Origin: Oxalobacteraceae bacterium OTU3CAMAD1
Lineage (GTDB): Bacteria > Pseudomonadota > Gammaproteobacteria > Burkholderiales > Burkholderiaceae_D
NCBI GenBank assembly: GCA_024123915.1
Contig: CP099650.1
Location: forward strand, 5,208,001-5,272,000
Reading direction: 5' to 3'
Length of the DNA stretch: 64,000 bases
Positions 1-64,000 of this stretch are shown here, piece after piece. Below the pieces are notes generated by a model that was not told the DNA's origin, made no database searches, and worked only from the letters and a program-made list of their open reading frames with translations. Position 1 is the first letter of the stretch. The number at the start of each line of letters is the position of its first letter. The translations under genes were made by a program, and so were the position numbers.

Positions 1-504
1 GGTGGGACGCAAGCCGTCAGCCGGCGACAGGATCACGCCCGGCGTATACCACACCCCCTTGGCGCTCTCGCCGTCATCGGCCACTTCGATGATCGGCGTC
101 GTCAATGTATGTAAAATTGTATTGCCGATGTTGCGGTTCTCGGGAATGTTCTTGATCTTCGGATTCGCACTGCTCAGGCGGGCAAGTTCGGCCGCCTGCA
201 TCTGGCGATTGACATCATCGTAATAGACCTTCAGGGATTTCATCCCCATCCAGCAACCCTGGTTTTGCGCCCAGCGAATATCGCGTTTCTTGGACCACAA
301 CTCCAGTTCGAGTTCATTGCGGCCAATGGAGTGGAAGTACATGCGCCGGCTCATCAGGTTTTGCACCTCAAGGGCGATCAAGGCCTTGCGCGCCGCCAGC
401 ACGTCGGGACTGACTTTCACTGCGGCTGCGGCCGGGAACGCGATCAAGCCGGCGGCCGCCAGGCTTGCCACCAGGCCAAGGCGAACGGTAAAAAGTGTTT
501 TCAT
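1..504 (-). CDS. SnoaL-like exported protein (partial, 3' end outside window)
   Basis: Open frame of 168 codons running off the left edge, read from the ATG at 504 with a good Shine-Dalgarno (AGGAG) just upstream. Residues 1-27 are a signal peptide (basic start, Leu/Ala-rich core, Ala-rich cleavage region), so the product is exported. The rest resembles the SnoaL-like (NTF2 fold) protein encoded just upstream at 682-1503; both share the track 'HTLTTPxI' followed by a VADDG stretch. SnoaL-like folds are small cone-shaped barrels used by enzymes and binding proteins, so an exact activity cannot be given. It is probably the third gene of the TonB-receptor unit, 177 nt after the paralogue. The C-terminus is missing. 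Confidence 0.75.
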   Translation of the reverse strand, partial: MKTLFTVRLGLVASLAAAGLIAFPAAAAVKVSPDVLAARKALIALEVQNLMSRRMYFHSIGRNELELELWSKKRDIRWAQNQGCWMGMKSLKVYYDDVNRQMQAAELARLSSANPKIKNIPENRNIGNTILHTLTTPIIEVADDGESAKGVWYTPGVILSPADGLRPT

Positions 505-681
505 TCTGTTGTCTCCTGAAACTTCGGTTGTTGATAAGGGGGGACTTGGCTGCTTTACGTCGAGCACCAGATTAGGGGAAAAGCACCGGCTGGGGAAATC
601 GCCTTTCCTGATGACATGCATCTACCCGGACGATGGAAGGCATGCGGCCCCAGCAGTGCGCGCCAGGGTGCGACGCGCCGC

Positions 682-1503
682 CTACTTCTGCTTCGTCGGC
701 GCGCCATAGCTGAAGGTTTTGCTGAACGTGGAGTACGGAACCGGAAATTGAGGAAACTCCCCACGAACATTGGCGACGTCGTAGGTCTTGTAGACCTGCA
801 TCGGCACATCCGGCTTCGGCGCGTCCGGGTCCTCCCAGGGCGGGACCTCGCCCGGTTGCAAGGCGACCGCCGGCATGGAATTGGGCTTGGTCCAATCGCT
901 GTTGGGCTGAACGGTAAAATCGGTGAAGACGTTGAAATGCCAGATCCGCCACTGCCCGTTTTCCTTGAGAAAATCGACGGCGTAGCGCTCCCACATCCAG
1001 GCGGCGCTGGGATTGCCCATCGGCGTCTGGGTCACCTGGCCCGGCGAATAAAACAAGCCCTTCGCGGTCTTGCCATCGTCGGCCACGACGATCAGCGGGG
1101 TGGTGAGGGTATGCATCATCAGCGAGCCCGCCAGCAGATTCTCGGGAGAATTCTTGATGCCGGGATACTTTTTACTCAGTGCCGCCAAATCTTTCCCGGC
1201 TTGGACATGGAACCAATCGACATAGAACTTCTTGATCGATGGAAGGCCGACCCAATAGCCGATGTTGGTGCCAAAGCTGACGTCGGGTTGGTGGCGCACA
1301 AACAACTCGTCGAGCTCGCGTTGATGCTGGCCGGCCGAGTAATACCAGGCGTGACGACTCATGAGCGTCTGGATTTCCTGGATGTCGGCCAGGCGTTGCA
1401 CCATCTCGGCCGACGCGGCCGGAGCGGCGTGCGCAGCGGGCGTGTACGGCGCCGCCGATACAAAACAGACGAGCAGGCCCGCCAGCATGGAGATTTTTTT
1501 CAT
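682..1503 (-). CDS. SnoaL-like (NTF2-fold) exported protein
   Basis: 273 residues with an N-terminal signal peptide (about 1-26, ending AHA). The mature part has the length and pattern of a SnoaL-like domain with an added tail. It shares its central stretch with the partial gene at 1-504, so the two are a tandem duplication. It starts at ATG 1503, 69 nt after the TonB receptor stop, so the two are likely co-transcribed from the promoter near 3.9 kb. The role is inferred from context only: a periplasmic binding or isomerase/hydratase-like protein working on the compound imported by the receptor. No catalytic residue can be named with confidence. Confidence 0.75.
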   Translation of the reverse strand: MKKISMLAGLLVCFVSAAPYTPAAHAAPAASAEMVQRLADIQEIQTLMSRHAWYYSAGQHQRELDELFVRHQPDVSFGTNIGYWVGLPSIKKFYVDWFHVQAGKDLAALSKKYPGIKNSPENLLAGSLMMHTLTTPLIVVADDGKTAKGLFYSPGQVTQTPMGNPSAAWMWERYAVDFLKENGQWRIWHFNVFTDFTVQPNSDWTKPNSMPAVALQPGEVPPWEDPDAPKPDVPMQVYKTYDVANVRGEFPQFPVPYSTFSKTFSYGAPTKQK

Positions 1504-1572
1504 GGAATGTCTTTCTGATGAAAAGACCAGTCGCGATCGCGCACCGGCCGTTTTTACGGTTGCGAAGGATGC

Positions 1573-3801
1573 CTAGAATTTATAGGAAAGGTCGATGCCA
1601 AAAGTGCGTGGATCGGTGATCTGTACGCGGCCGAAAGGCAGCGCGTTCGCCACCTGGGCCTTGTTCTCGAGGTTCCTGGCCCATGCCGACACGGTCCACT
1701 CTTCCTTGGGCGACAGATAGCTCAGATGAAGGTCCGAGCGGTGGTAGCCGCGCTGGTACACATGCTGATCACCCCCGGGCATGCCCCGGGACAAAACCAC
1801 GCGGTAACCTTCGGACAATTTTGTGCTTGCGCCGGCAGTCAACACGGCGCCGTCGGCCATGACGAATTCATGCTTGTAGCCGATGGTCGCCGCCGACCGA
1901 GGCGTGTTGGTCACTGCCGTACCGCTGAGGTATGCCAGTGCCGGCTGCGAGAAATGGCCGTAGCGCGCATGGGTGTAGGACAGGCCGATTCTGAACTCGT
2001 CGTCCGGCGTCAAGCGATACTTCGCTTCGACTTCCCCTCCCTTGTTCTTTCCCGTGTCGGCGTTCACCACGAACTGGGCGAAGTAGGTCGCTCCTGGCGC
2101 ATCGTCCGGATTCGGACTGGGCGCGGCGAAATCGGGATACTGAACCTGGTAATTGTTGTACCGGTAAAGATAAAGCTCGGCGTTGACCTGGAGTCGACCG
2201 TCGAGGAAGCTGTTCTTGCTTCCCAGCTCGAAGGCGGTCAGCTTCTCGGGTTCGTACGGCACCGGTGGCGTCGTCGTCGTGCTGAATCCGCCCGCCTTAT
2301 AGCCGCTGGCCACCTGGGCATACAACATCGAGGTGCGCGCCAGGTCGATTTCGATGCCGGCCTTGTAAGTCAACGCGCTGTATTTATTTTCCGCCACCAT
2401 GATGCCCGAATCGTAGGCGCCAACCAGGCTGCGCACGCCGTAAAACTGCCTTTTAGCGTCCCGCGTATAACGCACGCCCCCGGTCAGGCGCAAGGTGTCG
2501 GTCAACGGATAGGTCAGCTGTCCAAACGCGGCGTTCGAGTCGGTCGGCGTCTGCACGCCGTAAGTTTCCCAGGTGGAGACGCCAAAGCCGGCGGGCGGCG
2601 CGCCGGTTTGCGTATTCTCGGTCTTGAAGTGGTACAAGCCGGCCACCCACCGCAGCGTCGACCTGGCCGGCGAGGCAATGCGCAACTCCGCCGAGCGCTG
2701 ATCTTCGGACCAGGTGCTGGAGGCGAGTCCGGGCGGGGTCGCGATGCCGGTGATCAGGTTTGTGTTCACCCAGCGGGTGCTGCGCGTGAAGGCTGGCACG
2801 AACGTCGCCACGCCCCAGCCCATGTCGTAGTTCGCCTCCAGCGACCAGGTGGTGAACTTGGCGTTGCGCTGTTCGGCGGGATGGAGGTCGTCGACTTGCC
2901 AAGGACTGCTGAAATTGATTGGGTAGGTCGGCCAGTTGACGAACGGCGGCACCTCGCCCGTGTACGAAAAGGGGACGGAGGTAGCGCCATTGCCGGTGTT
3001 TCGAATCGTATCGAACGTGGCAAGAACAAAAAAATCCCTGGCCGGCTTGAGCAGCGCTTTAACACGCGCGCCCTTCAGATCGGATGCCACGGAACCGTTG
3101 CTGAAGTAGCCATCGCGCTTTTCGCGCAAGAGCGCGATGCGCACCGCCAGTGCGTCGTTCAGTGGAATGTTCAGCGCGCCGTCCACATGCTTGAGTCCGA
3201 AATTTCCGATCTGCAGGTGCAGGTTCCCCTCAAGCTGGTCGGTGGGATTGGCCGACAGCACGTTGACCGTGCCGCCGGTGGCGTTACGCCCGTACAAGGT
3301 GCCTTGCGGTCCGCGCAGGATCTCGATCCGGTCGATGTCATACACGCTCGCGAACACCCTTTCGGCGCGGCCGCTATAGACGTTGTCGAACATCAGCGAC
3401 ACGGACGGGTCGACCCAGTTCGAGTCGCCGTTTGCCCCGACCCCGCGCACATAGACCTGTCCGCCTTGCGGTGATGCCTGCACCTCGACGGCGGCGACAT
3501 CGCGCAGTACGCCTTCCACCGAGGTGACGCCCTTGCGTTGCAACTCTTCAGCCGAGACCGCCGTCACGGAGGCCGCCGTTTTCTGCGCGGACGTCCGATG
3601 CCGTTCGGCGGTAACGACCACCTCTTGTATCTTCCCCCTGCCATCATTTTTTTCGGCGCCCTCCTCCGTGGCCGCAGGCCGCTCCTGGGCCCACGCCCCG
3701 AGTGCCAGAGTGATGCTGGCAAGCAGCACCGTATATTGAAAAACGTGACGGACGGAACGTCCCCCACCATATTGCCGTCCTTTGATCCGTTGAGATCCCA
3801 C
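1573..3801 (-). CDS. TonB-dependent outer-membrane receptor
   Basis: 742 residues read from a GTG at 3801 with a GGGAG ribosome site 7 nt upstream. It has an N-terminal signal sequence (core about residues 20-40, ending WAQ), a TonB-box-like stretch (QEVVVTAE, about 60), a plug domain (about 75-190, with 'RGPQGTLYGRNATGGTVNV'-type plug motif) and a long beta-barrel ending in Phe, as expected for the BAM signal. It imports a substrate through the outer membrane using TonB energy. It heads the unit with two SnoaL-like proteins, under a promoter carrying the shared LysR-type box. It is of the same broad class (iron-complex/OMP receptor of catabolic clusters) as the receptor at 23321-25624; the substrate is probably organic, not iron, because of the catabolic neighbours. 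Confidence 0.9.
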   Translation of the reverse strand: MGSQRIKGRQYGGGRSVRHVFQYTVLLASITLALGAWAQERPAATEEGAEKNDGRGKIQEVVVTAERHRTSAQKTAASVTAVSAEELQRKGVTSVEGVLRDVAAVEVQASPQGGQVYVRGVGANGDSNWVDPSVSLMFDNVYSGRAERVFASVYDIDRIEILRGPQGTLYGRNATGGTVNVLSANPTDQLEGNLHLQIGNFGLKHVDGALNIPLNDALAVRIALLREKRDGYFSNGSVASDLKGARVKALLKPARDFFVLATFDTIRNTGNGATSVPFSYTGEVPPFVNWPTYPINFSSPWQVDDLHPAEQRNAKFTTWSLEANYDMGWGVATFVPAFTRSTRWVNTNLITGIATPPGLASSTWSEDQRSAELRIASPARSTLRWVAGLYHFKTENTQTGAPPAGFGVSTWETYGVQTPTDSNAAFGQLTYPLTDTLRLTGGVRYTRDAKRQFYGVRSLVGAYDSGIMVAENKYSALTYKAGIEIDLARTSMLYAQVASGYKAGGFSTTTTPPVPYEPEKLTAFELGSKNSFLDGRLQVNAELYLYRYNNYQVQYPDFAAPSPNPDDAPGATYFAQFVVNADTGKNKGGEVEAKYRLTPDDEFRIGLSYTHARYGHFSQPALAYLSGTAVTNTPRSAATIGYKHEFVMADGAVLTAGASTKLSEGYRVVLSRGMPGGDQHVYQRGYHRSDLHLSYLSPKEEWTVSAWARNLENKAQVANALPFGRVQITDPRTFGIDLSYKF

Positions 3802-3865
3802 TTGATGTCTCCCGCGTAGGTTTTCGATTAGTTTTAGTTTCGCGTTGTTACATACTGCTCAATCG

Positions 3866-3919
3866 AGTATATCGATGGCGAAATTGAAGTCGAATGGAGA
3901 ATCGCGATGGCATCCATCG
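3866..3919 (-). promoter_or_regulatory. Shared-box promoter 1 (TonB receptor unit)
   Basis: Read on the minus strand: dyad CGATGGATGCCATCG (3905-3919), overlapping box ATC-N9-CAT, -35-like TTCGAC (3889-3894) and a near-consensus -10 TATACT (3866-3871). The order and spacing match six other promoters in the window. It lies about 100 nt before the receptor start. Confidence 0.6.
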
Positions 3920-3966
3920 ACAACGCTAATGCGGCAAGCGGGCGCCTGCAGGCCATGGGCCCCGGC

Positions 3967-5199
3967 TCAGTCGAGGTCGGCGGCGATGCGTTCCAGTCGC
4001 AAGCCATACTGTCGTGGGTCGAGTTCGCGCGACGCGATGCCGCTGGAGAAGGCCGCTGCCGCCACCGCAGGGGCGATGTTGCCCAGCAAACGTTCATCGA
4101 GCAAGCCGGGCACCAGATAATCCCTGCCAAAGCCCGCGCTGTCGCGCGCAAGGCGCGCCAGCGCCAGAACGCAGGCATGCTTCATCTCCCGGTTGATCGT
4201 GGCGGCGCCACAATCGAGCGCCGCGCGGAACAGATAGGGGAAGCACAGCGCGTTGTTGATCTGGTTCGGGTAGTCCGAGCGGCCGGTGGCGACGATCGCA
4301 TGCGGCGCGGCCTGCCGTATCAATTCCGGCAGCAACTCCGGGTCTGGATTGGCGAGCGCGAAGACGATGGGGTCCGCCGCCATCCTGCCGACGTCGTGTT
4401 GCGACAACAGACCCGGCCCGGACAGACCAAGGAACATGTCGGCCCCTTCGATCGCCTCGGACAGGCAGGTCAGGTGGGTGTCCCGCGCCCACCCCAGTTT
4501 TTCCGGGCTCAACGGGCGCCGGGTCGACACGACGCCCTTGCTGTCGCAAACGATCAGGTTGTCGCGGCGCACGCCGAGCTCGACCATCATCTCAAGGCAT
4601 GCCAGCGCCGCCGCCCCCGCGCCCGAACAGACGATCTTGAGCGTGGAGATGTCGCGTCCGGTCAAGGCCAGCGCGTTCAGCAGGCCGGCGCAAACGACGA
4701 TCGCGGTCCCGTGCTGATCATCGTGAAACACGGGGATCGACAGGCACTCGCGCAGGCGCTGTTCGATGTAGAAACATTCGGGCGCCCTGATATCTTCGAG
4801 GTTGATGCCGCCAAAGGTCGGGTGCAGCGCCGCGATGATGGCGATCAGCTTATCCGGGTCGCTTTCATCGATTTCAAGATCGAACGCGTCGATGCCGGCG
4901 AACTTCTTGAACAAGGCCACCTTGCCCTCCATCACCGGCTTGCTGGCCAGCGGACCAATATTTCCCAGTCCCAAGACAGCACTGCCGTTGCTGATCACCG
5001 CGACCAGATTGCCCTTCGCGGTGTACTGGTAGGCCTTGGCGGGGTCCTTGTGAATTGCCAGGCAAGGCGCGGCGACGCCAGGTGAATAGGCCAACGCCAG
5101 GTCGTCCCGTGTCGCCACCGCCTTGGTGACGCGAATGGCGATTTTCCCGGGGTTTTCCCAGGCGTGGTAATGCAACGCTCGTTGCTCAACGGTTGTCAT
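3967..5199 (-). CDS. NAD(P)-dependent malic enzyme, short form
   Basis: 410 residues, start ATG 5199 with AAGGGA upstream. It catalyses oxidative decarboxylation of malate to pyruvate and CO2. The malic N-domain has 'YSPGVA' (Tyr38, 38-43) and EGK (Lys93), the expected catalytic pair, plus 'HDDQHG' (159-164) for metal binding; the NAD-binding domain has GAGAAA (193-198) and ANPDPE. At 410 residues it lacks the phosphotransacetylase-like C-terminal domain of the ~760-residue bacterial MaeB forms. It follows the SMP-30-type gene by 78 nt and probably shares its promoter, so it may drain C4 acids made by the pathway into pyruvate. Cofactor preference cannot be read from sequence alone. Confidence 0.9.
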
Positions 5200-5277
5200 C
5201 TGTTTCCCTTTTATTCAATGAGTGGATCGGCGAACCGGCGTCGTTTCCGGCCGGCGCCGCCGCCTCGGGACGCCGGC

Positions 5278-6309
5278 TTACGCGGCGTCGTTCCAATGGG
5301 CCAGCGGCAAACCCGGGACCGGCGAACGGAAATACGGCAAGCGGTTGCCGGCGAGACTGCCGAGATAGACGGTGCGCAAATCCGGCCCCCCGAAGGTCAC
5401 GCTCGCCATCAGCGGCGCGATGGTGCCGCGGCAATTGCCCATGAGTTCGGGCGTGATGGTGCCGTGCCGATAATGGTCCTCGTAGACCGCCAGCGCGGAG
5501 GGATTGCAATCGTCGAGCAAAGTGAGCACTTCACCGTCGGGCGTGAGCGCGATCAGCCGTTCGTTGAGGATGAGGGTGATCCACAGGTTGCCGAAGGCAT
5601 CGAACGCGAAGCCGTCCGGGAACCCTCCGAGGTCGTCCGGGCCGTAGACCTCGCGCTGGCTGAGCGCGCCGTCGTCGCCCACCCGCAAACGCGAGATTCT
5701 GCGCGCGTTCGTCTCCGCCACGTAAATCCATTCCTCCCTGGCGTCCAGGCGGATCTCGTTGGTGCCCACGAAGCCGTCGGCGACGATGCGTATGCCGCTC
5801 TCGTCGATGAGTCCGATGTAGCCATCCGCCGTGCGCTCGTTGATCGAGCACGTCCATGGCACCCGGCGGGTCGTGACGGTAAACCAGATCCTGCCACGGC
5901 GATCCCTGAGGATGAAATTGGCTTTGCCGAGCGGCTCGCCATCGATGGCGGCGTACAGCGTCCGCGAATCGCCTGCGCGCGTCATGCGCTCGATGGCGTC
6001 GGTGCCGAAGTTGGCGATCAGGATGTCACCATTGGCGGCGAAGGCCAGCCCGTTGGGCAAGGTTCCACCCATCATGAGCCTGGTGGCATCGCCACTATCG
6101 CCGATGCCGGTGCCCGCGTACTGGGTCACCAACTGTTGCTCCCCCGTCGCGGGGTCGATGCGCACCACGCCGCCGCGCGCATCGGCGGTCCAGAGCGTGC
6201 CGTCGCGCTCCGCCAGGATACACTCCGGCCGCTGTAGGTCCTGGCCGAGAAAACGGATGGCGGCCCGGTCGACCTGCCACCCCTTGAGCGGATTCGTTAT
6301 CAATTCCAT
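5278..6309 (-). CDS. SMP-30/gluconolactonase/LRE-family protein
   Basis: 343 residues from the ATG at 6309, which has AGGGG just upstream; a longer frame extends to 6468 but its extra N-terminus is low-complexity basic sequence lying over the mapped promoter. The protein has the repeated blade pattern of a six-bladed beta-propeller ('GTLWTADARGG', 'PNGLAFAANGDILIANFG', 'FPDGFAFDAFGNLWIT'), the signature of the SMP-30/gluconolactonase family, whose members are mostly metal-dependent lactonases. No signal peptide is seen, so it is cytoplasmic. In this cluster it may open a lactone intermediate. It precedes malic enzyme in the same unit and has its own copy of the shared promoter box. Confidence 0.85.
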   Translation of the reverse strand: MELITNPLKGWQVDRAAIRFLGQDLQRPECILAERDGTLWTADARGGVVRIDPATGEQQLVTQYAGTGIGDSGDATRLMMGGTLPNGLAFAANGDILIANFGTDAIERMTRAGDSRTLYAAIDGEPLGKANFILRDRRGRIWFTVTTRRVPWTCSINERTADGYIGLIDESGIRIVADGFVGTNEIRLDAREEWIYVAETNARRISRLRVGDDGALSQREVYGPDDLGGFPDGFAFDAFGNLWITLILNERLIALTPDGEVLTLLDDCNPSALAVYEDHYRHGTITPELMGNCRGTIAPLMASVTFGGPDLRTVYLGSLAGNRLPYFRSPVPGLPLAHWNDAA

Positions 6310-6370
6310 TGCTACCCCTGTTTGCGATCGTTGTCGGTATTGTCGCGGCCGAAAAAGGCCACCGGAAACG

Positions 6371-6425
6371 AGCGTAATGGAAGACTTTAAGCGCGGGAAA
6401 TTGATTCGAGCGATACGGCCCATCG
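6371..6425 (-). promoter_or_regulatory. Shared-box promoter 2 (SMP-30/malic enzyme unit)
   Basis: Read on the minus strand: dyad CGATGGGCCGTATCG (6411-6425), box ATC-N9-AAT, -35-like TTTCCC (6395-6400), 18-nt spacer, -10 TACGCT (6371-6376). Same layout as the other six sites; about 60 nt from the -10 to the start codon at 6309. Confidence 0.55.
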
Positions 6426-6498
6426 CATTCCGAAATACCGGCCGCCGCGCGCCACTGCGGCCCGACACACCGCGCCGCGGACGCCAACGGCGATTTTT

Positions 6499-7539
6499 CT
6501 ACTTGCCAACCCAGGGCGAACGCGCCCCCGGCGCGCCGAGATTGACCATGATGTGCTGCCCCTGGACCTGGTTGTCATACACCCGGTGGATCTCGGCGAC
6601 GGCGCCGGTTGCCGCCATCGCCCGCAACGCCGGCGCGGTCTTGCCATCGCGGCGCTGCTGCGCCAGCAGCTTCTTGTAGGGCGCCAGCATTTCATCGGGG
6701 ACGAAAGCCGATTCGGTCGGCGTGGTTGCCAGGTAGGGCTCGCTTTCACCATGCACGACCGCCTGGCTGACCACGATGCCCTGCACTTCGTCGACGATCT
6801 GCGTGCGCGCCTTGCGATCGGTGGGACGGAACGGCGGGCTGCCGCACGGAATCGGCACCGTGCCATCGGCATTGGCCCCGTTGCCGCCCGCCGGCGCTTG
6901 CCCGGCCACTTCCTTTGCTACCTCCGGATGCTCCGCCACCACCTTGCCGTTCTCCATCAGGACACAGGCTGGCGCGGCCTTCAAACCATCGATGCGGGTG
7001 TCGAAAATACTCCGCCCCTGGCGCAATAAAACCGAACGCTTGGGCAGGCGACTCGCCTCCACCGTTTTCGTCCACTCGGCTGGAATATCCTTCATCATGC
7101 TGCCGCTATACTGGAATCCACCCTGGCCGCGCGAACGGTTCTCGAACAGCTCCAGCTCCGCGACCTTGCGGCCGTTCGCTTTCAGCCTGCCATACAAGAG
7201 AGTTGAATACTTCCCTTCTTCAAGCGTGGCAATCATGAACAGTTGTTGCGACGCGGGGTCGATGATGTAGAAACGGTCGGAAACGCCGGTGGCGGTCTGC
7301 CACGCCACCATCATGTTCAACGCCGAGGCGACCGAGTTCTCGGTGGCCGCGTATTCTTGCGCCACCGGCACCCTGGACGGGTCGCGCGCCGAGATCGAAT
7401 CGAGCACCAGGTCGGCCAGCCCCTTGAGGCAGGCCCGGTCGCAACTACCGGCATCCTGGGCCAGTACGCCGCCCGCCAGGAACAAGCCGGCCGTCCCCAA
7501 TACGGCGGTGGCGATGCGCAATGTCATTCTACGTTTCAT
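6499..7539 (-). CDS. Exported protein of unknown function
   Basis: 346 residues from ATG 7539, which has AGAGGA 6 nt upstream (a TTG at 7545 is too close to that site). Residues 1-28 form a signal peptide ending VLAQ. The mature protein starts with a CDRAC pair of cysteines and has a further lone cysteine pair (about 190 and 235), compatible with periplasmic disulfides. I recognise no family; a 'DEVQGIVVSQAVVHG' segment and a C-terminal 'HIMVNLGAPGARSPWVGK'-like end suggest an NTF2-like half, but this is weak. It stands alone downstream of a shared-box promoter and so belongs to the same regulon. The role is unknown; periplasmic handling of the substrate is a guess. Confidence 0.7.
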   Translation of the reverse strand: MKRRMTLRIATAVLGTAGLFLAGGVLAQDAGSCDRACLKGLADLVLDSISARDPSRVPVAQEYAATENSVASALNMMVAWQTATGVSDRFYIIDPASQQLFMIATLEEGKYSTLLYGRLKANGRKVAELELFENRSRGQGGFQYSGSMMKDIPAEWTKTVEASRLPKRSVLLRQGRSIFDTRIDGLKAAPACVLMENGKVVAEHPEVAKEVAGQAPAGGNGANADGTVPIPCGSPPFRPTDRKARTQIVDEVQGIVVSQAVVHGESEPYLATTPTESAFVPDEMLAPYKKLLAQQRRDGKTAPALRAMAATGAVAEIHRVYDNQVQGQHIMVNLGAPGARSPWVGK

Positions 7540-7569
7540 GTTCAATCCTCTTTTTCTGTGAAGAATGCA

Positions 7570-7623
7570 AGCTTACCAGCGTAATATCGGCCATCGAATG
7601 GTTTTGGACGATGGGAAGTATCG
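7570..7623 (-). promoter_or_regulatory. Shared-box promoter 3 (exported hypothetical)
   Basis: Read on the minus strand: dyad CGATACTTCCCATCG (7609-7623), box ATC-N9-CAT, -35-like TTCGAT (7593-7598), -10 TAAGCT (7570-7575, 17-nt spacing). It lies in the gap between the hypothetical gene and the divergent LysR gene, so it could also be where the regulator acts on its own promoter. Confidence 0.5.
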
Positions 7624-7762
7624 GAAAAAGTCATGGGGAAATCGATACGCGCCGGGGCCGGCGCGCCGCGCATACCCGGAGGGCGGCGGCCATCGTTTCG
7701 CGCGATGGCGGGCATGGGAAAATACGATGGTCGACCGCGCCCGAGTGTTTACACTGCACGCC

Positions 7763-8677
7763 ATGCGCTATCACCGACTCGACCTCAATCTGTTGCCCGC
7801 CCTCCGCGCTTTGTTGACGGAAAAAAACGTCACCCGCGCCGGCGATTCCTTGCACGTAACGCAGTCCGCCATGAGCGGCATCCTGGCGCGGCTGCGCGAA
7901 TTTTTCGACGACCCGCTGATCGTGTCGGTCGGGCGCAAAATGGAGTTGACGCCGCTGGCCGAAAGCCTGGTGGACAAGGTCAACGACCTGCTGGTGCAAG
8001 TCGATTCGACGCTGGCATCCCGGCCCGATTTCTTGCCCGCGAATTCGCAGCGCCACTTTTCGATCGTCTCGTCCGACTACACGGTGTCGGTACTGCTGCT
8101 CGATGTGCTGCGCCGGTTGCATGTGGAGGCGCCCAACGTCACCATCGCCATCCGCCAGCCTGGCGACGCCACCTTGCCGGACCTGGAGGCGGGCGACCTG
8201 GACTTTCATATCTCGCCGATGGGGCAGCTGTCCGACAACCACCCTTCCGCGGTGCTGTTCGAGGATTCGTTCTGCGCCGTGGTCGATCGCGGCAACGACC
8301 GCGTCGGCGACAGCCTGACCGTGGAACAATATCTTTCTCTCAGCCACGTCGGCTTCGAATACAAGGGCCTGCCGATGTTCGACCGCTGGTTCGCCAGGAT
8401 GCACAGCGACCGCCGGCGCGACGTGAGCGTCGGCCAGTTCAACTTGCTCGCGCCGATGGTGGTCGGCACGCAACGCGTCGCCACGCTCCATACCCGGCTT
8501 GCGATGCGCGCTTGCGAGCTGCTGCCGGTGCGCATGGTCCAGCTGGAATTTGAAACGCCGCGCTTCGCCAACCTGATCCAGTGGCATCGCTATCGCGATC
8601 TCGATCCAGGCAGCATTTGGCTGCGCGACAAGATCATCGCGTGCGCGCTGGCCATGCCGCCGCTGCCCCGTCCCTAG
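7763..8677 (+). CDS. LysR-type transcriptional regulator (NodD/NahR-like)
   Basis: 304 residues. The start at ATG 7763 (MRYHRLDLN) is chosen because it aligns with the start of the paralogue at 8714-9625; a candidate ATG at 7727 with GGGA upstream would add 12 residues, and the frame is open back to 7565. The N-terminal winged helix-turn-helix (about 5-62, 'VTQSAMSGILARLREFF') is followed by a substrate-binding domain. The closing 'LIQWHRYRDLDPGSIWLRDKI' pattern is typical of the NodD/NahR branch, usually activators answering to aromatic inducers. It is divergent from the hypothetical gene. A likely controller of the seven shared-box promoters, as all carry a T-N11-A LysR box. Confidence 0.9.
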   Translation: MRYHRLDLNLLPALRALLTEKNVTRAGDSLHVTQSAMSGILARLREFFDDPLIVSVGRKMELTPLAESLVDKVNDLLVQVDSTLASRPDFLPANSQRHFSIVSSDYTVSVLLLDVLRRLHVEAPNVTIAIRQPGDATLPDLEAGDLDFHISPMGQLSDNHPSAVLFEDSFCAVVDRGNDRVGDSLTVEQYLSLSHVGFEYKGLPMFDRWFARMHSDRRRDVSVGQFNLLAPMVVGTQRVATLHTRLAMRACELLPVRMVQLEFETPRFANLIQWHRYRDLDPGSIWLRDKIIACALAMPPLPRP

Positions 8678-8713
8678 CAGGGCGACAGTCATCGGCCACT
8701 TTTCTGAGGCACG

Positions 8714-9625
8714 CTACCTGGTCACCGGGGGCATCGCCTGGGCAGCCTTGATAATCTTGTTTCTCAGCCAGGCGCTGCCAAGGTCGATGTCGCGATAGTT
8801 ATGCCATTGCAGCACTTCAGACAGGCGGGGAATCGGGAACAGCGGCTTGACCAGGCGGATCGGCATGCTCGCCGCGTACAGCCGGGCCAGGCGGGAGTGG
8901 ACGGTCGCGATCCTGCCGGTCCCCAGCACCAGGAAGGGCAGCAGATTGAACGTATGCGTCATGACGTCCACCTTGCGCCGGTCCCCCTGCTCACCGAACC
9001 AGTTCTCGAACATCGCCGTGCCGTGGTGGGTGAACATCACGTGGCGGGCGGCGAAGTACTGGTCGAGCGTGATGCTGTCGCCGATGTCGCGGTTGTCGCG
9101 GTCGACGACGATGCTATAGCTGTCCTCGAACACGGTATGGCTGGCGTGCTTGTCGGAGATCATTTGCTGCGGCGTGATGATGAAATCGACGCTGCCCTCC
9201 TCCAGCCGCTCCGACGCGTCCGGGCTGGGATTGAGCAGTTCGATCGTCACGCCGTCCGTCTCCGCATGCAGTTCGCGCAGCACGCCCAGCATCAGCACCA
9301 CCGCCACGTAATCGGAGGCGATGATTTTGAAGTGGCGCTTGCTGGTCGCCGGATCGAACACCGGTCTGGTGCTCAGTGTGTTGTCGATTCGCACCAGCAA
9401 ATCGTTGATCGGATCGACCAGGCTGGCGCCCAGCGGCGTCAATTCCATCTTCCGGCCCACCGTGACGATCAGCGGGTCGCCGAAATAATCGCGCAAGCGC
9501 GCCAGCATGCCGCTCATCGAGGACTGCGTCACGCACATGATGTCGCCGGCCTTGGTGACATTTTTTTCGGCAAGCAGCTCTCGCAGCGCGAGCAGCAGGT
9601 TGAGGTCGAGTTTGTGTCGGCGCAT
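8714..9625 (-). CDS. LysR-type transcriptional regulator, paralogue of the one at 7763
   Basis: 303 residues, start ATG 9625. Clearly paralogous along its full length to the preceding regulator: 'LLLALRELLAEKNVTKAGD' against 'LLPALRALLTEKNVTRAGD', and both have 'VGRKMELTPL'. HTH at about 5-62, inducer-binding domain after it. The two genes converge with only 36 nt between their stops. It has no shared-box site in its own upstream gap (9626-9721). It may respond to a different inducer or act as a partner or antagonist of the other regulator on the same operators; sequence cannot tell which. Confidence 0.9.
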   Translation of the reverse strand: MRRHKLDLNLLLALRELLAEKNVTKAGDIMCVTQSSMSGMLARLRDYFGDPLIVTVGRKMELTPLGASLVDPINDLLVRIDNTLSTRPVFDPATSKRHFKIIASDYVAVVLMLGVLRELHAETDGVTIELLNPSPDASERLEEGSVDFIITPQQMISDKHASHTVFEDSYSIVVDRDNRDIGDSITLDQYFAARHVMFTHHGTAMFENWFGEQGDRRKVDVMTHTFNLLPFLVLGTGRIATVHSRLARLYAASMPIRLVKPLFPIPRLSEVLQWHNYRDIDLGSAWLRNKIIKAAQAMPPVTR

Positions 9626-9721
9626 GGCAGTGGAAACCAGGGAGGCACCCGTCGGGGCAATCCGCTAGTTTGCCACATTTCACGGCGCGTCCCGCCAAAG
9701 CGCCGGCGGCCAGACACTTCC

Positions 9722-10900
9722 CTAGCCGCCCAGCCTGCCGCCCAGCCTGCCGCCCAGATGCTCGGCTATCCAGTCGGCGATGAAGGCGCCGGCATTGGAC
9801 ATGTTGTCCAGGCTTACATGGTGCACGCCGCCCTCCCGCTCCGTGAAAATCTTCAGCGCCCGCTTCGGACTGTTGATCATCTGCTCGTAGGTCTGGTGCG
9901 CGTACTCGACCGGGATCTGGCGGTCCTGTTCGCCGTGGGTAACCAGAAAAGGCACGCTGATCCTGTGCAGGATGCCGTTCAGATGGATCCGCTCGGCTTT
10001 ATGCATGAAGTCGTCCATGTCGGCCGCGCCCCACACCCAGCGCACATGATCCCAATAGTGGGGTACCGGGTTTTCGCCTTCGCGGTTGAGGCGACGTTTC
10101 TGCATCTCGCCCCAGTGATGGTTGGCCCCCCATACCGCGCCCAAGGCGAAGCGTGGCTCGAAAGCCAGCGCGCGCGGCGTGTAGTAGCCTCCCAGCGAAA
10201 CCCCCATCATACCGATGCGCTTGGGATCGATGTCCGGCCGCGTCTCCAGATAGTCGATCACTTTGCCGGCCCATGCTTCGCTTTCGACCTCGGCCGGCAT
10301 ATCGTGCAAGCGCAGTGCCTCGCCGCTGCCCGGTTGATCGAGATACAGGCAGGCGATGCCGCGTTGGGTGAGCTGGCGCGTGATCTGCGTGGCCGCCAGC
10401 ATTTCCTTGGTGCTGTCGAGGCCATTGACGATGAGCACCAACGGCAGGCGCTCGCCGCCGCCTTGCGGGCGAATCAGGATGCCGCTCAGATGTGCGTGCA
10501 GGTAAGGGATTTCCACCCGTTCGGAGCGCGCCCCCATGAGCTTTTGGGCTTGCTGGAAATAGGCGACGTAACGGCGATACAAGGCAATCCGGGGTGCGTA
10601 GCCGTGCGCCTGCATCCGCTCGGCGCAGGCAAAATACTGCACCGCGCGGTCGAGCTTTTCGCCCGCGCTGAACCGCCGCCCGCGCGCCAGGTCGTCGTCC
10701 GCCAGGCCAACCAGTTTATCGCCCATCGCGACCCACGCGGCAAAAAACGCTTCCGTTCCCGGGTCGGCCCCGCGTGCCGCGATGTCCAGCAATGGCCGGC
10801 ATACCTCGTCGATTTCACCGATCCTGCCGCCGCCCTCCAGCGCCGCGTTGACCGCCAGGCTCCACACATAGTTGGTGGGGAAATATTGAAACATCGACAT
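9722..10900 (-). CDS. Alpha/beta hydrolase (DHPON-hydrolase/FrsA-like)
   Basis: 392 residues from ATG 10900; a TTG at 10918 would lengthen it by six and overlap the upstream gene. A helical N-terminal region (1-120) caps an alpha/beta-hydrolase core with nucleophile elbow GVSLGG (Ser235), a probable acid in 'THGEQD' and a histidine in 'GGVHHVS' near the C-terminus. The helical lead 'MFQYFPTNYVWSLAV' and domain order resemble the family containing 2,6-dihydroxypseudooxynicotine hydrolase, which cleaves C-C bonds of diketone-like ring-derived compounds. It is the last gene of the seven-gene operon, 10 nt after the epimerase. The C-terminus ends GGRLGGRLGG, made by a 12-nt direct repeat. Ester or C-C bond cleavage are both possible. 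Confidence 0.85.
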   Translation of the reverse strand: MSMFQYFPTNYVWSLAVNAALEGGGRIGEIDEVCRPLLDIAARGADPGTEAFFAAWVAMGDKLVGLADDDLARGRRFSAGEKLDRAVQYFACAERMQAHGYAPRIALYRRYVAYFQQAQKLMGARSERVEIPYLHAHLSGILIRPQGGGERLPLVLIVNGLDSTKEMLAATQITRQLTQRGIACLYLDQPGSGEALRLHDMPAEVESEAWAGKVIDYLETRPDIDPKRIGMMGVSLGGYYTPRALAFEPRFALGAVWGANHHWGEMQKRRLNREGENPVPHYWDHVRWVWGAADMDDFMHKAERIHLNGILHRISVPFLVTHGEQDRQIPVEYAHQTYEQMINSPKRALKIFTEREGGVHHVSLDNMSNAGAFIADWIAEHLGGRLGGRLGG

Positions 10901-10910
10901 GGCTATCTTT

Positions 10911-11870
10911 CTATTCAAGGCGGCCGGCCGCTTGCGCCGTCGCGTTATGGATGAGTTGTTCGAGGCTGCCGTCGTGCCGGAAACCGACCCGCTGCGCCGC
11001 CGAGGCGTCGAGCGGCGGCTGGCGGCCGAATCCGGCCTCCAGCCGCTCGTCCGGCTCGTAGCTCACCAGGTCACGGCGGTCGTCGCCGTACACGCGTGCC
11101 AGCCCCTCGACCAGTTGCGCGACCGTCAGCCGCAACACGGGCAGCGTGTAGTCGCGCCGCGCCGCCGCCAGCGCCGGCGCCAGCGTGGCCGCCGTCAGCA
11201 GATTGTCGATGCAGCAACCGAGCGACATCCACCAGGCAACGGCTTGGGGGGACACCGGACAAATGAAGCGTTCGCCGGCGGAAAGGCGCCAAAAGATATC
11301 GCTCATGAATGCCGACAGCAGCCCGGACGGCCCCTGCGGGCGCGCGACGATGCCCGGCAAGCGCACGATGCGGCCATCGACGAAGCCGCGCCGGCTATGG
11401 TCCCGGACCAGGATTTCGCCGGCCAGCTTGTGCGCGCCGTAGCTCAGGTGCGGCCGCATCGGCGTGGCGTCGTCGATGCTGTCCGGCAGTGGCGCACCAT
11501 AGACCGCGATCGTGCTCGAGAAAACGAATACCGGCGCGACGCGCTGCAGACGGGCCCGTTCAAGCAAGGCGATGGTGGCCCCGAGATTGACTTCCAGCCC
11601 CAGTTCGAACTGCTGCTCGGCCCGACCACCTGGAATGCTGGCCAGGTGAAAGATCACATCGGTCGCCTGCGCGAACGCGCGCTCGAGCAGGCCGGCATCG
11701 GCGATGCTGCCCTCGCACCGGCGCACACGGGCGTCGATGGGCGCTGCGTCGAAATGGATGTCGAGCAAGGTCAGCGTCTCCACCCGGCGCCGGCCGAGAC
11801 CGCTGTCGAGCAGGCGCCGGGACAGTGCCTTGCCGACAAATCCGTTGGCCCCGGTGATCAGCACGTTCAT
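10911..11870 (-). CDS. NAD-dependent epimerase/dehydrogenase (D-erythronate dehydrogenase-like)
   Basis: 319 residues from ATG 11870, which overlaps the stop of the FAH-family gene by four bases (ATGA); the open frame runs on to 12239 but is out of phase with that real gene. An extended-SDR protein: Rossmann motif TGANGFVG (6-13), 'FVFSSTIAVYG', and the catalytic pair in YGAHK. The sequence resembles the DenD group, which oxidises D-erythronate at C2, but a role on another hydroxy acid or on a sugar nucleotide cannot be excluded. The tight coupling to the FAH and hydrolase genes suggests it oxidises a hydroxyl on a ring-cleaved or side-chain intermediate. Confidence 0.85.
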   Translation of the reverse strand: MNVLITGANGFVGKALSRRLLDSGLGRRRVETLTLLDIHFDAAPIDARVRRCEGSIADAGLLERAFAQATDVIFHLASIPGGRAEQQFELGLEVNLGATIALLERARLQRVAPVFVFSSTIAVYGAPLPDSIDDATPMRPHLSYGAHKLAGEILVRDHSRRGFVDGRIVRLPGIVARPQGPSGLLSAFMSDIFWRLSAGERFICPVSPQAVAWWMSLGCCIDNLLTAATLAPALAAARRDYTLPVLRLTVAQLVEGLARVYGDDRRDLVSYEPDERLEAGFGRQPPLDASAAQRVGFRHDGSLEQLIHNATAQAAGRLE

Positions 11871-12865
11871 GCCGGCCTCCCCGCGTTCGCACCGGGCACC
11901 ACGCGGTGATCGATCGCGCCGAACACCGAGCGGCCGTCCTCGCCGAGCACTTCCATGCGGATCGTTTCGCCGTATTGCAGGAACGGCGTGGGCGCCGCCT
12001 GGCCATCGATCGTATCGACCGCGCGCTGTTCCGCCAGACAGGCCGAACCCACCCGCCGATAGTCGCGATTCGACACCGTGCCCGAGCCGATGACCGTGCC
12101 GGCGCCGAGTTTGCGGTTGTAAGCGATATGCGCGATGATTTCTCCGAAGTGGAAATCCATTTCGCCCCCGTTCGGGTTGCCGAACCATTCGCCATTGCGC
12201 TCGACCCGCATCTCGAGATGCACGCGGCCGCCCTGCCACGCCGCGCCCAGCTCGTCCGGCGTGACCGCGACCGGACCGAACACCGTGGCCGGCTTGGCGA
12301 GGATAAAGCCAAACCCCATGCCGAGCTCGCGGAACAAGTGGGCACGCATGCTCATGTCGTTAAGGATCATGACCAGCTTGATATGGCCGAGCGCCGTCGC
12401 GGCATCGACTCCTTGGGGCACGTCGTCGAGCAACACGGCGAACTCGCCTTCGAAATCGGCGTTGTCCGCTTCGCTGGGGAACGGGTAATCGTCGCACGGC
12501 CCACGGAAGTCATCGCCCTGGCGCTGGATCAGGATGGGAATCGCCTTGTCCTTCTTGACCGTCAATTTGTAGGCCTGTTCCATGATGGCCCCATGGTTGA
12601 GGAAGGCCGACGCGTCGATGAACTGGAATGCGCGCGGCATGGGCGCCGCCGCCTGCGCGGGGGAGAAGTCAAACGCATCGGCGACGGCGCCCCGGTTCAG
12701 CCGGTCATAGACCGCCCGCAGCAGCGGCTCGGCGCTGGCCCAGTCTTCGATCGCTGCGCGCATGGTCGGGACCATTTCCGGCGCGTGGCAGGCGCGGCCC
12801 AGGTCGCGGGAAACGACCAGCAGCCTGCCGTCGCGGCTGCCATCGTTGAGTGTCGCTAGTTTCAT
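11867..12865 (-). CDS. Fumarylacetoacetate hydrolase-family protein
   Basis: 332 residues, start ATG 12865. The FAH fold is shown by the metal-binding acids in 'DFEGEF' (Glu139, Glu141) and 'ILND' (Asp170) and the lysine in 'AKPATVFGP' (191), preceded by an N-terminal domain of about 70-90 residues as in the long FAH forms. Family members hydrolyse, hydrate or decarboxylate beta-diketo and oxo-enoic acids formed by ring cleavage. Within the operon it is a natural partner for the VOC dioxygenase at 18069-19004, taking the ring-opened product. It ends inside the start codon of the epimerase gene, so the two are translationally coupled. The exact reaction is open. Confidence 0.9.
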   Translation of the reverse strand: MKLATLNDGSRDGRLLVVSRDLGRACHAPEMVPTMRAAIEDWASAEPLLRAVYDRLNRGAVADAFDFSPAQAAAPMPRAFQFIDASAFLNHGAIMEQAYKLTVKKDKAIPILIQRQGDDFRGPCDDYPFPSEADNADFEGEFAVLLDDVPQGVDAATALGHIKLVMILNDMSMRAHLFRELGMGFGFILAKPATVFGPVAVTPDELGAAWQGGRVHLEMRVERNGEWFGNPNGGEMDFHFGEIIAHIAYNRKLGAGTVIGSGTVSNRDYRRVGSACLAEQRAVDTIDGQAAPTPFLQYGETIRMEVLGEDGRSVFGAIDHRVVPGANAGRPA

Positions 12866-12904
12866 GGTATCAATCTCAAGTCGGAGGTGGTTGGAAGGAT
12901 GGCG

Positions 12905-13669
12905 CTATTGCAGCGGACGGCCGCCGTCGACCGGGATCACGGCGCCCGTCGTGAAGGTCAGATGGGTGGCCAGCGCCACCACCGCCAGCGCCACCTCGCG
13001 CGGGTCGGCCAGCCGCCGCAATGGCGTGCGCCGCGCCTGTTCGTCGCGCCAGGCCGGGTCCATCGATTTGACGAACTCGGTGCCCGACAAGCCGGGCGAC
13101 ACGGAAACGACACGCACCGCCGGCGCCAGCGCGCGCGCCAGCGATTTGGTCATGTTGTCGACCGCCGCCTTCGAAGCGCAATACATGACATTGCTGCCCA
13201 TCGCGGTCACCGCCGCGATCGAGGAAACATTGACCACCAGGCCGGCGCCGCCGCCGGCGAGCAGCGTGCGGAAAGCGCGCACGGCGGCAAACGGACCGCG
13301 CACATTGGTGGCCAGGATGCGGTCGATGAGTTCATCGTCGAGTCCGTCAAGGTCGGCGTGCGGCACAAAACCGGTGGTGCCGGCGCAGTTGACCAGGATG
13401 TCGCAGCGCCCGTACAACTGCCCGATGCGCGCGGCCAGGTCCGCGAGCGCGGCACTGTCGGTCACGGCCGCGGGCAGCGCGGCGTGGGCCAGGCTGGCCG
13501 GGGGCAGCGCCGCGACCACGGCGCAGGCGCGCTCGGCCGAGGTGTGGTAGCCCACCACCACGGCGGCGCCCTGGCGCGCCAGTTCGTGGCAGATCGCCGC
13601 GCCCATGCCGCCGGCGCCGCCGGTCACGACGGCGACCTTGCCGTCAAGTGCTCGATGCGCAGTCGTCAT
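12905..13669 (-). CDS. SDR-family oxidoreductase
   Basis: 254 residues, start ATG 13669, only 4 nt after the stop of the HisD-like gene. Classical short-chain dehydrogenase: cofactor motif TGGAGGMG (16-23), NCAG at 94-97, Ser149 and the Tyr163-x3-Lys167 pair in YCASK, so all catalytic residues are present. It oxidises or reduces a secondary alcohol or ketone with NAD(P)H. One of three SDRs in the locus; it sits between the HisD-like dehydrogenase and the FAH protein, suggesting consecutive oxidation of an alcohol before hydrolysis. Cofactor choice is not evident. Confidence 0.9.
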   Translation of the reverse strand: MTTAHRALDGKVAVVTGGAGGMGAAICHELARQGAAVVVGYHTSAERACAVVAALPPASLAHAALPAAVTDSAALADLAARIGQLYGRCDILVNCAGTTGFVPHADLDGLDDELIDRILATNVRGPFAAVRAFRTLLAGGGAGLVVNVSSIAAVTAMGSNVMYCASKAAVDNMTKSLARALAPAVRVVSVSPGLSGTEFVKSMDPAWRDEQARRTPLRRLADPREVALAVVALATHLTFTTGAVIPVDGGRPLQ

Positions 13670-13673
13670 GGCG

Positions 13674-14957
13674 TCAGGCCGCTTTCTTCAGGCGGCGCAC
13701 GCGGATGTCCGCCTGCTCCTTGTGGCCGGAAAAGCGTTCAAGCGCACACAGGCGCGAGCAGTACTCGCCGATCATCACCGACGCCTCGTCGGTCAGGATG
13801 CGCTGGTAGGTATGGGTCTTGATGAATTTCCCCACCCACAGGCCGCCGGTGTAGCGGCCCGCGCCCATGGTCGGCAAGGTGTGGTTGGTGCCGATCACCT
13901 TGTCGCCGTACGAGACGTTGGTGCGGTGGCCGAGGAACAGGCCGCCGTAATTGGTCATGCGTTCGAGGAACCAGTCCGGATCGTCGGTCATGACCTGGAC
14001 ATGCTCGGAGCAGATGCGTTCGGATTCGCGCAGCATTTCCTCGCGGGTGTCGCACAGGATGATCTCGCCATAGTCGCGCCAGGCCACACTGGCGACCGGC
14101 GCCGTGTCGAGCCGCGCCAGCACCGCGTCGATGGCGCCGGGCAGCGCTTGCGCGATCGCCCGGCTGGTGGTCACGCAGACCGCCGGCGAAGTCGGTCCAT
14201 GCTCGGCCTGGCCGAGCAGATCGACCGCCACCAGTTCGGCGTCGACGCTGTCGTCGCAAATGACCATGGTTTCGGTGGGACCGGCGAACAGGTCGATGCC
14301 GACACGGCCGAACAACTGGCGCTTGGCCTCGGCCACGTAGGCGTTGCCGGGACCGACGATCATGTCGACCGGCGCGATATTTTCGGTACCGATCGCCATC
14401 GCCGCCACGCCCTGGACGCCGCCCATCACATAGATCTCGTCGGCGCCGGCCATGGCCATCGCGGCCACGATCTCCGGCGACGGCTTGCCGTCGAACGGCG
14501 GGGCGCACGCGATCACGCGCTTGACGCCGGCCACCTTGGCCGTCAGCACGCTCATGTGCGCGGACGCCAGCAGCGGATATTTACCGCCTGGGATGTAGCA
14601 GCCGACCGAATTGACCGGGATGTTCTTGTGGCCAAGTACAACCCCGGGCAATGTTTCAACTTCCACATCGTGCAGCGACGCCAGTTGCGCCTGCGCGAAG
14701 CGGCGGATCTGCGTCTGCGCGAACGTGATGTCTTCGATCGCCTGCGGACTGAGCGAGTCGATGCAGGCCTGGATTTCCTGCTGCGTCAGGCGCAGCGAGG
14801 GGGGATTCCATTTGTCGAATTTTTCCGAGTAGGCGCGCACGGCCTGCTCGCCGCGCTGTTCGACATCGGCGATGATGCTCTCGACGATGCTGCGCACTTG
14901 CGTATCGAGTTCGGCTTTCGCCTCGACTGATTTTCCCTGCTTGAGATACTGGATCAT
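13674..14957 (-). CDS. HisD-family dehydrogenase (sulfopropanediol dehydrogenase HpsN-like)
   Basis: 427 residues, start ATG 14957. It belongs to the histidinol dehydrogenase fold, which makes zinc-dependent, NAD-linked four-electron oxidations of an alcohol through the aldehyde to the acid. The zinc ligands expected from HisD are in place: Gln250 and His253 (LGQAEHG), Asp352 and His412, and the catalytic Glu318-His319 pair (SEHV). It has no histidine-biosynthesis neighbours, and motifs such as 'CYIPGGKYP' and '[14 protein letters not shown]' resemble HpsN-type paralogues that oxidise (sulfo)diols. In this operon it likely turns a primary alcohol side chain into a carboxylate. The substrate is unknown; a sulfonate role has no other support here. 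Confidence 0.88.
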
Positions 14958-14987
14958 GGTGTCACCTGGTTGAAATGGTTGATTGAA

Positions 14988-15731
14988 TTAAAAGACGACG
15001 CCGCCATCGACGTTCAACACCTGGCCGGTCATAAAGCCGGCCTCGTGCGATGTCAAGAACGCCAGCGCGCCGTTCATGTCCTCGGGTACTTCGGTACGTT
15101 TGATCAGTTGGCGTTCGCGTACGGCGGCAAACAGCGCCTCGGGCAGTTCGCGCGCCGCGCTCTCGGTGCGCGTCAGCCCTGGTGAAATCCCATTGACCGT
15201 CACCCCCGTGCCGCCCAGCTCCGCCGCCAGCGCCCGCACCATGCCCATCGAGGCCATCTTGCTGGTGGTGTACGAGAAAAAGCCTGGCATGGGCGTCGAC
15301 GTGGTGCTGGAAATGACGTTGACAATGCGGCCGAACCGGCCCTCCACCATCGATGGCGCGAACGCCTGGCTCAGCAGGAACGCCGCTTCCACGTTGATGG
15401 CCATGACCTGTCGAAACTCGGTCAGCGACAATTGCGCGAGCGGGTTGAGCGGAATAAACGCGGCATTGTTGACCAGGATGTCGCAGCTGCCGAAACGCGC
15501 CAGGACGGCGGCGGCGAACGCCCGCACCGCCAGCTCGTCGGCGAGGTCGCAGACCACGCCCAGGCACTGGCCGCCCAGGTCCGCGATTAGTCCTTCGAGT
15601 TCGGCGCACGGGCGCAGGTCCGCGATCGCGATGTCGCAGCCCTCCGCGGCCAGCCGCAGCGCGAAGGCGCGGCCGATGCCGGAAGCGCCACCGGTCACGA
15701 CCGCGACACGGCCTTGATGATTTTTTTTCAT
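14988..15731 (-). CDS. SDR-family oxidoreductase
   Basis: 247 residues, start ATG 15731 with AGGAACC overlapping the stop of the upstream FAD oxidoreductase 8 nt away. Classical SDR: TGGASGIG (13-20), NNAA (88-91), Ser141/142 and Tyr154-x3-Lys158 (YTTSK) are intact, and the C-terminus ends 'NVDGGVVF'. It acts as an NAD(P)-linked alcohol dehydrogenase or ketoreductase. Second gene of the operon, 30 nt before the HisD-like gene, so it probably acts early on the substrate or on an alcohol released by the flavoprotein. Confidence 0.9.
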   Translation of the reverse strand: MKKNHQGRVAVVTGGASGIGRAFALRLAAEGCDIAIADLRPCAELEGLIADLGGQCLGVVCDLADELAVRAFAAAVLARFGSCDILVNNAAFIPLNPLAQLSLTEFRQVMAINVEAAFLLSQAFAPSMVEGRFGRIVNVISSTTSTPMPGFFSYTTSKMASMGMVRALAAELGGTGVTVNGISPGLTRTESAARELPEALFAAVRERQLIKRTEVPEDMNGALAFLTSHEAGFMTGQVLNVDGGVVF

Positions 15732-15739
15732 GGTGGTTC

Positions 15740-17632
15740 CTAGGTGTTGTTGGTGGGGGCCTTGGCCGCCTTGCGGCGGCGAAACGGCAGCGACATCAGG
15801 AAAGGCAGCGTGCGCAGGCCGAGCAGCTTGAGGCCGGAGCGGGCGGCGGCGCCATCGAGTTTGGCGACCATGGGCATGGTGCCGAACGACTTACCGGTGA
15901 TCACCAGGGAGTCGCCGTCGCGCCGGATCTCGCTGACCGTCATCAGTTCAGCGTTGTCGGCGCCATACAAAGTCATGCCCGAGGTGTCGGCCCGCGCCGG
16001 CGCGGCGCCGTTGGCCAGCACAATGGTCCGGCTGGCGCCGTCGGCGCCGTTGATCAGGCGCTCGAAATCCATGCCAAGGAATTCGAACATCTTGATCGCG
16101 GTCGCGCGACCGGCGCCGAACACGCCGCCGCCGGGATGCATGAACGGGCCGACCAGGTACAGGCGCTCGATGCCTGGCACGCCGAACTGCCCCAGGTCGG
16201 GGGTGGGCCGGTGGCTGAGCGTCTGGTAGAAATACGGCGCCGCTCCGTGCACGTCGCCGCGCACCATGCTGTTGGGCGAACCGCGTTCCAGATCGAGCGG
16301 CGAACAGATCGTGCGCGCGATGATGTTTTCCGGCGTCAGGTTGGCGACAAATTTGCGGTAGGCCTGCAGGCTCAGGTCGCCGATCTTTTCCTTGATCTCG
16401 TCCCAGCGGCCGGCGCCGCCTTCGGCGAGATCGTACGGGGCGAAAGTAATGCCATGGAACATGCCCTTCCCCGCTGGAACGCGGGTTGGATCGCCGTAGC
16501 TTTCATCGCCGCCGGCGATCAAACGGCGCGGGGTGATGCGCCCGCGCCGCAGACCGTCGAAGTCGTCAAGCATGTCGGCCAGGCTGCTGGTGCTGACCAT
16601 CTCGAGCATCGTCGCCTTTTCCACCTCCTCGCCGGCGTAGAATTTCGCCTGCTGGCGCAGGTCGTAGTGGCTGACCATCAGGCTGAACGGCGCCAAGGCC
16701 ACCTTTTCGGCGCGTTTGAGGATCGGCTCCTTGATGCCGGTGACGAACTGGCGCAGACGGTGCGGATGGATGGCGCCGATCACGCCGTCGCACGCCAGTA
16801 TTTGCTCGCCGCTGGCCAGTTCGACGCCTTTCGCCACCCCGCCCGCGACCACGATCCGGGTCACTTCGCTGTTGCAGCGCACTTCGCTGCCGTAATGCTC
16901 GATGCAACGCACCAGCGCTTCGCTGAGCTTGCCGCTGCCGCCTTCGGGCTGCGACACGCCGTACGTGTGGATGATGCCGGGCATCAGGAAAATGCCCATG
17001 CCCGTACCGAGTTCATCGGGCATTTGCAGATTTTCCGACACCAGCCGCAGCAGGTGGATCTTGACCTTGTCGCTCTCGAACAGTTCGTTGGCGATGTCGA
17101 GGCAGCTACGCTGCATGTAATTGAGCATCTCGCGGCCCTCGTCGTTCTGGTCGAGCATCGCGATCAGACCACCCAGCGGGGCCGGTGGCACGTACAGGCC
17201 GGACATAAACATGGGCAACAGGCGCATGCTGGCCTTGGCGAACGTGCGATAGGCCTCGGCATCGCGCGCCGAAATTCTGGCGATGGCCGCACAGGTCCGG
17301 TCCAGATCCTTGTACGTGATCAACGTACTCTGGTCGTCGAAGATCGTCGCGTGCGGCACCTCGGAATAGTTGTATTTGAGGCCGAAGCGCGAGAGCAGAC
17401 CCAGTTCGTCCTGGCGCAGCATCGGGTTACCCTGGATCATGATATGCACGCTGGAGTGCTCGTCGTGCCAAAAGCCGGGGGTGTTGAGTTCGCGCGTTGA
17501 CACGCCGCCGCCGTACCAGGCCTTGCTTTCCAGGACCAGCACGCGCTTTCCGCCCTTGGCCAGATAGGCGGCCGCCACCAGGCTGTTGTGCCCCGCGCCC
17601 ATGGCGACGATATCGAATTCGGGATTGCTCAT
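15740..17632 (-). CDS. FAD-dependent oxidoreductase, phytoene-desaturase/PYROXD2-like
   Basis: 630 residues from ATG 17632 with AGGAAG upstream; the longer open frame to 18214 is rejected because it would run through the Rieske gene and the promoter. The N-terminal dinucleotide fold reads 'MGAGHNSLVAAAYLAKGG' (about 10-27) followed by LVLE; the C-terminal part has 'GPFMHPGGGVFGAGR', the usual closing FAD motif of the phytoene-desaturase/PYROXD2 group. A tail of about 90 residues after that motif is extra and ends in basic residues. It would desaturate or oxidise an alicyclic or ring compound. First gene of the seven-gene operon, under a promoter that overlaps the end of the Rieske gene. Confidence 0.88.
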   Translation of the reverse strand: MSNPEFDIVAMGAGHNSLVAAAYLAKGGKRVLVLESKAWYGGGVSTRELNTPGFWHDEHSSVHIMIQGNPMLRQDELGLLSRFGLKYNYSEVPHATIFDDQSTLITYKDLDRTCAAIARISARDAEAYRTFAKASMRLLPMFMSGLYVPPAPLGGLIAMLDQNDEGREMLNYMQRSCLDIANELFESDKVKIHLLRLVSENLQMPDELGTGMGIFLMPGIIHTYGVSQPEGGSGKLSEALVRCIEHYGSEVRCNSEVTRIVVAGGVAKGVELASGEQILACDGVIGAIHPHRLRQFVTGIKEPILKRAEKVALAPFSLMVSHYDLRQQAKFYAGEEVEKATMLEMVSTSSLADMLDDFDGLRRGRITPRRLIAGGDESYGDPTRVPAGKGMFHGITFAPYDLAEGGAGRWDEIKEKIGDLSLQAYRKFVANLTPENIIARTICSPLDLERGSPNSMVRGDVHGAAPYFYQTLSHRPTPDLGQFGVPGIERLYLVGPFMHPGGGVFGAGRATAIKMFEFLGMDFERLINGADGASRTIVLANGAAPARADTSGMTLYGADNAELMTVSEIRRDGDSLVITGKSFGTMPMVAKLDGAAARSGLKLLGLRTLPFLMSLPFRRRKAAKAPTNNT

Positions 17633-17678
17633 CACTGCTTCCTGTCTCTGTTTTCTGTTGTTGATCGACACCCAAGCG

Positions 17679-17733
17679 ATCTTACGAGTGTGCCGTGAAT
17701 GAGAAAAATCGTTTATTGCGATGCCAGGCATCG
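17679..17733 (-). promoter_or_regulatory. Shared-box promoter 4 (seven-gene operon)
   Basis: Read on the minus strand: dyad CGATGCCTGGCATCG (17719-17733), box ATC-N9-GAT, -35-like TTTTTC (17703-17708), 18-nt spacer, -10 TAAGAT (17679-17684). From the dyad onward it is strikingly like promoter 5 ('ATAAACGATTTT' in both). It overlaps the last codons and stop of the Rieske ferredoxin gene, so the operon has an internal start besides any read-through. Confidence 0.65.
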
Positions 17734-18066
17734 CAGATGGCGGCGCGCGATCAACACGTCGCCCTGTTGGACCCTGGCCGGGATGCCGGTCAGCGAACTG
17801 CCCTTGCACGGCCCGTCGGTGCACACGCCGCTGCCGATATCGAAGCGCGCGCCGTGCGCATAACACATGATCTGGCGGCCGTCGTGCGACAGGAACCGGT
17901 GCCGCATGTACTCCATCCGGCTGTCGTTGTGCGGACAGCGATTGAGATAGACATGCACCTGCCGGCCGCGCCGCACGGCCAACACGGTGTCGGCCCCCGA
18001 TTGGCAGGGGTCGAAGCCGCGCGCGGCGCCGTCGGCGATGTCGTCGAGACTGCAAAGGCGATACAT
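17713..18066 (-). CDS. Rieske-type [2Fe-2S] ferredoxin
   Basis: 117 residues from ATG 18066, directly after the VOC gene stop (2 nt between). The Rieske cluster ligands are Cys44-x-His46 (CPH) and Cys68-x2-His71 (CYAH), so the domain is intact and fills the whole protein, as in small Rieske ferredoxins. It carries electrons to an oxygenase or accepts them from a reductase; no Rieske oxygenase alpha subunit is found in the window, so its partner is elsewhere or is the flavoprotein or monooxygenase next door. Its gene is hidden inside a longer shadow frame, and its 3' end carries the operator for the next operon. Confidence 0.88.
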   Translation of the reverse strand: MYRLCSLDDIADGAARGFDPCQSGADTVLAVRRGRQVHVYLNRCPHNDSRMEYMRHRFLSHDGRQIMCYAHGARFDIGSGVCTDGPCKGSSLTGIPARVQQGDVLIARRHLRCLASQ

Positions 18067-18068
18067 GC

Positions 18069-19004
18069 TCAGTGCTTGTCGCCGCTCGGGAACCAGGGCT
18101 CGCGCAGCGTGAACAGGAACACCTGCGAAGTGTCTTCGGCCGCCTTGATTTCGCGCGCCACCCAGCTGTCGTCGTGCACATCCATGTCGGCGTCGTACTC
18201 GATCGTTCCGCCAAGCGGCGAATTGAAGTACCAAAACCAGTTCGAGCCGAAGATATGACGCCCGGGTCCCCAGAATGTCTTGTAGCCCTTGCCGGAAAAG
18301 CGCTGGCCGGCGCGCAGCAGCTCGTCCGCGCTGCCGACGTGGAACGTGAAGTGATTGATCCCCTTGAGGAAGCCGGGCGCCTCGATCAGGAACAGCGTAT
18401 GGTGCTCCCGGCTGCCCGCCGGGCGCAGGAACGGCCCCGTGCCGGTGAAACGGTCCGTCACGCGAAAGCCCAGGCGTTCGACATAAAATTTCTCGGCGCG
18501 CGCCGCATCCGGCACGAACAGCACCACGTGCGACAGGCTGTGCGGGATGACCGGCGCCGCGTTGGCGTCCGCGGCCACCTGGTTGGCGGGCCGCTGGGGT
18601 GGTTGTCCCGGCACATTGACCAGTACCGCCGGCGCCTCGTACGGACGGCGCACGCTGACCTGGAAGCCGATGGTCAGGCCGATATCGTCGACGCAGCGCA
18701 GCGAACCGTCGGCGCGCACCTCGACCGGGCGGTCCCTGGACAACTCGGCGCCGATCGCCGACAGCGTGGCGGCGTCGCGCACGCCGTAGATGACGGCGCG
18801 GATGTTGGGCGACCGGCCGATCGCGGGCGGCAGTGCCGGATCGCTGTCGTGGCGCACTTCGACCGAAGTGCCGTCGCGCGCCTCGAACACGCCATGGCTG
18901 TCGGACGCGGCGATCCTGACCAGGCCGTAGTCCTCCAGGCATCGGTTGCAGGCGGCGACATCGTCCACGCCGAATACGAGGGAATCGGGACCGAGAATAT
19001 CCAT
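18069..19004 (-). CDS. VOC-family extradiol-dioxygenase-like protein
   Basis: 311 residues from ATG 19004 (GGAAA upstream); the frame is open to 19148 but the extra part overlaps the upstream gene. It has two VOC modules as in two-domain extradiol dioxygenases; the C-terminal module carries a full metal triad, His159 (SLSHVVLF), His218 (INHFTF) and Glu269 (GTIEYD), expected for Fe(II) or Mn(II). The N-terminal module lacks the ligands. The family opens catechol-type rings next to one hydroxyl using O2. Its place between the FAD monooxygenase and the Rieske ferredoxin fits hydroxylation followed by ring cleavage. Ring specificity is unknown. Confidence 0.87.
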   Translation of the reverse strand: MDILGPDSLVFGVDDVAACNRCLEDYGLVRIAASDSHGVFEARDGTSVEVRHDSDPALPPAIGRSPNIRAVIYGVRDAATLSAIGAELSRDRPVEVRADGSLRCVDDIGLTIGFQVSVRRPYEAPAVLVNVPGQPPQRPANQVAADANAAPVIPHSLSHVVLFVPDAARAEKFYVERLGFRVTDRFTGTGPFLRPAGSREHHTLFLIEAPGFLKGINHFTFHVGSADELLRAGQRFSGKGYKTFWGPGRHIFGSNWFWYFNSPLGGTIEYDADMDVHDDSWVAREIKAAEDTSQVFLFTLREPWFPSGDKH

Positions 19005-19027
19005 GTTTGTTTTTCCGAAAAAGTCGG

Positions 19028-20149
19028 TCAGATCGGCGCCGCGAGCGCGGCCTGCGATTGACGCATTAATAGAGAGAACGCCTGTTGCGAATCGGGCGAA
19101 CGTTCCAGCTCGCCGAGGCGTACGGAGTTTTCGACGATCATCCGGCATCGCGGCAGGCGACGCCGCGTGTAGGCCAGCAAGGCGTCGTTGAGCGGCACCT
19201 CGCGGTCCAGTTCTTCGGCCAGCACCAGGGCGTCCTCGACCGCCGCGCCGGCGCCGGAGGCGAGGTGCGGCGTGGTCGCATGGACCGCATCGCCGAGCAG
19301 CACGACCCGCCCGCAGTGCCAGGGCGTGGTCAGCAATAATTTTTCCAGGGGGCGGTACAGTATCCGCGACGACCCGTCCAGGCCGTCCCGGATGGCGCCG
19401 ATCGGGCCGCCGAATTCGGCCAGCGCCTCCGCCAGCACCCTTGGCCAGGTCGACTGTTCTATGAAAGGGTTGTCCGGCACATGCTGGGTGAAGAACAGAT
19501 ACATCTCTTCCTGGGAAATCGGATTGACGCCCGCCTTCGCGGTACGCCCCATGAAAATGTGCGGCCGGTCGATGACGGGCGGACGCGGCAGCACGGCGCG
19601 CCAGCAGCCCTGGCCGGTGAATTGCGGCACCGCCGCATCCGGAAACTGGTGCTGGCGCACCTTCGAGTACAAGCCGTCGGCGCCAATCAGCAAGTCGTAT
19701 CGGCCCGTGCTGCCGTCACTGAAGGTCACCCGGACACCGTGCGTTCCCTGCTCGATCGCGCCGAAGGTCAGCCCAAGGCGAACCTTCACGCCGGCGGCCA
19801 GCGTGGCTTGCGACAGGATGCGGGCCAGGACGGGGCGCAAGATGCCCCCGCCGCCGGGGATGGCCGGACCGCCCACGCGCGGTGTCGGCAACTCCATCAG
19901 CACCGCGCCGTCCCCGTCGCACAGCCTGACACCGTCCGCGCAGTAGCCTTGCGCCAGGATTTGCTCGATGACGCCGAGCTGGGCGAACGCGCGCAGGGTC
20001 GGTCCGCTGATGGTGATGCCGGCCCCGTGGACTTGCCAGTTCGCGTCGAGTTCCACCAGGTCGACGTCGGCGCCGCGCTGGCGCAGGCTGATCGCCGCGG
20101 CCATGCCGCCGATGCCGCCACCAACGACCAGTATGTTCTTGTGTTTCAT
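19028..20149 (-). CDS. FAD-dependent aromatic-type monooxygenase (PHBH/salicylate hydroxylase fold)
   Basis: 373 residues from ATG 20149 with GGGGAG just upstream; a longer frame to 20188 starts before the mapped transcription start region and is less likely. It shows the class A flavoprotein hydroxylase motifs: GGGIGG (10-15), the DG motif 'GADGLYSKVR' and the GD motif 'LLGDAVHATTPHLASGAG'. It would hydroxylate a ring with NAD(P)H and O2, making a diol for the VOC dioxygenase 23 nt downstream. First gene of the monooxygenase/VOC/Rieske unit, divergent from the MFS transporter. The substrate is not deducible. Confidence 0.9.
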   Translation of the reverse strand: MKHKNILVVGGGIGGMAAAISLRQRGADVDLVELDANWQVHGAGITISGPTLRAFAQLGVIEQILAQGYCADGVRLCDGDGAVLMELPTPRVGGPAIPGGGGILRPVLARILSQATLAAGVKVRLGLTFGAIEQGTHGVRVTFSDGSTGRYDLLIGADGLYSKVRQHQFPDAAVPQFTGQGCWRAVLPRPPVIDRPHIFMGRTAKAGVNPISQEEMYLFFTQHVPDNPFIEQSTWPRVLAEALAEFGGPIGAIRDGLDGSSRILYRPLEKLLLTTPWHCGRVVLLGDAVHATTPHLASGAGAAVEDALVLAEELDREVPLNDALLAYTRRRLPRCRMIVENSVRLGELERSPDSQQAFSLLMRQSQAALAAPI

Positions 20150-20190
20150 GATCTCCCCGTCAGGTCTACAGTTCGCTGCGTATGTCAAGC

Positions 20191-20245
20191 ATCGTAGCGA
20201 CAGGCCAAACTTTTTGAAAATCGTTTATCCCGATGGTATCCATCG
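20191..20245 (-). promoter_or_regulatory. Shared-box promoter 5 (monooxygenase unit)
   Basis: Read on the minus strand: dyad CGATGGATACCATCG (20231-20245), box ATC-N9-GAT, -35-like TTTTCA (20215-20220), 18-nt spacer, -10 TACGAT (20191-20196). About 42 nt separate the -10 from the start at 20149. It faces away from promoter 6 in the same gap. Confidence 0.65.
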
Positions 20246-20295
20246 TAATATCCGGTAGTTCGTCCATGCGTGCCCATGGCTGGCATTCGATACGC

Positions 20296-20350
20296 CAATG
20301 GCCGGCATCAGCATTCCCGATTTCCTAAGCCGATGCGGATTTCCTACTAT
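20296..20350 (+). promoter_or_regulatory. Shared-box promoter 6 (MFS transporter)
   Basis: Plus strand: degenerate dyad CAATGGCCGGCATCA (20296-20310), box ATC-N9-GAT, -35-like TTTCCT (20321-20326), 18-nt spacer, -10 TACTAT (20345-20350). The dyad centre is 65 bp from that of promoter 5, so the regulator could serve both directions. Confidence 0.55.
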
Positions 20351-20379
20351 CTGTACACAGCACATTCATTGGAGACATC

Positions 20380-21636
20380 GTGACACCCCACCCATTCCAG
20401 CAACAACCGACCGCCGCCACAGTTACGGGCGTCAAGCCCGCGCCGGACACCGATGCGCGCTCGCCGCGCCTGATACACGCTATCATTTTGCTGGTCACCA
20501 GTGGCCTGACCGTTTTGGTATCGGCCATCCTCGGACCCAACATTCCAATTCTGCAGGCCCATTTCGCCACGCAAATTTCGAATGCGGACCAATGGGTGCC
20601 GCTGGCCGTGTCGATTCCGATCGGCGTCTTCGGCATTTGCGCCATCTTCATCGGCGGCCTGGCCGATCGCATCGGCCGCAAGAACCTGCTCGTGTACTCG
20701 ACGCTGTTCTACGCCATCCTGGGCACCATGCCCTTCTACATCGACAATTTCTGGGCCATCTTCGCCAGCCGGGTGGCGCTGGGCGTGTTCGAAGCGGCAC
20801 TGATGACCGCCTCGACCACCATGATCGGGGACTATTACACCGGACTGAAGCGCGAACGCATGATGTCGCTGCAAACCACCGTATCGTCCGCGACGGCCAC
20901 CGTCTTCGTGGCCGTCGGCGCCGCCGCCGGAACGCTGGGGTGGAACGCGCCGTTCGCCATCTACGGCATCGCGTTGTTGCTGTTCCCGTTGATGGTCATT
21001 TTCCTGTGGGAGCCCAAGCCGTCGGGCGCGGCCGCCGTCACGTCCGCGGCCGGCATCGGGGTCGCGGAAAAGCCGTTTGAGCCACGCGTCGTTGCGCTGA
21101 CCTGCGGCATCGGCTTTTTCACCGGCATCGCATTTATGGTTGTGCCGATCAATCTCGCGGTCCTGTACGTCGGCGCCGGATGGCCCCAAGCGGTCGGGAC
21201 GGGTTACACCCTCAACAGCGCCGGCGTCATGCTCGGAACATTCGTCTTCGGCTGGATACTTGCCGGCCGTGTGAGCGTGGCGACGCAACTGTTTGTGAGC
21301 GCCGCGCTCGCGGCCCTGGGCTTTGTCCTCATGGGATCGGCCGCCACGTCCAACGCCTTGACGGTCGGCGCGGTCGTCAACGGCGTGGGATGCGGTCTAT
21401 TGCTGCCAACGATCGTCACCTGGAACATGCGCTCGCTGCCCTTCTCTCGGCGCGGTTTCGGCACCGGCGCCTTCCAGTCGGCGCTCATGCTGGGCATGGC
21501 CGTCAGTTCGCTCGTCGTCGTCACCATGGGAAATATCATGCAATCGCGCGCCGCCGCCGTGGACCGCATCGGCGTGATCCTGGCGCTGGCCGCTTTCGTG
21601 GCGCTGCTGGCGGCGTTCAAGTGTCGTGGCAAGTGA
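20380..21636 (+). CDS. MFS transporter
   Basis: 418 residues from a GTG at 20380 with GGAGA 5 nt upstream. Twelve hydrophobic segments are visible, the first at about 25-50, with the MFS signature between helices 2 and 3 ('GGLADRIGRKNLL'). An inner-membrane secondary transporter, probably proton-driven, importing the catabolic substrate or exporting a product. It is divergent from the monooxygenase unit, has its own shared-box promoter and is closed by a strong hairpin terminator. The sequence gives no firm substrate class. Confidence 0.9.
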   Translation: MTPHPFQQQPTAATVTGVKPAPDTDARSPRLIHAIILLVTSGLTVLVSAILGPNIPILQAHFATQISNADQWVPLAVSIPIGVFGICAIFIGGLADRIGRKNLLVYSTLFYAILGTMPFYIDNFWAIFASRVALGVFEAALMTASTTMIGDYYTGLKRERMMSLQTTVSSATATVFVAVGAAAGTLGWNAPFAIYGIALLLFPLMVIFLWEPKPSGAAAVTSAAGIGVAEKPFEPRVVALTCGIGFFTGIAFMVVPINLAVLYVGAGWPQAVGTGYTLNSAGVMLGTFVFGWILAGRVSVATQLFVSAALAALGFVLMGSAATSNALTVGAVVNGVGCGLLLPTIVTWNMRSLPFSRRGFGTGAFQSALMLGMAVSSLVVVTMGNIMQSRAAAVDRIGVILALAAFVALLAAFKCRGK

Positions 21637-21651
21637 GAAACCGGCGATGAC

Positions 21652-21687
21652 AAAGCCCCTTGGCCACAACCAAGGGGCTTTTTTTTA
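21652..21687 (+). terminator. Rho-independent terminator after the MFS gene
   Basis: Perfect 12-bp stem AAAGCCCCTTGG (21652-21663) with CCAAGGGGCTTT (21670-21681), 6-nt loop, and a run of T to 21686. It lies 15 nt after the MFS stop and separates that gene from the next promoter. Confidence 0.9.
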
Positions 21688-21722
21688 TGATGTCCGGCCA
21701 TGGCCCGCTGTATTCGAAACGC

Positions 21723-21777
21723 CGATGCGGTGCATCGCCAAATATCATTTTTCGAACCGACCGGGGAGCGCTATTCT
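21723..21777 (+). promoter_or_regulatory. Shared-box promoter 7 (SDR/PepSY/TonB unit)
   Basis: Plus strand: perfect dyad CGATGCGGTGCATCG (21723-21737), box ATC-N9-CAT, -35-like TTTTTC (21748-21753), 18-nt spacer, -10 TATTCT (21772-21777). Expected transcription start is near 21784, which rules out the upstream start codon at 21700 for the next gene. Confidence 0.65.
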
Positions 21778-21831
21778 CGTCACTGGAATCTGATCGGCAC
21801 CGATCGGGACGTTGAAAAAATGGGAGATATA

Positions 21832-22638
21832 GTGAGTGGTGTAATCAAGGAAGCCAAGGCAATTGAGCGCGGCAACAGACTGGCGGGAAAGGTGGCGGTC
21901 GTCACCGGTATCGGGGCCGGCATCGGCAGGGGCTGCGCGCTGATGTTTGCGGCACAGGGCGCCCACGTCATCGGTTGCGATATCGATGGCGTTGCCGCGC
22001 AGGCGACCGTTGATGCTGCGCTAGCGCTCGGACTGCATGTCGACAGCATGCATCCGTGCGACATGACCGATCCGGACGCGGTGCGGCGACTGATCGCTTT
22101 CGCCGCCGACGTGGGCGGCGGCATCGACATCCTGGTCAATGCGGCGGCCTTCGGCGTATTCGAACCCATCGAGACGATGGACTATGAGCGGCACTGGCGC
22201 AAAACCCTGGTGGGCGAACTCGACATCGTTTTCCTCGCTTGCCAGGCGGCCTGGCCGCATCTGGTCGCACGCGGCGGCGGCGCCATCCTCAATTTCTCTT
22301 CCGCAAACGCCCATATCGCGCTCGACAAGTCGCCCGCCCTGGCGCATTGCGCCGGCAAAGGCGGCGTCATGGCCATGACGCGCCAATTGGCGATGGACGG
22401 CGCGGTCCATGGCATCCGGGCCAACACGATCGCCCCGGGCATGATCGAAACGGCCGCTACGCGGTTTCCGTTGGAAAACCTGCCGGGGTTCCGCGACCAG
22501 GTGATGGCCAAAGCAATGATCAAGCGGCTTGGTCAACCGGAGGACATCGCATGGTGCGCCGTGTTCCTGGTTTCCGACGAAGCGAGCCTGGTGACGTCCG
22601 CTGATTTTTCGGTGGACGCCGGGGCCACCGGCTGGTAA
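21832..22638 (+). CDS. SDR-family protein with His in place of the catalytic Tyr
   Basis: 268 residues from GTG 21832, which has GGGAG at 21822-21826; ATG 21820 in the same frame is an alternative with no good ribosome site. Cofactor motif TGIGAGIG (25-32) and NAAA are present, as is a Ser at 157, but where classical SDRs have Tyr-x3-Lys this protein reads His172-C-A-G-Lys176. The usual acid/base Tyr is therefore missing; it may use His, may have another reaction, or may be weakly active. First gene of the unit SDR/PepSY/TonB receptor, the mirror arm of the locus. Confidence 0.85.
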   Translation: MSGVIKEAKAIERGNRLAGKVAVVTGIGAGIGRGCALMFAAQGAHVIGCDIDGVAAQATVDAALALGLHVDSMHPCDMTDPDAVRRLIAFAADVGGGIDILVNAAAFGVFEPIETMDYERHWRKTLVGELDIVFLACQAAWPHLVARGGGAILNFSSANAHIALDKSPALAHCAGKGGVMAMTRQLAMDGAVHGIRANTIAPGMIETAATRFPLENLPGFRDQVMAKAMIKRLGQPEDIAWCAVFLVSDEASLVTSADFSVDAGATGW

Positions 22639-22688
22639 GCCGTCATCACGCTGGCGCCACCGCGCCAGCATTTTTTCAGGAGACAAAC

Positions 22689-23222
22689 ATGCGCAACTGG
22701 CACCGAAGACTCAGCATCTACGTTGGCGCGCTGATGCTGCTGATCGCCATCAGCGGTATCGCGCTGCAGATTGAAATGATGTTGGTCGACAGATCCAGCC
22801 TGCCGGGCGAGGATGACGGAAAGCCGATCGCCGCGGCCGTGGCCGAGGCCGAGATCGAAAAACTGGTCGCCTCCACGCTGGCCGGCGCGCGCCGCCAAAC
22901 CAAGGGCGCCATCATCGGCCTGGATTTTCGGTTCTTCGGCCCGCGTCCGTCGGTGGAAGTCGTCGTCGCAGAGCCTGAAATGCGCAAGCTAAAACTCGAT
23001 GCGCGCACCGGCGAACTGTTCGACGCGGAAGCCCGCGAAGACGGTTTTGATTGGCACCGTTTTCTGCTGGACCTGCACCGGGGCGCCATCATCGGCACCA
23101 CCGGGCTGTGGATCAGCATCCTGTGCGGTGTCGTCCTGGCGATCCTGTCCGTGACCGGGGTTGTGATGTATATCCAGATGTACTTGCGCCGGCGCCAGAG
23201 CAAGCCAGGATTTCATTGGTGA
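22689..23222 (+). CDS. PepSY-associated transmembrane protein
   Basis: 177 residues, start ATG 22689 with CAGGAGA upstream. Two membrane segments are clear, at about 8-30 and 138-163, around a soluble PepSY-like region of about 100 residues; a 'WHRFLLDLHRG' segment leads into the second helix, as in PepSY-TM proteins. Such proteins often accompany TonB receptors and iron or flavin reductases; here it lies 98 nt before a TonB receptor and 50 nt after the SDR. It is shorter than the usual four-helix PepSY-TM proteins (~370-500 residues). Its role in uptake is inferred from context. Confidence 0.8.
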   Translation: MRNWHRRLSIYVGALMLLIAISGIALQIEMMLVDRSSLPGEDDGKPIAAAVAEAEIEKLVASTLAGARRQTKGAIIGLDFRFFGPRPSVEVVVAEPEMRKLKLDARTGELFDAEAREDGFDWHRFLLDLHRGAIIGTTGLWISILCGVVLAILSVTGVVMYIQMYLRRRQSKPGFHW

Positions 23223-23320
23223 ACCGTCAAAGCAAGAGAACGTAATCACGCCGTCAACTCAACAATAAAGCACAAGGCTCAGCGCTGATCCAGCTTGACT
23301 GACCTGTGCAGGAGACAAAA

Positions 23321-25624
23321 ATGAACATGCAGCACCGCGCCCAACAGCGCCCACAACCTTTCCAAACACGCCACGTTCACCGGGTGGTGCTACGCCACAC
23401 CGCGATCGCCGCCGTCCTCGGCACGTCCGCCGCCTTCGCCCAGGACGCCGGCTCCGTCGCCGCCACCGCCACCGCCACCGCCATAGACAAGGCGGTGGCC
23501 AACACCGGGCAACTGCAGGAAGTGGTCATCACCGCTCAAAAGCGTGTGCAGTCGGCACAAAAAACGCCCCTGGTCATCTCCGTCGTCAGCGGTGAAGAGA
23601 TCGCGGCGAAGGGACAGAATTCCGTCGATGCGGTGCTGCGCAATGTGCCCGGCGTTGAAGTGCAGGGTCTGGCCCAGGGCGCGCAGGTTTTCATCCGTGG
23701 CGTCGGGTCCTCCGTCGACCCCAGCTTTGCCGATCCCGCAGTCGCGCTGATGGTCGATGGCGCGTATTTGGGGCGCACAGAATCGCTGGTGGGCGGCACC
23801 TATGACATCGACCGGGTGGAAGTGCTGAGCGGGCCGCAAGGAACGCTGTACGGGCGCAATGCGACAGGCGGTGTCATCAATATACTGACCGCTAATCCGG
23901 TGTTGAAGGAACGCAGCGGTTTTGTGCGCGGGCAGGTCGGCGACTTCGGCTTGCGGCGCGGCGAAGGCATGGTCAACCTGCCCATTACCGACGAACTGGC
24001 ATTACGCTTCGCAGGCTTCCGGGAAAAGCGCGACGGCTATCTCGACGACGGAGCGATGGATGCCGACAGCCGGGGGGCGCGCCTCAAACTTCTTTACCGT
24101 CCGAACACCGACTGGTCCGTCGTTGCCAAAGTGGAGTCTTTCCGGGAAAAGGGCAAGGGGGCGAACACGGTGCCCGTCCCCGGGTCGGCAGGCAATCTTA
24201 CATTCCCACCAACAATTTTCGCTAGCAACTTCGATCCCACGATCGTGGGCGGCGCGCCCTTCACGGGCGGCGCGCCGATATGGCGCTTTCCAAACGGATG
24301 GACAACGGCATCGTCGAGCCCGTGGGCCAACGACAGCACCCACGTTCCGGGATACATCAAACGGTCGGCCGATTCCGTGTCGCTGCAGCTTGAAGCGGAC
24401 CTGGGATTTGCCACGCTGACCGTCCTGCCTGCATATACCAAGGAAGAAAATACCATCTCCAGCAATTTTCTGTTCGGTACGCTCCAAAGTCCGTACCGCG
24501 TGGTGACGGTGCCCAACACCTACCGGTCGCTGGAAACCCGACTCGCGTCGCCCGCCAGCTCCCCGACGAAATGGCTCCTGGGCGCCTATTATCTCGGCAT
24601 TGGCGGCGGTTTCGGCGATGCGCAGACCAGCGGCGATTTCAGTTACACCCAACAATACTTGCCAAGCCGGACAGTGGCGGTGTTTGGACAAGCGACGCAG
24701 CCGGTCACGGACAAGTTTCGAATAACGGCTGGCCTGCGTTACAGCCATGACCGCCAAGGCCAGGAATATTCCATCGTCAACGAAGGTACCGGCTTCGCCT
24801 TCTCCCAAGCGGAGCGCACCAGCGGCCCGTCGTCCCAATACAAAGCTGGGGTCGAATACGATGTGGCCAAGAATGCCATGGCCTATGCCCACATCGCCAC
24901 CGGGTTTAAACAAGGTGGTTTGTCGCCAACCATTCCCGCCATATCCTACGATCCGGAAAAGCTGAAGACGTATGAAGCGGGCTTGAAGAGCCGTTTCTTG
25001 AACAACATGCTGCAAGTGAACGCGAGCGTGTTTTCATACACCTACAACGATTATCAAGTCACTTATCTTCAAGTGCTTGAGCTGGGCAATACTGGCGCCA
25101 CGTTGAATTTCCCCACGGTGACGAATACCTCCACCCCTGGCCGCAATCGCGGCGCCGAACTGGGGGTGGACTGGAAGCTGACACGCGATGATCGCGTCAA
25201 GGCCGCCTTCACCTATCTCAATGCGAAATATGGCCAGGCATCATTGCCCAACAATCCCTTCTTTAACCAAGGAGCGTTCGAGCTGGAAGGCCGGGTCATG
25301 CAGAATTCGCCCAAATGGACTGCAACGCTCGGGTACGAGCACGTCTTTGACGTAAACGGTGCGGAGATCACGGCGGGAATCAATACCAAGTTGTCGACGG
25401 GCTATTATGTCAGTGCCGAACAATATATTCCCGGCGCCTACCAGGCCGGATTCAGCAGGACCGACCTCAGTGTGCGCTATATATCGCCGGACGAGAAATG
25501 GTCCGTTGGCCTGGCGGTAAAGAACCTCGAAGACAAGGCACAGACAACCTATGTATTCCCGGCCTACCGGCGCTTCGTTACCGCGCCGCGCACGCTGGCG
25601 CTGAATGCCGAAATGCGATTCTGA
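23321..25624 (+). CDS. TonB-dependent outer-membrane receptor
   Basis: 767 residues from ATG 23321 with AGGAG 6 nt upstream (the GTG at 23306 lies before that site). An unusually long basic N-region (1-30) precedes the signal core (about 31-46, ending AFAQ). Then come a Thr/Ala linker, a TonB-box-like 'QEVVITAQK', the plug ('GPQGTLYGRNATGG') and a barrel ending MRF with terminal Phe. It is of the same type as the receptor at 1573-3801 and is likely the second importer of the locus. Its last 61 bp overlap the 3' end of the convergent rhodanese gene. The substrate is probably the same or a related compound. Confidence 0.9.
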   Translation: MNMQHRAQQRPQPFQTRHVHRVVLRHTAIAAVLGTSAAFAQDAGSVAATATATAIDKAVANTGQLQEVVITAQKRVQSAQKTPLVISVVSGEEIAAKGQNSVDAVLRNVPGVEVQGLAQGAQVFIRGVGSSVDPSFADPAVALMVDGAYLGRTESLVGGTYDIDRVEVLSGPQGTLYGRNATGGVINILTANPVLKERSGFVRGQVGDFGLRRGEGMVNLPITDELALRFAGFREKRDGYLDDGAMDADSRGARLKLLYRPNTDWSVVAKVESFREKGKGANTVPVPGSAGNLTFPPTIFASNFDPTIVGGAPFTGGAPIWRFPNGWTTASSSPWANDSTHVPGYIKRSADSVSLQLEADLGFATLTVLPAYTKEENTISSNFLFGTLQSPYRVVTVPNTYRSLETRLASPASSPTKWLLGAYYLGIGGGFGDAQTSGDFSYTQQYLPSRTVAVFGQATQPVTDKFRITAGLRYSHDRQGQEYSIVNEGTGFAFSQAERTSGPSSQYKAGVEYDVAKNAMAYAHIATGFKQGGLSPTIPAISYDPEKLKTYEAGLKSRFLNNMLQVNASVFSYTYNDYQVTYLQVLELGNTGATLNFPTVTNTSTPGRNRGAELGVDWKLTRDDRVKAAFTYLNAKYGQASLPNNPFFNQGAFELEGRVMQNSPKWTATLGYEHVFDVNGAEITAGINTKLSTGYYVSAEQYIPGAYQAGFSRTDLSVRYISPDEKWSVGLAVKNLEDKAQTTYVFPAYRRFVTAPRTLALNAEMRF

Positions 25625-26538
25625 GTGAGTGCGATTGGAAGTCGCGACTGCGAGTATTCCAGCCAGCCCCCGTCATAGACGCTGATGCGGGGCCAGCCCA
25701 TCAACCATGCATAGAAAAACGCCATGGACGCACGCCAACCAGTACCGCAATAGAATCCGATGAGCAGTTCTTCGACAATGCCATGCTCCTGCCATTGCAG
25801 CGCGATCTCGGCGGCCGGCTTCATGCGGCCATCGGCAAGATGGTAAGCGCTCATGCTATTGACGTCGCCATCGACCCCGGCCCTGCCCCATCGCGCGCCG
25901 GGAATATCCCCGCGCGCCGCGATATAGCTGTAGCCGGATACTTTGCCAAGGAACTCCGCCTCGCTGCGGATGCTGACCAATGCGGCATCGGTGGTGGCGA
26001 CCAACGCACGTGCCTGGCTTGTGCCGATCAGATATTCGGGATGGACGGGGAACGCGACACCGAAATCGGCGATCGCGTGGTGGGCGGCCCGATGAACAGG
26101 CCCTCGCGCGCAGATGTGACCGCCCGCCTGCCACAGCGCGAAGCCGCCGTCGAGCAGACGCACATCCTCCACGCCCGCGTAGAGCAGCAGATGCGCCAGC
26201 CGCGCGGCGGCCAGGTTGTTGCGGCCGTAGAGGATGACCGTGATGTCGTGGCGCACGCCGTGCGATAGCAGCAGGCTTAACAGCACCTCATCCCCGACCT
26301 TGTTCCACAGCGGTTCGCATTCGAAATCGCCGGTATCGATGTACGAGGCGCCGGGGATGTGGGCGTGTTCGAACAAGGCGGCGCCGCCGCAGCCGACCTC
26401 CAGCAGGCGCCAGTTGGCCGATGGCCGGGCCTCGACCTGCGCGCCATTGATCAGCATCGCCAGCCAGGCGGGTGCGACCAGCTGGCGCGGCCGCGCCAAG
26501 TCCGGACGAAACTGCGCGGCGACCTTGTTTTCCTGCAT
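25564..26538 (-). CDS. Two-domain rhodanese-like sulfurtransferase
   Basis: 324 residues from ATG 26538 (a TTG at 26553 would add five). Two rhodanese domains: the N-terminal one (about 10-140) lacks the active-site cysteine, having 'ILYGRNNLA' in the loop position; the C-terminal one (about 160-300) carries Cys in 'FYCGTGWRAS', a thiosulfate/mercaptopyruvate sulfurtransferase-type loop. This inactive-plus-active layout is normal for the family. It moves sulfane sulfur to an acceptor such as cyanide or a thiol. No signal peptide. It converges on the TonB receptor and overlaps it, so it lies outside the catabolic regulon. Confidence 0.88.
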   Translation of the reverse strand: MQENKVAAQFRPDLARPRQLVAPAWLAMLINGAQVEARPSANWRLLEVGCGGAALFEHAHIPGASYIDTGDFECEPLWNKVGDEVLLSLLLSHGVRHDITVILYGRNNLAAARLAHLLLYAGVEDVRLLDGGFALWQAGGHICARGPVHRAAHHAIADFGVAFPVHPEYLIGTSQARALVATTDAALVSIRSEAEFLGKVSGYSYIAARGDIPGARWGRAGVDGDVNSMSAYHLADGRMKPAAEIALQWQEHGIVEELLIGFYCGTGWRASMAFFYAWLMGWPRISVYDGGWLEYSQSRLPIALTQNRISAFSASVRGAVTKRR

Positions 26539-26603
26539 ATCCTGGCGTTCCAATACATACCGTTGTGGGGATCAGGGCGGTATTTTACGCTGTCGGTGAC
26601 GCA

Positions 26604-26641
26604 TGCATGGCGGATTACGCTTCGCTAATCCGCCCCACGTG
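26604..26641. repeat. Dispersed extragenic hairpin element, half copy
   Basis: Contains GGCGGATTA-N7-CTAATCCGCC, the right half of the element seen complete at 54599-54682 and 32185-32280. It lies in the gap upstream of the rhodanese gene. No gene is visible around it. Confidence 0.6.
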
Positions 26642-26691
26642 TCTCGACGGGGGATTTGAGGGTGTATGTACTTTTCTCGCGCCCAAACGAC

Positions 26692-26714
26692 AACACCGCC
26701 ATGTCGGCGGTGTT
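26692..26714. terminator. Hairpin between divergent ends, possible terminator
   Basis: Perfect 9-bp stem AACACCGCC / GGCGGTGTT with a 5-nt loop, placed 25 nt beyond the stop of the minus-strand GlsB-like gene. The T run is short (four T on the plus strand), so termination strength is uncertain. Confidence 0.45.
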
Positions 26715-26739
26715 TTCATCCTGCGCGTGACTACGGCTG

Positions 26740-27009
26740 TTAGCGCGCTCGTCCACGGAAGACGAGGTTGGCAATCGCCAGCAGCACCACTGCGCCGAGG
26801 AACGAGACGCCCAGCGAACCGAGACTGAAGTCGCCATCGTTGATGGTGCCCGTGCCCAACAACGGAGCGATCACCAGGCCGCCGAGGAAGGCGCCGACAA
26901 TACCGACGATCACGTTAAGGAAGATTCCTTGTTGCGCGTCCGTGTTCATGACCTTGCTGGCAATCCAACCCAGCAAACCACCGATAACAATCCATCCGAT
27001 AAAGTTCAT
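26740..27009 (-). CDS. GlsB/YeaQ/YmgE-family stress membrane protein
   Basis: 89 residues, start ATG 27009 after a GGGAGAA site. Three glycine-rich hydrophobic helices (about 3-20, 28-50, 62-83) with 'GxxxGxxxS' packing, the usual length and layout of the transglycosylase-associated (YeaQ/YmgE) family of small inner-membrane proteins induced by stress in stationary phase. It is followed upstream by another small stress-like gene at 27059-27229, in the same orientation. No biochemical activity is known for the family with certainty. Confidence 0.88.
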   Translation of the reverse strand: MNFIGWIVIGGLLGWIASKVMNTDAQQGIFLNVIVGIVGAFLGGLVIAPLLGTGTINDGDFSLGSLGVSFLGAVVLLAIANLVFRGRAR

Positions 27010-27058
27010 TTTTCTTCTCCCTGACTATTGAATTGAGCGTTTTACACTGAGTGCTTAC

Positions 27059-27229
27059 TTAGTGCTTGCGCGCTTGTTTTTTACCGCCGCCCGCGCCTTT
27101 GCCGGTATCGGCTTTGGTGTGGCTTGCGGCATCCTTGCCAGCTTTCGCTTTTGCCGGGCTGCCGGAACTGTTACCGGACTGCTCGGCGGATTGTTTGTTG
27201 CCACCGCCCGACTGCTTTTCCTTGGTCAT
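27059..27229 (-). CDS. Small Lys/Gly/Ser-rich basic protein
   Basis: 56 residues from ATG 27229, chosen because GGAG lies 6 nt upstream; the longer frame to 27313 lacks such a site. The composition is almost only Lys, Gly, Ser, Ala, Gln and Asn with 'KQSGGGNKQ' and 'GGGKKQARKH', so it is predicted to be disordered. It resembles the low-complexity stress proteins of this group, such as the KGG protein at 51220-51606, but has no true KGG repeat. It is 49 nt before the GlsB-like gene and may share a transcript. Function unknown; DNA or membrane surface binding is only a guess. Confidence 0.6.
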   Translation of the reverse strand: MTKEKQSGGGNKQSAEQSGNSSGSPAKAKAGKDAASHTKADTGKGAGGGKKQARKH

Positions 27230-27367
27230 TTTCATCTCCAAATAATCAACGGTTGTGGCGTCTTCCATCGGCATCGCCACTTGCCGCGTCGACAAACGAT
27301 CCGACCAGTGCATTCTACGACTGACTCAGCCGGACCTTGTCAGCCCACCGCTGCTGTTGACGTAGGA

Positions 27368-29155
27368 CTACGGCGCATCGTGGCTCCGGTCCGGCTCGGG
27401 GGCGCTGTTGCGCGTGGCCGCGCTGATCTGCGCCAGCGGCACCTTGGGGCTGCGGTCGGCGTTCAGCAAGCCGTTGGTTTCCTGGAAGGTGTCGGCGAAC
27501 TGGGTGTAGCAAAAACCGCTGAACATCACCGTCTCGTTGACCACCTTGAGCAAGGTGCGATACCGGTTCAGATAGGTCTCGGCGTCGCCCACGCGCGAAT
27601 AGCCCCAGGTGTGGTGCGCCGGCGCGTTCGGATCGAAGGCGATGCCGCCGAACTCGGTCAGCACGATCGGCTGGCCCCGGTGCGGGAAGCCGTCCAGGGT
27701 CAGGATGCGCCCGCCCGGACGGCGCTGGTCGAACAAGGTGCGCACCGGATCGGTGACGGCGTAGCGCTGCTGCAGCTTCTCCGGATCGGCGTCGTAATCG
27801 TGGATGCCCAGGATGTCGGTGGCCGACGCCTCCCAGCCGTCGTTGCCGATCACCGGCCGCGTGGCGTCGAGCATGCGCGTCATGTGGTACAGCGCCTCGA
27901 CGGCGTTGCGGTGCGCCTGCGTCGACGTCAGGTTAGGCACGCCCCACGATTCATTGAAAGGCACCCACACGATCACGCACGGATGGCTATAGTCGCGTTC
28001 GATCGCCTCGGTCCACTCCTTGATCAGCCGCGTCATCGCACGCGGGCTGAAGGCGTACGCCGACGGCATCTCCTCCCACACCAGCAGTCCGAGCTTGTCG
28101 GCCCAGTACAGGTAGCGCGGGTCCTCGATCTTCTGGTGCTTGCGCACGCCGTTGAAGCCCATCTCCTTGGCCAGCTCGACGTCGCGGCGCAGCGCCTCGT
28201 CGGACGGCGCCGTCATCAGCGTGTCGGGCCAGTAGCCCTGGTCGAGCACCAGCCGCAGCGGATACGGCCGGCCGTTGAGCATGAAGCGGTCGCGGTTGAT
28301 CGCCACGGAGCGCAGCGCCGTGTACGAGCGCACCGTGTCGAGCACCTCGTCGCCGCAGTACAAGGTCAGCTCCGCGTCCAGCAAGGTCGGCCGTTCCGGG
28401 CTCCACAACAAGTCGTTGCGCGAGTCGTCGATGCCCGGGTCCGACAGCACGATCTTGCGGTTGGCCGCCCGCCCCACCAGCAGGTAACGGTCGGCCGCCA
28501 GCAGCACGCCGTTGTGCAGCAGCCGCACCGACACCGCCAGGTTGTTGCGGATATCGCCGCCGGCGAGCACCTCGCAGCCCATTTCGAAGCCGTCGAACAC
28601 CGGCGTCCAGCGCAGCGAGCCGATGTAGGTCGCCGGCAGCGCCTCGATCCACACCGTTTGCCAGATGCCGGTGGTGCGCGGATACCAGATCGAGTGCGGC
28701 TCCGGCTGCCAGTCCTGCTTGCCGCGCGGCTTGGCCAGGTCGCCCGGATCGTCCTCGACATGCACGACGATAGTCTGTGTCGGCCCCTCCACCAGCGCGT
28801 CGGTGATGTCGGCGTGGAACGGCGTGTGCCCACCCTCGTGCTCCGCCACCAGCACGCCGTTGACCCAGACGCGCGCATGGTAGTCGACGGCGCCGAAATG
28901 CAGCATCGTGTGGGCGCCACGCTGATCGAGATCAAACGTGCGTCGGTACCAGCACGCCATGTGGAACGACTCATCGCCGATGCCGCTGGCCTTCGATTCC
29001 GGCGCGAACGGCACGTTGATGCGCGCGCTCCAATCGATCGGATCGCCCACGTGGCTGAAGCGCTGCTCGTGGTCGAAGGCGAACTCCCACTCGCCGTTCA
29101 AGGACTGCCACGCGTCGCGTACCAGTTGCGGTCTCGGATATTCAAACTGGCTCAT
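27368..29155 (-). CDS. Glycoside hydrolase family 2 protein (beta-galactosidase/glucuronidase-like)
   Basis: 595 residues from ATG 29155 (AAGGA upstream); the frame is open to 29260 without support. Domains in order: sugar-binding jelly roll (1-180, 'SLNGEWEF' opening), immunoglobulin-like domain (about 180-285) and the TIM barrel with acid/base Glu402 in 'VPFNESWG' and nucleophile Glu501 in 'LTEFGG'. No signal peptide, so it acts in the cytoplasm on imported oligosaccharides. At 595 residues it is near beta-glucuronidase in size and far shorter than LacZ. It is divergent from the glycosyltransferase fusion; the sugar specificity cannot be read. Confidence 0.88.
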   Translation of the reverse strand: MSQFEYPRPQLVRDAWQSLNGEWEFAFDHEQRFSHVGDPIDWSARINVPFAPESKASGIGDESFHMACWYRRTFDLDQRGAHTMLHFGAVDYHARVWVNGVLVAEHEGGHTPFHADITDALVEGPTQTIVVHVEDDPGDLAKPRGKQDWQPEPHSIWYPRTTGIWQTVWIEALPATYIGSLRWTPVFDGFEMGCEVLAGGDIRNNLAVSVRLLHNGVLLAADRYLLVGRAANRKIVLSDPGIDDSRNDLLWSPERPTLLDAELTLYCGDEVLDTVRSYTALRSVAINRDRFMLNGRPYPLRLVLDQGYWPDTLMTAPSDEALRRDVELAKEMGFNGVRKHQKIEDPRYLYWADKLGLLVWEEMPSAYAFSPRAMTRLIKEWTEAIERDYSHPCVIVWVPFNESWGVPNLTSTQAHRNAVEALYHMTRMLDATRPVIGNDGWEASATDILGIHDYDADPEKLQQRYAVTDPVRTLFDQRRPGGRILTLDGFPHRGQPIVLTEFGGIAFDPNAPAHHTWGYSRVGDAETYLNRYRTLLKVVNETVMFSGFCYTQFADTFQETNGLLNADRSPKVPLAQISAATRNSAPEPDRSHDAP

Positions 29156-29546
29156 GCGCATCCTTTTCGTCGATGCCGCGCCGATTGCGCGGCGAAAAAA
29201 GAATGCTAGCAATCTTAGCCGCGCCACGCATTCCAATTCCGCTTGGAAAAGCAAATTCATGGTGAAAATACCGCGATAGTGCAGCTAATTTACAACTGCT
29301 TTTCCCAGCGGAATTGAAATGAAAAATCACCCAATCGTTGCTACGATTGGTGACAGATTATTTCTATCGCGATAGCAGCTCCACCGCACAGAAATCGTCG
29401 CATCCGTAAGCGATTATTCCAGCCTCGACTTCGCATACAGCCTTTACGTTCAACCTCCGCCGCGATCCATGGAAGCGAACGCTAGCGCTCTTTGCCGGCC
29501 AGGCGAGCTAACTATTCACGACCCGCGAGGGCACAGGGAGAACTTC
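29156..29546. other. 391-bp divergent control region with two palindromes
   Basis: No gene. It separates the GH2 gene (minus) from the glycosyltransferase fusion (plus). It holds a perfect inverted repeat CCAATCGT-N4-ACGATTGG (29331-29350) and the palindrome CTATCGCGATAG (29364-29375), both candidate operators. The region is AT-richer than its surroundings. No convincing -35/-10 pair at ideal spacing was found. Confidence 0.5.
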
Positions 29547-32174
29547 ATGAAAACCATCATCGTCTTTTGTCATCTGCGCTGGGACTTCGTCTTTCAGCGC
29601 CCGCAACAACTCCTGTCGCGCCTGGCACAACATTACAAAATCGCCTTTGTCGAAGAGCCGGTTTTCCATGAAGGCGAAAGTTTCCTGCAGAGCTCGTCAC
29701 CCGCGCCCAACATCACCGTTTATCGTCCGCACACGCCGGTTCAGGCGCCCGGCTTCCATGACGACCAGATACCGCTGCTGCAACCGCTGCTGGCCGAGCT
29801 CAGCCGTGGTGACGAAGCCCCCATCGTCTGGTTCTACACGCCGATGGCGCTGCCGCTGCTGCCGCCGCTGCACGCCGGCCTGGTGGTCTACGATTGCATG
29901 GATGAACTCTCCGCGTTCAAGAACCCGCCCAAGCAACTGCTGCAACGCGAGACGGCGCTGCTCAAGATCGCCGACCTGGTCTTCACCGGGGGCCCCAGTC
30001 TGTACGAGGCCAAGCGCGGCCGCCACGACAACGCCCACTGCTTCCCCAGCAGCGTCGACGCCGCCCACTTCCACCAGGCGCTCGACCGTGGCAACGCCCA
30101 TCCGCTGCACGCGGGCATCCCGGGTCCACGCCTGGGCTACTACGGCGTCATCGATGAGCGCTTCGACGCCCCGCTGCTCGCCGCGCTGGCCGACGCCCAT
30201 CCGGAGTGGCAACTGGTGATGGTCGGCCCGGTCGTGAAGATCGATCCAGCGTCGCTGCCGCAACGGCAAAACATCCACTACCTGGGCCAGCAGTCGTACC
30301 AGGACCTGCCGCGCTTCCTGGCCGGCTGGGATGTGTGCCTGCTGCCGTTCGCGCTCAACGAGGCGACCCGCTACATCAGCCCGACCAAGGTGCTGGAATA
30401 CATGGCGGCCGAACTGCCGGCCGTCAGCACCGCCATCAAGGATGTCGAAGATCCCTATAGCGACATCGTCTGGGTGGCGCACAGCCACGCGGAATTCATC
30501 GAATCTTGCGAGGCGGCGCTGGCGATGACGCCCGTGCTGCGCTCGGCCCTGAACGAGAAGATGCGTGCCGTGGTCGACAAAACCTCGTGGGAAGCGACCG
30601 CCGACGCCATGCGCACGCTGCTGGCCAACACGCCGCCGTCCGGCAAAGGCGCCAAGCTGAGCCAGCAGGACGGCACGCGCGTCGCCGCTGCCGCCGAGGT
30701 GGCGGCCGGCAGCGCCGTCGTCAATCCGATGCGCCAGGCGTCGGCCGCGCAACGCACCGGCTGCCTGATCCTCGGCGCCGGCCCGACCGGCCTGTCGGCG
30801 GCCTACCACCTCGGCGCCGACACCGTGCTGCTGGAGCGTAACGCCACCGTCGGCGGCTGGTGCCGCTCGATCCAGGACCAGGGCTTCACCTTCGACTACG
30901 CCGGTCACATCATGTTCTCCAACGACCCGTATGTGCTCAAACTGTATGACATCCTGCTCGGCGACAACCAGCACTGGCAGATGCGCGAGGCCTGGGTCTA
31001 CAGCAAGCAGGTGTTCACCCGCTATCCGTTCCAGGGCGCGCTGTACGGCCTGCCGCCGGCCGTCATCAAGGAATGCATCGTCGGCGCCATCGAATCGCGC
31101 TACGGGCTGACTGAGAAGGCGGAAAGCTGCGCCAGCGCCGATGTCGAGGATTGCTGCGCCGACGGCACCGCCGATGTCGCCAACAGCAGCGCCAGCGCGA
31201 TGTCGACCGCCGCCAAGGGCGAGGACTTCGAACACTTTATCTACCGCGTCTGGGGCGCAGGCATCGCGCGCCACTTTGCCATCCCGTACAACAAGAAATT
31301 GTGGACGGTGCCGCTGAAGGAAATGGAAACCTCGTGGCTGGGCGGACGCGTGCCGCTGCCGGACCTGAACCAGATCATCGAGGGCGCGCTGGAGCCGGTC
31401 GCCAAGCCGATGGGACCGAACGCCCGCTTCGGCTACCCCAAGCGCGGCGGCTTCCAGGCGCTGGTCTCGGGCTTCCTGCCGCACATACGCGGCAAGATCG
31501 AGCTCAACGCGGACGCGGTGTGCGTCCTGCCGGACGAGCACACGGTGGTGCTGGCCGACGGCCGCCGTCTGCAATATGAGCAGTTGATCAGCACCATGCC
31601 GCTGCCGGAATTGGTGCGGCTGGTCGGCAACGCGGCGCCGCCGGAGGTCCGGCGGGCGGCGGATGGACTGAAACATATCTCGATTCGCTGCGTCAACATT
31701 GGCATTGCCCGCACGGATGTCACCGACAAGCATTGGATCTACTATCCGGAGGACAGCATCTTCCACCGTATCTTCGTGCAGGGCAACGCCAGCCCCGAAT
31801 GCAACGCGCCCGGGGGATTCGGTTTCACCTGCGAAATCTCGTATTCACCGTGGAAACCTTTGCCGCTGGATGGCGAGGAGCTGATCGAGCGGTGCATCCA
31901 GGACTGCATCAAGGTCGGCATGATGCGCGAGGATGACCGGGTGATCACGGCCAACCAGGTCGACATGCCGTATGCGTATGTGGTGTACGACCATGCGCGG
32001 GCGGAGAATGTGGCCACGGTGCGAGCTTGGATGGAACAGCACGATATCGTGTTGGCCGGACGTTATAGCGAGTGGGAGTATTACAACTCGGATCACGCCT
32101 TCCTAGCGGGGAAAAAAGCGGCCGAGCGGGTGCAGGCCAACCGGGGTGAAAGCGCCAAGACGGCCGAGTCGTAA
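29547..32174 (+). CDS. Fusion: group 1 glycosyltransferase + UDP-galactopyranose-mutase-like flavoprotein
   Basis: 875 residues from ATG 29547, with AGGGAG 6 nt upstream (an earlier in-frame ATG at 29469 lacks a site). Residues 1-360 are a GT-B glycosyltransferase-like domain ('WDFVFQRPQQLLSRLA', and the donor-site region 'YISPTKVLEYMAA' near 276-288). After a 40-residue Ala/Gly-rich linker a second protein begins: FAD fold GAGPTG (410-415), 'GGWCRSIQDQGFTFDYAGHIMFS' region and a C-terminal 'RYSEWEYYNSDHAFLAGKKAA'-type FAD motif, as in UDP-galactopyranose mutase/protoporphyrinogen-oxidase relatives. A Cys/Ser/Ala-rich insert lies at about 528-562. It probably makes or transfers an unusual surface sugar. 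These activities are usually separate genes. Confidence 0.85.
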   Translation: MKTIIVFCHLRWDFVFQRPQQLLSRLAQHYKIAFVEEPVFHEGESFLQSSSPAPNITVYRPHTPVQAPGFHDDQIPLLQPLLAELSRGDEAPIVWFYTPMALPLLPPLHAGLVVYDCMDELSAFKNPPKQLLQRETALLKIADLVFTGGPSLYEAKRGRHDNAHCFPSSVDAAHFHQALDRGNAHPLHAGIPGPRLGYYGVIDERFDAPLLAALADAHPEWQLVMVGPVVKIDPASLPQRQNIHYLGQQSYQDLPRFLAGWDVCLLPFALNEATRYISPTKVLEYMAAELPAVSTAIKDVEDPYSDIVWVAHSHAEFIESCEAALAMTPVLRSALNEKMRAVVDKTSWEATADAMRTLLANTPPSGKGAKLSQQDGTRVAAAAEVAAGSAVVNPMRQASAAQRTGCLILGAGPTGLSAAYHLGADTVLLERNATVGGWCRSIQDQGFTFDYAGHIMFSNDPYVLKLYDILLGDNQHWQMREAWVYSKQVFTRYPFQGALYGLPPAVIKECIVGAIESRYGLTEKAESCASADVEDCCADGTADVANSSASAMSTAAKGEDFEHFIYRVWGAGIARHFAIPYNKKLWTVPLKEMETSWLGGRVPLPDLNQIIEGALEPVAKPMGPNARFGYPKRGGFQALVSGFLPHIRGKIELNADAVCVLPDEHTVVLADGRRLQYEQLISTMPLPELVRLVGNAAPPEVRRAADGLKHISIRCVNIGIARTDVTDKHWIYYPEDSIFHRIFVQGNASPECNAPGGFGFTCEISYSPWKPLPLDGEELIERCIQDCIKVGMMREDDRVITANQVDMPYAYVVYDHARAENVATVRAWMEQHDIVLAGRYSEWEYYNSDHAFLAGKKAAERVQANRGESAKTAES

Positions 32175-32184
32175 TCACGGAAGC

Positions 32185-32280
32185 ACGTAGGGCGGATTAG
32201 GCGGCACGCCGTAATCGGCCAAGTATGCGCGATCGGCGACGCATGCATGGCCGATTACGCTGCGCTAATCCGCCCTACGT
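32185..32280. repeat. Dispersed extragenic hairpin element, full copy with altered centre
   Basis: Begins ACGTAGGGCGGATTAGG and ends with its inverted form TAATCCGCCCTACGT; the centre differs from the copy at 54599. It immediately follows the fusion gene and abuts the 41-bp tandem array. It may act as a transcription end or mRNA stabiliser. Confidence 0.75.
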
Positions 32281-32284
32281 GTCT

Positions 32285-32500
32285 CCACGATTTTTCGTCG
32301 GCGCCGGCCGTCGGCACCGGCGGCGTTTCCACGGTTTTTCGTCGGCGCCGGCCATCGGCGGCGGCGTCGCCACGGTTTTTCGTCGGAGTCGGCCATCGGC
32401 GGCGTCGCCATGGTTTTTCGTCGGCGCCGGCCATCGGGGGGCGGCGTCGCCACGGTTTTTTGTCGGCGCCGGCCGTTGACGGCGGCATCGCCACGGTTCC
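32285..32500. repeat. Imperfect tandem array, five units of about 41 bp
   Basis: Units begin CCACGGTTTTTCGTCGG (first CCACGA) at 32285, 32329, 32370, 32408 and 32450, with a last partial start at 32491; unit lengths are 44, 41, 38, 42 and 41. Each continues with CGCCGGCC and a variable GGC-rich part. It is bracketed by two copies of the extragenic element. Frames crossing it translate to Arg/Pro-rich repeats and are not genes. Confidence 0.8.
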
Positions 32501-32538
32501 ACGTAGGGCGGATTAGGCGGAACGCCGTAATCGGCCAT
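32501..32538. repeat. Dispersed extragenic hairpin element, left half
   Basis: ACGTAGGGCGGATTAGGCGG followed by the AACGCCGTAATCGGCCAT segment, same as the left arm of the copy at 54599-54682. It closes the tandem array on its right. Confidence 0.75.
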
Positions 32539-32612
32539 TTGAAAGCCGCCCGGGGCCCCAATGCAAACCAGCAATGTAAGCTCTGTCTTACACAAACACA
32601 GGGGAACGCCCC

Positions 32613-32641
32613 TTGGGCGCGTCCCCTGCTGCTGGGATAAT
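32613..32641 (+). promoter_or_regulatory. Promoter-like -35/-10 before the iron redox enzyme gene
   Basis: TTGGGC (32613-32618), exact 17-nt spacer, GATAAT (32636-32641), 54 nt before the start at 32695. A TGTAAG-N6-CTTACA dyad lies just upstream (32574-32591). Confidence 0.5.
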
Positions 32642-32694
32642 CTACCGACTATATAGACGAGCTTGATGCCGTCTCACTTTTTCGGAAGAACATC

Positions 32695-34170
32695 ATGTCC
32701 CTACTCGCCCAGGCATTGCCAGACAGCATCGCCACTAAAAGCAACACCAGCGCCGCACCCGTCCCCAGCGCCGTCTACCGCGCTCTGTCGCCCGGCGTAC
32801 CTGTCGGCAACGACCGCGCAATGGCCCGCACCTTCCTGGAACAGCAGCTGCAGCAAGCCCGCCTGCTCAGCTCCGACCTGCCCGACAACACGGCGGACAT
32901 GGAAACCTGGATCACCGAACGCTCCGAAGCGATCGGCGCCGAATACAACGCCTACCTCAAGCAACGCCGCGACGGCGCCCCTCGCCGCTACTTCAGCACC
33001 AAGGCACACGCGCTGTTCTTCCTCAAGCACGTGGCCCCGACCAAGCTGGTCGATGGCGCCTGGCTGTACGGCGTACTCGAACGCTGGGACGACCCCGACT
33101 TCCGCCCGCTGATCCAAACCTACCTGGAAGAACTGGGCGACGGCGTGCCGGACAAAAACCACGTCGTGCTGTACAAAAAACTGCTGGCCAGCCACGGCTG
33201 CGACCAGTGGCAGGATGTCGAGGAAACCCACTTCGTGCAAGGCGCGATCCAGCTCGCGCTGGCCTACGACGCCGAACACTTCCTGCCGGAGATCATCGGC
33301 TACAACCTCGGCTACGAACAGCTGCCGCTGCACCTGTTGATCACCGCCTACGAGTTGAACGAGCTCGGCATCGATCCCTACTACTTCACCTTGCACATCA
33401 CCGTCGACAACGGCGGCACCGGCCACGCGTTCAAGGCTGTGCAGGCACTGCAACAATTGCTGCCACGCTGCGGCGACACGGCCGCCTTCCTGCGCCGCGT
33501 GCAGGACGGCTACCGCCTCAACGACCTGGGCGCCAGCACCAATTCCGTCATCGCCGAGTTCGACCTGGAGGCCGAGCTGGTGCACATCATGGCGGCGAAA
33601 AGTGTCGTCGGCAAGAACATGCATTCCGACTATTGCCGCGTGGGCGGCCGTGGCATCAACGACTGGCTGTCCGATCCAAAACAGATTCCGGCCATGCTGG
33701 GCGAACTGGAAAAAGCCGGCTGGATCCAGCGCGGCCAACCGGCCGACAACAGCCGCTTCTGGCGCCTGATCCAGAGCGAGCGCGCCGAGATGTTCGGCGT
33801 CTTCAGCGCCTACGAGCAACAAATCCTGAGCGACTGGATCGCCACCGCGCCTGGTGAGTCTGACACCCCTGCGGTGCCAGCGGCCCGCACGCCGAGCTTC
33901 CGCGCCCGCCAGCGCGCGCTCGACACGCTGGGCCTGCATCACAGCCCGCGCAGCGGCCCGATGCGTGGCGTAATTCGCCATCACCCCACCGACACTAGCG
34001 CCAACGACGACGAGGCCATCGGCGAACTGCGCCAACTCGAATTGCAAGTCGCATCAATGGGCAACAAGCAGGCGGCGATGCGCCTGCTGCAATCTTTGAT
34101 GACGCCGGCGCGCCACCACAGCGCCGTCGGTCTGATGGCAACCCGCCTGTTCCGCCAGTTGATCGATTGA
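32695..34170 (+). CDS. Iron-containing redox enzyme family protein (haem-oxygenase-like)
   Basis: 491 residues from ATG 32695 with GGAAGAA upstream. Residues about 95-300 fit the haem-oxygenase-like fold of the Haem_oxygenas_2/HDO group: Glu145/146 before 'GDG' and His156 in the first core helix, Glu208 and His213 in 'GYEQLPLH', and His234, Asp238 and His244 in 'LHITVDNGGTGH'. Such ligands would bind a diiron or mononuclear iron centre; relatives carry out O2-dependent N-oxygenation or C-C cleavage. A 200-residue C-terminal extension has no recognised domain. It stands alone between the repeat array and the CheB-like gene. The substrate is unknown; no biosynthetic partners are adjacent. Confidence 0.75.
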   Translation: MSLLAQALPDSIATKSNTSAAPVPSAVYRALSPGVPVGNDRAMARTFLEQQLQQARLLSSDLPDNTADMETWITERSEAIGAEYNAYLKQRRDGAPRRYFSTKAHALFFLKHVAPTKLVDGAWLYGVLERWDDPDFRPLIQTYLEELGDGVPDKNHVVLYKKLLASHGCDQWQDVEETHFVQGAIQLALAYDAEHFLPEIIGYNLGYEQLPLHLLITAYELNELGIDPYYFTLHITVDNGGTGHAFKAVQALQQLLPRCGDTAAFLRRVQDGYRLNDLGASTNSVIAEFDLEAELVHIMAAKSVVGKNMHSDYCRVGGRGINDWLSDPKQIPAMLGELEKAGWIQRGQPADNSRFWRLIQSERAEMFGVFSAYEQQILSDWIATAPGESDTPAVPAARTPSFRARQRALDTLGLHHSPRSGPMRGVIRHHPTDTSANDDEAIGELRQLELQVASMGNKQAAMRLLQSLMTPARHHSAVGLMATRLFRQLID

Positions 34171-34184
34171 TCGATTGATCGATT
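34161..34184. repeat. Three copies of the 8-mer GATCGATT
   Basis: Perfect short tandem repeat over the last two codons and stop of the iron redox enzyme gene. A change in copy number would not alter the protein, because the stop is in the first copy. Confidence 0.7.
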
Positions 34185-34206
34185 GCTCGACGGATCGACT
34201 GATCCG

Positions 34207-35196
34207 CTACTTGCCGCCGGTCAGCAGCGCGCGCAGGGCTTCGGCTTCCGCGCGCGCCTGTTGCGCCAGCGCTACGTAGCCTGGTTCCGGCACCAGACTG
34301 CGCGCGGAAAACTCGGCGGCCAGTTGCTCGGCCAGGCTCTCCTTCTCCTGCACCGCCCGCAAGGCTTTCGACAAGGCCGCCTCGATGGCCTCCTCTTGTT
34401 CCCGAAGCAAACTGAGCAACGTGTAACTGTGGCCGGTATGGCAGCGGAAACGGCACAACTGCGCATTATTCAGCGAAAACAGGCTGCCGCCGCATTCCGG
34501 ACAGGTATAGGGCGACGGCGTGGCGATACGCTTGAGCTGCTTCATTTCGCCGCCGCCGGACGCGAACCGGTTTTCCACCGTCAGCCACTCCGGCGCTTCC
34601 GCCGCGCCGTTCACCACGCGCTCCGACAGCCCTGCGGCCCACTCGACCAGCGCGCCGGCGATGCCGGCCAGCGGCAGGCACCGGTCCACTTCAACCTGCT
34701 CAAGGGCGTGGCGCGGCATGTCCGACGCGCTGGCATCGGCGGGGTCCTGCACGATGGCGGTCCCGCCGCACGTCTTGATTGCCGCCAAGCCGGCCACGCC
34801 GTCGTCGAGGAAACCGGTCAGTATCACGCCGGCGGCGCCCCCGGCGTAAGCGATCGCGGCAGAACGGAACAGCGGGTCGATCGCCGGCCGCGAATGGTTT
34901 TCCCGAGGGCCGTGCACCAGCACGGCGCGCACAGCATCGCCGTCGCGCTCGACCATCAGATGGCGGCCAGGCTGAGCGACCAACACCATGCCTGGTGCCA
35001 GCGCTTCGCCGTCGGCGGCGTGGCGCACCGGCAAGGCGCAACTACGTGCCAGGATGCTCGGCAGCACACTGGGATGGTCGCCGATATGCATCACAATCAG
35101 TATTGGCGCGGGAAAGTCGCCCGGCAGTCCCGCCAGAATCTCCGTCAATGCCGCCACGCCCCCGGCGGAAGCGCCCACCACAACCACTCCGTTCAT
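34207..35196 (-). CDS. Stand-alone CheB-type methylesterase with C-terminal Cys/His motif
   Basis: 329 residues from ATG 35196 with AAGGGA upstream. There is no receiver domain: it opens directly with the catalytic CheB fold, Ser10 in 'VVGASAGG', a His in 'VMHIGDH' and an Asp in 'LTGFLDDGVAG', the expected triad. It removes methyl groups from (or deamidates) chemoreceptor glutamates. After residue 190 it carries a CPECGG...CRFRCHTGHSY pattern, likely a small zinc-binding site, and a helical tail (about 265-329). It is 38 nt after the giant CheB/CheR kinase gene in the same direction, so both probably work in one signalling system; regulation must come from a partner, as it lacks a receiver. 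Confidence 0.87.
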   Translation of the reverse strand: MNGVVVVGASAGGVAALTEILAGLPGDFPAPILIVMHIGDHPSVLPSILARSCALPVRHAADGEALAPGMVLVAQPGRHLMVERDGDAVRAVLVHGPRENHSRPAIDPLFRSAAIAYAGGAAGVILTGFLDDGVAGLAAIKTCGGTAIVQDPADASASDMPRHALEQVEVDRCLPLAGIAGALVEWAAGLSERVVNGAAEAPEWLTVENRFASGGGEMKQLKRIATPSPYTCPECGGSLFSLNNAQLCRFRCHTGHSYTLLSLLREQEEAIEAALSKALRAVQEKESLAEQLAAEFSARSLVPEPGYVALAQQARAEAEALRALLTGGK

Positions 35197-35234
35197 CGTT
35201 TCCCTTCCGGCGCGCCACGCGCCCGCCGATTTTA

Positions 35235-38200
35235 TCAAGTACCCGTGTTTTTCTCCAACAGCTGCGCGACCTTGCGCGACAGCTCCGTCATGTCCACCGG
35301 CTTGCCCACATGGGCCGAAAAGCCGGCGTCGAGCGCGCGTTCGACATCCTGGCGGCGCGCCATGCCGGTGATGGCCAGTGCCGGCACGTCCTGGTAGTCC
35401 GGATGGGAGCGCAATTCCCGGATGAAGGCGGTACCCTCCATCTCCGGCATGTCGAGGTCCGACATGACCAGGTCGAAACGCTGCTCCGATAGCAACTTGA
35501 GCGCCTCCAGCGGCGAGGCGCAAGCCGTCACCACCGCGCCCTCCAGCTCGAGCAGCATGGTGAACACCTCCAGGCCGTCGGCGCTGTCGTCGACCACCAG
35601 CAGGCGCGCGCCCTCGAGCACGCGCGACGGCGGCGCCGCGTCGTCGGCGCGCGGCCCGGCGCCCAGCGCGCGCGGCAGGTACACGGTGAACGCCGCGCCC
35701 TGCCCCACGCCGGCCGACTCAGCCGTGACCCGGCCGCCGTGCAGCTTGACGATCTCGTGCACCAGCGCCAGGCCGATGCCCAGGCCGACGCCGCCGCGCA
35801 TGGGGTTGGCGGTGCCCTGCTTGAAGATGTCGAAGATGGTCGGCAACACGTCGGCGCGGATGCCCTGGCCGGTGTCTCGCACGCACAGGCGAATCTCGCG
35901 CTCGTCATGCTCGAGCGTCACCGTGACGGTGCCGCCGGGCGGCGTGAACTTGATGGCGTTGCTGATCAGATTCCACACCACCTGTTCCAGCCGTACCTCG
36001 TCGGCGTGCACCGGCAACGCCTGCTCGGGCATGCGCACCACGACTTGGGGCGCGTTGGGCGTGCCGCCGGTCACCTCGACGATGTTGCCCACCAGCGCGC
36101 GGAAGTCCAGGTCGCGCCGGTCCAGCTCCATCTTACCAGTCGACACGCGCGACAGGTCGAGCAAATCGTTGATGATCTTGGCCTGGCTGATGGTCGACGA
36201 GCGGATCGCGCTGACGGCCTTGTGGGCGGCCGGTTCGGCGCGCACCGTCGGCAGGCGCAGCAGCACATCGGCGTGCATGTGGATCAGGTTGAGCGGATGC
36301 TTCAGTTCATGCGACATGATGGCCAGGAACTGGTCCTTCTGCTCATTGTCGCGCTGCGCCTGGGTGCTGCGGCTGCGCTCGCGCGAGAGCTGTTCGGCGC
36401 GGCTCTTCTCGGCCTCCTGGCGTCCGGTCAGGTCGCGGCCGATCTTGGCGTAGCCGGTCAGCTCGCCACCGCTTCCGCGCAGCGGCGTGAGCACGCCGCT
36501 GCAATAAAAGCGGCTGCCGTCCTTGCGCAGGTGCCAGCGCTCGTCCTCGGCGCGGCCTTCCGCGCGCGCGCGGCGCTGCTCGTCGGCCGCCGCCCCCGCC
36601 GCCCGGTCCTCGGGCACGAAGATGAGTTCGTACGGGCGGCCGATGATCTCGGCCTCGGCGTAGCCGAAGATGCGCTCGGCGCCGCTGTTGAAACTGGTGA
36701 TCGTGGCGTCGAGGTCGACCGTGAGGATGATGTAATCCTGGGTGCTGGCCGCCACCAGGCGCATGCGTTCCTCGCTGGCGCGCACGCGCTCCTCGGCGCG
36801 GCGGCGCTTGGTGATATCGATAAAGGTCAGCACCGCGCCGTCGATCTGGTCCAGCCCGGTCCGATACGGCAGCAGGCGGGCGATGAACCAGCGTCCGTCG
36901 TCGCTGGCGACCTCGCGCTCGACCGGGCGCAGCGACTCGAACGTGGCCGCCGCGTCCTGCGACAGCTCCGGATAGGTCAGCTTGTGCGTGATGTCGTGCA
37001 ACGGCCGGCCGACGTCGCTGGCGATCAGGTTGAACAAATCGCAGGCGTGCGGCGTGTAGCGCTTGATGCGCATGCCGCGGTCGACAAAGATGGTGGCCAG
37101 GTCGGTCGAGGCGATCAGGTTTTGCAGGTCGTCGTTGACCTTGCCCGTCTCCTCGACCTTGCTCTTGAGCTCGAAATTGACGGTGATCAGTTCCTCGTTA
37201 ACCGACTGCAATTCCTCCTTGCTGGTCTCCAGTTCCTCGGTGGCCGAGCGCAGCTCCTCGTTGATTGCCTGCAATTCCTCGTTGGCCGCCTTCAACTCCT
37301 CGTTCGACGTTTCCGAGTTTTCTATGGTGTCCTGCAACTGCTGCCGGGTGCGCTGCAACTCCTGTTCCAGGCTCGACAGGACTGTGTCCTGCGCCGGCTC
37401 GTGCGGGATGCCGCCGGCCTGCTCGTCGGTGGTCTGCTCGACCTTGTGGAACAGCACCAGGATGAAATCGGTGGCGGTGTTGGCGTCGTAGAACGGGCGC
37501 GCCATCATGTTGACGTAAAACACCCGGTCGCCGCGCTCGAAGCGCACGCTGCGCGTCTCCACGCTCTTGCCGCTCTGCGCCGCCTGGAACAGCGCGGCGC
37601 GCAGCTCCAGCCGCAGCTCCGGCTCGGCCAGCGCGACCAGGTTGCGCGACGGCTCGCCGGCGACGTGTCGCAGGAACTGCGCCGTGCCCTCGGACATGTG
37701 GACGATATTCGACTGCTGGTCGACCAGCACGCTCGGCGGCGCGTACTCGGCCAGCACGCGCTGGTGCACGCTGGCGAACGACGGCTTGTCGCCGTGCGGA
37801 CGTTCCGGGTACGGCACGGCGGCGGTGGCCGCCATCGGCGCCATCATCGGGATGGCCGAGCGCGGCAGGCGCGACGTCGGACGGGCGCGATAGATGCGGT
37901 TTTTCTTGTCGACCGGCACGAAGAAATCGGCCACCATGTCGGCCGACTCGGAGCCGCCGAGGAACAGGTAGCCGCCCGGGTTGAGTGCGAAATGAAACAT
38001 CTCGAGCACCTGGGCGTGGGTATCGCGGTTCAGGTAGATCAACAGGTTGCGGCAGCTGATCAGGTCGATCTTGGAGAACGGCGGATCGCGCAGCAGGTTC
38101 TGGCTGGCGAACAGGATCTTGTCGCGCACCGACTTCTTGATCCGGTAGCGGCCGTCCTCCTTGTTGAAATGCTCGGCCAGCCGCGCCGCGGACACGTCGC

Positions 38201-39335
38201 GTGCAATGGCCGCGTTGTACAGGCCGGCGCGGGCGAAGGCGATGGCGCGCTCATCGATGTCCGAGCCGAACAGCTGAAAGTCGGCGCCGCTGGCGCTCTT
38301 GGCCGCGTGCTCGGTCAGCAGCATGCCCAGCGAATAGGTCTCCTCGCCGGTCGAGCAGCCCACGCTCCAGACGCGCAGCGCCTGGCCGTCCGGGACGTCG
38401 GCGAACAACTTCGGTACGATGTCGCGCTCGATGCTCTCGAAGGCCTCGGTGTCGCGGAAAAACTGGGTCACGCCGATCAGCATGTCACGCAACAGCGCGT
38501 CGCTCTCGGCGCGGTCGTCGCGCAGCAGGTCGCGGTACTGCGCCAGCGACGGCCTTTCCCGCACCTGCAGGCGCCGCTCGATGCGGCGCAGCACGGTGGC
38601 GCGCTTGTACTTGGCGAAGTCGTGCCCGGTGCGCGCGCGCAGGATGGCGATGATATCGCGCAGCACTTCCTCGTCCTCGGCCGGCAGCGCGCTGTCGTTC
38701 GACTCGACGAACGGCTTGCCCTTGGGCAGCGGCAAGCTGATGCGGCGCGCGTTGTCCCACACGGCCGCCAGCTTGCGCGGCATCTCGGCCACCGGCAGCA
38801 CGAAGTCGACCACGCCCGAGTCGATCGCCGCGCGCGGCATGCCGGCGAACTCGGCCTCGTCCGGGTTTTGCACCAGCACCACGCCGCCGTGGTCCTTGAG
38901 CGCGACCAGGCCGGACGCGCCGTCGCTGCCGGTGCCCGACAACACCACGCCGAACGCGCGCGACCCGTGCGCCGCCGCCAGGGTGCGGAAGAAGGTGTCG
39001 ACCGCCACCGGCCAGCCGGCGCCGGCGGCGCGCTCGCGCACCCGCAGGTAGCCGTCGATCATCTCCAGTTGCCGGTTCGGCGGGATCGCATAGACCGTGT
39101 CCGGCTCGATATGGGTCGGCCCGTTGACCTCGATCAATGGTATCGGCGCCCACTTTTGCAGTAGCGCGGCGGCGTCGCTCTCGTGGGTGGGCGACAGATG
39201 CATGATCACGACATACGACATCGACATGTCGGGCGTGACGTGGCGAAAGAATTCTTGCAAGGCCGACAGTCCCCCCGCCGAGGCGCCGATGCCGACGATC
39301 GGGAAATCCTGGATGCTGGGGAGGGCTTGATTCAT
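35235..39335 (-). CDS. CheB-CheR-PAS-histidine kinase-receiver fusion protein
   Basis: 1366 residues. In order: CheB methylesterase (about 12-190, 'GIGASAGGLSAL', 'LSGTGSDGASG'), CheR methyltransferase (about 225-485, 'VTQFFRDTEAFE', SAM loop 'VGCSTGEETYSLG', 'CRNLLIYL'), PAS, a long coiled coil rich in EEL repeats (about 645-740), PAS, PAS, HisKA with phospho-His in 'MSHELKHPLN', HATPase and a C-terminal receiver ('MSDLDMPEMEG'). It combines methylation, demethylation and phosphotransfer in one polypeptide, as in known CheB/R hybrid kinases. No membrane segment, so it is cytoplasmic. No chemoreceptor or flagellar genes are near. It forms a unit with the downstream CheB. Confidence 0.93.
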   Translation of the reverse strand: MNQALPSIQDFPIVGIGASAGGLSALQEFFRHVTPDMSMSYVVIMHLSPTHESDAAALLQKWAPIPLIEVNGPTHIEPDTVYAIPPNRQLEMIDGYLRVRERAAGAGWPVAVDTFFRTLAAAHGSRAFGVVLSGTGSDGASGLVALKDHGGVVLVQNPDEAEFAGMPRAAIDSGVVDFVLPVAEMPRKLAAVWDNARRISLPLPKGKPFVESNDSALPAEDEEVLRDIIAILRARTGHDFAKYKRATVLRRIERRLQVRERPSLAQYRDLLRDDRAESDALLRDMLIGVTQFFRDTEAFESIERDIVPKLFADVPDGQALRVWSVGCSTGEETYSLGMLLTEHAAKSASGADFQLFGSDIDERAIAFARAGLYNAAIARDVSAARLAEHFNKEDGRYRIKKSVRDKILFASQNLLRDPPFSKIDLISCRNLLIYLNRDTHAQVLEMFHFALNPGGYLFLGGSESADMVADFFVPVDKKNRIYRARPTSRLPRSAIPMMAPMAATAAVPYPERPHGDKPSFASVHQRVLAEYAPPSVLVDQQSNIVHMSEGTAQFLRHVAGEPSRNLVALAEPELRLELRAALFQAAQSGKSVETRSVRFERGDRVFYVNMMARPFYDANTATDFILVLFHKVEQTTDEQAGGIPHEPAQDTVLSSLEQELQRTRQQLQDTIENSETSNEELKAANEELQAINEELRSATEELETSKEELQSVNEELITVNFELKSKVEETGKVNDDLQNLIASTDLATIFVDRGMRIKRYTPHACDLFNLIASDVGRPLHDITHKLTYPELSQDAAATFESLRPVEREVASDDGRWFIARLLPYRTGLDQIDGAVLTFIDITKRRRAEERVRASEERMRLVAASTQDYIILTVDLDATITSFNSGAERIFGYAEAEIIGRPYELIFVPEDRAAGAAADEQRRARAEGRAEDERWHLRKDGSRFYCSGVLTPLRGSGGELTGYAKIGRDLTGRQEAEKSRAEQLSRERSRSTQAQRDNEQKDQFLAIMSHELKHPLNLIHMHADVLLRLPTVRAEPAAHKAVSAIRSSTISQAKIINDLLDLSRVSTGKMELDRRDLDFRALVGNIVEVTGGTPNAPQVVVRMPEQALPVHADEVRLEQVVWNLISNAIKFTPPGGTVTVTLEHDEREIRLCVRDTGQGIRADVLPTIFDIFKQGTANPMRGGVGLGIGLALVHEIVKLHGGRVTAESAGVGQGAAFTVYLPRALGAGPRADDAAPPSRVLEGARLLVVDDSADGLEVFTMLLELEGAVVTACASPLEALKLLSEQRFDLVMSDLDMPEMEGTAFIRELRSHPDYQDVPALAITGMARRQDVERALDAGFSAHVGKPVDMTELSRKVAQLLEKNTGT

Positions 39336-39417
39336 TGGGGTCCTGACGGCGGGTACGGAACGGGATATGGGCGCGGCCGCGCGGCCGCGCTATGACTGAG
39401 ACCGGGGGAGAACCCGC

Positions 39418-39618
39418 TCAGGACCCGCGCTCGCGCGCGCCACGGCGGCGCTCTGGACTGGCCAACACCCGCTTGATGATCGCCTGATCGACCGCCTGTT
39501 CCATCAGGTAAATTTTGGCGCTGGGATAGCCGAGCGCGTCCTTATAGGACAAGCCCAGCTCGATAATACTGGCCAGCGCCTCATTCTTGCGGCGGCACTC
39601 GGTGGAGTGATCACTCAT
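39418..39618 (-). CDS. Small protein of unknown function
   Basis: 66 residues from ATG 39618; the frame continues to a GTG at 39663 but neither start has a strong ribosome site. The middle part looks helical ('RKNEALASIIELGLSY', 'LMEQAVDQAIIKRVL') and the C-terminus is Arg-rich. It lies 82 nt upstream of the giant CheB/CheR kinase gene in the same direction and may be its leader gene. I recognise no family. Codon use and the helix pattern make it plausible as a real gene, but the evidence is thin. Confidence 0.45.
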   Translation of the reverse strand: MSDHSTECRRKNEALASIIELGLSYKDALGYPSAKIYLMEQAVDQAIIKRVLASPERRRGARERGS

Positions 39619-39893
39619 ACGGACCCGAAGGAATTGAATCAATGAAATCTCATGGTAAACCACTTTTTACAACGATGCCAACTAAGAAACGAAGCGAATC
39701 CGGGCCGAGCTCATCAATACGGCACCGGCGCCGCGCCGTTTCGAGCGGACCGAAGTAAGCATTGGCTTACACCGGCACAGGGCGAACCGCCCTACCGGCA
39801 CGCCGCGCTCCCTGCGACACTTCCTCAGCTGCTTGCCATTGTGCTTGCCATTCATTCATTTCCGTACAACGAATTATAGACAGCGAGACATCC

Positions 39894-40805
39894 ATGCCAC
39901 ACACACCACATGCCACCGGCGCCCTGATGATCATCGGCGGCGGGGAAGACCGTACCGACAACAAGGACATCCTGGCCCGCTTCATGGCGCTGGCCGGCGG
40001 TCCCGAGCGCCCGCTGGTGGTGCTGACGGCCGCCAGCAAGATCCCCGAGGACGTCTGGGAAATGTACCGCGGCGCGCTGCACGACCTGGGCGCGCGCAAC
40101 GTGCGCCACGTGCCCATCGGCGACCGCGTCGACGCCGACAACGCTGCCAATGCCGACATCGTCGCCGGCGCCGGCGGCATCTTCATGACCGGCGGCGACC
40201 AGAAGCGGCTGGTCGCCCACATTGGCGGCACCGCCGTCGAGCAGGCCATGCGCGACGCCCACATCCTGCGCGGCGCCTGCATCGCCGGCACCAGCGCCGG
40301 CGCCTCGGCCATGTGCACCCACATGCTGGCCGAAGGCAAGGCCGAGCTGGCGCCTGAAAAGGGCGCGGTGCGCCTCGGCGCCGGCCTCGGCTTCGTGCAC
40401 CGGGTCGTGGTCGACCAGCATTTTTCGCAACGCCAGCGCATCCACCGGCTGCTCAGCGTGGTCGCGCAAAGCCCGTTCCTGCTCGGCGCCGGCATCGACG
40501 AGGACACCGCGCTGGTCGTGCACGGCCGCGCCGGCTTTGAAATCATGGGCGAAGGCACGGTCACGGTGCTCGACTGCCGCACCGCCAAGACCAACATCGC
40601 CGACCTGCGCGCCGGCGCCGTGCCGACCCTGGTGGGCGTGGGCCTGCACCTGCTGCCCTCGGGCACGGCCTTCGCGGCTCCGCCCGACCCTGCGGCGCCG
40701 CACAGCGCCGCCCCGCGCGGCCAACTGCCCGACGATGCCGTAACGGCCCCGCGCGCGCTGGCCGATTTCCTCGACTTCCTCACCGATCGGAATGACGAAT
40801 CATGA
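39894..40805 (+). CDS. cphB: Cyanophycinase
   Basis: 303 residues from ATG 39894; the frame opens earlier at 39762 but the start here fits the family. An S51-type serine peptidase fold: the nucleophile is Ser134 in 'AGTSAGAS', with 'IIGGGEDR' near the N-terminus and 'VDQHFSQRQRIHRL' after it, both typical of cyanophycinases. It cuts cyanophycin (multi-L-arginyl-poly-L-aspartate) into beta-Asp-Arg dipeptides in the cytoplasm. Its stop overlaps the cyanophycin synthetase start by four bases (ATGA), so breakdown and synthesis are encoded as one unit. Confidence 0.93.
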   Translation: MPHTPHATGALMIIGGGEDRTDNKDILARFMALAGGPERPLVVLTAASKIPEDVWEMYRGALHDLGARNVRHVPIGDRVDADNAANADIVAGAGGIFMTGGDQKRLVAHIGGTAVEQAMRDAHILRGACIAGTSAGASAMCTHMLAEGKAELAPEKGAVRLGAGLGFVHRVVVDQHFSQRQRIHRLLSVVAQSPFLLGAGIDEDTALVVHGRAGFEIMGEGTVTVLDCRTAKTNIADLRAGAVPTLVGVGLHLLPSGTAFAAPPDPAAPHSAAPRGQLPDDAVTAPRALADFLDFLTDRNDES

Positions 40806-43434
40806 ACATCCTCGAACAACGCGTGCTGCGCGGTCCCAACCTGTATTCGACGCATCCCTGCATCCTCACCGTGCTCGATTTACAACACCTGCGCGACCTG
40901 CGCACCAGCGACATCCCCGGCTTCAACCAGCGCCTGCTCGAGATCTTGCCGTCGCTGCAAGAAGACCGCTGCTCGGCCGGACAGTACGGCGGGTTCGCGC
41001 GGGCGCTGCACGAAGGCACCAACCTGGCCCACGTGGTCGAACACGTCGCGCTCGCGCTGCAATGCCTGGCCGGCACCCCGGTCAATGCCGGCCGCACCCA
41101 TGAGGCCGGCCAAGCCGACGGACGCTACCGGGTTGTCTGCGAATACGAACTCGAGCAGGTCGGCGTCGACGCGGTCGAGCTGGCCATCGCGCTGGTGCGC
41201 GCGCTGGCCGGGGCGGTCCGCTGGAGGACGGCCTGGCCGCGCTGCGCGAGACGGCGCGGCGCCAGGCCATCGGCACCAGCACCGGCGCCATCCTCAAGGC
41301 GGCGACCCGGCAAGGCATTCCGTCCAGCCGGCTCACGCCGGAGGCCAACCTGTTCGTGCTCGGCTGGGGCGCCCAGCAAAAGCGCCTGCAGGCCAGCATC
41401 ACCGGCGACAGCGGACATATCGCCGTCGGCATCGCCTCGAACAAGGAGCTCACCAAGGCGCTGCTGCGCGAGGCCGGCGTGCCGGTGCCCGAGGGCACGA
41501 CGGTGCGCTCGCTCGAGCAGGCCCGGCGCGCGGCCCTGTCACTGGGCGGCCTGGTCACCATCAAGCCGCTCGACGGCAACCACGGGCGCGGCGTCACCAC
41601 CCGCTGCGGCACGCCGGACGAGGTGGCGCTGGGGTTCGAGCGCGCGCGCGAGCACGGCCGCACCATCATCGTCGAACGGTACATCCGGGGGGACGACTAC
41701 CGCGTGCTGGTGGCCGGCGAGCGCGTGGTGGCGGCCGCGCTGCGGCGCCCGGCCGCCGTCACCGGCGACGGCGTATCGACCGTGCGCGAACTGGTCGAAC
41801 GGGAAAACGCCAATCCCGCGCGCGGCGACGGCCACAGCAATATCCTGACCCGCATCCCGCTCGACGGCCACGCCGAGACCACCTTGGCCGAACAGGGTCT
41901 GGCACTCGACAGCGTGGCGGCGGACGGACGGCGCGTGCTGTTGCGCGGCAACGCCAACTTGTCGAGCGGCGGCACCGCCGAGGACGTGACGGACCGGTTG
42001 CCGCCGCAGACGCTGGCCATGTGCGTGCGCGCGGTGCGCAAGATCGACCTGGACGTCGCCGGCATCGACCTGGTGTGCGAGGACATCGGCGTGCCGCTTG
42101 ACGGCAGGAACGGCGCGGTGATCGAAATCAACGCCGCGCCCGGCCTGCGCATGCACGAATATCCGAGCGCCGGCACGCCGCGCGACGCCGGCGCGGCCAT
42201 CGTCGAATCGATGTTCGGCGCCGGCGACGGCCGCATTCCGGTGATCGCCGTCACCGGCACCAACGGCAAGACCACCACCACGTTGATGATCGAGCACACC
42301 TTGCGCCAGGCCGGCATCGGCACCGGCTGCACCACCAGCGAGGGCGTGTTCATCAATGGCGAAGCCATCACCCGGGGCGACTGCAGCGGCTACTGGTCGG
42401 CGCGCTCGGTGCTGGCCGCGCCGGAGGTCGAGTTCGCGGTGCTGGAGACGGCGCGCGGCGGCATCCTCAAGCGCGGGCTGGCGTTCGACCGCTGCGACGT
42501 CGCGGTGCTGCTCAACATCAGCGACGACCATCTGGGGCTGGACGGGATCGACAACATCGACGACCTGGCGCGGGTCAAGGCGGTGGTGGCGCGTGCCGCC
42601 TCGTGCGCGGTGGTGTTGAATGCCGAGGACGAGCGCTGCGTGGCCGTCGGCGCCGGACTCGACCCCGAGGTCGAGGTGATTTATTTCAGCTGCGAGGCCG
42701 GCCACCCTGTCCTGGTCGCCCACCTGGCGCGCGGCGGGCGCGCCGCCTGGATCGAGCGCGGCGCCGTCATGCTGGCCGACGGCAAGGCGCGCCAACGGCT
42801 GCTGGAAGCCAGGGCCATCCCGGCCGCGCTGGACGGGCGCGCGCGCCACAACCTCGCCAACGCGCTGGCGGCGGCCGCCGCGCTGATGGCCAGCGACCTG
42901 GTGCCGGCGATGATAGTCGCCGGCCTGCGCTCGTTCGTCTCGGACGCGCGCCGCAATCCGATGCGCACCAACGTCTACGAGGTTGGCGGCGTGCAGGTGA
43001 TCGTCGACTACGCGCACAATCCGGCCGCCTTCGCCGCGCTGGCTGACACGGCCAGGGCCATGACGTCCGGCCGCACGGTGGCGGTGGCAACCTCGCCAGG
43101 CGACCGCCGCGACGAGGATTTCCGGCGCATCGGCCAGACCTGCGAGGCCGGCTTCGACCAGGCCATTTTCTACGAATGGAACAGCGAGCATCGCGGCCGC
43201 GAGCCCGGCCAGCGGGCCGCGCTGATGCACGCGGCGGCCAGCGCCGCCCGGGGCGGACCGCACGGCGTGCTGGTGGAGCTGGACCCCGCCGCCGCGCTGC
43301 GCGCCGGCCTGGCGCTGTGCCGGCCGGGCGACGTGTTGCTGTACGCCTGCGGCTCGTCGGTGGCCGAGCTGGTCGACGCGCTGCGGCCGGTCGATCCCGC
43401 CAGCGCCGAGCGCATCGGCGAAATGCTGGCCTGA
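40802..43434 (+). pseudogene. cphA: Cyanophycin synthetase CphA with apparent one-base frameshift
   Basis: Reads from ATG 40802 to about 41213 in one frame and from there to 43434 in another. Adding one G to the GGGG at 41210-41213 restores a single protein of 877 residues, the usual CphA length, with an uninterrupted join 'ALAGGGPLEDGLAALRE'. Domains: N-domain (1-160) with HVVEH at 77-81; ATP-grasp (about 165-480, 'KPLDGNHGRG', 'EINAAPG'); Mur-ligase-like (about 490-877, P-loop 'TGTNGKTTTT', 'ETARGG', 'NISDDHLG', 'DYAHNP'). It would build the Asp backbone and add Arg. All motifs are intact beyond the shift, so either a sequencing error or a very recent lesion. Coupled to cphB. Confidence 0.88.
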
Positions 43435-43449
43435 CGCCGCAGTGATCCT

Positions 43450-43463
43450 CCGGGGTCAGGTCC
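43450..43463. repeat. Fragment of the 48.2-kb inverted-repeat element
   Basis: CCGGGGTCAGGTCC, identical to the outer part of the long hairpin at 48213-48321 (right arm, reverse). It lies in the 49-bp gap between two convergent genes. Short, so chance cannot be fully excluded. Confidence 0.45.
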
Positions 43464-43483
43464 TCCATTGCTACACGGGCTGA

Positions 43484-45421
43484 TCAGGGACCGCCCACCT
43501 TGTCGGCGTGGGCGGACTTCAGAATCTTGATCAGGTCGCTGAGCCGGTAAGGCTTGGGAATCAGGTCGAAGCTATCCAGCTCGGAACCCTGGTCCTGCAG
43601 GCTGGACCGGGTATAGCCCGAGGCCAGTATCACCTTCATATTCGGGAACTCGCGGCGCGCGATCTGCGCCAGTTCGATCCCGCCGATACCGGGCATCACC
43701 ACGTCGGTGAACAGGATGGCGATGTCGCCGCCGCCGCGCAAGGTTTCCAGCGCCTCGACGCCGTTGTTGGCCGACAAAACCTCGTAGCCGAGATGGCTGA
43801 ACAGCGCCACCGCCGTTTCCAGCACGTCCGGCTGGTCGTCGACCAGCAGCACCTTTTCCGCTTTGCTGTGCCCGTTACTGGCGTGTTCGCCATTGGCATC
43901 GACGATGGCCGGGAAATACAACGCCACCGTGGTGCCCTCGCCCACCACCGACGAGATCGCCAAGTCGCCCTGGCATTGCTGCGCCAGCCCGTACACCTGG
44001 CTCAGGCCCAGCCCCGTGCCCTTGCCCACGGCCTTGGTCGTGAAGAACGGCTCGACGGCGCGCGCCAGCGTCTCCGGCGGCATGCCCATGCCCGTGTCCG
44101 AGACGGCCACCCGGACGTAGCTGCCGGCCGCCAATTGCCCCACCTCGCCGGCGGCCAGCGCCACCGTGCCGACGGCGACCGTCACCTCGCCATCGCCGGG
44201 CACGGCGTCGCGCGCGTTGACGACCAGGTTGAGCAAGGCCGCCTCGAACTGGGTCGGGTCGATCAGCACGTTGGGCAGGTCCGGCGCCACCTGCATGCGC
44301 AGCCGCATGCGGCTGGGCACGGCGCGGTGCAGCACCGCGTCGAACGAGCGGATCACGCGGCCGACGTCGTGCGCCTCGCGCCGCAGCGGCTGCTGCCGCG
44401 CGAACGCCAGCAACTGCTGGGTCAACGCCGCTCCGCGCTGCGCCGCCCGCTCCATCGCGTCCATGGCGCGGCCTTGCGTGGTGCGGTCGGCCACGGTGCG
44501 CAGGAGGTCGAGCCCGTTCATGACGACGTTGAGCAGATTGTTGAAGTCGTGCGCGATGCCGCCGGTGAGCTTGCCGATCGCCTCCAGTTTCTGCGATTGC
44601 AGCAGCGATTCGCGCGTGCGTTCGAGCTGCTCGGCGGCCAGCCGGCGCTCGGTGATATCGCGCGTCACCTTGGCGAAGCCGAGCAACTTGCCGCCGGCGT
44701 CGTGGATGGGATCGATCACCACGTTGGCCCAGAAGCGGGTGCCGTCCTTGCGCACGCGCCAGCCCTCGCGCTCGAACCGGCCCTCGGTCAGCGCCGTGCT
44801 CAGCGCCACGGCCGGCGCCTCGGCGGCCTGGTCCTCCGGTGTGTAGAACATCGCGAAACTGTGGCCGACCACCTCGTCCGCCTCATAGCCCTTGATGCGC
44901 CGCGCGCCCTCGTTCCAGTTGGTCACCACGCCCTCGGGCGACAACATGTAGATCGCGTAATCGGTCACGCCCTGCACCAGCAGCCGGAAGCGCTCCTCGC
45001 TGGCGTGCAGTTCGTCCTGCGCGGCGCGCTGGGCCGTGATGTCGCGCGTGATCTTGGTAAAGCCGAGCAACCCGCCGGCCTCGTCCCAGATCGGATCGAG
45101 CACCACGCTGGCCAGGAAGCGGGTGCCGTCCTGGCGCACGCGCCAGCCCTCGTCTTCGAACTTGCCGGTGGTCCTGGCCTGCTCCAGCGCCAGGGCGGGC
45201 CGGCCGCGCGCCTGCTCCTCGGCCGTGTAGAAGACGGAAAAATGGCGGCCGACGATCTCGTCCTCTCGATACCCCTTGAAGCGCTGGGCGCCGGCGTTCC
45301 AGGTGATCACCACCCCTTCGGGCGAGAGCGTGTAGATCGCGTAGTCGGTGACGCTGACGATGAAATGGCGAAAACGCTCGGCTTCGAGCGCCTGCGCGGT
45401 CAACGGGTTTTCTTGCTGCAT
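43484..45421 (-). CDS. PAS-PAS hybrid histidine kinase with receiver
   Basis: 645 residues from ATG 45421 with GAGGA 7 nt upstream; an in-frame start at 45460 has no site. Two tandem PAS domains (about 15-135 and 145-265) are nearly duplicate ('VTDYAIYxLSPEGVV' in both). Then come a HisKA with phospho-His in 'IAHDFNNLLNVV', a HATPase and a C-terminal receiver ('VLLVDDQPDV', phospho-Asp in 'FTDVVMPG'). No membrane helix, so it senses a cytoplasmic signal, possibly redox or a ligand bound in PAS. It is divergent from the YfiR gene at 45669 and convergent with cphA. The output target is not encoded nearby. Confidence 0.9.
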   Translation of the reverse strand: MQQENPLTAQALEAERFRHFIVSVTDYAIYTLSPEGVVITWNAGAQRFKGYREDEIVGRHFSVFYTAEEQARGRPALALEQARTTGKFEDEGWRVRQDGTRFLASVVLDPIWDEAGGLLGFTKITRDITAQRAAQDELHASEERFRLLVQGVTDYAIYMLSPEGVVTNWNEGARRIKGYEADEVVGHSFAMFYTPEDQAAEAPAVALSTALTEGRFEREGWRVRKDGTRFWANVVIDPIHDAGGKLLGFAKVTRDITERRLAAEQLERTRESLLQSQKLEAIGKLTGGIAHDFNNLLNVVMNGLDLLRTVADRTTQGRAMDAMERAAQRGAALTQQLLAFARQQPLRREAHDVGRVIRSFDAVLHRAVPSRMRLRMQVAPDLPNVLIDPTQFEAALLNLVVNARDAVPGDGEVTVAVGTVALAAGEVGQLAAGSYVRVAVSDTGMGMPPETLARAVEPFFTTKAVGKGTGLGLSQVYGLAQQCQGDLAISSVVGEGTTVALYFPAIVDANGEHASNGHSKAEKVLLVDDQPDVLETAVALFSHLGYEVLSANNGVEALETLRGGGDIAILFTDVVMPGIGGIELAQIARREFPNMKVILASGYTRSSLQDQGSELDSFDLIPKPYRLSDLIKILKSAHADKVGGP

Positions 45422-45668
45422 GACGCTTCCTCGTGACACGAAACAGTCGTGTACTCTCATTCCGAATTCTAAAGGAGCGGCAGGGAAACGTTGCTGAGCA
45501 AGTTGTCAATCGTCCGTCCAGGACAAGGTGTCACTTGCAAGCACAGAGCTAGTCAATGCGTCCCGGCCGCTTGGCGGCATGCGGCTTCGATGTTGTTATT
45601 CAACACAAATGCCCATCCCCCCACCTTGCACCAGTATAATTTTCCAAAGTGATCTAAAAGGAAACAAA

Positions 45669-46324
45669 ATGCTTGGCAAAGTGAGAGGCGCGAGCTGGAG
45701 GCCGACGCGCGCAGCCGCCCTTGCGCTGGCCTTGGCGTTGGCAACGTCCGCCGCCGCGCAGCCCCGTATGGTCGAGGGCGCGGAGCTAGCAGAAATGGCC
45801 GGGGTGGGCGAAATAGCCGATGCGCCCGCCGCCGCCGTCCACGACGAGGCGGACACCGTGTCCGCGACCAGCGTGAAGGCCGGCTTCCTGTATAAATTCC
45901 TCGGCTACGTCGACTTTCCCGCCGGCCCGCTCGACCCCGGCGCGCCGTACGTGGTGGGCGTGGTCGGCGCCGAGGACATCGCCGCCGAGCTGGCGCGGCT
46001 GACGGCCGGGCGCCTGGTCAATAACCACGCCGTCGTGGTGCGCAAAATGCAGGGTGTCGACCCATCGGGCGGGCTGCACCTGCTGTTCATCGGCGCGGCC
46101 GAAGGCGCCGACGAGGCGGCGCTGGTCAAGGCCGCGCAGCCGGCCGGCGTGCTGACGGTCACCGAATCGCCCACCGGCATCGAATCGGGCAGCGTCATCA
46201 ATTTCCGGCTGATCGACGAGCGCGTGCGCTTCGAAGTGTCGCTGGCGGCGGCCGACAAGGGCCGGCTCAAACTGAGCTCGCGCCTGCTGTCGGTGGCGTA
46301 CGCGGTGCAGAAAGGTGGCGGTTG

Positions 46325-46325
<1 letters not shown>
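45669..46325 (+). CDS. YfiR-family periplasmic protein
   Basis: 218 residues from ATG 45669 with AAGGA upstream. A signal peptide (1-32, Ala/Leu core ending AAAQ) is followed by an acidic linker and the YfiR (DUF4154) domain from about 62: 'KAGFLYKFLGYVDFP', 'VVGVVGAEDIAAEL', and a closing 'LKLSSRLLSVAYAV'. In Pseudomonas, YfiR is a periplasmic repressor of the diguanylate cyclase YfiN. Here the next gene, overlapping by one base, is not a cyclase but a hybrid kinase with a YfiN-like periplasmic sensor, so YfiR may hold that kinase in check. Confidence 0.85.
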
Positions 46326-48250
<1,925 letters not shown>

Positions 48251-48319
48251 AACGAAAACGGAACTTTTTGGCGTGCCTGAAGTTCCGTAATGTCCGAATG
48301 TCGGACCTGACCCCGGGGT

Positions 48320-48514
48320 TTATTCGTGCTCCGGCTCGTCGGGCTTGCCGCTGCCTTCCTTGATCTTGACGCCGCGCCGGGCCAGCCCTTCCCGCAGCAA
48401 AAACTCGATTTCCGCGTTCACGCTGCGCAGATCGCGCGCGGCGAGGCGTTGCAGTTCCTCCCATAGCGCGGGATCGATACGCAGCGGATACGCTTTTTTA
48501 CCTGGACTTGCCAT
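48320..48514 (-). CDS. Arc-type ribbon-helix-helix protein
   Basis: 64 residues, start ATG 48514. 'AYPLRIDPALWEELQRLA' gives the beta strand and first helix, and 'RSVNAEIEFLLREGL' the second helix of an Arc/MetJ-type ribbon-helix-helix fold; the C-terminal 15 residues are charged and loose. It binds DNA as a dimer. It lies 12 nt after the SPFH gene stop, in the same direction, a pairing seen in other bacteria where the small protein accompanies a SPFH protein. A natural target is the perfect palindrome upstream of that gene (49453-49468). Its stop codon touches the repeat element. Confidence 0.82.
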   Translation of the reverse strand: MASPGKKAYPLRIDPALWEELQRLAARDLRSVNAEIEFLLREGLARRGVKIKEGSGKPDEPEHE

Positions 48515-48526
48515 GCTCTTCGGCCG

Positions 48527-49423
48527 CTAGTTGTAGAGGGTGCCCGTGTTGATGATCGGCTGGGTTTCCTTGTCCGAGCACAGTACCACAAGCAAATTGC
48601 TGACCATCGCCGCCTTGCGCTCGTCGTCCAACTCGACGATGCCGCGCTCCGACAATCCCTTCAGCGCCGATTCGACCATGCTGACGGCGCCGTGCACGAT
48701 CTTGGAGCGGGCGCTGATGATCGCCTCGGCCTGCTGCCGGCGCAGCATGACCTGGGCGATCTCGGGAGCGTAGGCCAGATGGGTGAGCTTGGCGTCGACC
48801 ACCTGCACGCCGGCCTCCTCGAACCGCGCTTGCAGTTCGCACTTGAGGGCGTCGACGACCACGTCCATGCCGCCGCGCAGCGTGGTTTCCCCCTCGGACA
48901 AATCCTCGGCCTCGTCGTACGCATATTGGGATGCAAGGTGACGCAGCGCCGCCTCGGCCTGGATCGCGACGTAGCGCTCGAAATCGTCCACTTCGAACAC
49001 CGCCTGGGCGGTATCGCGCACACGCCAGACGATGGCCGCGCTGATCTCGACCGGGTTGCCGCGCTTGTCGTTGACCTTGAGCGTGGGCGCGTTGAAATTG
49101 CGCGCGCGCAGCGACAGGCGCCGCTTGACGTACAGCGGGAAGGCCCAGCGCAGCCCTTCGCTGCGGTCGGTGCCGATGTACTTGCCGAACAGGGTGAGGA
49201 TCGCGCTTTCGTTCGGCTGCAGCATGAACAGCCCCGTCAGGAAAAACACTGCGGCCAGCAACAGGGCTATCGCGCCGAACAACGACGAAAATCCGCCGTT
49301 GTCCCCGATTGCCGTTTTAAACATCAACGCGGCGCCTACCAGTAAAACAAAGCCGGCGCAGGCCGCCAGGTAGCCGTTCGTCGATGAGAACGCCGTTTCG
49401 CGGCGAGTGTTTGCACCATTCAT
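48527..49423 (-). CDS. SPFH-domain (stomatin/prohibitin-like) membrane protein
   Basis: 298 residues, start ATG 49423. Two membrane segments (about 18-40 and 46-68) are followed by the SPFH/Band 7 domain ('QPNESAILTLFGKYIGT' opening, 'VEISAAIVWRVRDTAQAVFEVDDFERYV') and a helical region with 'LAYAPEIAQVMLRRQQAEAIISAR', the stomatin-like oligomerisation part. These proteins form ring assemblies on the membrane and organise or protect proteases and other membrane proteins. No NfeD partner is adjacent; instead it is paired with the small ribbon-helix-helix gene. Likely autoregulated through the palindrome in its leader. Confidence 0.88.
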   Translation of the reverse strand: MNGANTRRETAFSSTNGYLAACAGFVLLVGAALMFKTAIGDNGGFSSLFGAIALLLAAVFFLTGLFMLQPNESAILTLFGKYIGTDRSEGLRWAFPLYVKRRLSLRARNFNAPTLKVNDKRGNPVEISAAIVWRVRDTAQAVFEVDDFERYVAIQAEAALRHLASQYAYDEAEDLSEGETTLRGGMDVVVDALKCELQARFEEAGVQVVDAKLTHLAYAPEIAQVMLRRQQAEAIISARSKIVHGAVSMVESALKGLSERGIVELDDERKAAMVSNLLVVLCSDKETQPIINTGTLYN

Positions 49424-49452
49424 GCTCGTTTGCTCCTCAGGTAAATGACATC

Positions 49453-49468
49453 AAAGTGATATCACTTT
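49453..49468. promoter_or_regulatory. Perfect 16-bp palindrome, candidate RHH operator
   Basis: AAAGTGATATCACTTT, 30 nt upstream of the SPFH start in a gap otherwise free of genes. Size and symmetry suit a dimer-of-dimers ribbon-helix-helix repressor, which is encoded by the second gene of the unit. Confidence 0.5.
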
Positions 49469-49599
49469 AGGATCACCTTAGATTATTGTCAAGTAATTTC
49501 GGCAAGACATCACATGGCTCTCACATTCGAATTGTTTTCCATATATAATAAACACACAACAACCGACCCGCTCCGCGCGGGACTCATCAAGGAGATACC

Positions 49600-51147
49600 A
49601 TGCCCACGTGGGGAAACACGCAGCGCGCCGCAACCTTCTCATCCATCCTCGCCCTCGCAGCCGCAGCCGCGCCCGCACCGGCCATGGCCGCCGAGCCGCC
49701 CGTCAAGCTGACCAAGGTCGCCGGACCTTTCCAGCCGACCGCCGCCTCGCTCAAGTCCTATCAAGTGCCCGATTGGTTCCGCGACGCCAAGTTCGGCATT
49801 TGGTCGCACTGGGGCCCGCAGGCGGTGCCGCGCGCGGGGGATTGGTACGCCCGCAACATGTACATATGGAATTCGCCGCAGTACAACCATCACGTCAAGA
49901 ACTACGGCCACCCTTCCAAGGTCGGCTACAAGGACATCATCCCGTTGTGGAAGGCGGAGAAGTTCGATCCAGAAGGTTTGATGGCGATGTACAAGAAGGC
50001 CGGCGCGCGCTACTTCGTCAGCATGGGCGTGCACCACGACAATTTCGATCTGTGGGACTCGCGTCACCACGAATGGAACGCCGTCAAGATGGGCCCCCAC
50101 CGCGACATCGTCGGCGACTGGAAAAAGGCGGCGGTCAAGGAAGGCTTGCGCTTCGGCGTGTCGGAGCACCTGGGCGCCAGTTACAGCTGGTTCGCCACCA
50201 GCCACGGCTACTCGCCGATGTGGCCGGAGTTCGGCGTCGACTACGACGGCGCCGATCCCCGCTACCAGTCGCTGTACCACCGGGCGCACAACCAGCCCTA
50301 CCGCGGCAGCAAGAGCTGGTACACCACCGACACCCGCTGGCACCAGCAATGGTTTAACCGCATCACCGACCTGGTGAGCCGCTATCAGCCGGACCTGCTG
50401 TATTCGGACGGCGGCCTGCCGTTCGGCCGTGTGGGGCGCACCCTGGTGTCGAATTTCTACAACGCCAGCATCGCCGCGCACGGCGGCAAGCTGCAAGCGG
50501 TCTACAACCACAAGGACATCGGCACCGGCGAGTTCATCCCCGAGGCGGGCGTGCAGGACATCGAACGCGGCGTGGCCGAAGGCATCAAGCCGCTGCCGTG
50601 GCAGACCTGCACCTCCATCGGCGACTGGTTCTACAGCGAAGGCTACAAGTACAAGACGACGCCGGAAGTGGTCCACATGCTGGCCGACATCGTCAGCAAG
50701 AACGGCAACCTGCTGCTCAACGTGGTGCAATATCCCGACGGCAGCCTGCCGCCGGAGGCGCTGACCTTCCTCAGCGAGATGAGCGAATGGATGGGCGTGA
50801 ACGACGAGGCCATCTACGGCACCCGTCCATGGAAGGTCTTCGGCGAGGGACCGACCAAGGCGGCCGCCGGCCACTTCCAGGAAAACACCGCCTACACGCC
50901 GGAAGATATCCGCTTCACCACCAAGGGCGACGCGCTGTATGCCATCACCCTCGGCGTGCCGGGCCGCACGGTGCGCATCCAATCGCTGGGAAGCAAGGCG
51001 GGGCTGGAAACCCGGCCGGTCAAGGCGATCGCCCTGCTGGGCAGCGCCGAGCCGCTGACCTGGGAACAGCGCGACGACGCGTTGACGGTCACGCTGCCGC
51101 CGTCCGTGCCGAGCAAGATGGCGTCCAGCCTGCGCATCTCGTTCTGA
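49600..51147 (+). CDS. Alpha-L-fucosidase (GH29)
   Basis: 515 residues, start ATG 49600 with a textbook AAGGAGATACC site. Signal peptide 1-31 (ends AMAAE), so exported. The GH29 barrel opens with 'WFRDAKFGIWSHWGP' (59-73), followed by 'GARYFVSMGVHHDNFDLWDS' and 'FGVSEHLGASYSW'; the nucleophile is Asp270 in 'LLYSDGG'. The C-terminal part from about 420 is a beta-sandwich. It releases fucose from glycans, retaining the anomeric configuration. It stands alone between the SPFH unit and a bidirectional terminator; no fucose catabolic genes are near, so it may serve scavenging of plant or animal glycans. Confidence 0.92.
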   Translation: MPTWGNTQRAATFSSILALAAAAAPAPAMAAEPPVKLTKVAGPFQPTAASLKSYQVPDWFRDAKFGIWSHWGPQAVPRAGDWYARNMYIWNSPQYNHHVKNYGHPSKVGYKDIIPLWKAEKFDPEGLMAMYKKAGARYFVSMGVHHDNFDLWDSRHHEWNAVKMGPHRDIVGDWKKAAVKEGLRFGVSEHLGASYSWFATSHGYSPMWPEFGVDYDGADPRYQSLYHRAHNQPYRGSKSWYTTDTRWHQQWFNRITDLVSRYQPDLLYSDGGLPFGRVGRTLVSNFYNASIAAHGGKLQAVYNHKDIGTGEFIPEAGVQDIERGVAEGIKPLPWQTCTSIGDWFYSEGYKYKTTPEVVHMLADIVSKNGNLLLNVVQYPDGSLPPEALTFLSEMSEWMGVNDEAIYGTRPWKVFGEGPTKAAAGHFQENTAYTPEDIRFTTKGDALYAITLGVPGRTVRIQSLGSKAGLETRPVKAIALLGSAEPLTWEQRDDALTVTLPPSVPSKMASSLRISF

Positions 51148-51167
51148 CCCGGCGCGGCCGCACATAA

Positions 51168-51199
51168 AAAAAGCTCCGGCATATTTGCCGGAGCTTTTT
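51168..51199. terminator. Bidirectional rho-independent terminator
   Basis: Perfect 14-bp stem AAAAAGCTCCGGCA / TGCCGGAGCTTTTT with a 4-nt loop, flanked by A on the left and T on the right, so it can end both the fucosidase (plus) and the KGG protein (minus) transcripts. Confidence 0.92.
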
Positions 51200-51219
51200 G
51201 CTAAACCACCGCGTACAAA

Positions 51220-51606
51220 TTATTTACGGTCGTTCTTGTGGCTTTGACGACCGGCCTCGGCATGCTGCTCCGGCGTGCCGCCGCGCGTACCGCCCGAGCC
51301 GCCCGACCCGCCGTTGCCACCCTGGTTACCGCCACCGGAACGCGAGCCCGACCCCGACTCGCTCTGCTGGTTGCCGTCGTTCTTGTGGCTCATGCTGCCG
51401 GCGCGACGCGCCTCTTCCGACGTGAATTCATGCGCCGTTCCCGCAGCGTGTGCGGCGCGGCCGCCTTCAGCCGCGATCTCGCGTTGCTGCTCAGGGTCCA
51501 TCGATGCGAAACCGCGTGCGCTGGTGCCTTGATCGGACTGCTTGTTGCCTTTGCCGCCGCCTTGATTGCCTTGATTACCGCCATTACCTTGGTTCGAATT
51601 AGCCAT
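51220..51606 (-). CDS. KGG-repeat general stress protein
   Basis: 128 residues, start ATG 51606 with AGGAGAAG upstream. Gly/Asn/Gln-rich and hydrophilic, with three KGG-like units: 'RGFASMDPEQQREIAAEGGR', 'HEFTSEEARRAGSMSHK' and 'RGGTPEQHAEAGRQSHK'. This is the stress-induced protein family related to GsiB and plant LEA-type seed proteins, thought to protect against desiccation and heat. It is linked in place to Mn catalase, a ZIP transporter and a YciF-like protein, a stress set. Predicted to be mostly disordered and cytoplasmic. Confidence 0.88.
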   Translation of the reverse strand: MANSNQGNGGNQGNQGGGKGNKQSDQGTSARGFASMDPEQQREIAAEGGRAAHAAGTAHEFTSEEARRAGSMSHKNDGNQQSESGSGSRSGGGNQGGNGGSGGSGGTRGGTPEQHAEAGRQSHKNDRK

Positions 51607-51995
51607 GATTCTTCTCCTGATAGATGGTTGATGAAACTAAGGAATCGGTCTGCCGTTTTGCTAAAGCAAACTCGAGAAAGGTCATGTTAAGCGCGGTGAA
51701 CAATCTCACCTATCGGCGCAAATGACATCGTCGGGTAGGAATGCGCTGGCGTGTTTTGACCGACGGTCTAAGATTTTCATCGACCTGAATTACTCAACAA
51801 TTCCAGGCCCGGCCGTGGCCGCCGCCTCATGTTCTTGATGAGAAAATTTTGCCAGCGCAGTCTTACATCAGCGAGCGCCGCACACCGATGTCATCCGTCG
51901 TGCCGGCGGCATACCATGATCCTTCGATGCCCGAGCCCGCCACCGGGATCGGCGTCGCCCGGAACTTCCGTTCGCCAACCCAACAGGAGAAAAGT
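51607..51995. other. 389-bp divergent control region
   Basis: No gene. It separates the KGG gene (minus) from the Mn catalase gene (plus). The right part holds the conserved element at 51861-51915 that recurs before the ZIP gene. A frame open from 51849 into catalase lacks a ribosome site and is not used. Confidence 0.55.
51861..51915 (+). promoter_or_regulatory. Repeated stress-promoter element, copy 1 (Mn catalase)
   Basis: TCTTACATC (51861-51869), then CACCGA starting 22 nt from the element's first base, then 21 nt, then CATACC (51910). The same words at the same distances occur at 53042-53096. About 80 nt lie between its end and the catalase start. Confidence 0.5.
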
Positions 51996-52985
51996 ATGTT
52001 TGCTCATAACAAGCGACTGCAATACACGGTGCGCGTCAGCGAGACCAATCCCGGCCTGGCCAACCTCATGCTCGAACAGTTCGGCGGGCCCCAGGGCGAG
52101 CTGGCCGCCGCCATGCGCTACTTCACGCAGGCGGTCGCCGAGGACGATCCAGGCCGCAAGGACATGCTGTTCGATATCGCCACCGAGGAACTGAGCCACC
52201 TGGAGGTGATCGGCAACATCGTCTGTATGCTCAACAAGGGCGCCAAGGGCCGCCTGGCCGAGGGCGTCGAGGAGGAAGGCGAACTGTATCGCTCGATCAC
52301 CGGCGCTGGCAACGACAGCCACCTGACGCAGGTGCTGTACGGCGCCGGCGCGCCGCTGGTGAACTCGGGCGGCGTGCCGTGGACGGCCGCCTACATCGAC
52401 ACCATCGGCGAACCGACGGCCGACCTGCGCTCGAACATCGCGGCCGAGGCGCGCGCCAAGATCGTCTACGAGCGCCTGATCAACCTGACCACCGACCCCG
52501 GCGTCAAGGAGGCGCTCGGCTTCCTGATGACGCGCGAGATCGCCCACCAGAAGTCGTTCGAGAAGGCGCTGTACGCGATCGAGCCGAACTTCCCGCCGGG
52601 CAAACGCCCGGGCCGCGCCGAATTCACCAGCGTTTATTTCAACATGTCGCAGGGCGGCCCGGAAATGGAAGGCCCCTGGAACAGCGGACCGAAATGGCGC
52701 GTCGTCAGCGACCCCGCGCAGCAGATGGCGGTCGACGGCGGCGACGGCGGCGCGCGCGTGGGCCTGACGTCGACCGAGGAAACGGTGCTGAGCCAGATGG
52801 CGGCGCGCACCATGTCCAATCCGGCCGCCGAACCGGTGACCGGCGCCGAACTGGGCGCCGGCATGGCGCCGGGGATGGCGGCGGAGGCGATCGACGACGA
52901 CGATGCCGATGCCGAAGCCGCCGGCTCGACCGTCCCGCCCGCCGGCGATGGGCGCAATGGCGATGGCTATCGTCCGCTAAGTTGA
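51996..52985 (+). CDS. Manganese (non-haem) catalase
   Basis: 329 residues from ATG 51996 with AGGAG upstream. A four-helix ferritin-like bundle with the dimanganese ligands expected from the Lactobacillus enzyme: Glu35, Glu65 and His68 (EELSHLE), Glu151 (AAEARAK) and His184 (REIAHQ). It turns H2O2 into water and O2 in the cytoplasm. The C-terminal 70 residues are Ala/Gly/Asp-rich and include a run of four Asp, an extension seen in many proteobacterial forms. It has the repeated promoter element 81 nt before its start and lies with other stress genes. Confidence 0.93.
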   Translation: MFAHNKRLQYTVRVSETNPGLANLMLEQFGGPQGELAAAMRYFTQAVAEDDPGRKDMLFDIATEELSHLEVIGNIVCMLNKGAKGRLAEGVEEEGELYRSITGAGNDSHLTQVLYGAGAPLVNSGGVPWTAAYIDTIGEPTADLRSNIAAEARAKIVYERLINLTTDPGVKEALGFLMTREIAHQKSFEKALYAIEPNFPPGKRPGRAEFTSVYFNMSQGGPEMEGPWNSGPKWRVVSDPAQQMAVDGGDGGARVGLTSTEETVLSQMAARTMSNPAAEPVTGAELGAGMAPGMAAEAIDDDDADAEAAGSTVPPAGDGRNGDGYRPLS

Positions 52986-53041
52986 GTCGCGGCGTCCGCG
53001 CGGGCGCCGGGGGGTGGCTAAACAAAGCGGTGCGAGAGCCG

Positions 53042-53096
53042 TCTTACATCTGCAAGCGTTGCGCACCGACAGACGCGGCGTTGTCGCCACCATAAG
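53042..53096 (+). promoter_or_regulatory. Repeated stress-promoter element, copy 2 (ZIP/YciF)
   Basis: TCTTACATC (53042-53050), CACCGA (53064-53069), 21 nt, CATAAG (53091-53096). Matches copy 1 at all three words with identical spacing, while the sequence between differs. Confidence 0.5.
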
Positions 53097-53120
53097 ATGG
53101 CTGCATAAACAGGAGTAAAC

Positions 53121-53159
53121 ATGTTTTCCAACCCAGCGGGCGCGAGCCCGGAGAATTGA
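53121..53159 (+). CDS. Possible 12-codon leader peptide before the ZIP gene
   Basis: ATG 53121 has the best ribosome site in this gap (AGGAG), reads MFSNPAGASPEN and stops at 53157-53159, 3 nt before the ZIP start and in the same frame. It may be a translated leader coupling translation to the ZIP gene, or a decayed earlier start of it. No peptide evidence can be seen. Confidence 0.35.
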   Translation: MFSNPAGASPEN

Positions 53160-53162
53160 ACC

Positions 53163-54050
53163 ATGCTCAGATCCGGCCCCCGCCCCACCTGGCGCCTCGC
53201 CATGGGCGCCTTTATCGGCGTCTTCGGCATGCTGCTGCTCACACGCGACTTCGCCCTGGCGATCGCGTCGCTGCCGCCGCCGGCGCAACAAGCGCTGACC
53301 GCCGGCCTGTGGGCCGCCGCCGCCACTGCGGTGGGCACCCTGCCCGTGCTGCTGGCGCAAAACTTTTCGCAGCGCAGCTATGACGCCGCGCTCGGCCTCG
53401 GCGGCGGCATCATGCTGGCGGCGACATCGTTTTCGCTCGTACTGCCGGCGATTAACGCCAGCAAGACCGCCGGCGCCAGCTCGGCCGTCGCCAGCATGAC
53501 CGTCGGCGGGGGCATCCTGATCGGCATGCTTCTGGTCATGCTGCTCGGCTATCTGGTGCGTTCCGAACAAGTGCTGGGTGACGGCGCCGCCCGCACGGAC
53601 ACCACGGCCATGACGCGCGCCTGGCTGTTCGTCGGCGCGGTGGCGATCCACAACTTACCGGAAGGCTTGGCGATCGGCGTCGGCTATGGCGGCGTCGACG
53701 CGGCAAAGGCCCACACCTTGGCAATGGGCATCGCCATCCAGGACATCCCGGAGGGCTTGGTGGTGGCCATCGCCTTGCGCTCGGTCGGCTACGGGCGGGT
53801 GTTTTCCGCCCTGCTGGGCGCGGTGTCGGGCCTGGTCGAACCGCTGGGCGCGGTCAGCGGCGCGCTGCTGATCGAGGCCAGCGCCCGCTTCCTGCCCTGG
53901 GGCCTGGCCAGCGCGGCCGGCGCCATGCTGTACGTGATCTGCCATGACGTGGTGCCCGAGGCGCACCGCCATGGCCATTGCAAAACCGCCTCTTGCGCGC
54001 TCGTGATCGGCTTCATCGTGATGATGGTGCTCGACACCGCGCTTTCCTGA
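53163..54050 (+). CDS. ZIP-family metal transporter
   Basis: 295 residues from ATG 53163. Eight hydrophobic segments; the metal path motifs of ZIP proteins are present as HNLPEG (163-168) and QDIPEG (193-198), the second with Gln where HSVPEG-type family members have His. Likely moves zinc, or manganese or iron, into the cytoplasm across the inner membrane, as ZIPs do. A role in feeding manganese to the catalase upstream is an attractive inference, since both genes share the promoter element. The first helix (about 12-35) is followed by a poorly conserved loop. It forms a unit with the YciF-like gene 23 nt downstream. Confidence 0.87.
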   Translation: MLRSGPRPTWRLAMGAFIGVFGMLLLTRDFALAIASLPPPAQQALTAGLWAAAATAVGTLPVLLAQNFSQRSYDAALGLGGGIMLAATSFSLVLPAINASKTAGASSAVASMTVGGGILIGMLLVMLLGYLVRSEQVLGDGAARTDTTAMTRAWLFVGAVAIHNLPEGLAIGVGYGGVDAAKAHTLAMGIAIQDIPEGLVVAIALRSVGYGRVFSALLGAVSGLVEPLGAVSGALLIEASARFLPWGLASAAGAMLYVICHDVVPEAHRHGHCKTASCALVIGFIVMMVLDTALS

Positions 54051-54073
54051 AACTCACCCTATGGAGAATCAAG

Positions 54074-54586
54074 ATGAGCAATTCCGCAAACGAAAACCTG
54101 GTTGACTGGCTGCGCGACGCGCACGGAATGGAACAACAAGCAGAATCCATGCTGGAGGCCCAGGCCTCGCGGTTGGAACACTATCCGGCGCTGCGCGAGC
54201 GTATCGTCCAGCATATCGAGGAAACCCGCTGGCAGCGCGAGCAGCTCGAGGCCTGCCTGTCGCGGCTGGGCAGCAGCCCGTCCATTATCAAGGACATGGG
54301 CGGCAAGATGATGGCCTTCGGCCAGGCCGTCGGCGGCATGTTCGCCAGCGACGAGGTGGTCAAGGGCGCGATGGCCGGCTACATCTTCGAGAACATGGAG
54401 ATCGCCAGCTACACGGCGCTGATCGCCGCCGCCGGCGTCGCCGGCGACACCCAAACCCAGGCCGTGTGCGAAGCCATCCTCAAGCAGGAGCAGGCGATGG
54501 CCGCCTGGCTGCTGCAAAACCTGCCGTCGACGACCACCGCCTTCCTGGTGCGCGACGCCACGCCGGGCGTCGAAGCCAAGGTCTAA
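54074..54586 (+). CDS. YciF-like ferritin-superfamily protein (DUF892)
   Basis: 170 residues from ATG 54074 with GGAGA upstream. Four-helix bundle pattern of the DUF892/YciE-YciF family: 'WLRDAHGMEQQAESMLE' in helix 1, 'HIEETRWQREQLE' in helix 2 and 'ENMEIASYTALIAAA' in helix 3, giving Glu/His pairs that could bind a dinuclear metal centre. Family members are induced by stress and their activity is not settled. Directly after the ZIP transporter, so metal supply and storage or sensing are linked. It is followed by the dispersed hairpin element. Confidence 0.87.
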   Translation: MSNSANENLVDWLRDAHGMEQQAESMLEAQASRLEHYPALRERIVQHIEETRWQREQLEACLSRLGSSPSIIKDMGGKMMAFGQAVGGMFASDEVVKGAMAGYIFENMEIASYTALIAAAGVAGDTQTQAVCEAILKQEQAMAAWLLQNLPSTTTAFLVRDATPGVEAKV

Positions 54587-54598
54587 GCCAAAGACCGC

Positions 54599-54682
54599 GT
54601 AGGGCGGATTAGGCGGAACGCCGTAATCGGCCATGAGCCGTCGACGGCTCATGGCCGATTACGCTTCGCTAATCCGCCCTAC
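54599..54682. repeat. Dispersed extragenic hairpin element, complete copy
   Basis: GTAGGGCGGATTAGGCGG at the left and the inverted TAATCCGCCCTAC at the right, with a perfect inner stem ATGAGCCG-TCGA-CGGCTCAT. Full-length copy of the element also at 32185, 32501 and (half) 26604. It lies between convergent genes and may end both transcripts. Confidence 0.85.
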
Positions 54683-54717
54683 AAAATCACTCTGAGCCCG
54701 GCCTTCGCCCGGGCCGG

Positions 54718-57009
54718 TCAAGCCGCGCCGCCGCCCAGTTGCGACTCGATCGCGGCGGCGCCCTCGGGGTCGATGGCGCGCACGCCCTCGATCAAGGTCG
54801 AGACGGCGGTGCCACAGGCGAACACCAGCACATCCCCGTTGCCGCATTGGCGGTAGGCGCCGCGCAGCGCCTCGGCGGCACCGCCGAACGTTTGCATACT
54901 TGCCGGCCCGCCGGCGCCGCGCACGCCTTCGCCGATGACGGCGGCCGCCTCGCCCGCCGGCCGGCCACGGGCCTGCGACTCGTAGACGAACAACTCGTCG
55001 AACGCGGCGGCGCAGGTTTCGCCAATGCGGCGCAGGTCGGCGTCGCGCCGGTCGCCCGGCGACGTCACCACGCCAAGCACGCGCGCGCCCGGCGTGCGCC
55101 CGGCCATGCCGCGCGCCATGTCGCCCAACGCGGCGTACGCGGCCGGATTATGCGCGTAATCGAGCACGATATGGAAGTCGCGGACCGCGAAAATATTCGA
55201 ACGCAGGGGGTTGGTCGCGGCGTCGGAGACGAAACTGGCCAGCGCCGCTGCGATGTGCGCGGCGCTGAAACCGGCCGCGTGCAACGCCGCCGTCGTCGCC
55301 AGGCTGTTGGCGATGTTATAGCGGGCCATGCCGCCGACGGTGGCGGGAATCGCGCCCGCGCCGATGATCGGCTGAACGGCGCCGCCGGCGCCCTCGGCCA
55401 GCACGATGGTCTCGTCCTGCAGCCACACGCCGCAGCCACCCTCGGCCAGATGCGCGAGCAGAGTGATGTTGGCCGGGTCCATCGAAAAGAAGATGGTCGC
55501 GGCGTCCGGCGCCAGGCGCGCGCGCGCGGCCACGCAGTGCGGATCGTCGGCGTTGAGGACTGCCGTCCGCGCGCCGGCGATCACCGTCGACTTGACGCGC
55601 GCCAAGTCCTCGACAGTCTCCACGCCATCGAGGCCCAGGTGGTCGTCCGACACGTTGAGCATGACGCCCACGGCACAGGCGTCGAACGCCAGGCCGCGCT
55701 TGAGCAGGCCGCCGCGCGCGGTCTCGAGCACGGCGAAGTCGACGTCGGGAGAGCCGAGCACGGTGCGGTGCGACCAGTAACCGGTGCAATCGCCGTGACC
55801 GACCATCCGGTCGCCGATGAAAATTCCCTGCGTGGTGGTGTGGCCGGTACGCAGTCCCGCCAGCCGCACGGCGTGCGCGATCATCAGGGTGGTGGTGGTC
55901 TTGCCGTTGGTGCCGGTCACCGCGATCACCGGGATGCGGCCCTGCTCCGGCAGCGCCAGCATCCGGCGCGCCCGCGTGGCGGCATCGACGACATCGGCCG
56001 ACGCGTGGCCGCCGCCGATCGCCGTCACCAGCGGTCCCAAGGCGCTTTCGACGACGCTGACCCGCGCCTCCGCGAGCCCCAGCTTGGCGGCCGCGCCGGC
56101 GCACAGATGACGCACCTCCGCCGACGGGTGCCGGGCGCCGTCCTGGCCGACCGCGACGATGGCGAGCGGGCCGTCCTCAAAGCTGTCGATGACGACATCG
56201 CCACCGGCCGCGTGCACCAGCGCGAACGCCGCCGTCAGTTCGGCCTCGCTGGTGCAGCGCCATTGCCGGTCGTCGCCGGCGACCTGGCGGCTCTTGACCA
56301 CCGCCTGCCAGTCGTAACGGCGTCCGACGCGCAACGCGTCCTCCAGCCGGTTGACGGTGGTGCCGGCCGGGACGTCGATATTGGCCTCGACCATCAGCGC
56401 GCGCGTCAGCAGGCGGTCGCGCGCGATGGTGTTGGTCAGCAGCGGGGTGTCGGCCACCGGCGCGTCGACGAAGCGCCACTGCCGGCTGCCCCACCCAAAC
56501 TGGACGAGATCGGCGTGCTCGCTGGCGCGCAGCACGGGAATACCCAGCGCGCGCGCCTGGCCCACCAGTTCGCCGATACGCGGCGGCAGCGCCAGACCGG
56601 CCGCCAGCGCCCGCAGCGCGGCCAGCGCGCCGGCCGTATCGTACGCTTCGCCACGCATGGCCGCACCGACGATGTCCAGCGCCATCGCCAACGCCCGCTG
56701 CGCCACGTGTTCCAGTTCGTACTGGATCACGACGCGGCGCCGCGCGGAACCGGGGGCCAGCGCCTCCGCGTGAGAGAAATCGAGCGTGTGGCCGCACAAG
56801 CGCTGCAACTGCAACGCGACCCGCGCCACCAGCTCCCCGATGTCCGCGCTCGACGGCGTAATCGAAGGCAACGACAATTGCCGCGCCACGGCGCCGGCGA
56901 CGTCCGCCAGCGGCTCATCGGTGGCATCGAACGAAATGGTCGCCGCGATGCACGGAAAGCGGCTATACAGATTGGCGCCACGCAGCAATCGCTGCCGTAA
57001 TACCTTCAT
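54718..57009 (-). CDS. CphA-like protein with degenerate ATP-grasp half
   Basis: 763 residues from ATG 57009, sharing one base with the methyltransferase stop. It aligns with CphA at both ends: the N-terminus ('LRGANLYSRFPCIA') and an intact Mur-ligase half (P-loop 'TGTNGKTTTT', 'ETARGG', 'NVSDDHLG', 'DYAHNPAAY'). The middle is reduced: between 'LLTRALM' and the P-loop it has some 115 fewer residues than the CphA at 40802, with 'VVKSRQVAGDD' in place of 'KPLDGNHGRG' and no 'EINAAPG' metal motif. The HxxEH of the N-domain is also lost (LVARV). It thus keeps only the amide-forming Mur-type site. It may partner CphA or act on another peptide. Confidence 0.85.
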   Translation of the reverse strand: MKVLRQRLLRGANLYSRFPCIAATISFDATDEPLADVAGAVARQLSLPSITPSSADIGELVARVALQLQRLCGHTLDFSHAEALAPGSARRRVVIQYELEHVAQRALAMALDIVGAAMRGEAYDTAGALAALRALAAGLALPPRIGELVGQARALGIPVLRASEHADLVQFGWGSRQWRFVDAPVADTPLLTNTIARDRLLTRALMVEANIDVPAGTTVNRLEDALRVGRRYDWQAVVKSRQVAGDDRQWRCTSEAELTAAFALVHAAGGDVVIDSFEDGPLAIVAVGQDGARHPSAEVRHLCAGAAAKLGLAEARVSVVESALGPLVTAIGGGHASADVVDAATRARRMLALPEQGRIPVIAVTGTNGKTTTTLMIAHAVRLAGLRTGHTTTQGIFIGDRMVGHGDCTGYWSHRTVLGSPDVDFAVLETARGGLLKRGLAFDACAVGVMLNVSDDHLGLDGVETVEDLARVKSTVIAGARTAVLNADDPHCVAARARLAPDAATIFFSMDPANITLLAHLAEGGCGVWLQDETIVLAEGAGGAVQPIIGAGAIPATVGGMARYNIANSLATTAALHAAGFSAAHIAAALASFVSDAATNPLRSNIFAVRDFHIVLDYAHNPAAYAALGDMARGMAGRTPGARVLGVVTSPGDRRDADLRRIGETCAAAFDELFVYESQARGRPAGEAAAVIGEGVRGAGGPASMQTFGGAAEALRGAYRQCGNGDVLVFACGTAVSTLIEGVRAIDPEGAAAIESQLGGGAA

Positions 57010-57989
57010 CACGCGTCGCCTTTCCTGGCGAGCAGCATGACGGCGGCGATGCGGTCGACGCCGGCGTAGGCCGGCGTATCGAGTTCCTCGCCAAACACAT
57101 CGGGATCGATTTCCTCGTACTTCCACGACAGGCGGGCCGCTTCCAGCAGGATGCCGGCCTGGCGCAGGAACGGGTCCTCGCCGTTGTCGATCGCCACGCC
57201 GGTGTACAGCAGCAAGGTGCCGCCGGGCGCGAGCCGGGCGATCGCCGCCTCGACGATGCGCAGCGACAAACCGGCGCCCAGCTCGCCGCCGCCGTGGCGG
57301 TAGGCGCGCTGGTCGGGATCGAGCAGGTACGGCGGATTGGCAATGATCAGGTCGAACTCGCCGTCCAGCGCCGACAGCATGTCGCTGTGCACGCAGGCGA
57401 CATTGCTGGCGCCGGCCAGCCGGCTGTTGACCTCGGCCAGCGCCAGCGCCCGCCGGTTGATGTCGACCGCGTAAACCTCCGCCTCGGGGAAGCGCCTGGC
57501 CAGCATGATGGCGCCCGGCCCGGCGCCGCAGCCGATGTCGGCCGCGCGCCGCACGCGGGCGCCGGGGTTGCCGGGGTTGCCGGTGCTGCTTATTAACTGG
57601 TCAAGCGCCTGCCCGGCCGCGCGCACGAAGCGGTACGTGTCCGGTCCCAGAAACACCGCGTCGGCGTCGCCGGTCGGATAGGCCGAATGGAAGTACAGCT
57701 GCGGGCCGATGGTCGAGGCGCGCACGGCGCTGCGCAGCACGCCGGCGTCGTCGCGCAGCACCCCGGCTTTCTGCATCTGCGCCAGGATCGCCGGGTCCAT
57801 CTGGTCGGCGGTAAAGGGTTTGCTCCAGCCGAACACGTCGCGCAAGCCCGGGGCGCTCGGCGCGGCCGCTCGATTCAATACACGGCCGTGGGTGGCCGGC
57901 GTGACAGTGGTGAAGTGGTATCCGCGCTTGCGCAGCAGCGTGGCCAGCGCCATCAGTTCGTCGCCGACTACGGCGGCCGGCAACGTCAT
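57009..57989 (-). CDS. NPPY-type class I SAM methyltransferase
   Basis: 326 residues, start ATG 57989, which overlaps the stop of the upstream small gene (ATGA). An N-terminal region of about 145 residues with no clear motif is followed by the SAM-binding fold: 'AADIGCGAGPGAIML' (about 150-164), acidic 'VYAVDINRRAL', and the catalytic loop NPPY in 'IIANPPYLL'. NPPY enzymes methylate an amide or exocyclic nitrogen (Gln/Asn in proteins, or A/G in nucleic acids). HemK/PrmC and RlmG are relatives. It is locked by overlaps between a DNA-binding-like gene and the CphA-like gene, so the substrate may be connected with that protein or its product. Confidence 0.85.
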   Translation of the reverse strand: MTLPAAVVGDELMALATLLRKRGYHFTTVTPATHGRVLNRAAAPSAPGLRDVFGWSKPFTADQMDPAILAQMQKAGVLRDDAGVLRSAVRASTIGPQLYFHSAYPTGDADAVFLGPDTYRFVRAAGQALDQLISSTGNPGNPGARVRRAADIGCGAGPGAIMLARRFPEAEVYAVDINRRALALAEVNSRLAGASNVACVHSDMLSALDGEFDLIIANPPYLLDPDQRAYRHGGGELGAGLSLRIVEAAIARLAPGGTLLLYTGVAIDNGEDPFLRQAGILLEAARLSWKYEEIDPDVFGEELDTPAYAGVDRIAAVMLLARKGDA

Positions 57990-58285
57990 TCGGCACCGCC
58001 GGCCGTCCCCGACGCCGCGCCGGCGCGGCCCTGGGCAGAGGACAGACGGAACTTGCCGCGCCGGTCCCCCATCAGGTCCTGCAAGGTGCGCACGCTCAGG
58101 CCGGTGGCCTCGTGGATGCGCACCAGCAGCGCGCCGCTGACCGGCATGCGGTGATGGCGGATTTTGCTGATCACCGGGGCCTGGATCTCCAGCAGGCGAG
58201 AGAGCGCCGCGTCGTTGCGCAGCTGCATTTTCACCAGTATCGTGTCGAGCATCGCGTTGGGGTCGTAGGGTTTGGGCTGAGACAT
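57986..58285 (-). CDS. Small helix-turn-helix-like protein
   Basis: 99 residues from ATG 58285 with AAGGAG 5 nt upstream. Helices 'MLDTILVKMQLRNDAALSRLL', 'APVISKIRHHRMPVS' and 'ALLVRIHEATGLSVRTLQDLM' (shown here split) give the order of a Cro/cI-like HTH, with 'ISKIRHHR' as the recognition-helix candidate; the last 25 residues are Ala/Gly-rich and probably disordered. It may repress its own operon. First gene of the unit with the methyltransferase and CphA-like genes, overlapping the former by four bases. The fold assignment is by pattern only. Confidence 0.65.
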   Translation of the reverse strand: MSQPKPYDPNAMLDTILVKMQLRNDAALSRLLEIQAPVISKIRHHRMPVSGALLVRIHEATGLSVRTLQDLMGDRRGKFRLSSAQGRAGAASGTAGGAE

Positions 58286-58438
58286 GAACACTCCTTGCTA
58301 TAAATGCTTTATTATCAACATTTTACTAGGCAAAACTGAACTTTTACAATCGCGCGCAACCCAAAATACTCGCCCATGTGTGCGCCAGCACACGATAGCG
58401 GTATTCGTTACCGCTTTCGGCCCCGGGCCGGGGCCTTG

Positions 58439-61400
58439 TCATTTATCCTGCTTGCACTCCAGCTCGGTCAACATGCGCAAGATCTCGTCGAAACTGACCG
58501 GCTTGGTCAGGTGGTGATCGAACCCGGCCGCGTCGGTTTTGAGGCGGTCGGCGTCCGTGCCCCAGCCGGTCAGCGCGATCAAGGTCACGCCGTCGAGCCC
58601 CGGCGTCGCCCGCAACTGCCGCGCGACCTCGTAACCGCTCATGCCCGGCAAGCCGATATCGAGGAACACCACCTGCGGCGACAACGACCGCGCCGCAGCC
58701 AACGCTTGCGGGCCGTCGTGCGCCACGCCCACCGTGTGGCCTTTGAACTCCAGCAAGGCGGTCAGGGTTTCGGCGGCGTCGACGTTGTCGTCGACCACCA
58801 GCACCCGCAGGCGGCTGGCGGACGCCTCGTCGATCCGCCTGGCCGCCGGCGCGGACTGGGGCCCGGGCGCCGACAAGGCCATCGCCTCGGCCGCCAGCGA
58901 CGGCGTCACCGGCAGGCGCAGGGTGAAGGCGCTGCCCCGCCCCGCGCCCTCGCTGTGCGCGCCGACCTCGCCGCCGTGCAGCTCGACCAGCCGGCGCACC
59001 AGGTTCAGGCCGATGCCCAGCCCGCCCTGCGCCTGGCCCTCGCTGCCGGGCACCTGGGTGAACATGTCGAACACGGTCGGCAAGGACTCGGGCGGGATGC
59101 CGATGCCGTCGTCGCGCACGGTCACTGTCAATTCGCCGGCCTCGACCACCGCCATCAGCTCGATCGTGCCGCCGTCCGGCGTGTACTTGGCGGCGTTGTT
59201 GAGCAGGTTGCCGATCACCTGAGCGACGCGGTGCGCGTCCAGCCACACCGGCGGCGCGTTCGACGGCGCCGACACCAGCAAGCGGTGGCCCTTGGCGTCG
59301 ATCAGCGGCATGCTGATCTCGACCGCGCCGCGCACCACCTTGTCCAGCTCCACCAGGCTGTGCACCAGCACCTCCTTGCCCCGGGCAATGCGCGCCAGGT
59401 CCAGCAAATCGTCCACCAGATGCACCAGGTGGCCGACCTGGCGCTCCATCATCGCCCGCACGCGATCAAACTCGTCGCGCGCCAGGTCGTGCGCGCGCAT
59501 CATTTCCAGCCCGCTGCGGATGGGCGCCAGCGGGTTGCGCAGCTCGTGCGCCAGGGTGACCAGGAATTCGCGCTGCGCCTGGTTGGCCTGCGACAGCTCG
59601 GCCGTCATCGCGCGCAACTCGTGCTCGCCGCTCTTCTGGTCCGAGACATCCAGGGTGACGCCGTCGAAGTGGGCCACGCCGCCGCCCTGCCCCTCGGTGC
59701 GCTGGCACCAGGCGATCATGCGTATCCAGCGCGCCGACGCCGGTCCTGCCGCAGGCGCGGTGGTCAACGCGATCCGGAACTCGTCGTCATAGGCCACGCC
59801 CTCGATCATCGCGCTGTGGAAGTCGCCCTCGACGCGGGCGCGGTCCTCGTGGTGCACCCGCAGATAGAACTGCTCCATCGGCACCGGCCCCTCGGCCGGC
59901 AGGCCGAATTGCGCGCGCAGCTGGGCGTTGGGCTGCATCAGCGACAGCGGCGCGTCGGCGTACCAGACGCCGATGCCGCTGGCGCGCGTGACGTTGGCGA
60001 AGCGGTCCTGCAGCAGGCGCCGCTCGTGGACGTCGACCAGCGTGCCGATATGGCCGAGCAGTTTGCCGTCCTGGTCGAAGCGCGGCGCGCCGGCGTCGAT
60101 CATCCAGCGGAAGGCGCCGTGGCGGTCCCGCAGGCGGAAATCGATCGAAAACGGCGCGCCCTTGCCGAAGGCGGCGCCGTAGGCCTCGTCGACCCGGACG
60201 GCGTCGTCGGCGTGGATCAGCTCCAGCCAGCCGCGCCCCAGGTCCTCCTGCAGCGAACGGCCGGTGTAGTCGGACCAGCGCTGGCTGAGGAAATCGCGGT
60301 GGCCGTGGGCGTCGGCGGTCCAGATCATCGCCGGCGAGGCGTTGACCAGCGAGCGGAAATACTCCTCGCGCTGGCGCAACTCGATGGTGGCCTGGCGCCG
60401 CTCGCGCGCCAGCTCGATGTGGTTGCGGATGCGCGCCAGCAGCTCGTTGGCGGCGAACGGCTTGACCAGGTAATCGTCGGCGCCCGCCTCCAACCCCTCG
60501 ATCTTGGCCTCCTGGCCGGCGCGCGCCGACAGCAGGATGATCGGCAGGCCGGCCACCGCCGGGTGCTCGCGGATGCGCCGCATCAGGCCGAAGCCGTCCA
60601 GGCGCGGCATCATCACGTCGCTCAACAGCAGGTCGGGCGGATCGCGCAGGATGGCCTCCATCGCCGCCTCGCCGTCGGCGCAGGTCTCGACGCTGTACTC
60701 GCGCTCCAGCAGCAAGCGCACGTAGCCGCGCATGTCTTGGTTGTCGTCGGCGACCAGGATGCGCGCGCGTTGCGCCGCGGCGGACGCGGGCGCCGTGACA
60801 GGCGACGCGTCGCCGCCGGCGGCCGCATCGGCGTTGGCCGCCGCCTGCTCGTCCGGCAGCCAGCGCAGCGCCTCCTCGACGAAGGCGGCGCCCATGCGCG
60901 CGTCGTCGTCGCGGTCCGGCAGCGCCACCACGTACTGCGGCGGCAGGTGCGCGGCGCCCAACGGAATCTCGACGTGGAAGGCGGTGCCGACACCGACCTC
61001 GCTCTCGACGCCGATGCTGCCGCCGTGCAGGCGCACCAGTTCCTGGATCAGCGCCAGGCCGATGCCGGTGCCTTCGTAGCTGCGGCCCTGCACGCCTTCG
61101 ACGCGGTGGAAGCGCTCGAACACCCTGGGCAGCTCGGCCGCCGGAATGCCGCTGCCCGTGTCGCGCACCGTCAGGCGCGCCGTGCGGCCGTCGGCGCCGG
61201 GCGCCAGGGTCAGCGTGACGGCGCCCGACAAGGTGAACTTGAAAGCGTTCGACAGCAGGTTGAAGACGATCTTTTCCCACATGTCGAGATCGACGTAGAC
61301 CGGCGCCTCCAGCGCGGGCGTCTCGACGTGGTAGGCCAGGCCGGCCTTGTCCATCGCGGCGGTGAACACGCTGGCCAGGTTGGCCGTCAGCCGCGCCAGG

Positions 61401-62713
61401 TCGACCGGGGCGTAGCGGGCCTGCACCCGGCCGGCCTCGATGCGCGAGAAGTCCAGCAGCGAGTTGACCAGCTTGAGCAGGCGCAGCGCGTTGCGGTTGG
61501 TGACGTCGATACGCTCGCGCTGGCGTGGCGGCAGCGGCTCGCCGGCGTCGGCCAGCGCGTCCTCCAGCGGTCCCAGGATCAAGGTCAGCGGCGTGCGGAA
61601 TTCGTGCGAGACGTTGGAGAAGAAGGCCGTCTTGGCCTTGTCGATCTCGGCCAGCGCGGCGGCGCGGCGCTGTTCCTGCTCGTAGGCCAGCACGTTGCCG
61701 ATGGCGGTGTTGAAAGCCGCGCGCAGCAGCTCGTAGAAATTGCGGTAGTCGTCGTCGAGCGCGCGCCGGGCGCTGACGCCGGCCACCAGCATGCCGTAGG
61801 GCGTGTCGCTGCCGGCCACGTACAGCGGCAATACCATGGCGCCGGCCGGCGGCTCCGGATACGGCGCGCAGTCGAAGGCGCCGAAACGGCGCGCCAGGTC
61901 GTCGACATGGCGCCCCTCGGCCGCCGCCAGCGCGGCGGCGAAATCCCACCCGGCGCCGTCATGCGCATCCACCTCGACCGGCGCCAGCGCGCTGTCGGCG
62001 GGCAGGCCGGTGCGTCCGCGCAGGCGCAAGGTGGCGCCGCCCGCCTCCGTCCCGGCGTCCGCCAGCTCGTACAGCAGCATGAACGGCACGTCCAGCGCCA
62101 TCGTCTCGCCGTCCGATTCCATCAGCCCCGCCAGCTCGGCGATGGTGCGCGAGCGGGCGATGCGCCCCGTCAGGTCGCGCAGGTTCTGCGTGCGGCGGGC
62201 GTTGAGCACCTGCGCGGTCGATTCGGTGATCGGATGGAAAATGCCGCCGACGTTGCCCGACTCGACCCGGATCGGCGAAAACGAGAACGTCATGAACGCT
62301 TCTTCCAGGTAGCCGTAGCGGTCCAGGAACATGCGCTGGTCGCGGATGTAGACGCCCTCGCCGGTGTGGGCGCGGTCGAAGGCGTCGCCGACCACCGGCA
62401 GCGCCGTGGCCCAGCAGATCTTGAACGGCGCGCCCATCGCCTCCGGGTGCTTGGCGCCGCAGATGGGGCGGTAGGCGTCGTTGTAGATCTGAATGTCGTC
62501 GGGTCCCCAGGCCACCAGGATCGGGAAGGTCGACGACAGGCACAGGCTGACCGAGGTGCGCAGGCTTTGCGGCCAGCCCGAGAGCGGCCCCAGCGCGGTC
62601 GCGGACCAGTCCATCGAACGGATCAGTTGTCCCATCTCGCCGCCGCCGGACAGCCAGCTCAGGTCGTCCGCCACCTCCGTCGCACCGGTCCCCGCCGTCA
62701 CCTGCTGCCCCAT
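58439..62713 (-). CDS. Hybrid sensor with two complete histidine-kinase modules and two receivers
   Basis: 1424 residues from ATG 62713 (GGGGGA upstream); the frame opens at 62833 but that part is unlike kinase sequence. In order: PAS (about 20-150), GAF-like region (about 165-350), HisKA 1 with phospho-His in 'NVSHEFRTPLTL', HATPase 1, receiver 1 ('ILVADDNQDM', 'LSDVMMPRLDG'), PAS, PAS, HisKA 2 in 'TLAHELRNPLAPI', HATPase 2 and receiver 2 ('VLVVDDNVDA', 'FLDIGLPGMSG'). No transmembrane helix. It could run an internal phosphorelay with two inputs. It is divergent from the PAS-GGDEF gene at the right edge, suggesting a joint link to c-di-GMP signalling. Confidence 0.9.
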   Translation of the reverse strand: MGQQVTAGTGATEVADDLSWLSGGGEMGQLIRSMDWSATALGPLSGWPQSLRTSVSLCLSSTFPILVAWGPDDIQIYNDAYRPICGAKHPEAMGAPFKICWATALPVVGDAFDRAHTGEGVYIRDQRMFLDRYGYLEEAFMTFSFSPIRVESGNVGGIFHPITESTAQVLNARRTQNLRDLTGRIARSRTIAELAGLMESDGETMALDVPFMLLYELADAGTEAGGATLRLRGRTGLPADSALAPVEVDAHDGAGWDFAAALAAAEGRHVDDLARRFGAFDCAPYPEPPAGAMVLPLYVAGSDTPYGMLVAGVSARRALDDDYRNFYELLRAAFNTAIGNVLAYEQEQRRAAALAEIDKAKTAFFSNVSHEFRTPLTLILGPLEDALADAGEPLPPRQRERIDVTNRNALRLLKLVNSLLDFSRIEAGRVQARYAPVDLARLTANLASVFTAAMDKAGLAYHVETPALEAPVYVDLDMWEKIVFNLLSNAFKFTLSGAVTLTLAPGADGRTARLTVRDTGSGIPAAELPRVFERFHRVEGVQGRSYEGTGIGLALIQELVRLHGGSIGVESEVGVGTAFHVEIPLGAAHLPPQYVVALPDRDDDARMGAAFVEEALRWLPDEQAAANADAAAGGDASPVTAPASAAAQRARILVADDNQDMRGYVRLLLEREYSVETCADGEAAMEAILRDPPDLLLSDVMMPRLDGFGLMRRIREHPAVAGLPIILLSARAGQEAKIEGLEAGADDYLVKPFAANELLARIRNHIELARERRQATIELRQREEYFRSLVNASPAMIWTADAHGHRDFLSQRWSDYTGRSLQEDLGRGWLELIHADDAVRVDEAYGAAFGKGAPFSIDFRLRDRHGAFRWMIDAGAPRFDQDGKLLGHIGTLVDVHERRLLQDRFANVTRASGIGVWYADAPLSLMQPNAQLRAQFGLPAEGPVPMEQFYLRVHHEDRARVEGDFHSAMIEGVAYDDEFRIALTTAPAAGPASARWIRMIAWCQRTEGQGGGVAHFDGVTLDVSDQKSGEHELRAMTAELSQANQAQREFLVTLAHELRNPLAPIRSGLEMMRAHDLARDEFDRVRAMMERQVGHLVHLVDDLLDLARIARGKEVLVHSLVELDKVVRGAVEISMPLIDAKGHRLLVSAPSNAPPVWLDAHRVAQVIGNLLNNAAKYTPDGGTIELMAVVEAGELTVTVRDDGIGIPPESLPTVFDMFTQVPGSEGQAQGGLGIGLNLVRRLVELHGGEVGAHSEGAGRGSAFTLRLPVTPSLAAEAMALSAPGPQSAPAARRIDEASASRLRVLVVDDNVDAAETLTALLEFKGHTVGVAHDGPQALAAARSLSPQVVFLDIGLPGMSGYEVARQLRATPGLDGVTLIALTGWGTDADRLKTDAAGFDHHLTKPVSFDEILRMLTELECKQDK

Positions 62714-62921
62714 CTTTCCCCCGTATGACTTGCCGCCGGCGGGCCATCGCCGCCGCACACCCGGCAGTATAACCGGACGGCGGTGCGCAGGCCTTTCGCC
62801 ATTCGTTTCGCTCAACTTTGCGCTGATTCGCAACTATTTTTACGTGTTCGTTTGCGTTTTATCAATTGCATCCTCGAAAAAATCGCCAGTATTGAGTTGT
62901 ATCAACGCGCGACGTGACGGG

Positions 62922-64000
62922 ATGAGCATGGATGAGCATGAATTGCGGTCGCGCATGGCGATCGACGCGGCCGGCATGGCCATCTGGGACGCCACCGTCG
63001 TTAATGGGCGGGCCGTCGAAGGCACCATTTTGTGGTCGGCGCGCGGCGCCGCCATGATCGGCCTGCCCGGGCAAGAGACCCAACAGCCGTTCCGGCGGTT
63101 CCTGGCGATGGTGCACGAGGACGACCGCGAGGCGTTGCTCGAGACCATGCAAAGCACGATCGACGCGCGCGGCGAGTACCAGGTCGGCTACCGCCTGCAC
63201 TCGGCCGATGGCGCGCTGCGCTGGCTGCGCGCCCAGGCAAAGATATTATGCGATGACCAGGGCACGCCGGTGCGCACGCTTGGCCTGATCTGGGACGTGA
63301 GCGCCATGGTCGAGCAACAACGCGTCGCCCAGGAGCGCGAACGCATGGCCGAGGTGACCCTCGATTGCATCGGCGACGGCGTCATCACCACCGATCAATA
63401 CGGCACCACCCGCTATCTCAATGGCGCGGCCGAGCGGCTGACCGGCTGGACGCGCGCGCGCGCCGCCGGCCGCGACATCAGCGAGGTGCTGCCGCTCATC
63501 GACGAGGTCGGCGGCCGGCCCATCGAGCACGCCGTCTACAAATGCCTGCTCAAACGCGAGGCCATCGGCCTGTCGGCGCACGCGATGATGGTCACGCGCG
63601 ACGGCCGCCGCATCGCCGTCGAGGACACGGCCGCGCCGATCCGCCAGACCAACGGCAACATGCTGGGGGCGGTGCTGGTGTTCCGCGACGTCACCCACCA
63701 GCGCGCCCTGTCGAGCCAGCTGTCCTGGCACGCCAGCCACGACGTGCTGACCGGCCTGTGCAACCGTCGCGAGTTCGAGCGGCACATCGCCCACGCGCTG
63801 CATGTGTCCAAACATGACGACCACACGCACGCGCTGCTGTATATCGACCTCGACCGGTTCAAGCTGGTCAACGACACGGCCGGCCACGCCGCCGGTGACG
63901 CGCTGCTGCAAATCCTGGCCAACCTGCTGCAGGAGAAAATGCGCGACAGCGACGTGCTGGCGCGCCTCGGCGGCGACGAGCTCGGCGTACTGCTCGGCTA
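62922..64000 (+). CDS. PAS-PAS-GGDEF protein (partial, right edge)
   Basis: The open frame begins at ATG 62922 (or ATG 62928; both sit in a short GATGAGCATG duplication) and runs off the window after 359 codons. Two PAS domains (about 8-130 and 140-260, 'EVTLDCIGDGVITTD' opening the second) lead to a GGDEF domain ('DVLTGLCNRREFE', 'LLYIDLDRFKLVND'). The signature reads GGDEL rather than GGDEF. It should make cyclic di-GMP from GTP if active; an EAL domain may follow outside the window. Divergent from the double-kinase gene, with 208 bp between them. Confidence 0.85.
   Translation, partial: MSMDEHELRSRMAIDAAGMAIWDATVVNGRAVEGTILWSARGAAMIGLPGQETQQPFRRFLAMVHEDDREALLETMQSTIDARGEYQVGYRLHSADGALRWLRAQAKILCDDQGTPVRTLGLIWDVSAMVEQQRVAQERERMAEVTLDCIGDGVITTDQYGTTRYLNGAAERLTGWTRARAAGRDISEVLPLIDEVGGRPIEHAVYKCLLKREAIGLSAHAMMVTRDGRRIAVEDTAAPIRQTNGNMLGAVLVFRDVTHQRALSSQLSWHASHDVLTGLCNRREFERHIAHALHVSKHDDHTHALLYIDLDRFKLVNDTAGHAAGDALLQILANLLQEKMRDSDVLARLGGDELGVLLG

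Follow-up and report, generated by a model that had tools for sequence, protein, structure and literature searches.

A nod-box-type element shared by the promoters of a putative plant-aromatic catabolic cluster with two NodD-like LysR regulators in an Oxalobacteraceae bacterium

The promoters of a gene cluster of Oxalobacteraceae bacterium OTU3CAMAD1 share a nod-box-type element with fixed spacing, which is rare in the genome and recurs in front of homologous genes in other genera, and the two LysR-type regulators encoded within the cluster are related to NodD. The most plausible reading, to which we assign a probability of roughly 0.85, is that the element is an operator read by LysR1, LysR2 or both and that the cluster represents a NodD/nod-box-type regulon for the catabolism of plant aromatics, with binding, inducer and substrate predicted. 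NodD/nod-box-type regulation is known as such, and a catabolic regulon with nine boxes is best read as a variant of it. The boxes found in the window, i.e. the whole 64,000-nt stretch of DNA analysed here, are all located 5′ of genes:

595-634, minus strand: nod-box-type element, full skeleton; matrix score 23.5; −10 TAATCT at 569-574; precedes the SnoaL-like gene starting at 504
3891-3930, minus strand: nod-box-type element, perfect dyad at 3905-3919, full skeleton; matrix score only 16.3; −10 TATACT at 3866-3871; precedes TBDR1
6397-6436, minus strand: nod-box-type element, full skeleton; matrix score 24.4; −10 TACGCT at 6371-6376; precedes SGL and malic enzyme
7595-7634, minus strand: nod-box-type element, full skeleton; matrix score only 13.6; −10 TAAGCT at 7570-7575; precedes the 346-aa secreted protein
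7692-7731 (alternative reading from 7688), plus strand: nod-box-type element; matrix score 22.4; immediately 5′ of LysR1
17705-17744, minus strand: nod-box-type element, perfect dyad at 17719-17733, without the distal AT; matrix score 31.7; −10 TAAGAT at 17679-17684; precedes CrtO and downstream genes
20217-20256, minus strand: nod-box-type element, perfect dyad at 20231-20245, without the distal AT; matrix score 27.4; −10 TACGAT at 20191-20196; precedes the monooxygenase
20285-20324, plus strand: nod-box-type element, full skeleton; matrix score 21.8; −10 TACTAT at 20345-20350; precedes the MFS transporter
21712-21751, plus strand: nod-box-type element, perfect dyad at 21723-21737, full skeleton; matrix score 30.6; −10 TATTCT at 21772-21777; precedes SDR3, PepSY and TBDR2

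The preliminary description had reported seven dyads resembling CGATG-N5-CATCG, each with a named −10 hexamer and a T-N11-A box. All seven dyads are where it had placed them: four are perfect (3905, 17719, 20231 and 21723, the only perfect copies in the 64-kb window), those at 6411 and 7609 carry one mismatch each and that at 20296 carries two. The seven hexamers are likewise present, each 48-49 nt downstream when counted from the dyad's first base, with a start codon 29-64 nt past the −10, and ATC-N9-[GCA]AT is found at every one of these sites; the proximal N11 is flanked by AT at both ends in 10/10 window rows. As a total, seven proved too low, since there are at least nine boxes, 595-634 and 7692-7731 having been missed. 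Similarly, the regulon lies in the interval to which it had been assigned and also extends to the left of it, with box 595-634. The dyad and the T-N11-A box had been treated as separate elements, which does not hold: the dyad makes up the inner half of ATC-N9-GAT-N7-ATC-N9-GAT, the nod-box skeleton, which is the published search pattern according to the available part of PMC4782375. The same skeleton is carried by Sinorhizobium meliloti pSymA. The hint at a NodD form (ATC-N9-GAT) proved correct and can be extended, because the whole skeleton is present. The LysR1 box (7692-7731) has GATG where the skeleton has GATT; this box is probably an autoregulatory site, because its sole −10-like hexamer in the usual position ends 7 nt 5′ of the LysR1 start. 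The absence of a well-placed −10 at this box counts against the main reading.

The dyads could have arisen by chance or from codon usage, since CGATG and CATCG are frequent in GC-rich coding DNA, and a pattern-seeking reader could have picked seven. With one mismatch permitted, CGATG-N5-CATCG-N9-AT indeed matches 140 places in the genome, so the 15-nt dyad alone is a poor genome-wide matrix, and a pattern with different spacing gave many coding matches in relatives. This explanation is contradicted by the matrix, skeleton and spacing-shift controls and can practically be dismissed. A 30-nt matrix trained solely on ten sites of other bacteria (other genera) gave seven matches with a score of at least 20 in the window, all within 594-21752, versus none in a background of 20 stretches of 20 kb (400 kb) from the same genome, where the maximum was 19.5 and one match reached at least 18, six at least 16 and 14 at least 12. 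Five of the seven sites described earlier (17704, 21723, 20216, 6396 and 20296) score above 20, exceeding everything in the 400-kb background, and the matrix adds the two boxes 595-634 (minus strand) and 7692-7731. The remaining sites, 3890 (16.3) and 7594 (13.6), are within the background range by the matrix alone, yet both have the full skeleton. An equal density of matrix hits in unrelated regions had been named as evidence against the regulon; in the 400 kb scanned the density was not equal and the regulon was not contradicted, although two of its seven sites are inseparable from background by the matrix alone. The four-arm skeleton, searched as AT[CTG]-N9-[ACG]AT-N7-AT[CTG]-N9-[ACG]ATT, has six matches in positions 1-26000 of the window (595-634, 3891-3930, 6397-6436, 7595-7634, 20285 and 21712) and none in its remaining 38 kb or in the 400-kb background; sites 17704 and 20216 rest on the matrix, because the distal AT is missing there. 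Twelve skeleton variants with the spacing altered by 1-3 nt gave no match in the window and three in total in the background. In the 7.48-Mb genome, GAT-N7-ATC-N9-VATTTY occurs eight times, five times in the cluster and three times elsewhere in coding frames, and its reversed form does not occur. Of six exact matches of the dyad-based pattern outside the cluster, five are in clear coding frames (the sixth, L001, is ambiguous), whereas the boxes of the cluster all precede genes.

The element recurs in orthologous clusters of other genera, mostly facing homologous genes with the same −10 spacing, and is absent from the background, which supports the LysR-type regulon proposed in the preliminary description. 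In the orthologous loci (L081-L093), 19 sites remained from 25 matrix matches once four almost identical copies in L087 and two alternative readings of a single palindrome had been set aside. The distal AT, which lies outside the matrix, is present at the exact spacing in 19/19 of these sites, whereas the best result among 39 other offsets is 4/19; this too argues against chance. The four-arm skeleton gave 22 matches in 12 of the loci in one search and 25 in 13 loci in another. Of these 25, 22 point to a homologue of a cluster gene (21 with a distance of −1 to 306 nt and a weak one with 518 nt), three have no cluster gene behind them, and the SGL gene is found behind the box in eight loci. The TA of the −10 is in the fixed position at 17/20 sites.

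Both LysR proteins contain an N-terminal HTH_1 and a C-terminal LysR substrate-binding domain above the Pfam cut-offs and, as described earlier, they are paralogues, 55.6% identical to each other. Identity to Rhizobium tropici NodD is 38% for LysR1 and 34% for LysR2, rising to 51% in the DNA-binding part of LysR1, with a nearly identical recognition helix. Full-length solved relatives of LysR1 (1uth, 1utb, 2uye and 5ae4; E about 1e-28 to 1e-27), labelled as LysR-type regulatory protein, represent what we take to be DntR. In the phylogenetic tree, LysR1 and LysR2 form a separate clade (support 100/100) beside rhizobial NodD (100/99) and fall outside the latter; support for the deep branching order is low (83/71). 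The boxes might instead be read by a regulator from elsewhere, be it another NodD-like paralogue or a member of another family using CGATG-N5-CATCG, with LysR1 and LysR2 targeting other sites. Additional NodD-like paralogues are indeed encoded in the genome, at 3553810 (42%) and 3853164 (40%), and 15-nt palindromes of this kind are also used by other regulator families. However, in 12/13 orthologous loci, from several genera, the gene for a LysR1 relative has a box within 1.5 kb, usually in the divergent LysR/SGL gap, conservation reaches past the dyad on both sides with the T-N11-A spacing of LysR-type regulators, and no such box was found at L077, the locus of the genome's own second paralogue, making an outside regulator improbable. 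Counting against the main reading, seven of 29 related NodD-like family loci have a box within 1.5 kb and 22 do not, and such a box was not found in L077 or in L094 and L095, the latter two of which have the same monooxygenase, VOC and hydrolase genes and a LysR at 40-41%. Elsewhere in the tree, the skeleton likewise adjoins NodD-like genes (family loci L032, L033, L038 and, as a group, L056-L059, as well as Azospirillum sp. B510).

The genes of the cluster are as follows:

1-504, minus strand: SnoaL-like gene 2, secreted, 274 aa (PF13577, E 1.2e-08); start at 504, continues beyond the left window edge
682-1503, minus strand: secreted SnoaL-like protein, 273 aa (PF13577); from spacing, presumably second gene of the TBDR1 unit
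1573-3801, minus strand: TonB-dependent receptor 1 (TBDR1)
3967-5199, minus strand: malic-enzyme-like protein, 410 aa
5278-6309, minus strand: SMP-30/gluconolactonase-like protein (SGL; PF08450 and start codon)
6499-7539, minus strand: secreted 346-aa protein, family unassigned (no match in the Pfam search)
7763-8677, plus strand: LysR1, NodD-like LysR-type regulator, 304 aa
8714-9625, minus strand: LysR2, paralogue of LysR1, 303 aa
9722-10900, minus strand: alpha/beta hydrolase (C-C hydrolase); closest solved relative 2,6-dihydroxy-pseudo-oxynicotine hydrolase
10911-11870, minus strand: NAD-dependent epimerase/dehydratase-like protein (PF01370)
11867-12865, minus strand: fumarylacetoacetate-hydrolase (FAH) family protein
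12905-13669, minus strand: SDR oxidoreductase 1
13674-14957, minus strand: histidinol-dehydrogenase-family protein (HpsN-like); sulfopropanediol 3-dehydrogenase nearest among solved structures
14988-15731, minus strand: SDR oxidoreductase 2
15740-17632, minus strand: CrtO-like FAD oxidoreductase
18069-19001, minus strand: VOC/glyoxalase-type extradiol dioxygenase-like protein
19028-20149, minus strand: FAD-dependent aromatic monooxygenase-like protein
20380-21636, plus strand: MFS transporter
21820-22638, plus strand: SDR oxidoreductase 3 (SDR3)
22689-23222, plus strand: PepSY-associated membrane protein (PF03929)
23306-25624, plus strand: TonB-dependent receptor 2 (TBDR2)

These approximately 20 genes probably break down a plant-type aromatic compound. 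One or both of LysR1 and LysR2 would bind the operator AT(C)-N9-GAT-N7-ATC-N9-(G/C)ATT, which would comprise two T-N11-A boxes: a distal one (ATC-N9-GAT) serving as the recognition site and a proximal one (ATC-N9-GATTTY) overlapping a poor, pyrimidine-rich −35; the −10 keeps a constant distance of 47-49 nt downstream of the inner dyad. A tetramer of the inducer-loaded regulator would recruit RNA polymerase. Through nine boxes, about 19 structural genes, given the predicted operon extents, would come under one signal, which probably also controls LysR1 and LysR2 themselves. The two TonB receptors and the MFS transporter would account for uptake, the FAD monooxygenase, VOC dioxygenase, C-C hydrolase and FAH hydrolase for ring opening, and the CrtO-, HpsN- and SDR-type oxidoreductases with the lactonase-like protein for the remainder of the substrate. 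The probable inducer is the degraded plant phenolic itself or an intermediate of its breakdown.

The cluster holds the FAD-monooxygenase/VOC/C-C-hydrolase trio of flavonoid degradation, and, as in fde-type clusters, the FAD monooxygenase and VOC/glyoxalase dioxygenase genes are found beside a NodD-like gene. According to the available text of PMC10799723 and PMC11069340, this trio and a NodD-like regulator appear to be common to both studied flavonoid clusters. By contrast, the fde/ifc genes named there include none for CrtO-, HpsN- or SMP-30-like proteins, and a primary diol may be what the HpsN-like enzyme oxidizes. The operators may therefore be real and NodD-like while the substrate is not a flavonoid-type phenolic, being for instance an aromatic from lignin or of polyketide type that carries a diol side chain, an alternative that falls just short of even odds.

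Under the NodD/nod-box-type reading, the cluster offers a testable answer to the role of NodD-like regulators and nod boxes outside nodulation. The local regulon, some 20 genes for uptake, ring opening and oxidation, allows inducer and substrate to be sought together and also provides natural NodD-like sensor/promoter pairs, and the boxes from 13 orthologous loci and several related groups constitute a data set on nod-box origin. Tentatively, and with somewhat less confidence than an even chance, we suggest that the nod box predates nodulation as an old operator of NodD-like regulators for plant-phenolic degradation in Beta-, Gamma- and Alphaproteobacteria, and that rhizobia adopted regulator and operator as a pair; the tree, with its weak deep branching, does not alone establish the direction of descent. 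On this view the window would be an elaborate example, nine boxes feeding one catabolic regulon in a genome in which NodA was not detected.

Compared with NodD and the nod box of rhizobia, the operator skeleton ATC-N9-GAT-N7-ATC-N9-GAT(TT) has identical spacings, and here too one regulator would serve multiple boxes. By contrast, the genes behind the boxes are catabolic rather than nod genes, LysR1 and LysR2 form a protein clade apart from rhizobial NodD, and the rhizobial inner spacer CAAACAATC and tail ACCAATC are unconserved. No window site matches the published 46-position nod-box pattern with the CAAACAATC spacer at up to three mismatches, the best having nine in 31 fixed positions. A search for NodA found none in the genome; the same search detected NodA in both of two rhizobial plasmids.

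In the fde operon of Herbaspirillum seropedicae, FdeR, likened to NodD in the accessible description, is the activator for naringenin degradation and covers a protected region of 60 bp (PMC10799723); a NodD-like activator of aromatic (flavonoid) degradation is thus a feature that our cluster would share. As far as the accounts in PMC10799723 and PMC11069340 extend, several T-N11-A boxes overlap the −35 in fde as well, and an FAD monooxygenase and glyoxalase-type dioxygenase are shared (PMC11069340). The same accounts describe one intergenic control region, versus nine boxes here, and CrtO-, HpsN-, SMP-30- and TonB-type genes are absent among the fde genes they name. In the ifc isoflavone cluster of Variovorax sp. 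V35, the portion of PMC11069340 available includes the cupin proteins IfcD1/D2, none of which was seen in our cluster. The ifc cluster resembles ours in the FAD monooxygenase IfcA, the glyoxalase IfcB and a DHPON-hydrolase-like protein, three functions which, in the same source, co-occur in fde and ifc.

Judged from sequence, the putative operator of the cluster is a nod-box-type element outside nodulation, with a four-arm skeleton ATC-N9-GAT-N7-ATC-N9-GAT. Gene calls and family searches give the following neighbourhood, in order of position:

Two secreted SnoaL-like genes, TonB receptor 1, a malic-enzyme-like gene and SGL (SMP-30/gluconolactonase-like)
6499-7539, minus strand: secreted protein without known family
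7763-8677, plus strand: LysR1
8714-9625, minus strand: LysR2
Alpha/beta hydrolase, epimerase, FAH hydrolase and SDR1
13674-14957, minus strand: HDH-family dehydrogenase
SDR2, CrtO-like oxidoreductase, VOC dioxygenase-like gene and FAD monooxygenase
MFS, SDR3, PepSY and TonB receptor 2, all on the plus strand

Nine transcription units are each preceded by a box. Since close spacing and a common strand place the later genes in these units, we infer a regulon of 19 structural genes and two regulators. Among solved structures, the HDH-family protein matches sulfopropanediol 3-dehydrogenase (E 2.6e-117) ahead of HisD (best 1.7e-77), and it is probably a catabolic diol dehydrogenase. The closest solved relative of the alpha/beta hydrolase is 2,6-dihydroxy-pseudo-oxynicotine hydrolase; the FAD monooxygenase and the CrtO-like protein have no solved-structure match at strict cut-offs. 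The 346-aa secreted protein between SGL and LysR1 has no Pfam match. Duganella guangzhouensis (L081) has SGL and LysR1 as direct divergent neighbours, and the 6499-7539 gene therefore looks inserted or lost. A literature search with a criterion of 5 of 6 terms found no match to the odd gene combination of the cluster. At 32281-32498 lies a tandem array (period 41, 5.3 copies) whose unit is GC-rich and hairpin-like and contains a run of TTTTT.

The preliminary description had proposed a LysR-type regulon with CGATG-N5-CATCG-like dyads at seven promoters. Together with two boxes added by a matrix, these are:

3905, minus strand: dyad (matrix label 3890-)
6411, minus strand: dyad (6396-)
7609, minus strand: dyad (7594-)
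17719, minus strand: dyad (17704-)
20231, minus strand: dyad (20216-)
20296, plus strand: dyad (20296+)
21723, plus strand: dyad (21723+)
595-634, minus strand: added box (594-)
7692-7731, plus strand: added box before LysR1 (7703+), which also has a second reading

All seven dyads are present on the correct strand and include the window's four perfect copies. The -10 hexamers lie where they had been placed, 48-49 nt from the dyad start, with the start codon 29-64 nt further on, and ATC-N9-[GCA]AT is found at 7/7 sites. A genome scan by the dyad alone was dropped as too loose: CGATG-N5-CATCG-N9-AT with up to one mismatch fits 140 places in the 7.48-Mb genome, 64 of them forward and 76 reverse. 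Six of the 12 exact places of the dyad-based pattern (four dyads) are inside the cluster; of the six outside, five sit clearly within coding frames and the sixth is ambiguous. Readings of the palindrome as an IclR-, GntR- or MarR-type site were set aside because conservation reaches the T-N11-A arms on both sides.

Close relatives of LysR1 are few. Among the best 120 of 794 database matches, a handful of proteins, including one from D. guangzhouensis, are 74-84% identical. At E 1e-60, 41 of 392 family genomes matched, with identities of at most 47% outside the own genome. For this reason 20 paralogue regions (L061-L080) were used, and orthologues were taken from a genome-contig scan. The latter gave 13 ortholog loci (L081-L093) with proteins 50-74% identical to LysR1, from Duganella, Sphaerotilus, Dyella, Ideonella, Rubrivivax, Derxia and several MAGs, and these loci also contain homologues of window genes.

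A 30-nt matrix built from ten foreign sites in the ortholog loci was used to score the window and, as background, 20 stretches of 20 kb across the genome. At a threshold of 20, picked after the background had been seen, the window has seven matches (17704-, 21723+, 20216-, 6396-, 594-, 7703+ and 20296+) and the background stretches none (maximum 19.5). Five of the seven proposed sites thus stand out by the matrix, and 3890- (16.3) and 7594- (13.6) do not.

A published nod-box search pattern has the spacing AT-N11-AT-N7-AT-N11-ATTTT (quoted in PMC4782375). Two exact nod boxes of S. meliloti pSymA, and one with two mismatches, align to the window sites without gaps. By this comparison, one more AT should stand 11 nt ahead of the dyad, at a position that the matrix does not cover. 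Of 10 window rows, 8 have this distal AT (the second reading of 7703 counts as one of the eight), as do 19/19 ortholog sites; the remaining 39 offsets give at most 4/19. The table of -10 and arm positions covers 20 of the 25 matrix matches in L081-L093, after removal of four near-copies (L087) and one second reading (L088); the 19-site count leaves out one more second reading (L086, 7736-). The paralogue figure of 9 of 9 is a selected one and carries no weight as evidence: its rows were hand-picked, eight from 14 matrix matches in L061-L080 and one from a separate listing, with six weaker or odd matches left out (three in L071 and one each in L075, L078 and L079).

The full skeleton has six matches in window positions 1-26000 and none in the remainder of the window or in 400 kb of background. 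Elsewhere it occurs 22 times in 12 ortholog loci, 12 times in the 20 paralogue loci and seven times in three rhizobial stretches. With shifted spacings, the window has no match, the orthologues and the paralogues have 1 and 1 each, and the background has 1 and 2. Sites 3890 and 7594 have the complete skeleton; the distal AT is missing at 17704 and 20216, which score high with the matrix. None of the seven proposed sites therefore fails both tests. GAT-N7-ATC-N9-VATTTY is found at eight places in the own genome, five in the cluster and the rest in coding frames. A pattern one base short, an accidental shift control, has no match in the own genome; its matches in 180/392 family genomes, those listed being mostly recurring, coding-like words (by eye, a histidine-kinase box), say nothing on the true spacing beyond that control.

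The element recurs in place. In nine ortholog loci, counting the near-identical L086/L087 once, it occupies the space between LysR and SGL (or whichever gene replaces SGL there), followed by a TA(G/C)(C/G)AT-like -10 at a fixed distance. Across the 13 loci, 22 of 25 skeleton matches face a gene homologous to one of the window: SGL in eight loci, CrtO in four (L086/L087 being near-copies), a TonB receptor and MFS in three each, and FMO, epimerase and SDR2 once each. The VOC gene of L082, 518 nt from its skeleton, is a doubtful assignment. The other 3/25 have no cluster gene behind them. In-gene placement was checked against window-gene homologues only.

LysR1 and LysR2 are 55.6% identical to each other and 37.8% and 33.7% identical to R. 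tropici NodD, encoded beside NodA (50.7% and 42.7% within residues 1-75). Their recognition helix reads QSAMSGILARLR or QSSMSGMLARLR, versus QPAMSAAVARLR in R. tropici NodD. In the maximum-likelihood tree, both proteins and the 12 orthologues used form one clade (100/100) beside the rhizobial NodD clade (100/99), within a wider NodD-like group (97/98); support is weak at the deeper forks. The skeleton lies at most 1.5 kb from the LysR gene in 12/13 ortholog and 7/29 family loci. Two far Vibrio loci also score, in AT-richer DNA, and may do so by chance. The skeleton adjoins NodD-like LysR genes in one genus as well (L056-L059, g27). In Azospirillum sp. B510 (L145:9850) it stands beside such a gene, with DUF1302, DUF1329, prolyl-oligopeptidase, VOC, Rieske, FAD-oxidoreductase and SMP-30 genes as neighbours. 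No skeleton or box was found at two clusters (L094, L095) with a 40-41% identical LysR and homologous monooxygenase, VOC, hydrolase and epimerase genes, and no nod-box-type element at the own genome's second paralogue locus (L077). The operator is thus not universal among NodD-like regulators.

Promoters activated by LysR-type regulators usually have a pair of T-N11-A boxes, of which the second overlaps a poor -35, and a -10 at a fixed distance. The cluster promoters would fit this layout, with the second box over a poor -35 and the -10 fixed. The box before LysR1 is without a well placed -10 and may serve autoregulation. The expected inducer would be the substrate or an early product. FdeR has a 60-bp footprint across clustered T-N11-A boxes and the -35 (PMC10799723). 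The ifc cluster shares with the window cluster a trio of monooxygenase, VOC and DHPON-hydrolase-like genes, two of them likened to fdeE and fdeC (PMC11069340), which makes a flavonoid-type phenolic plausible as substrate; the CrtO-, HpsN- and SMP-30-like enzymes suggest chemistry beyond that of the trio.

Matrix, skeleton and ortholog recurrence uphold the proposed sites as real, and a LysR-type regulon is a sound reading of them. NodA was not found in the own genome by a search that finds it in 2/2 rhizobial plasmids. Searches of the open-licence literature for catabolic genes under a nod box or a NodD-like regulator in bacteria other than rhizobia gave FdeR and nothing closer. The element is not classed as a strict nod box, since the window sites do not match the published sequence pattern and LysR1 and LysR2 did not fall in the rhizobial NodD clade of the maximum-likelihood tree. 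In its mechanism, the putative pair of regulator and operator would work like NodD and the nod box.
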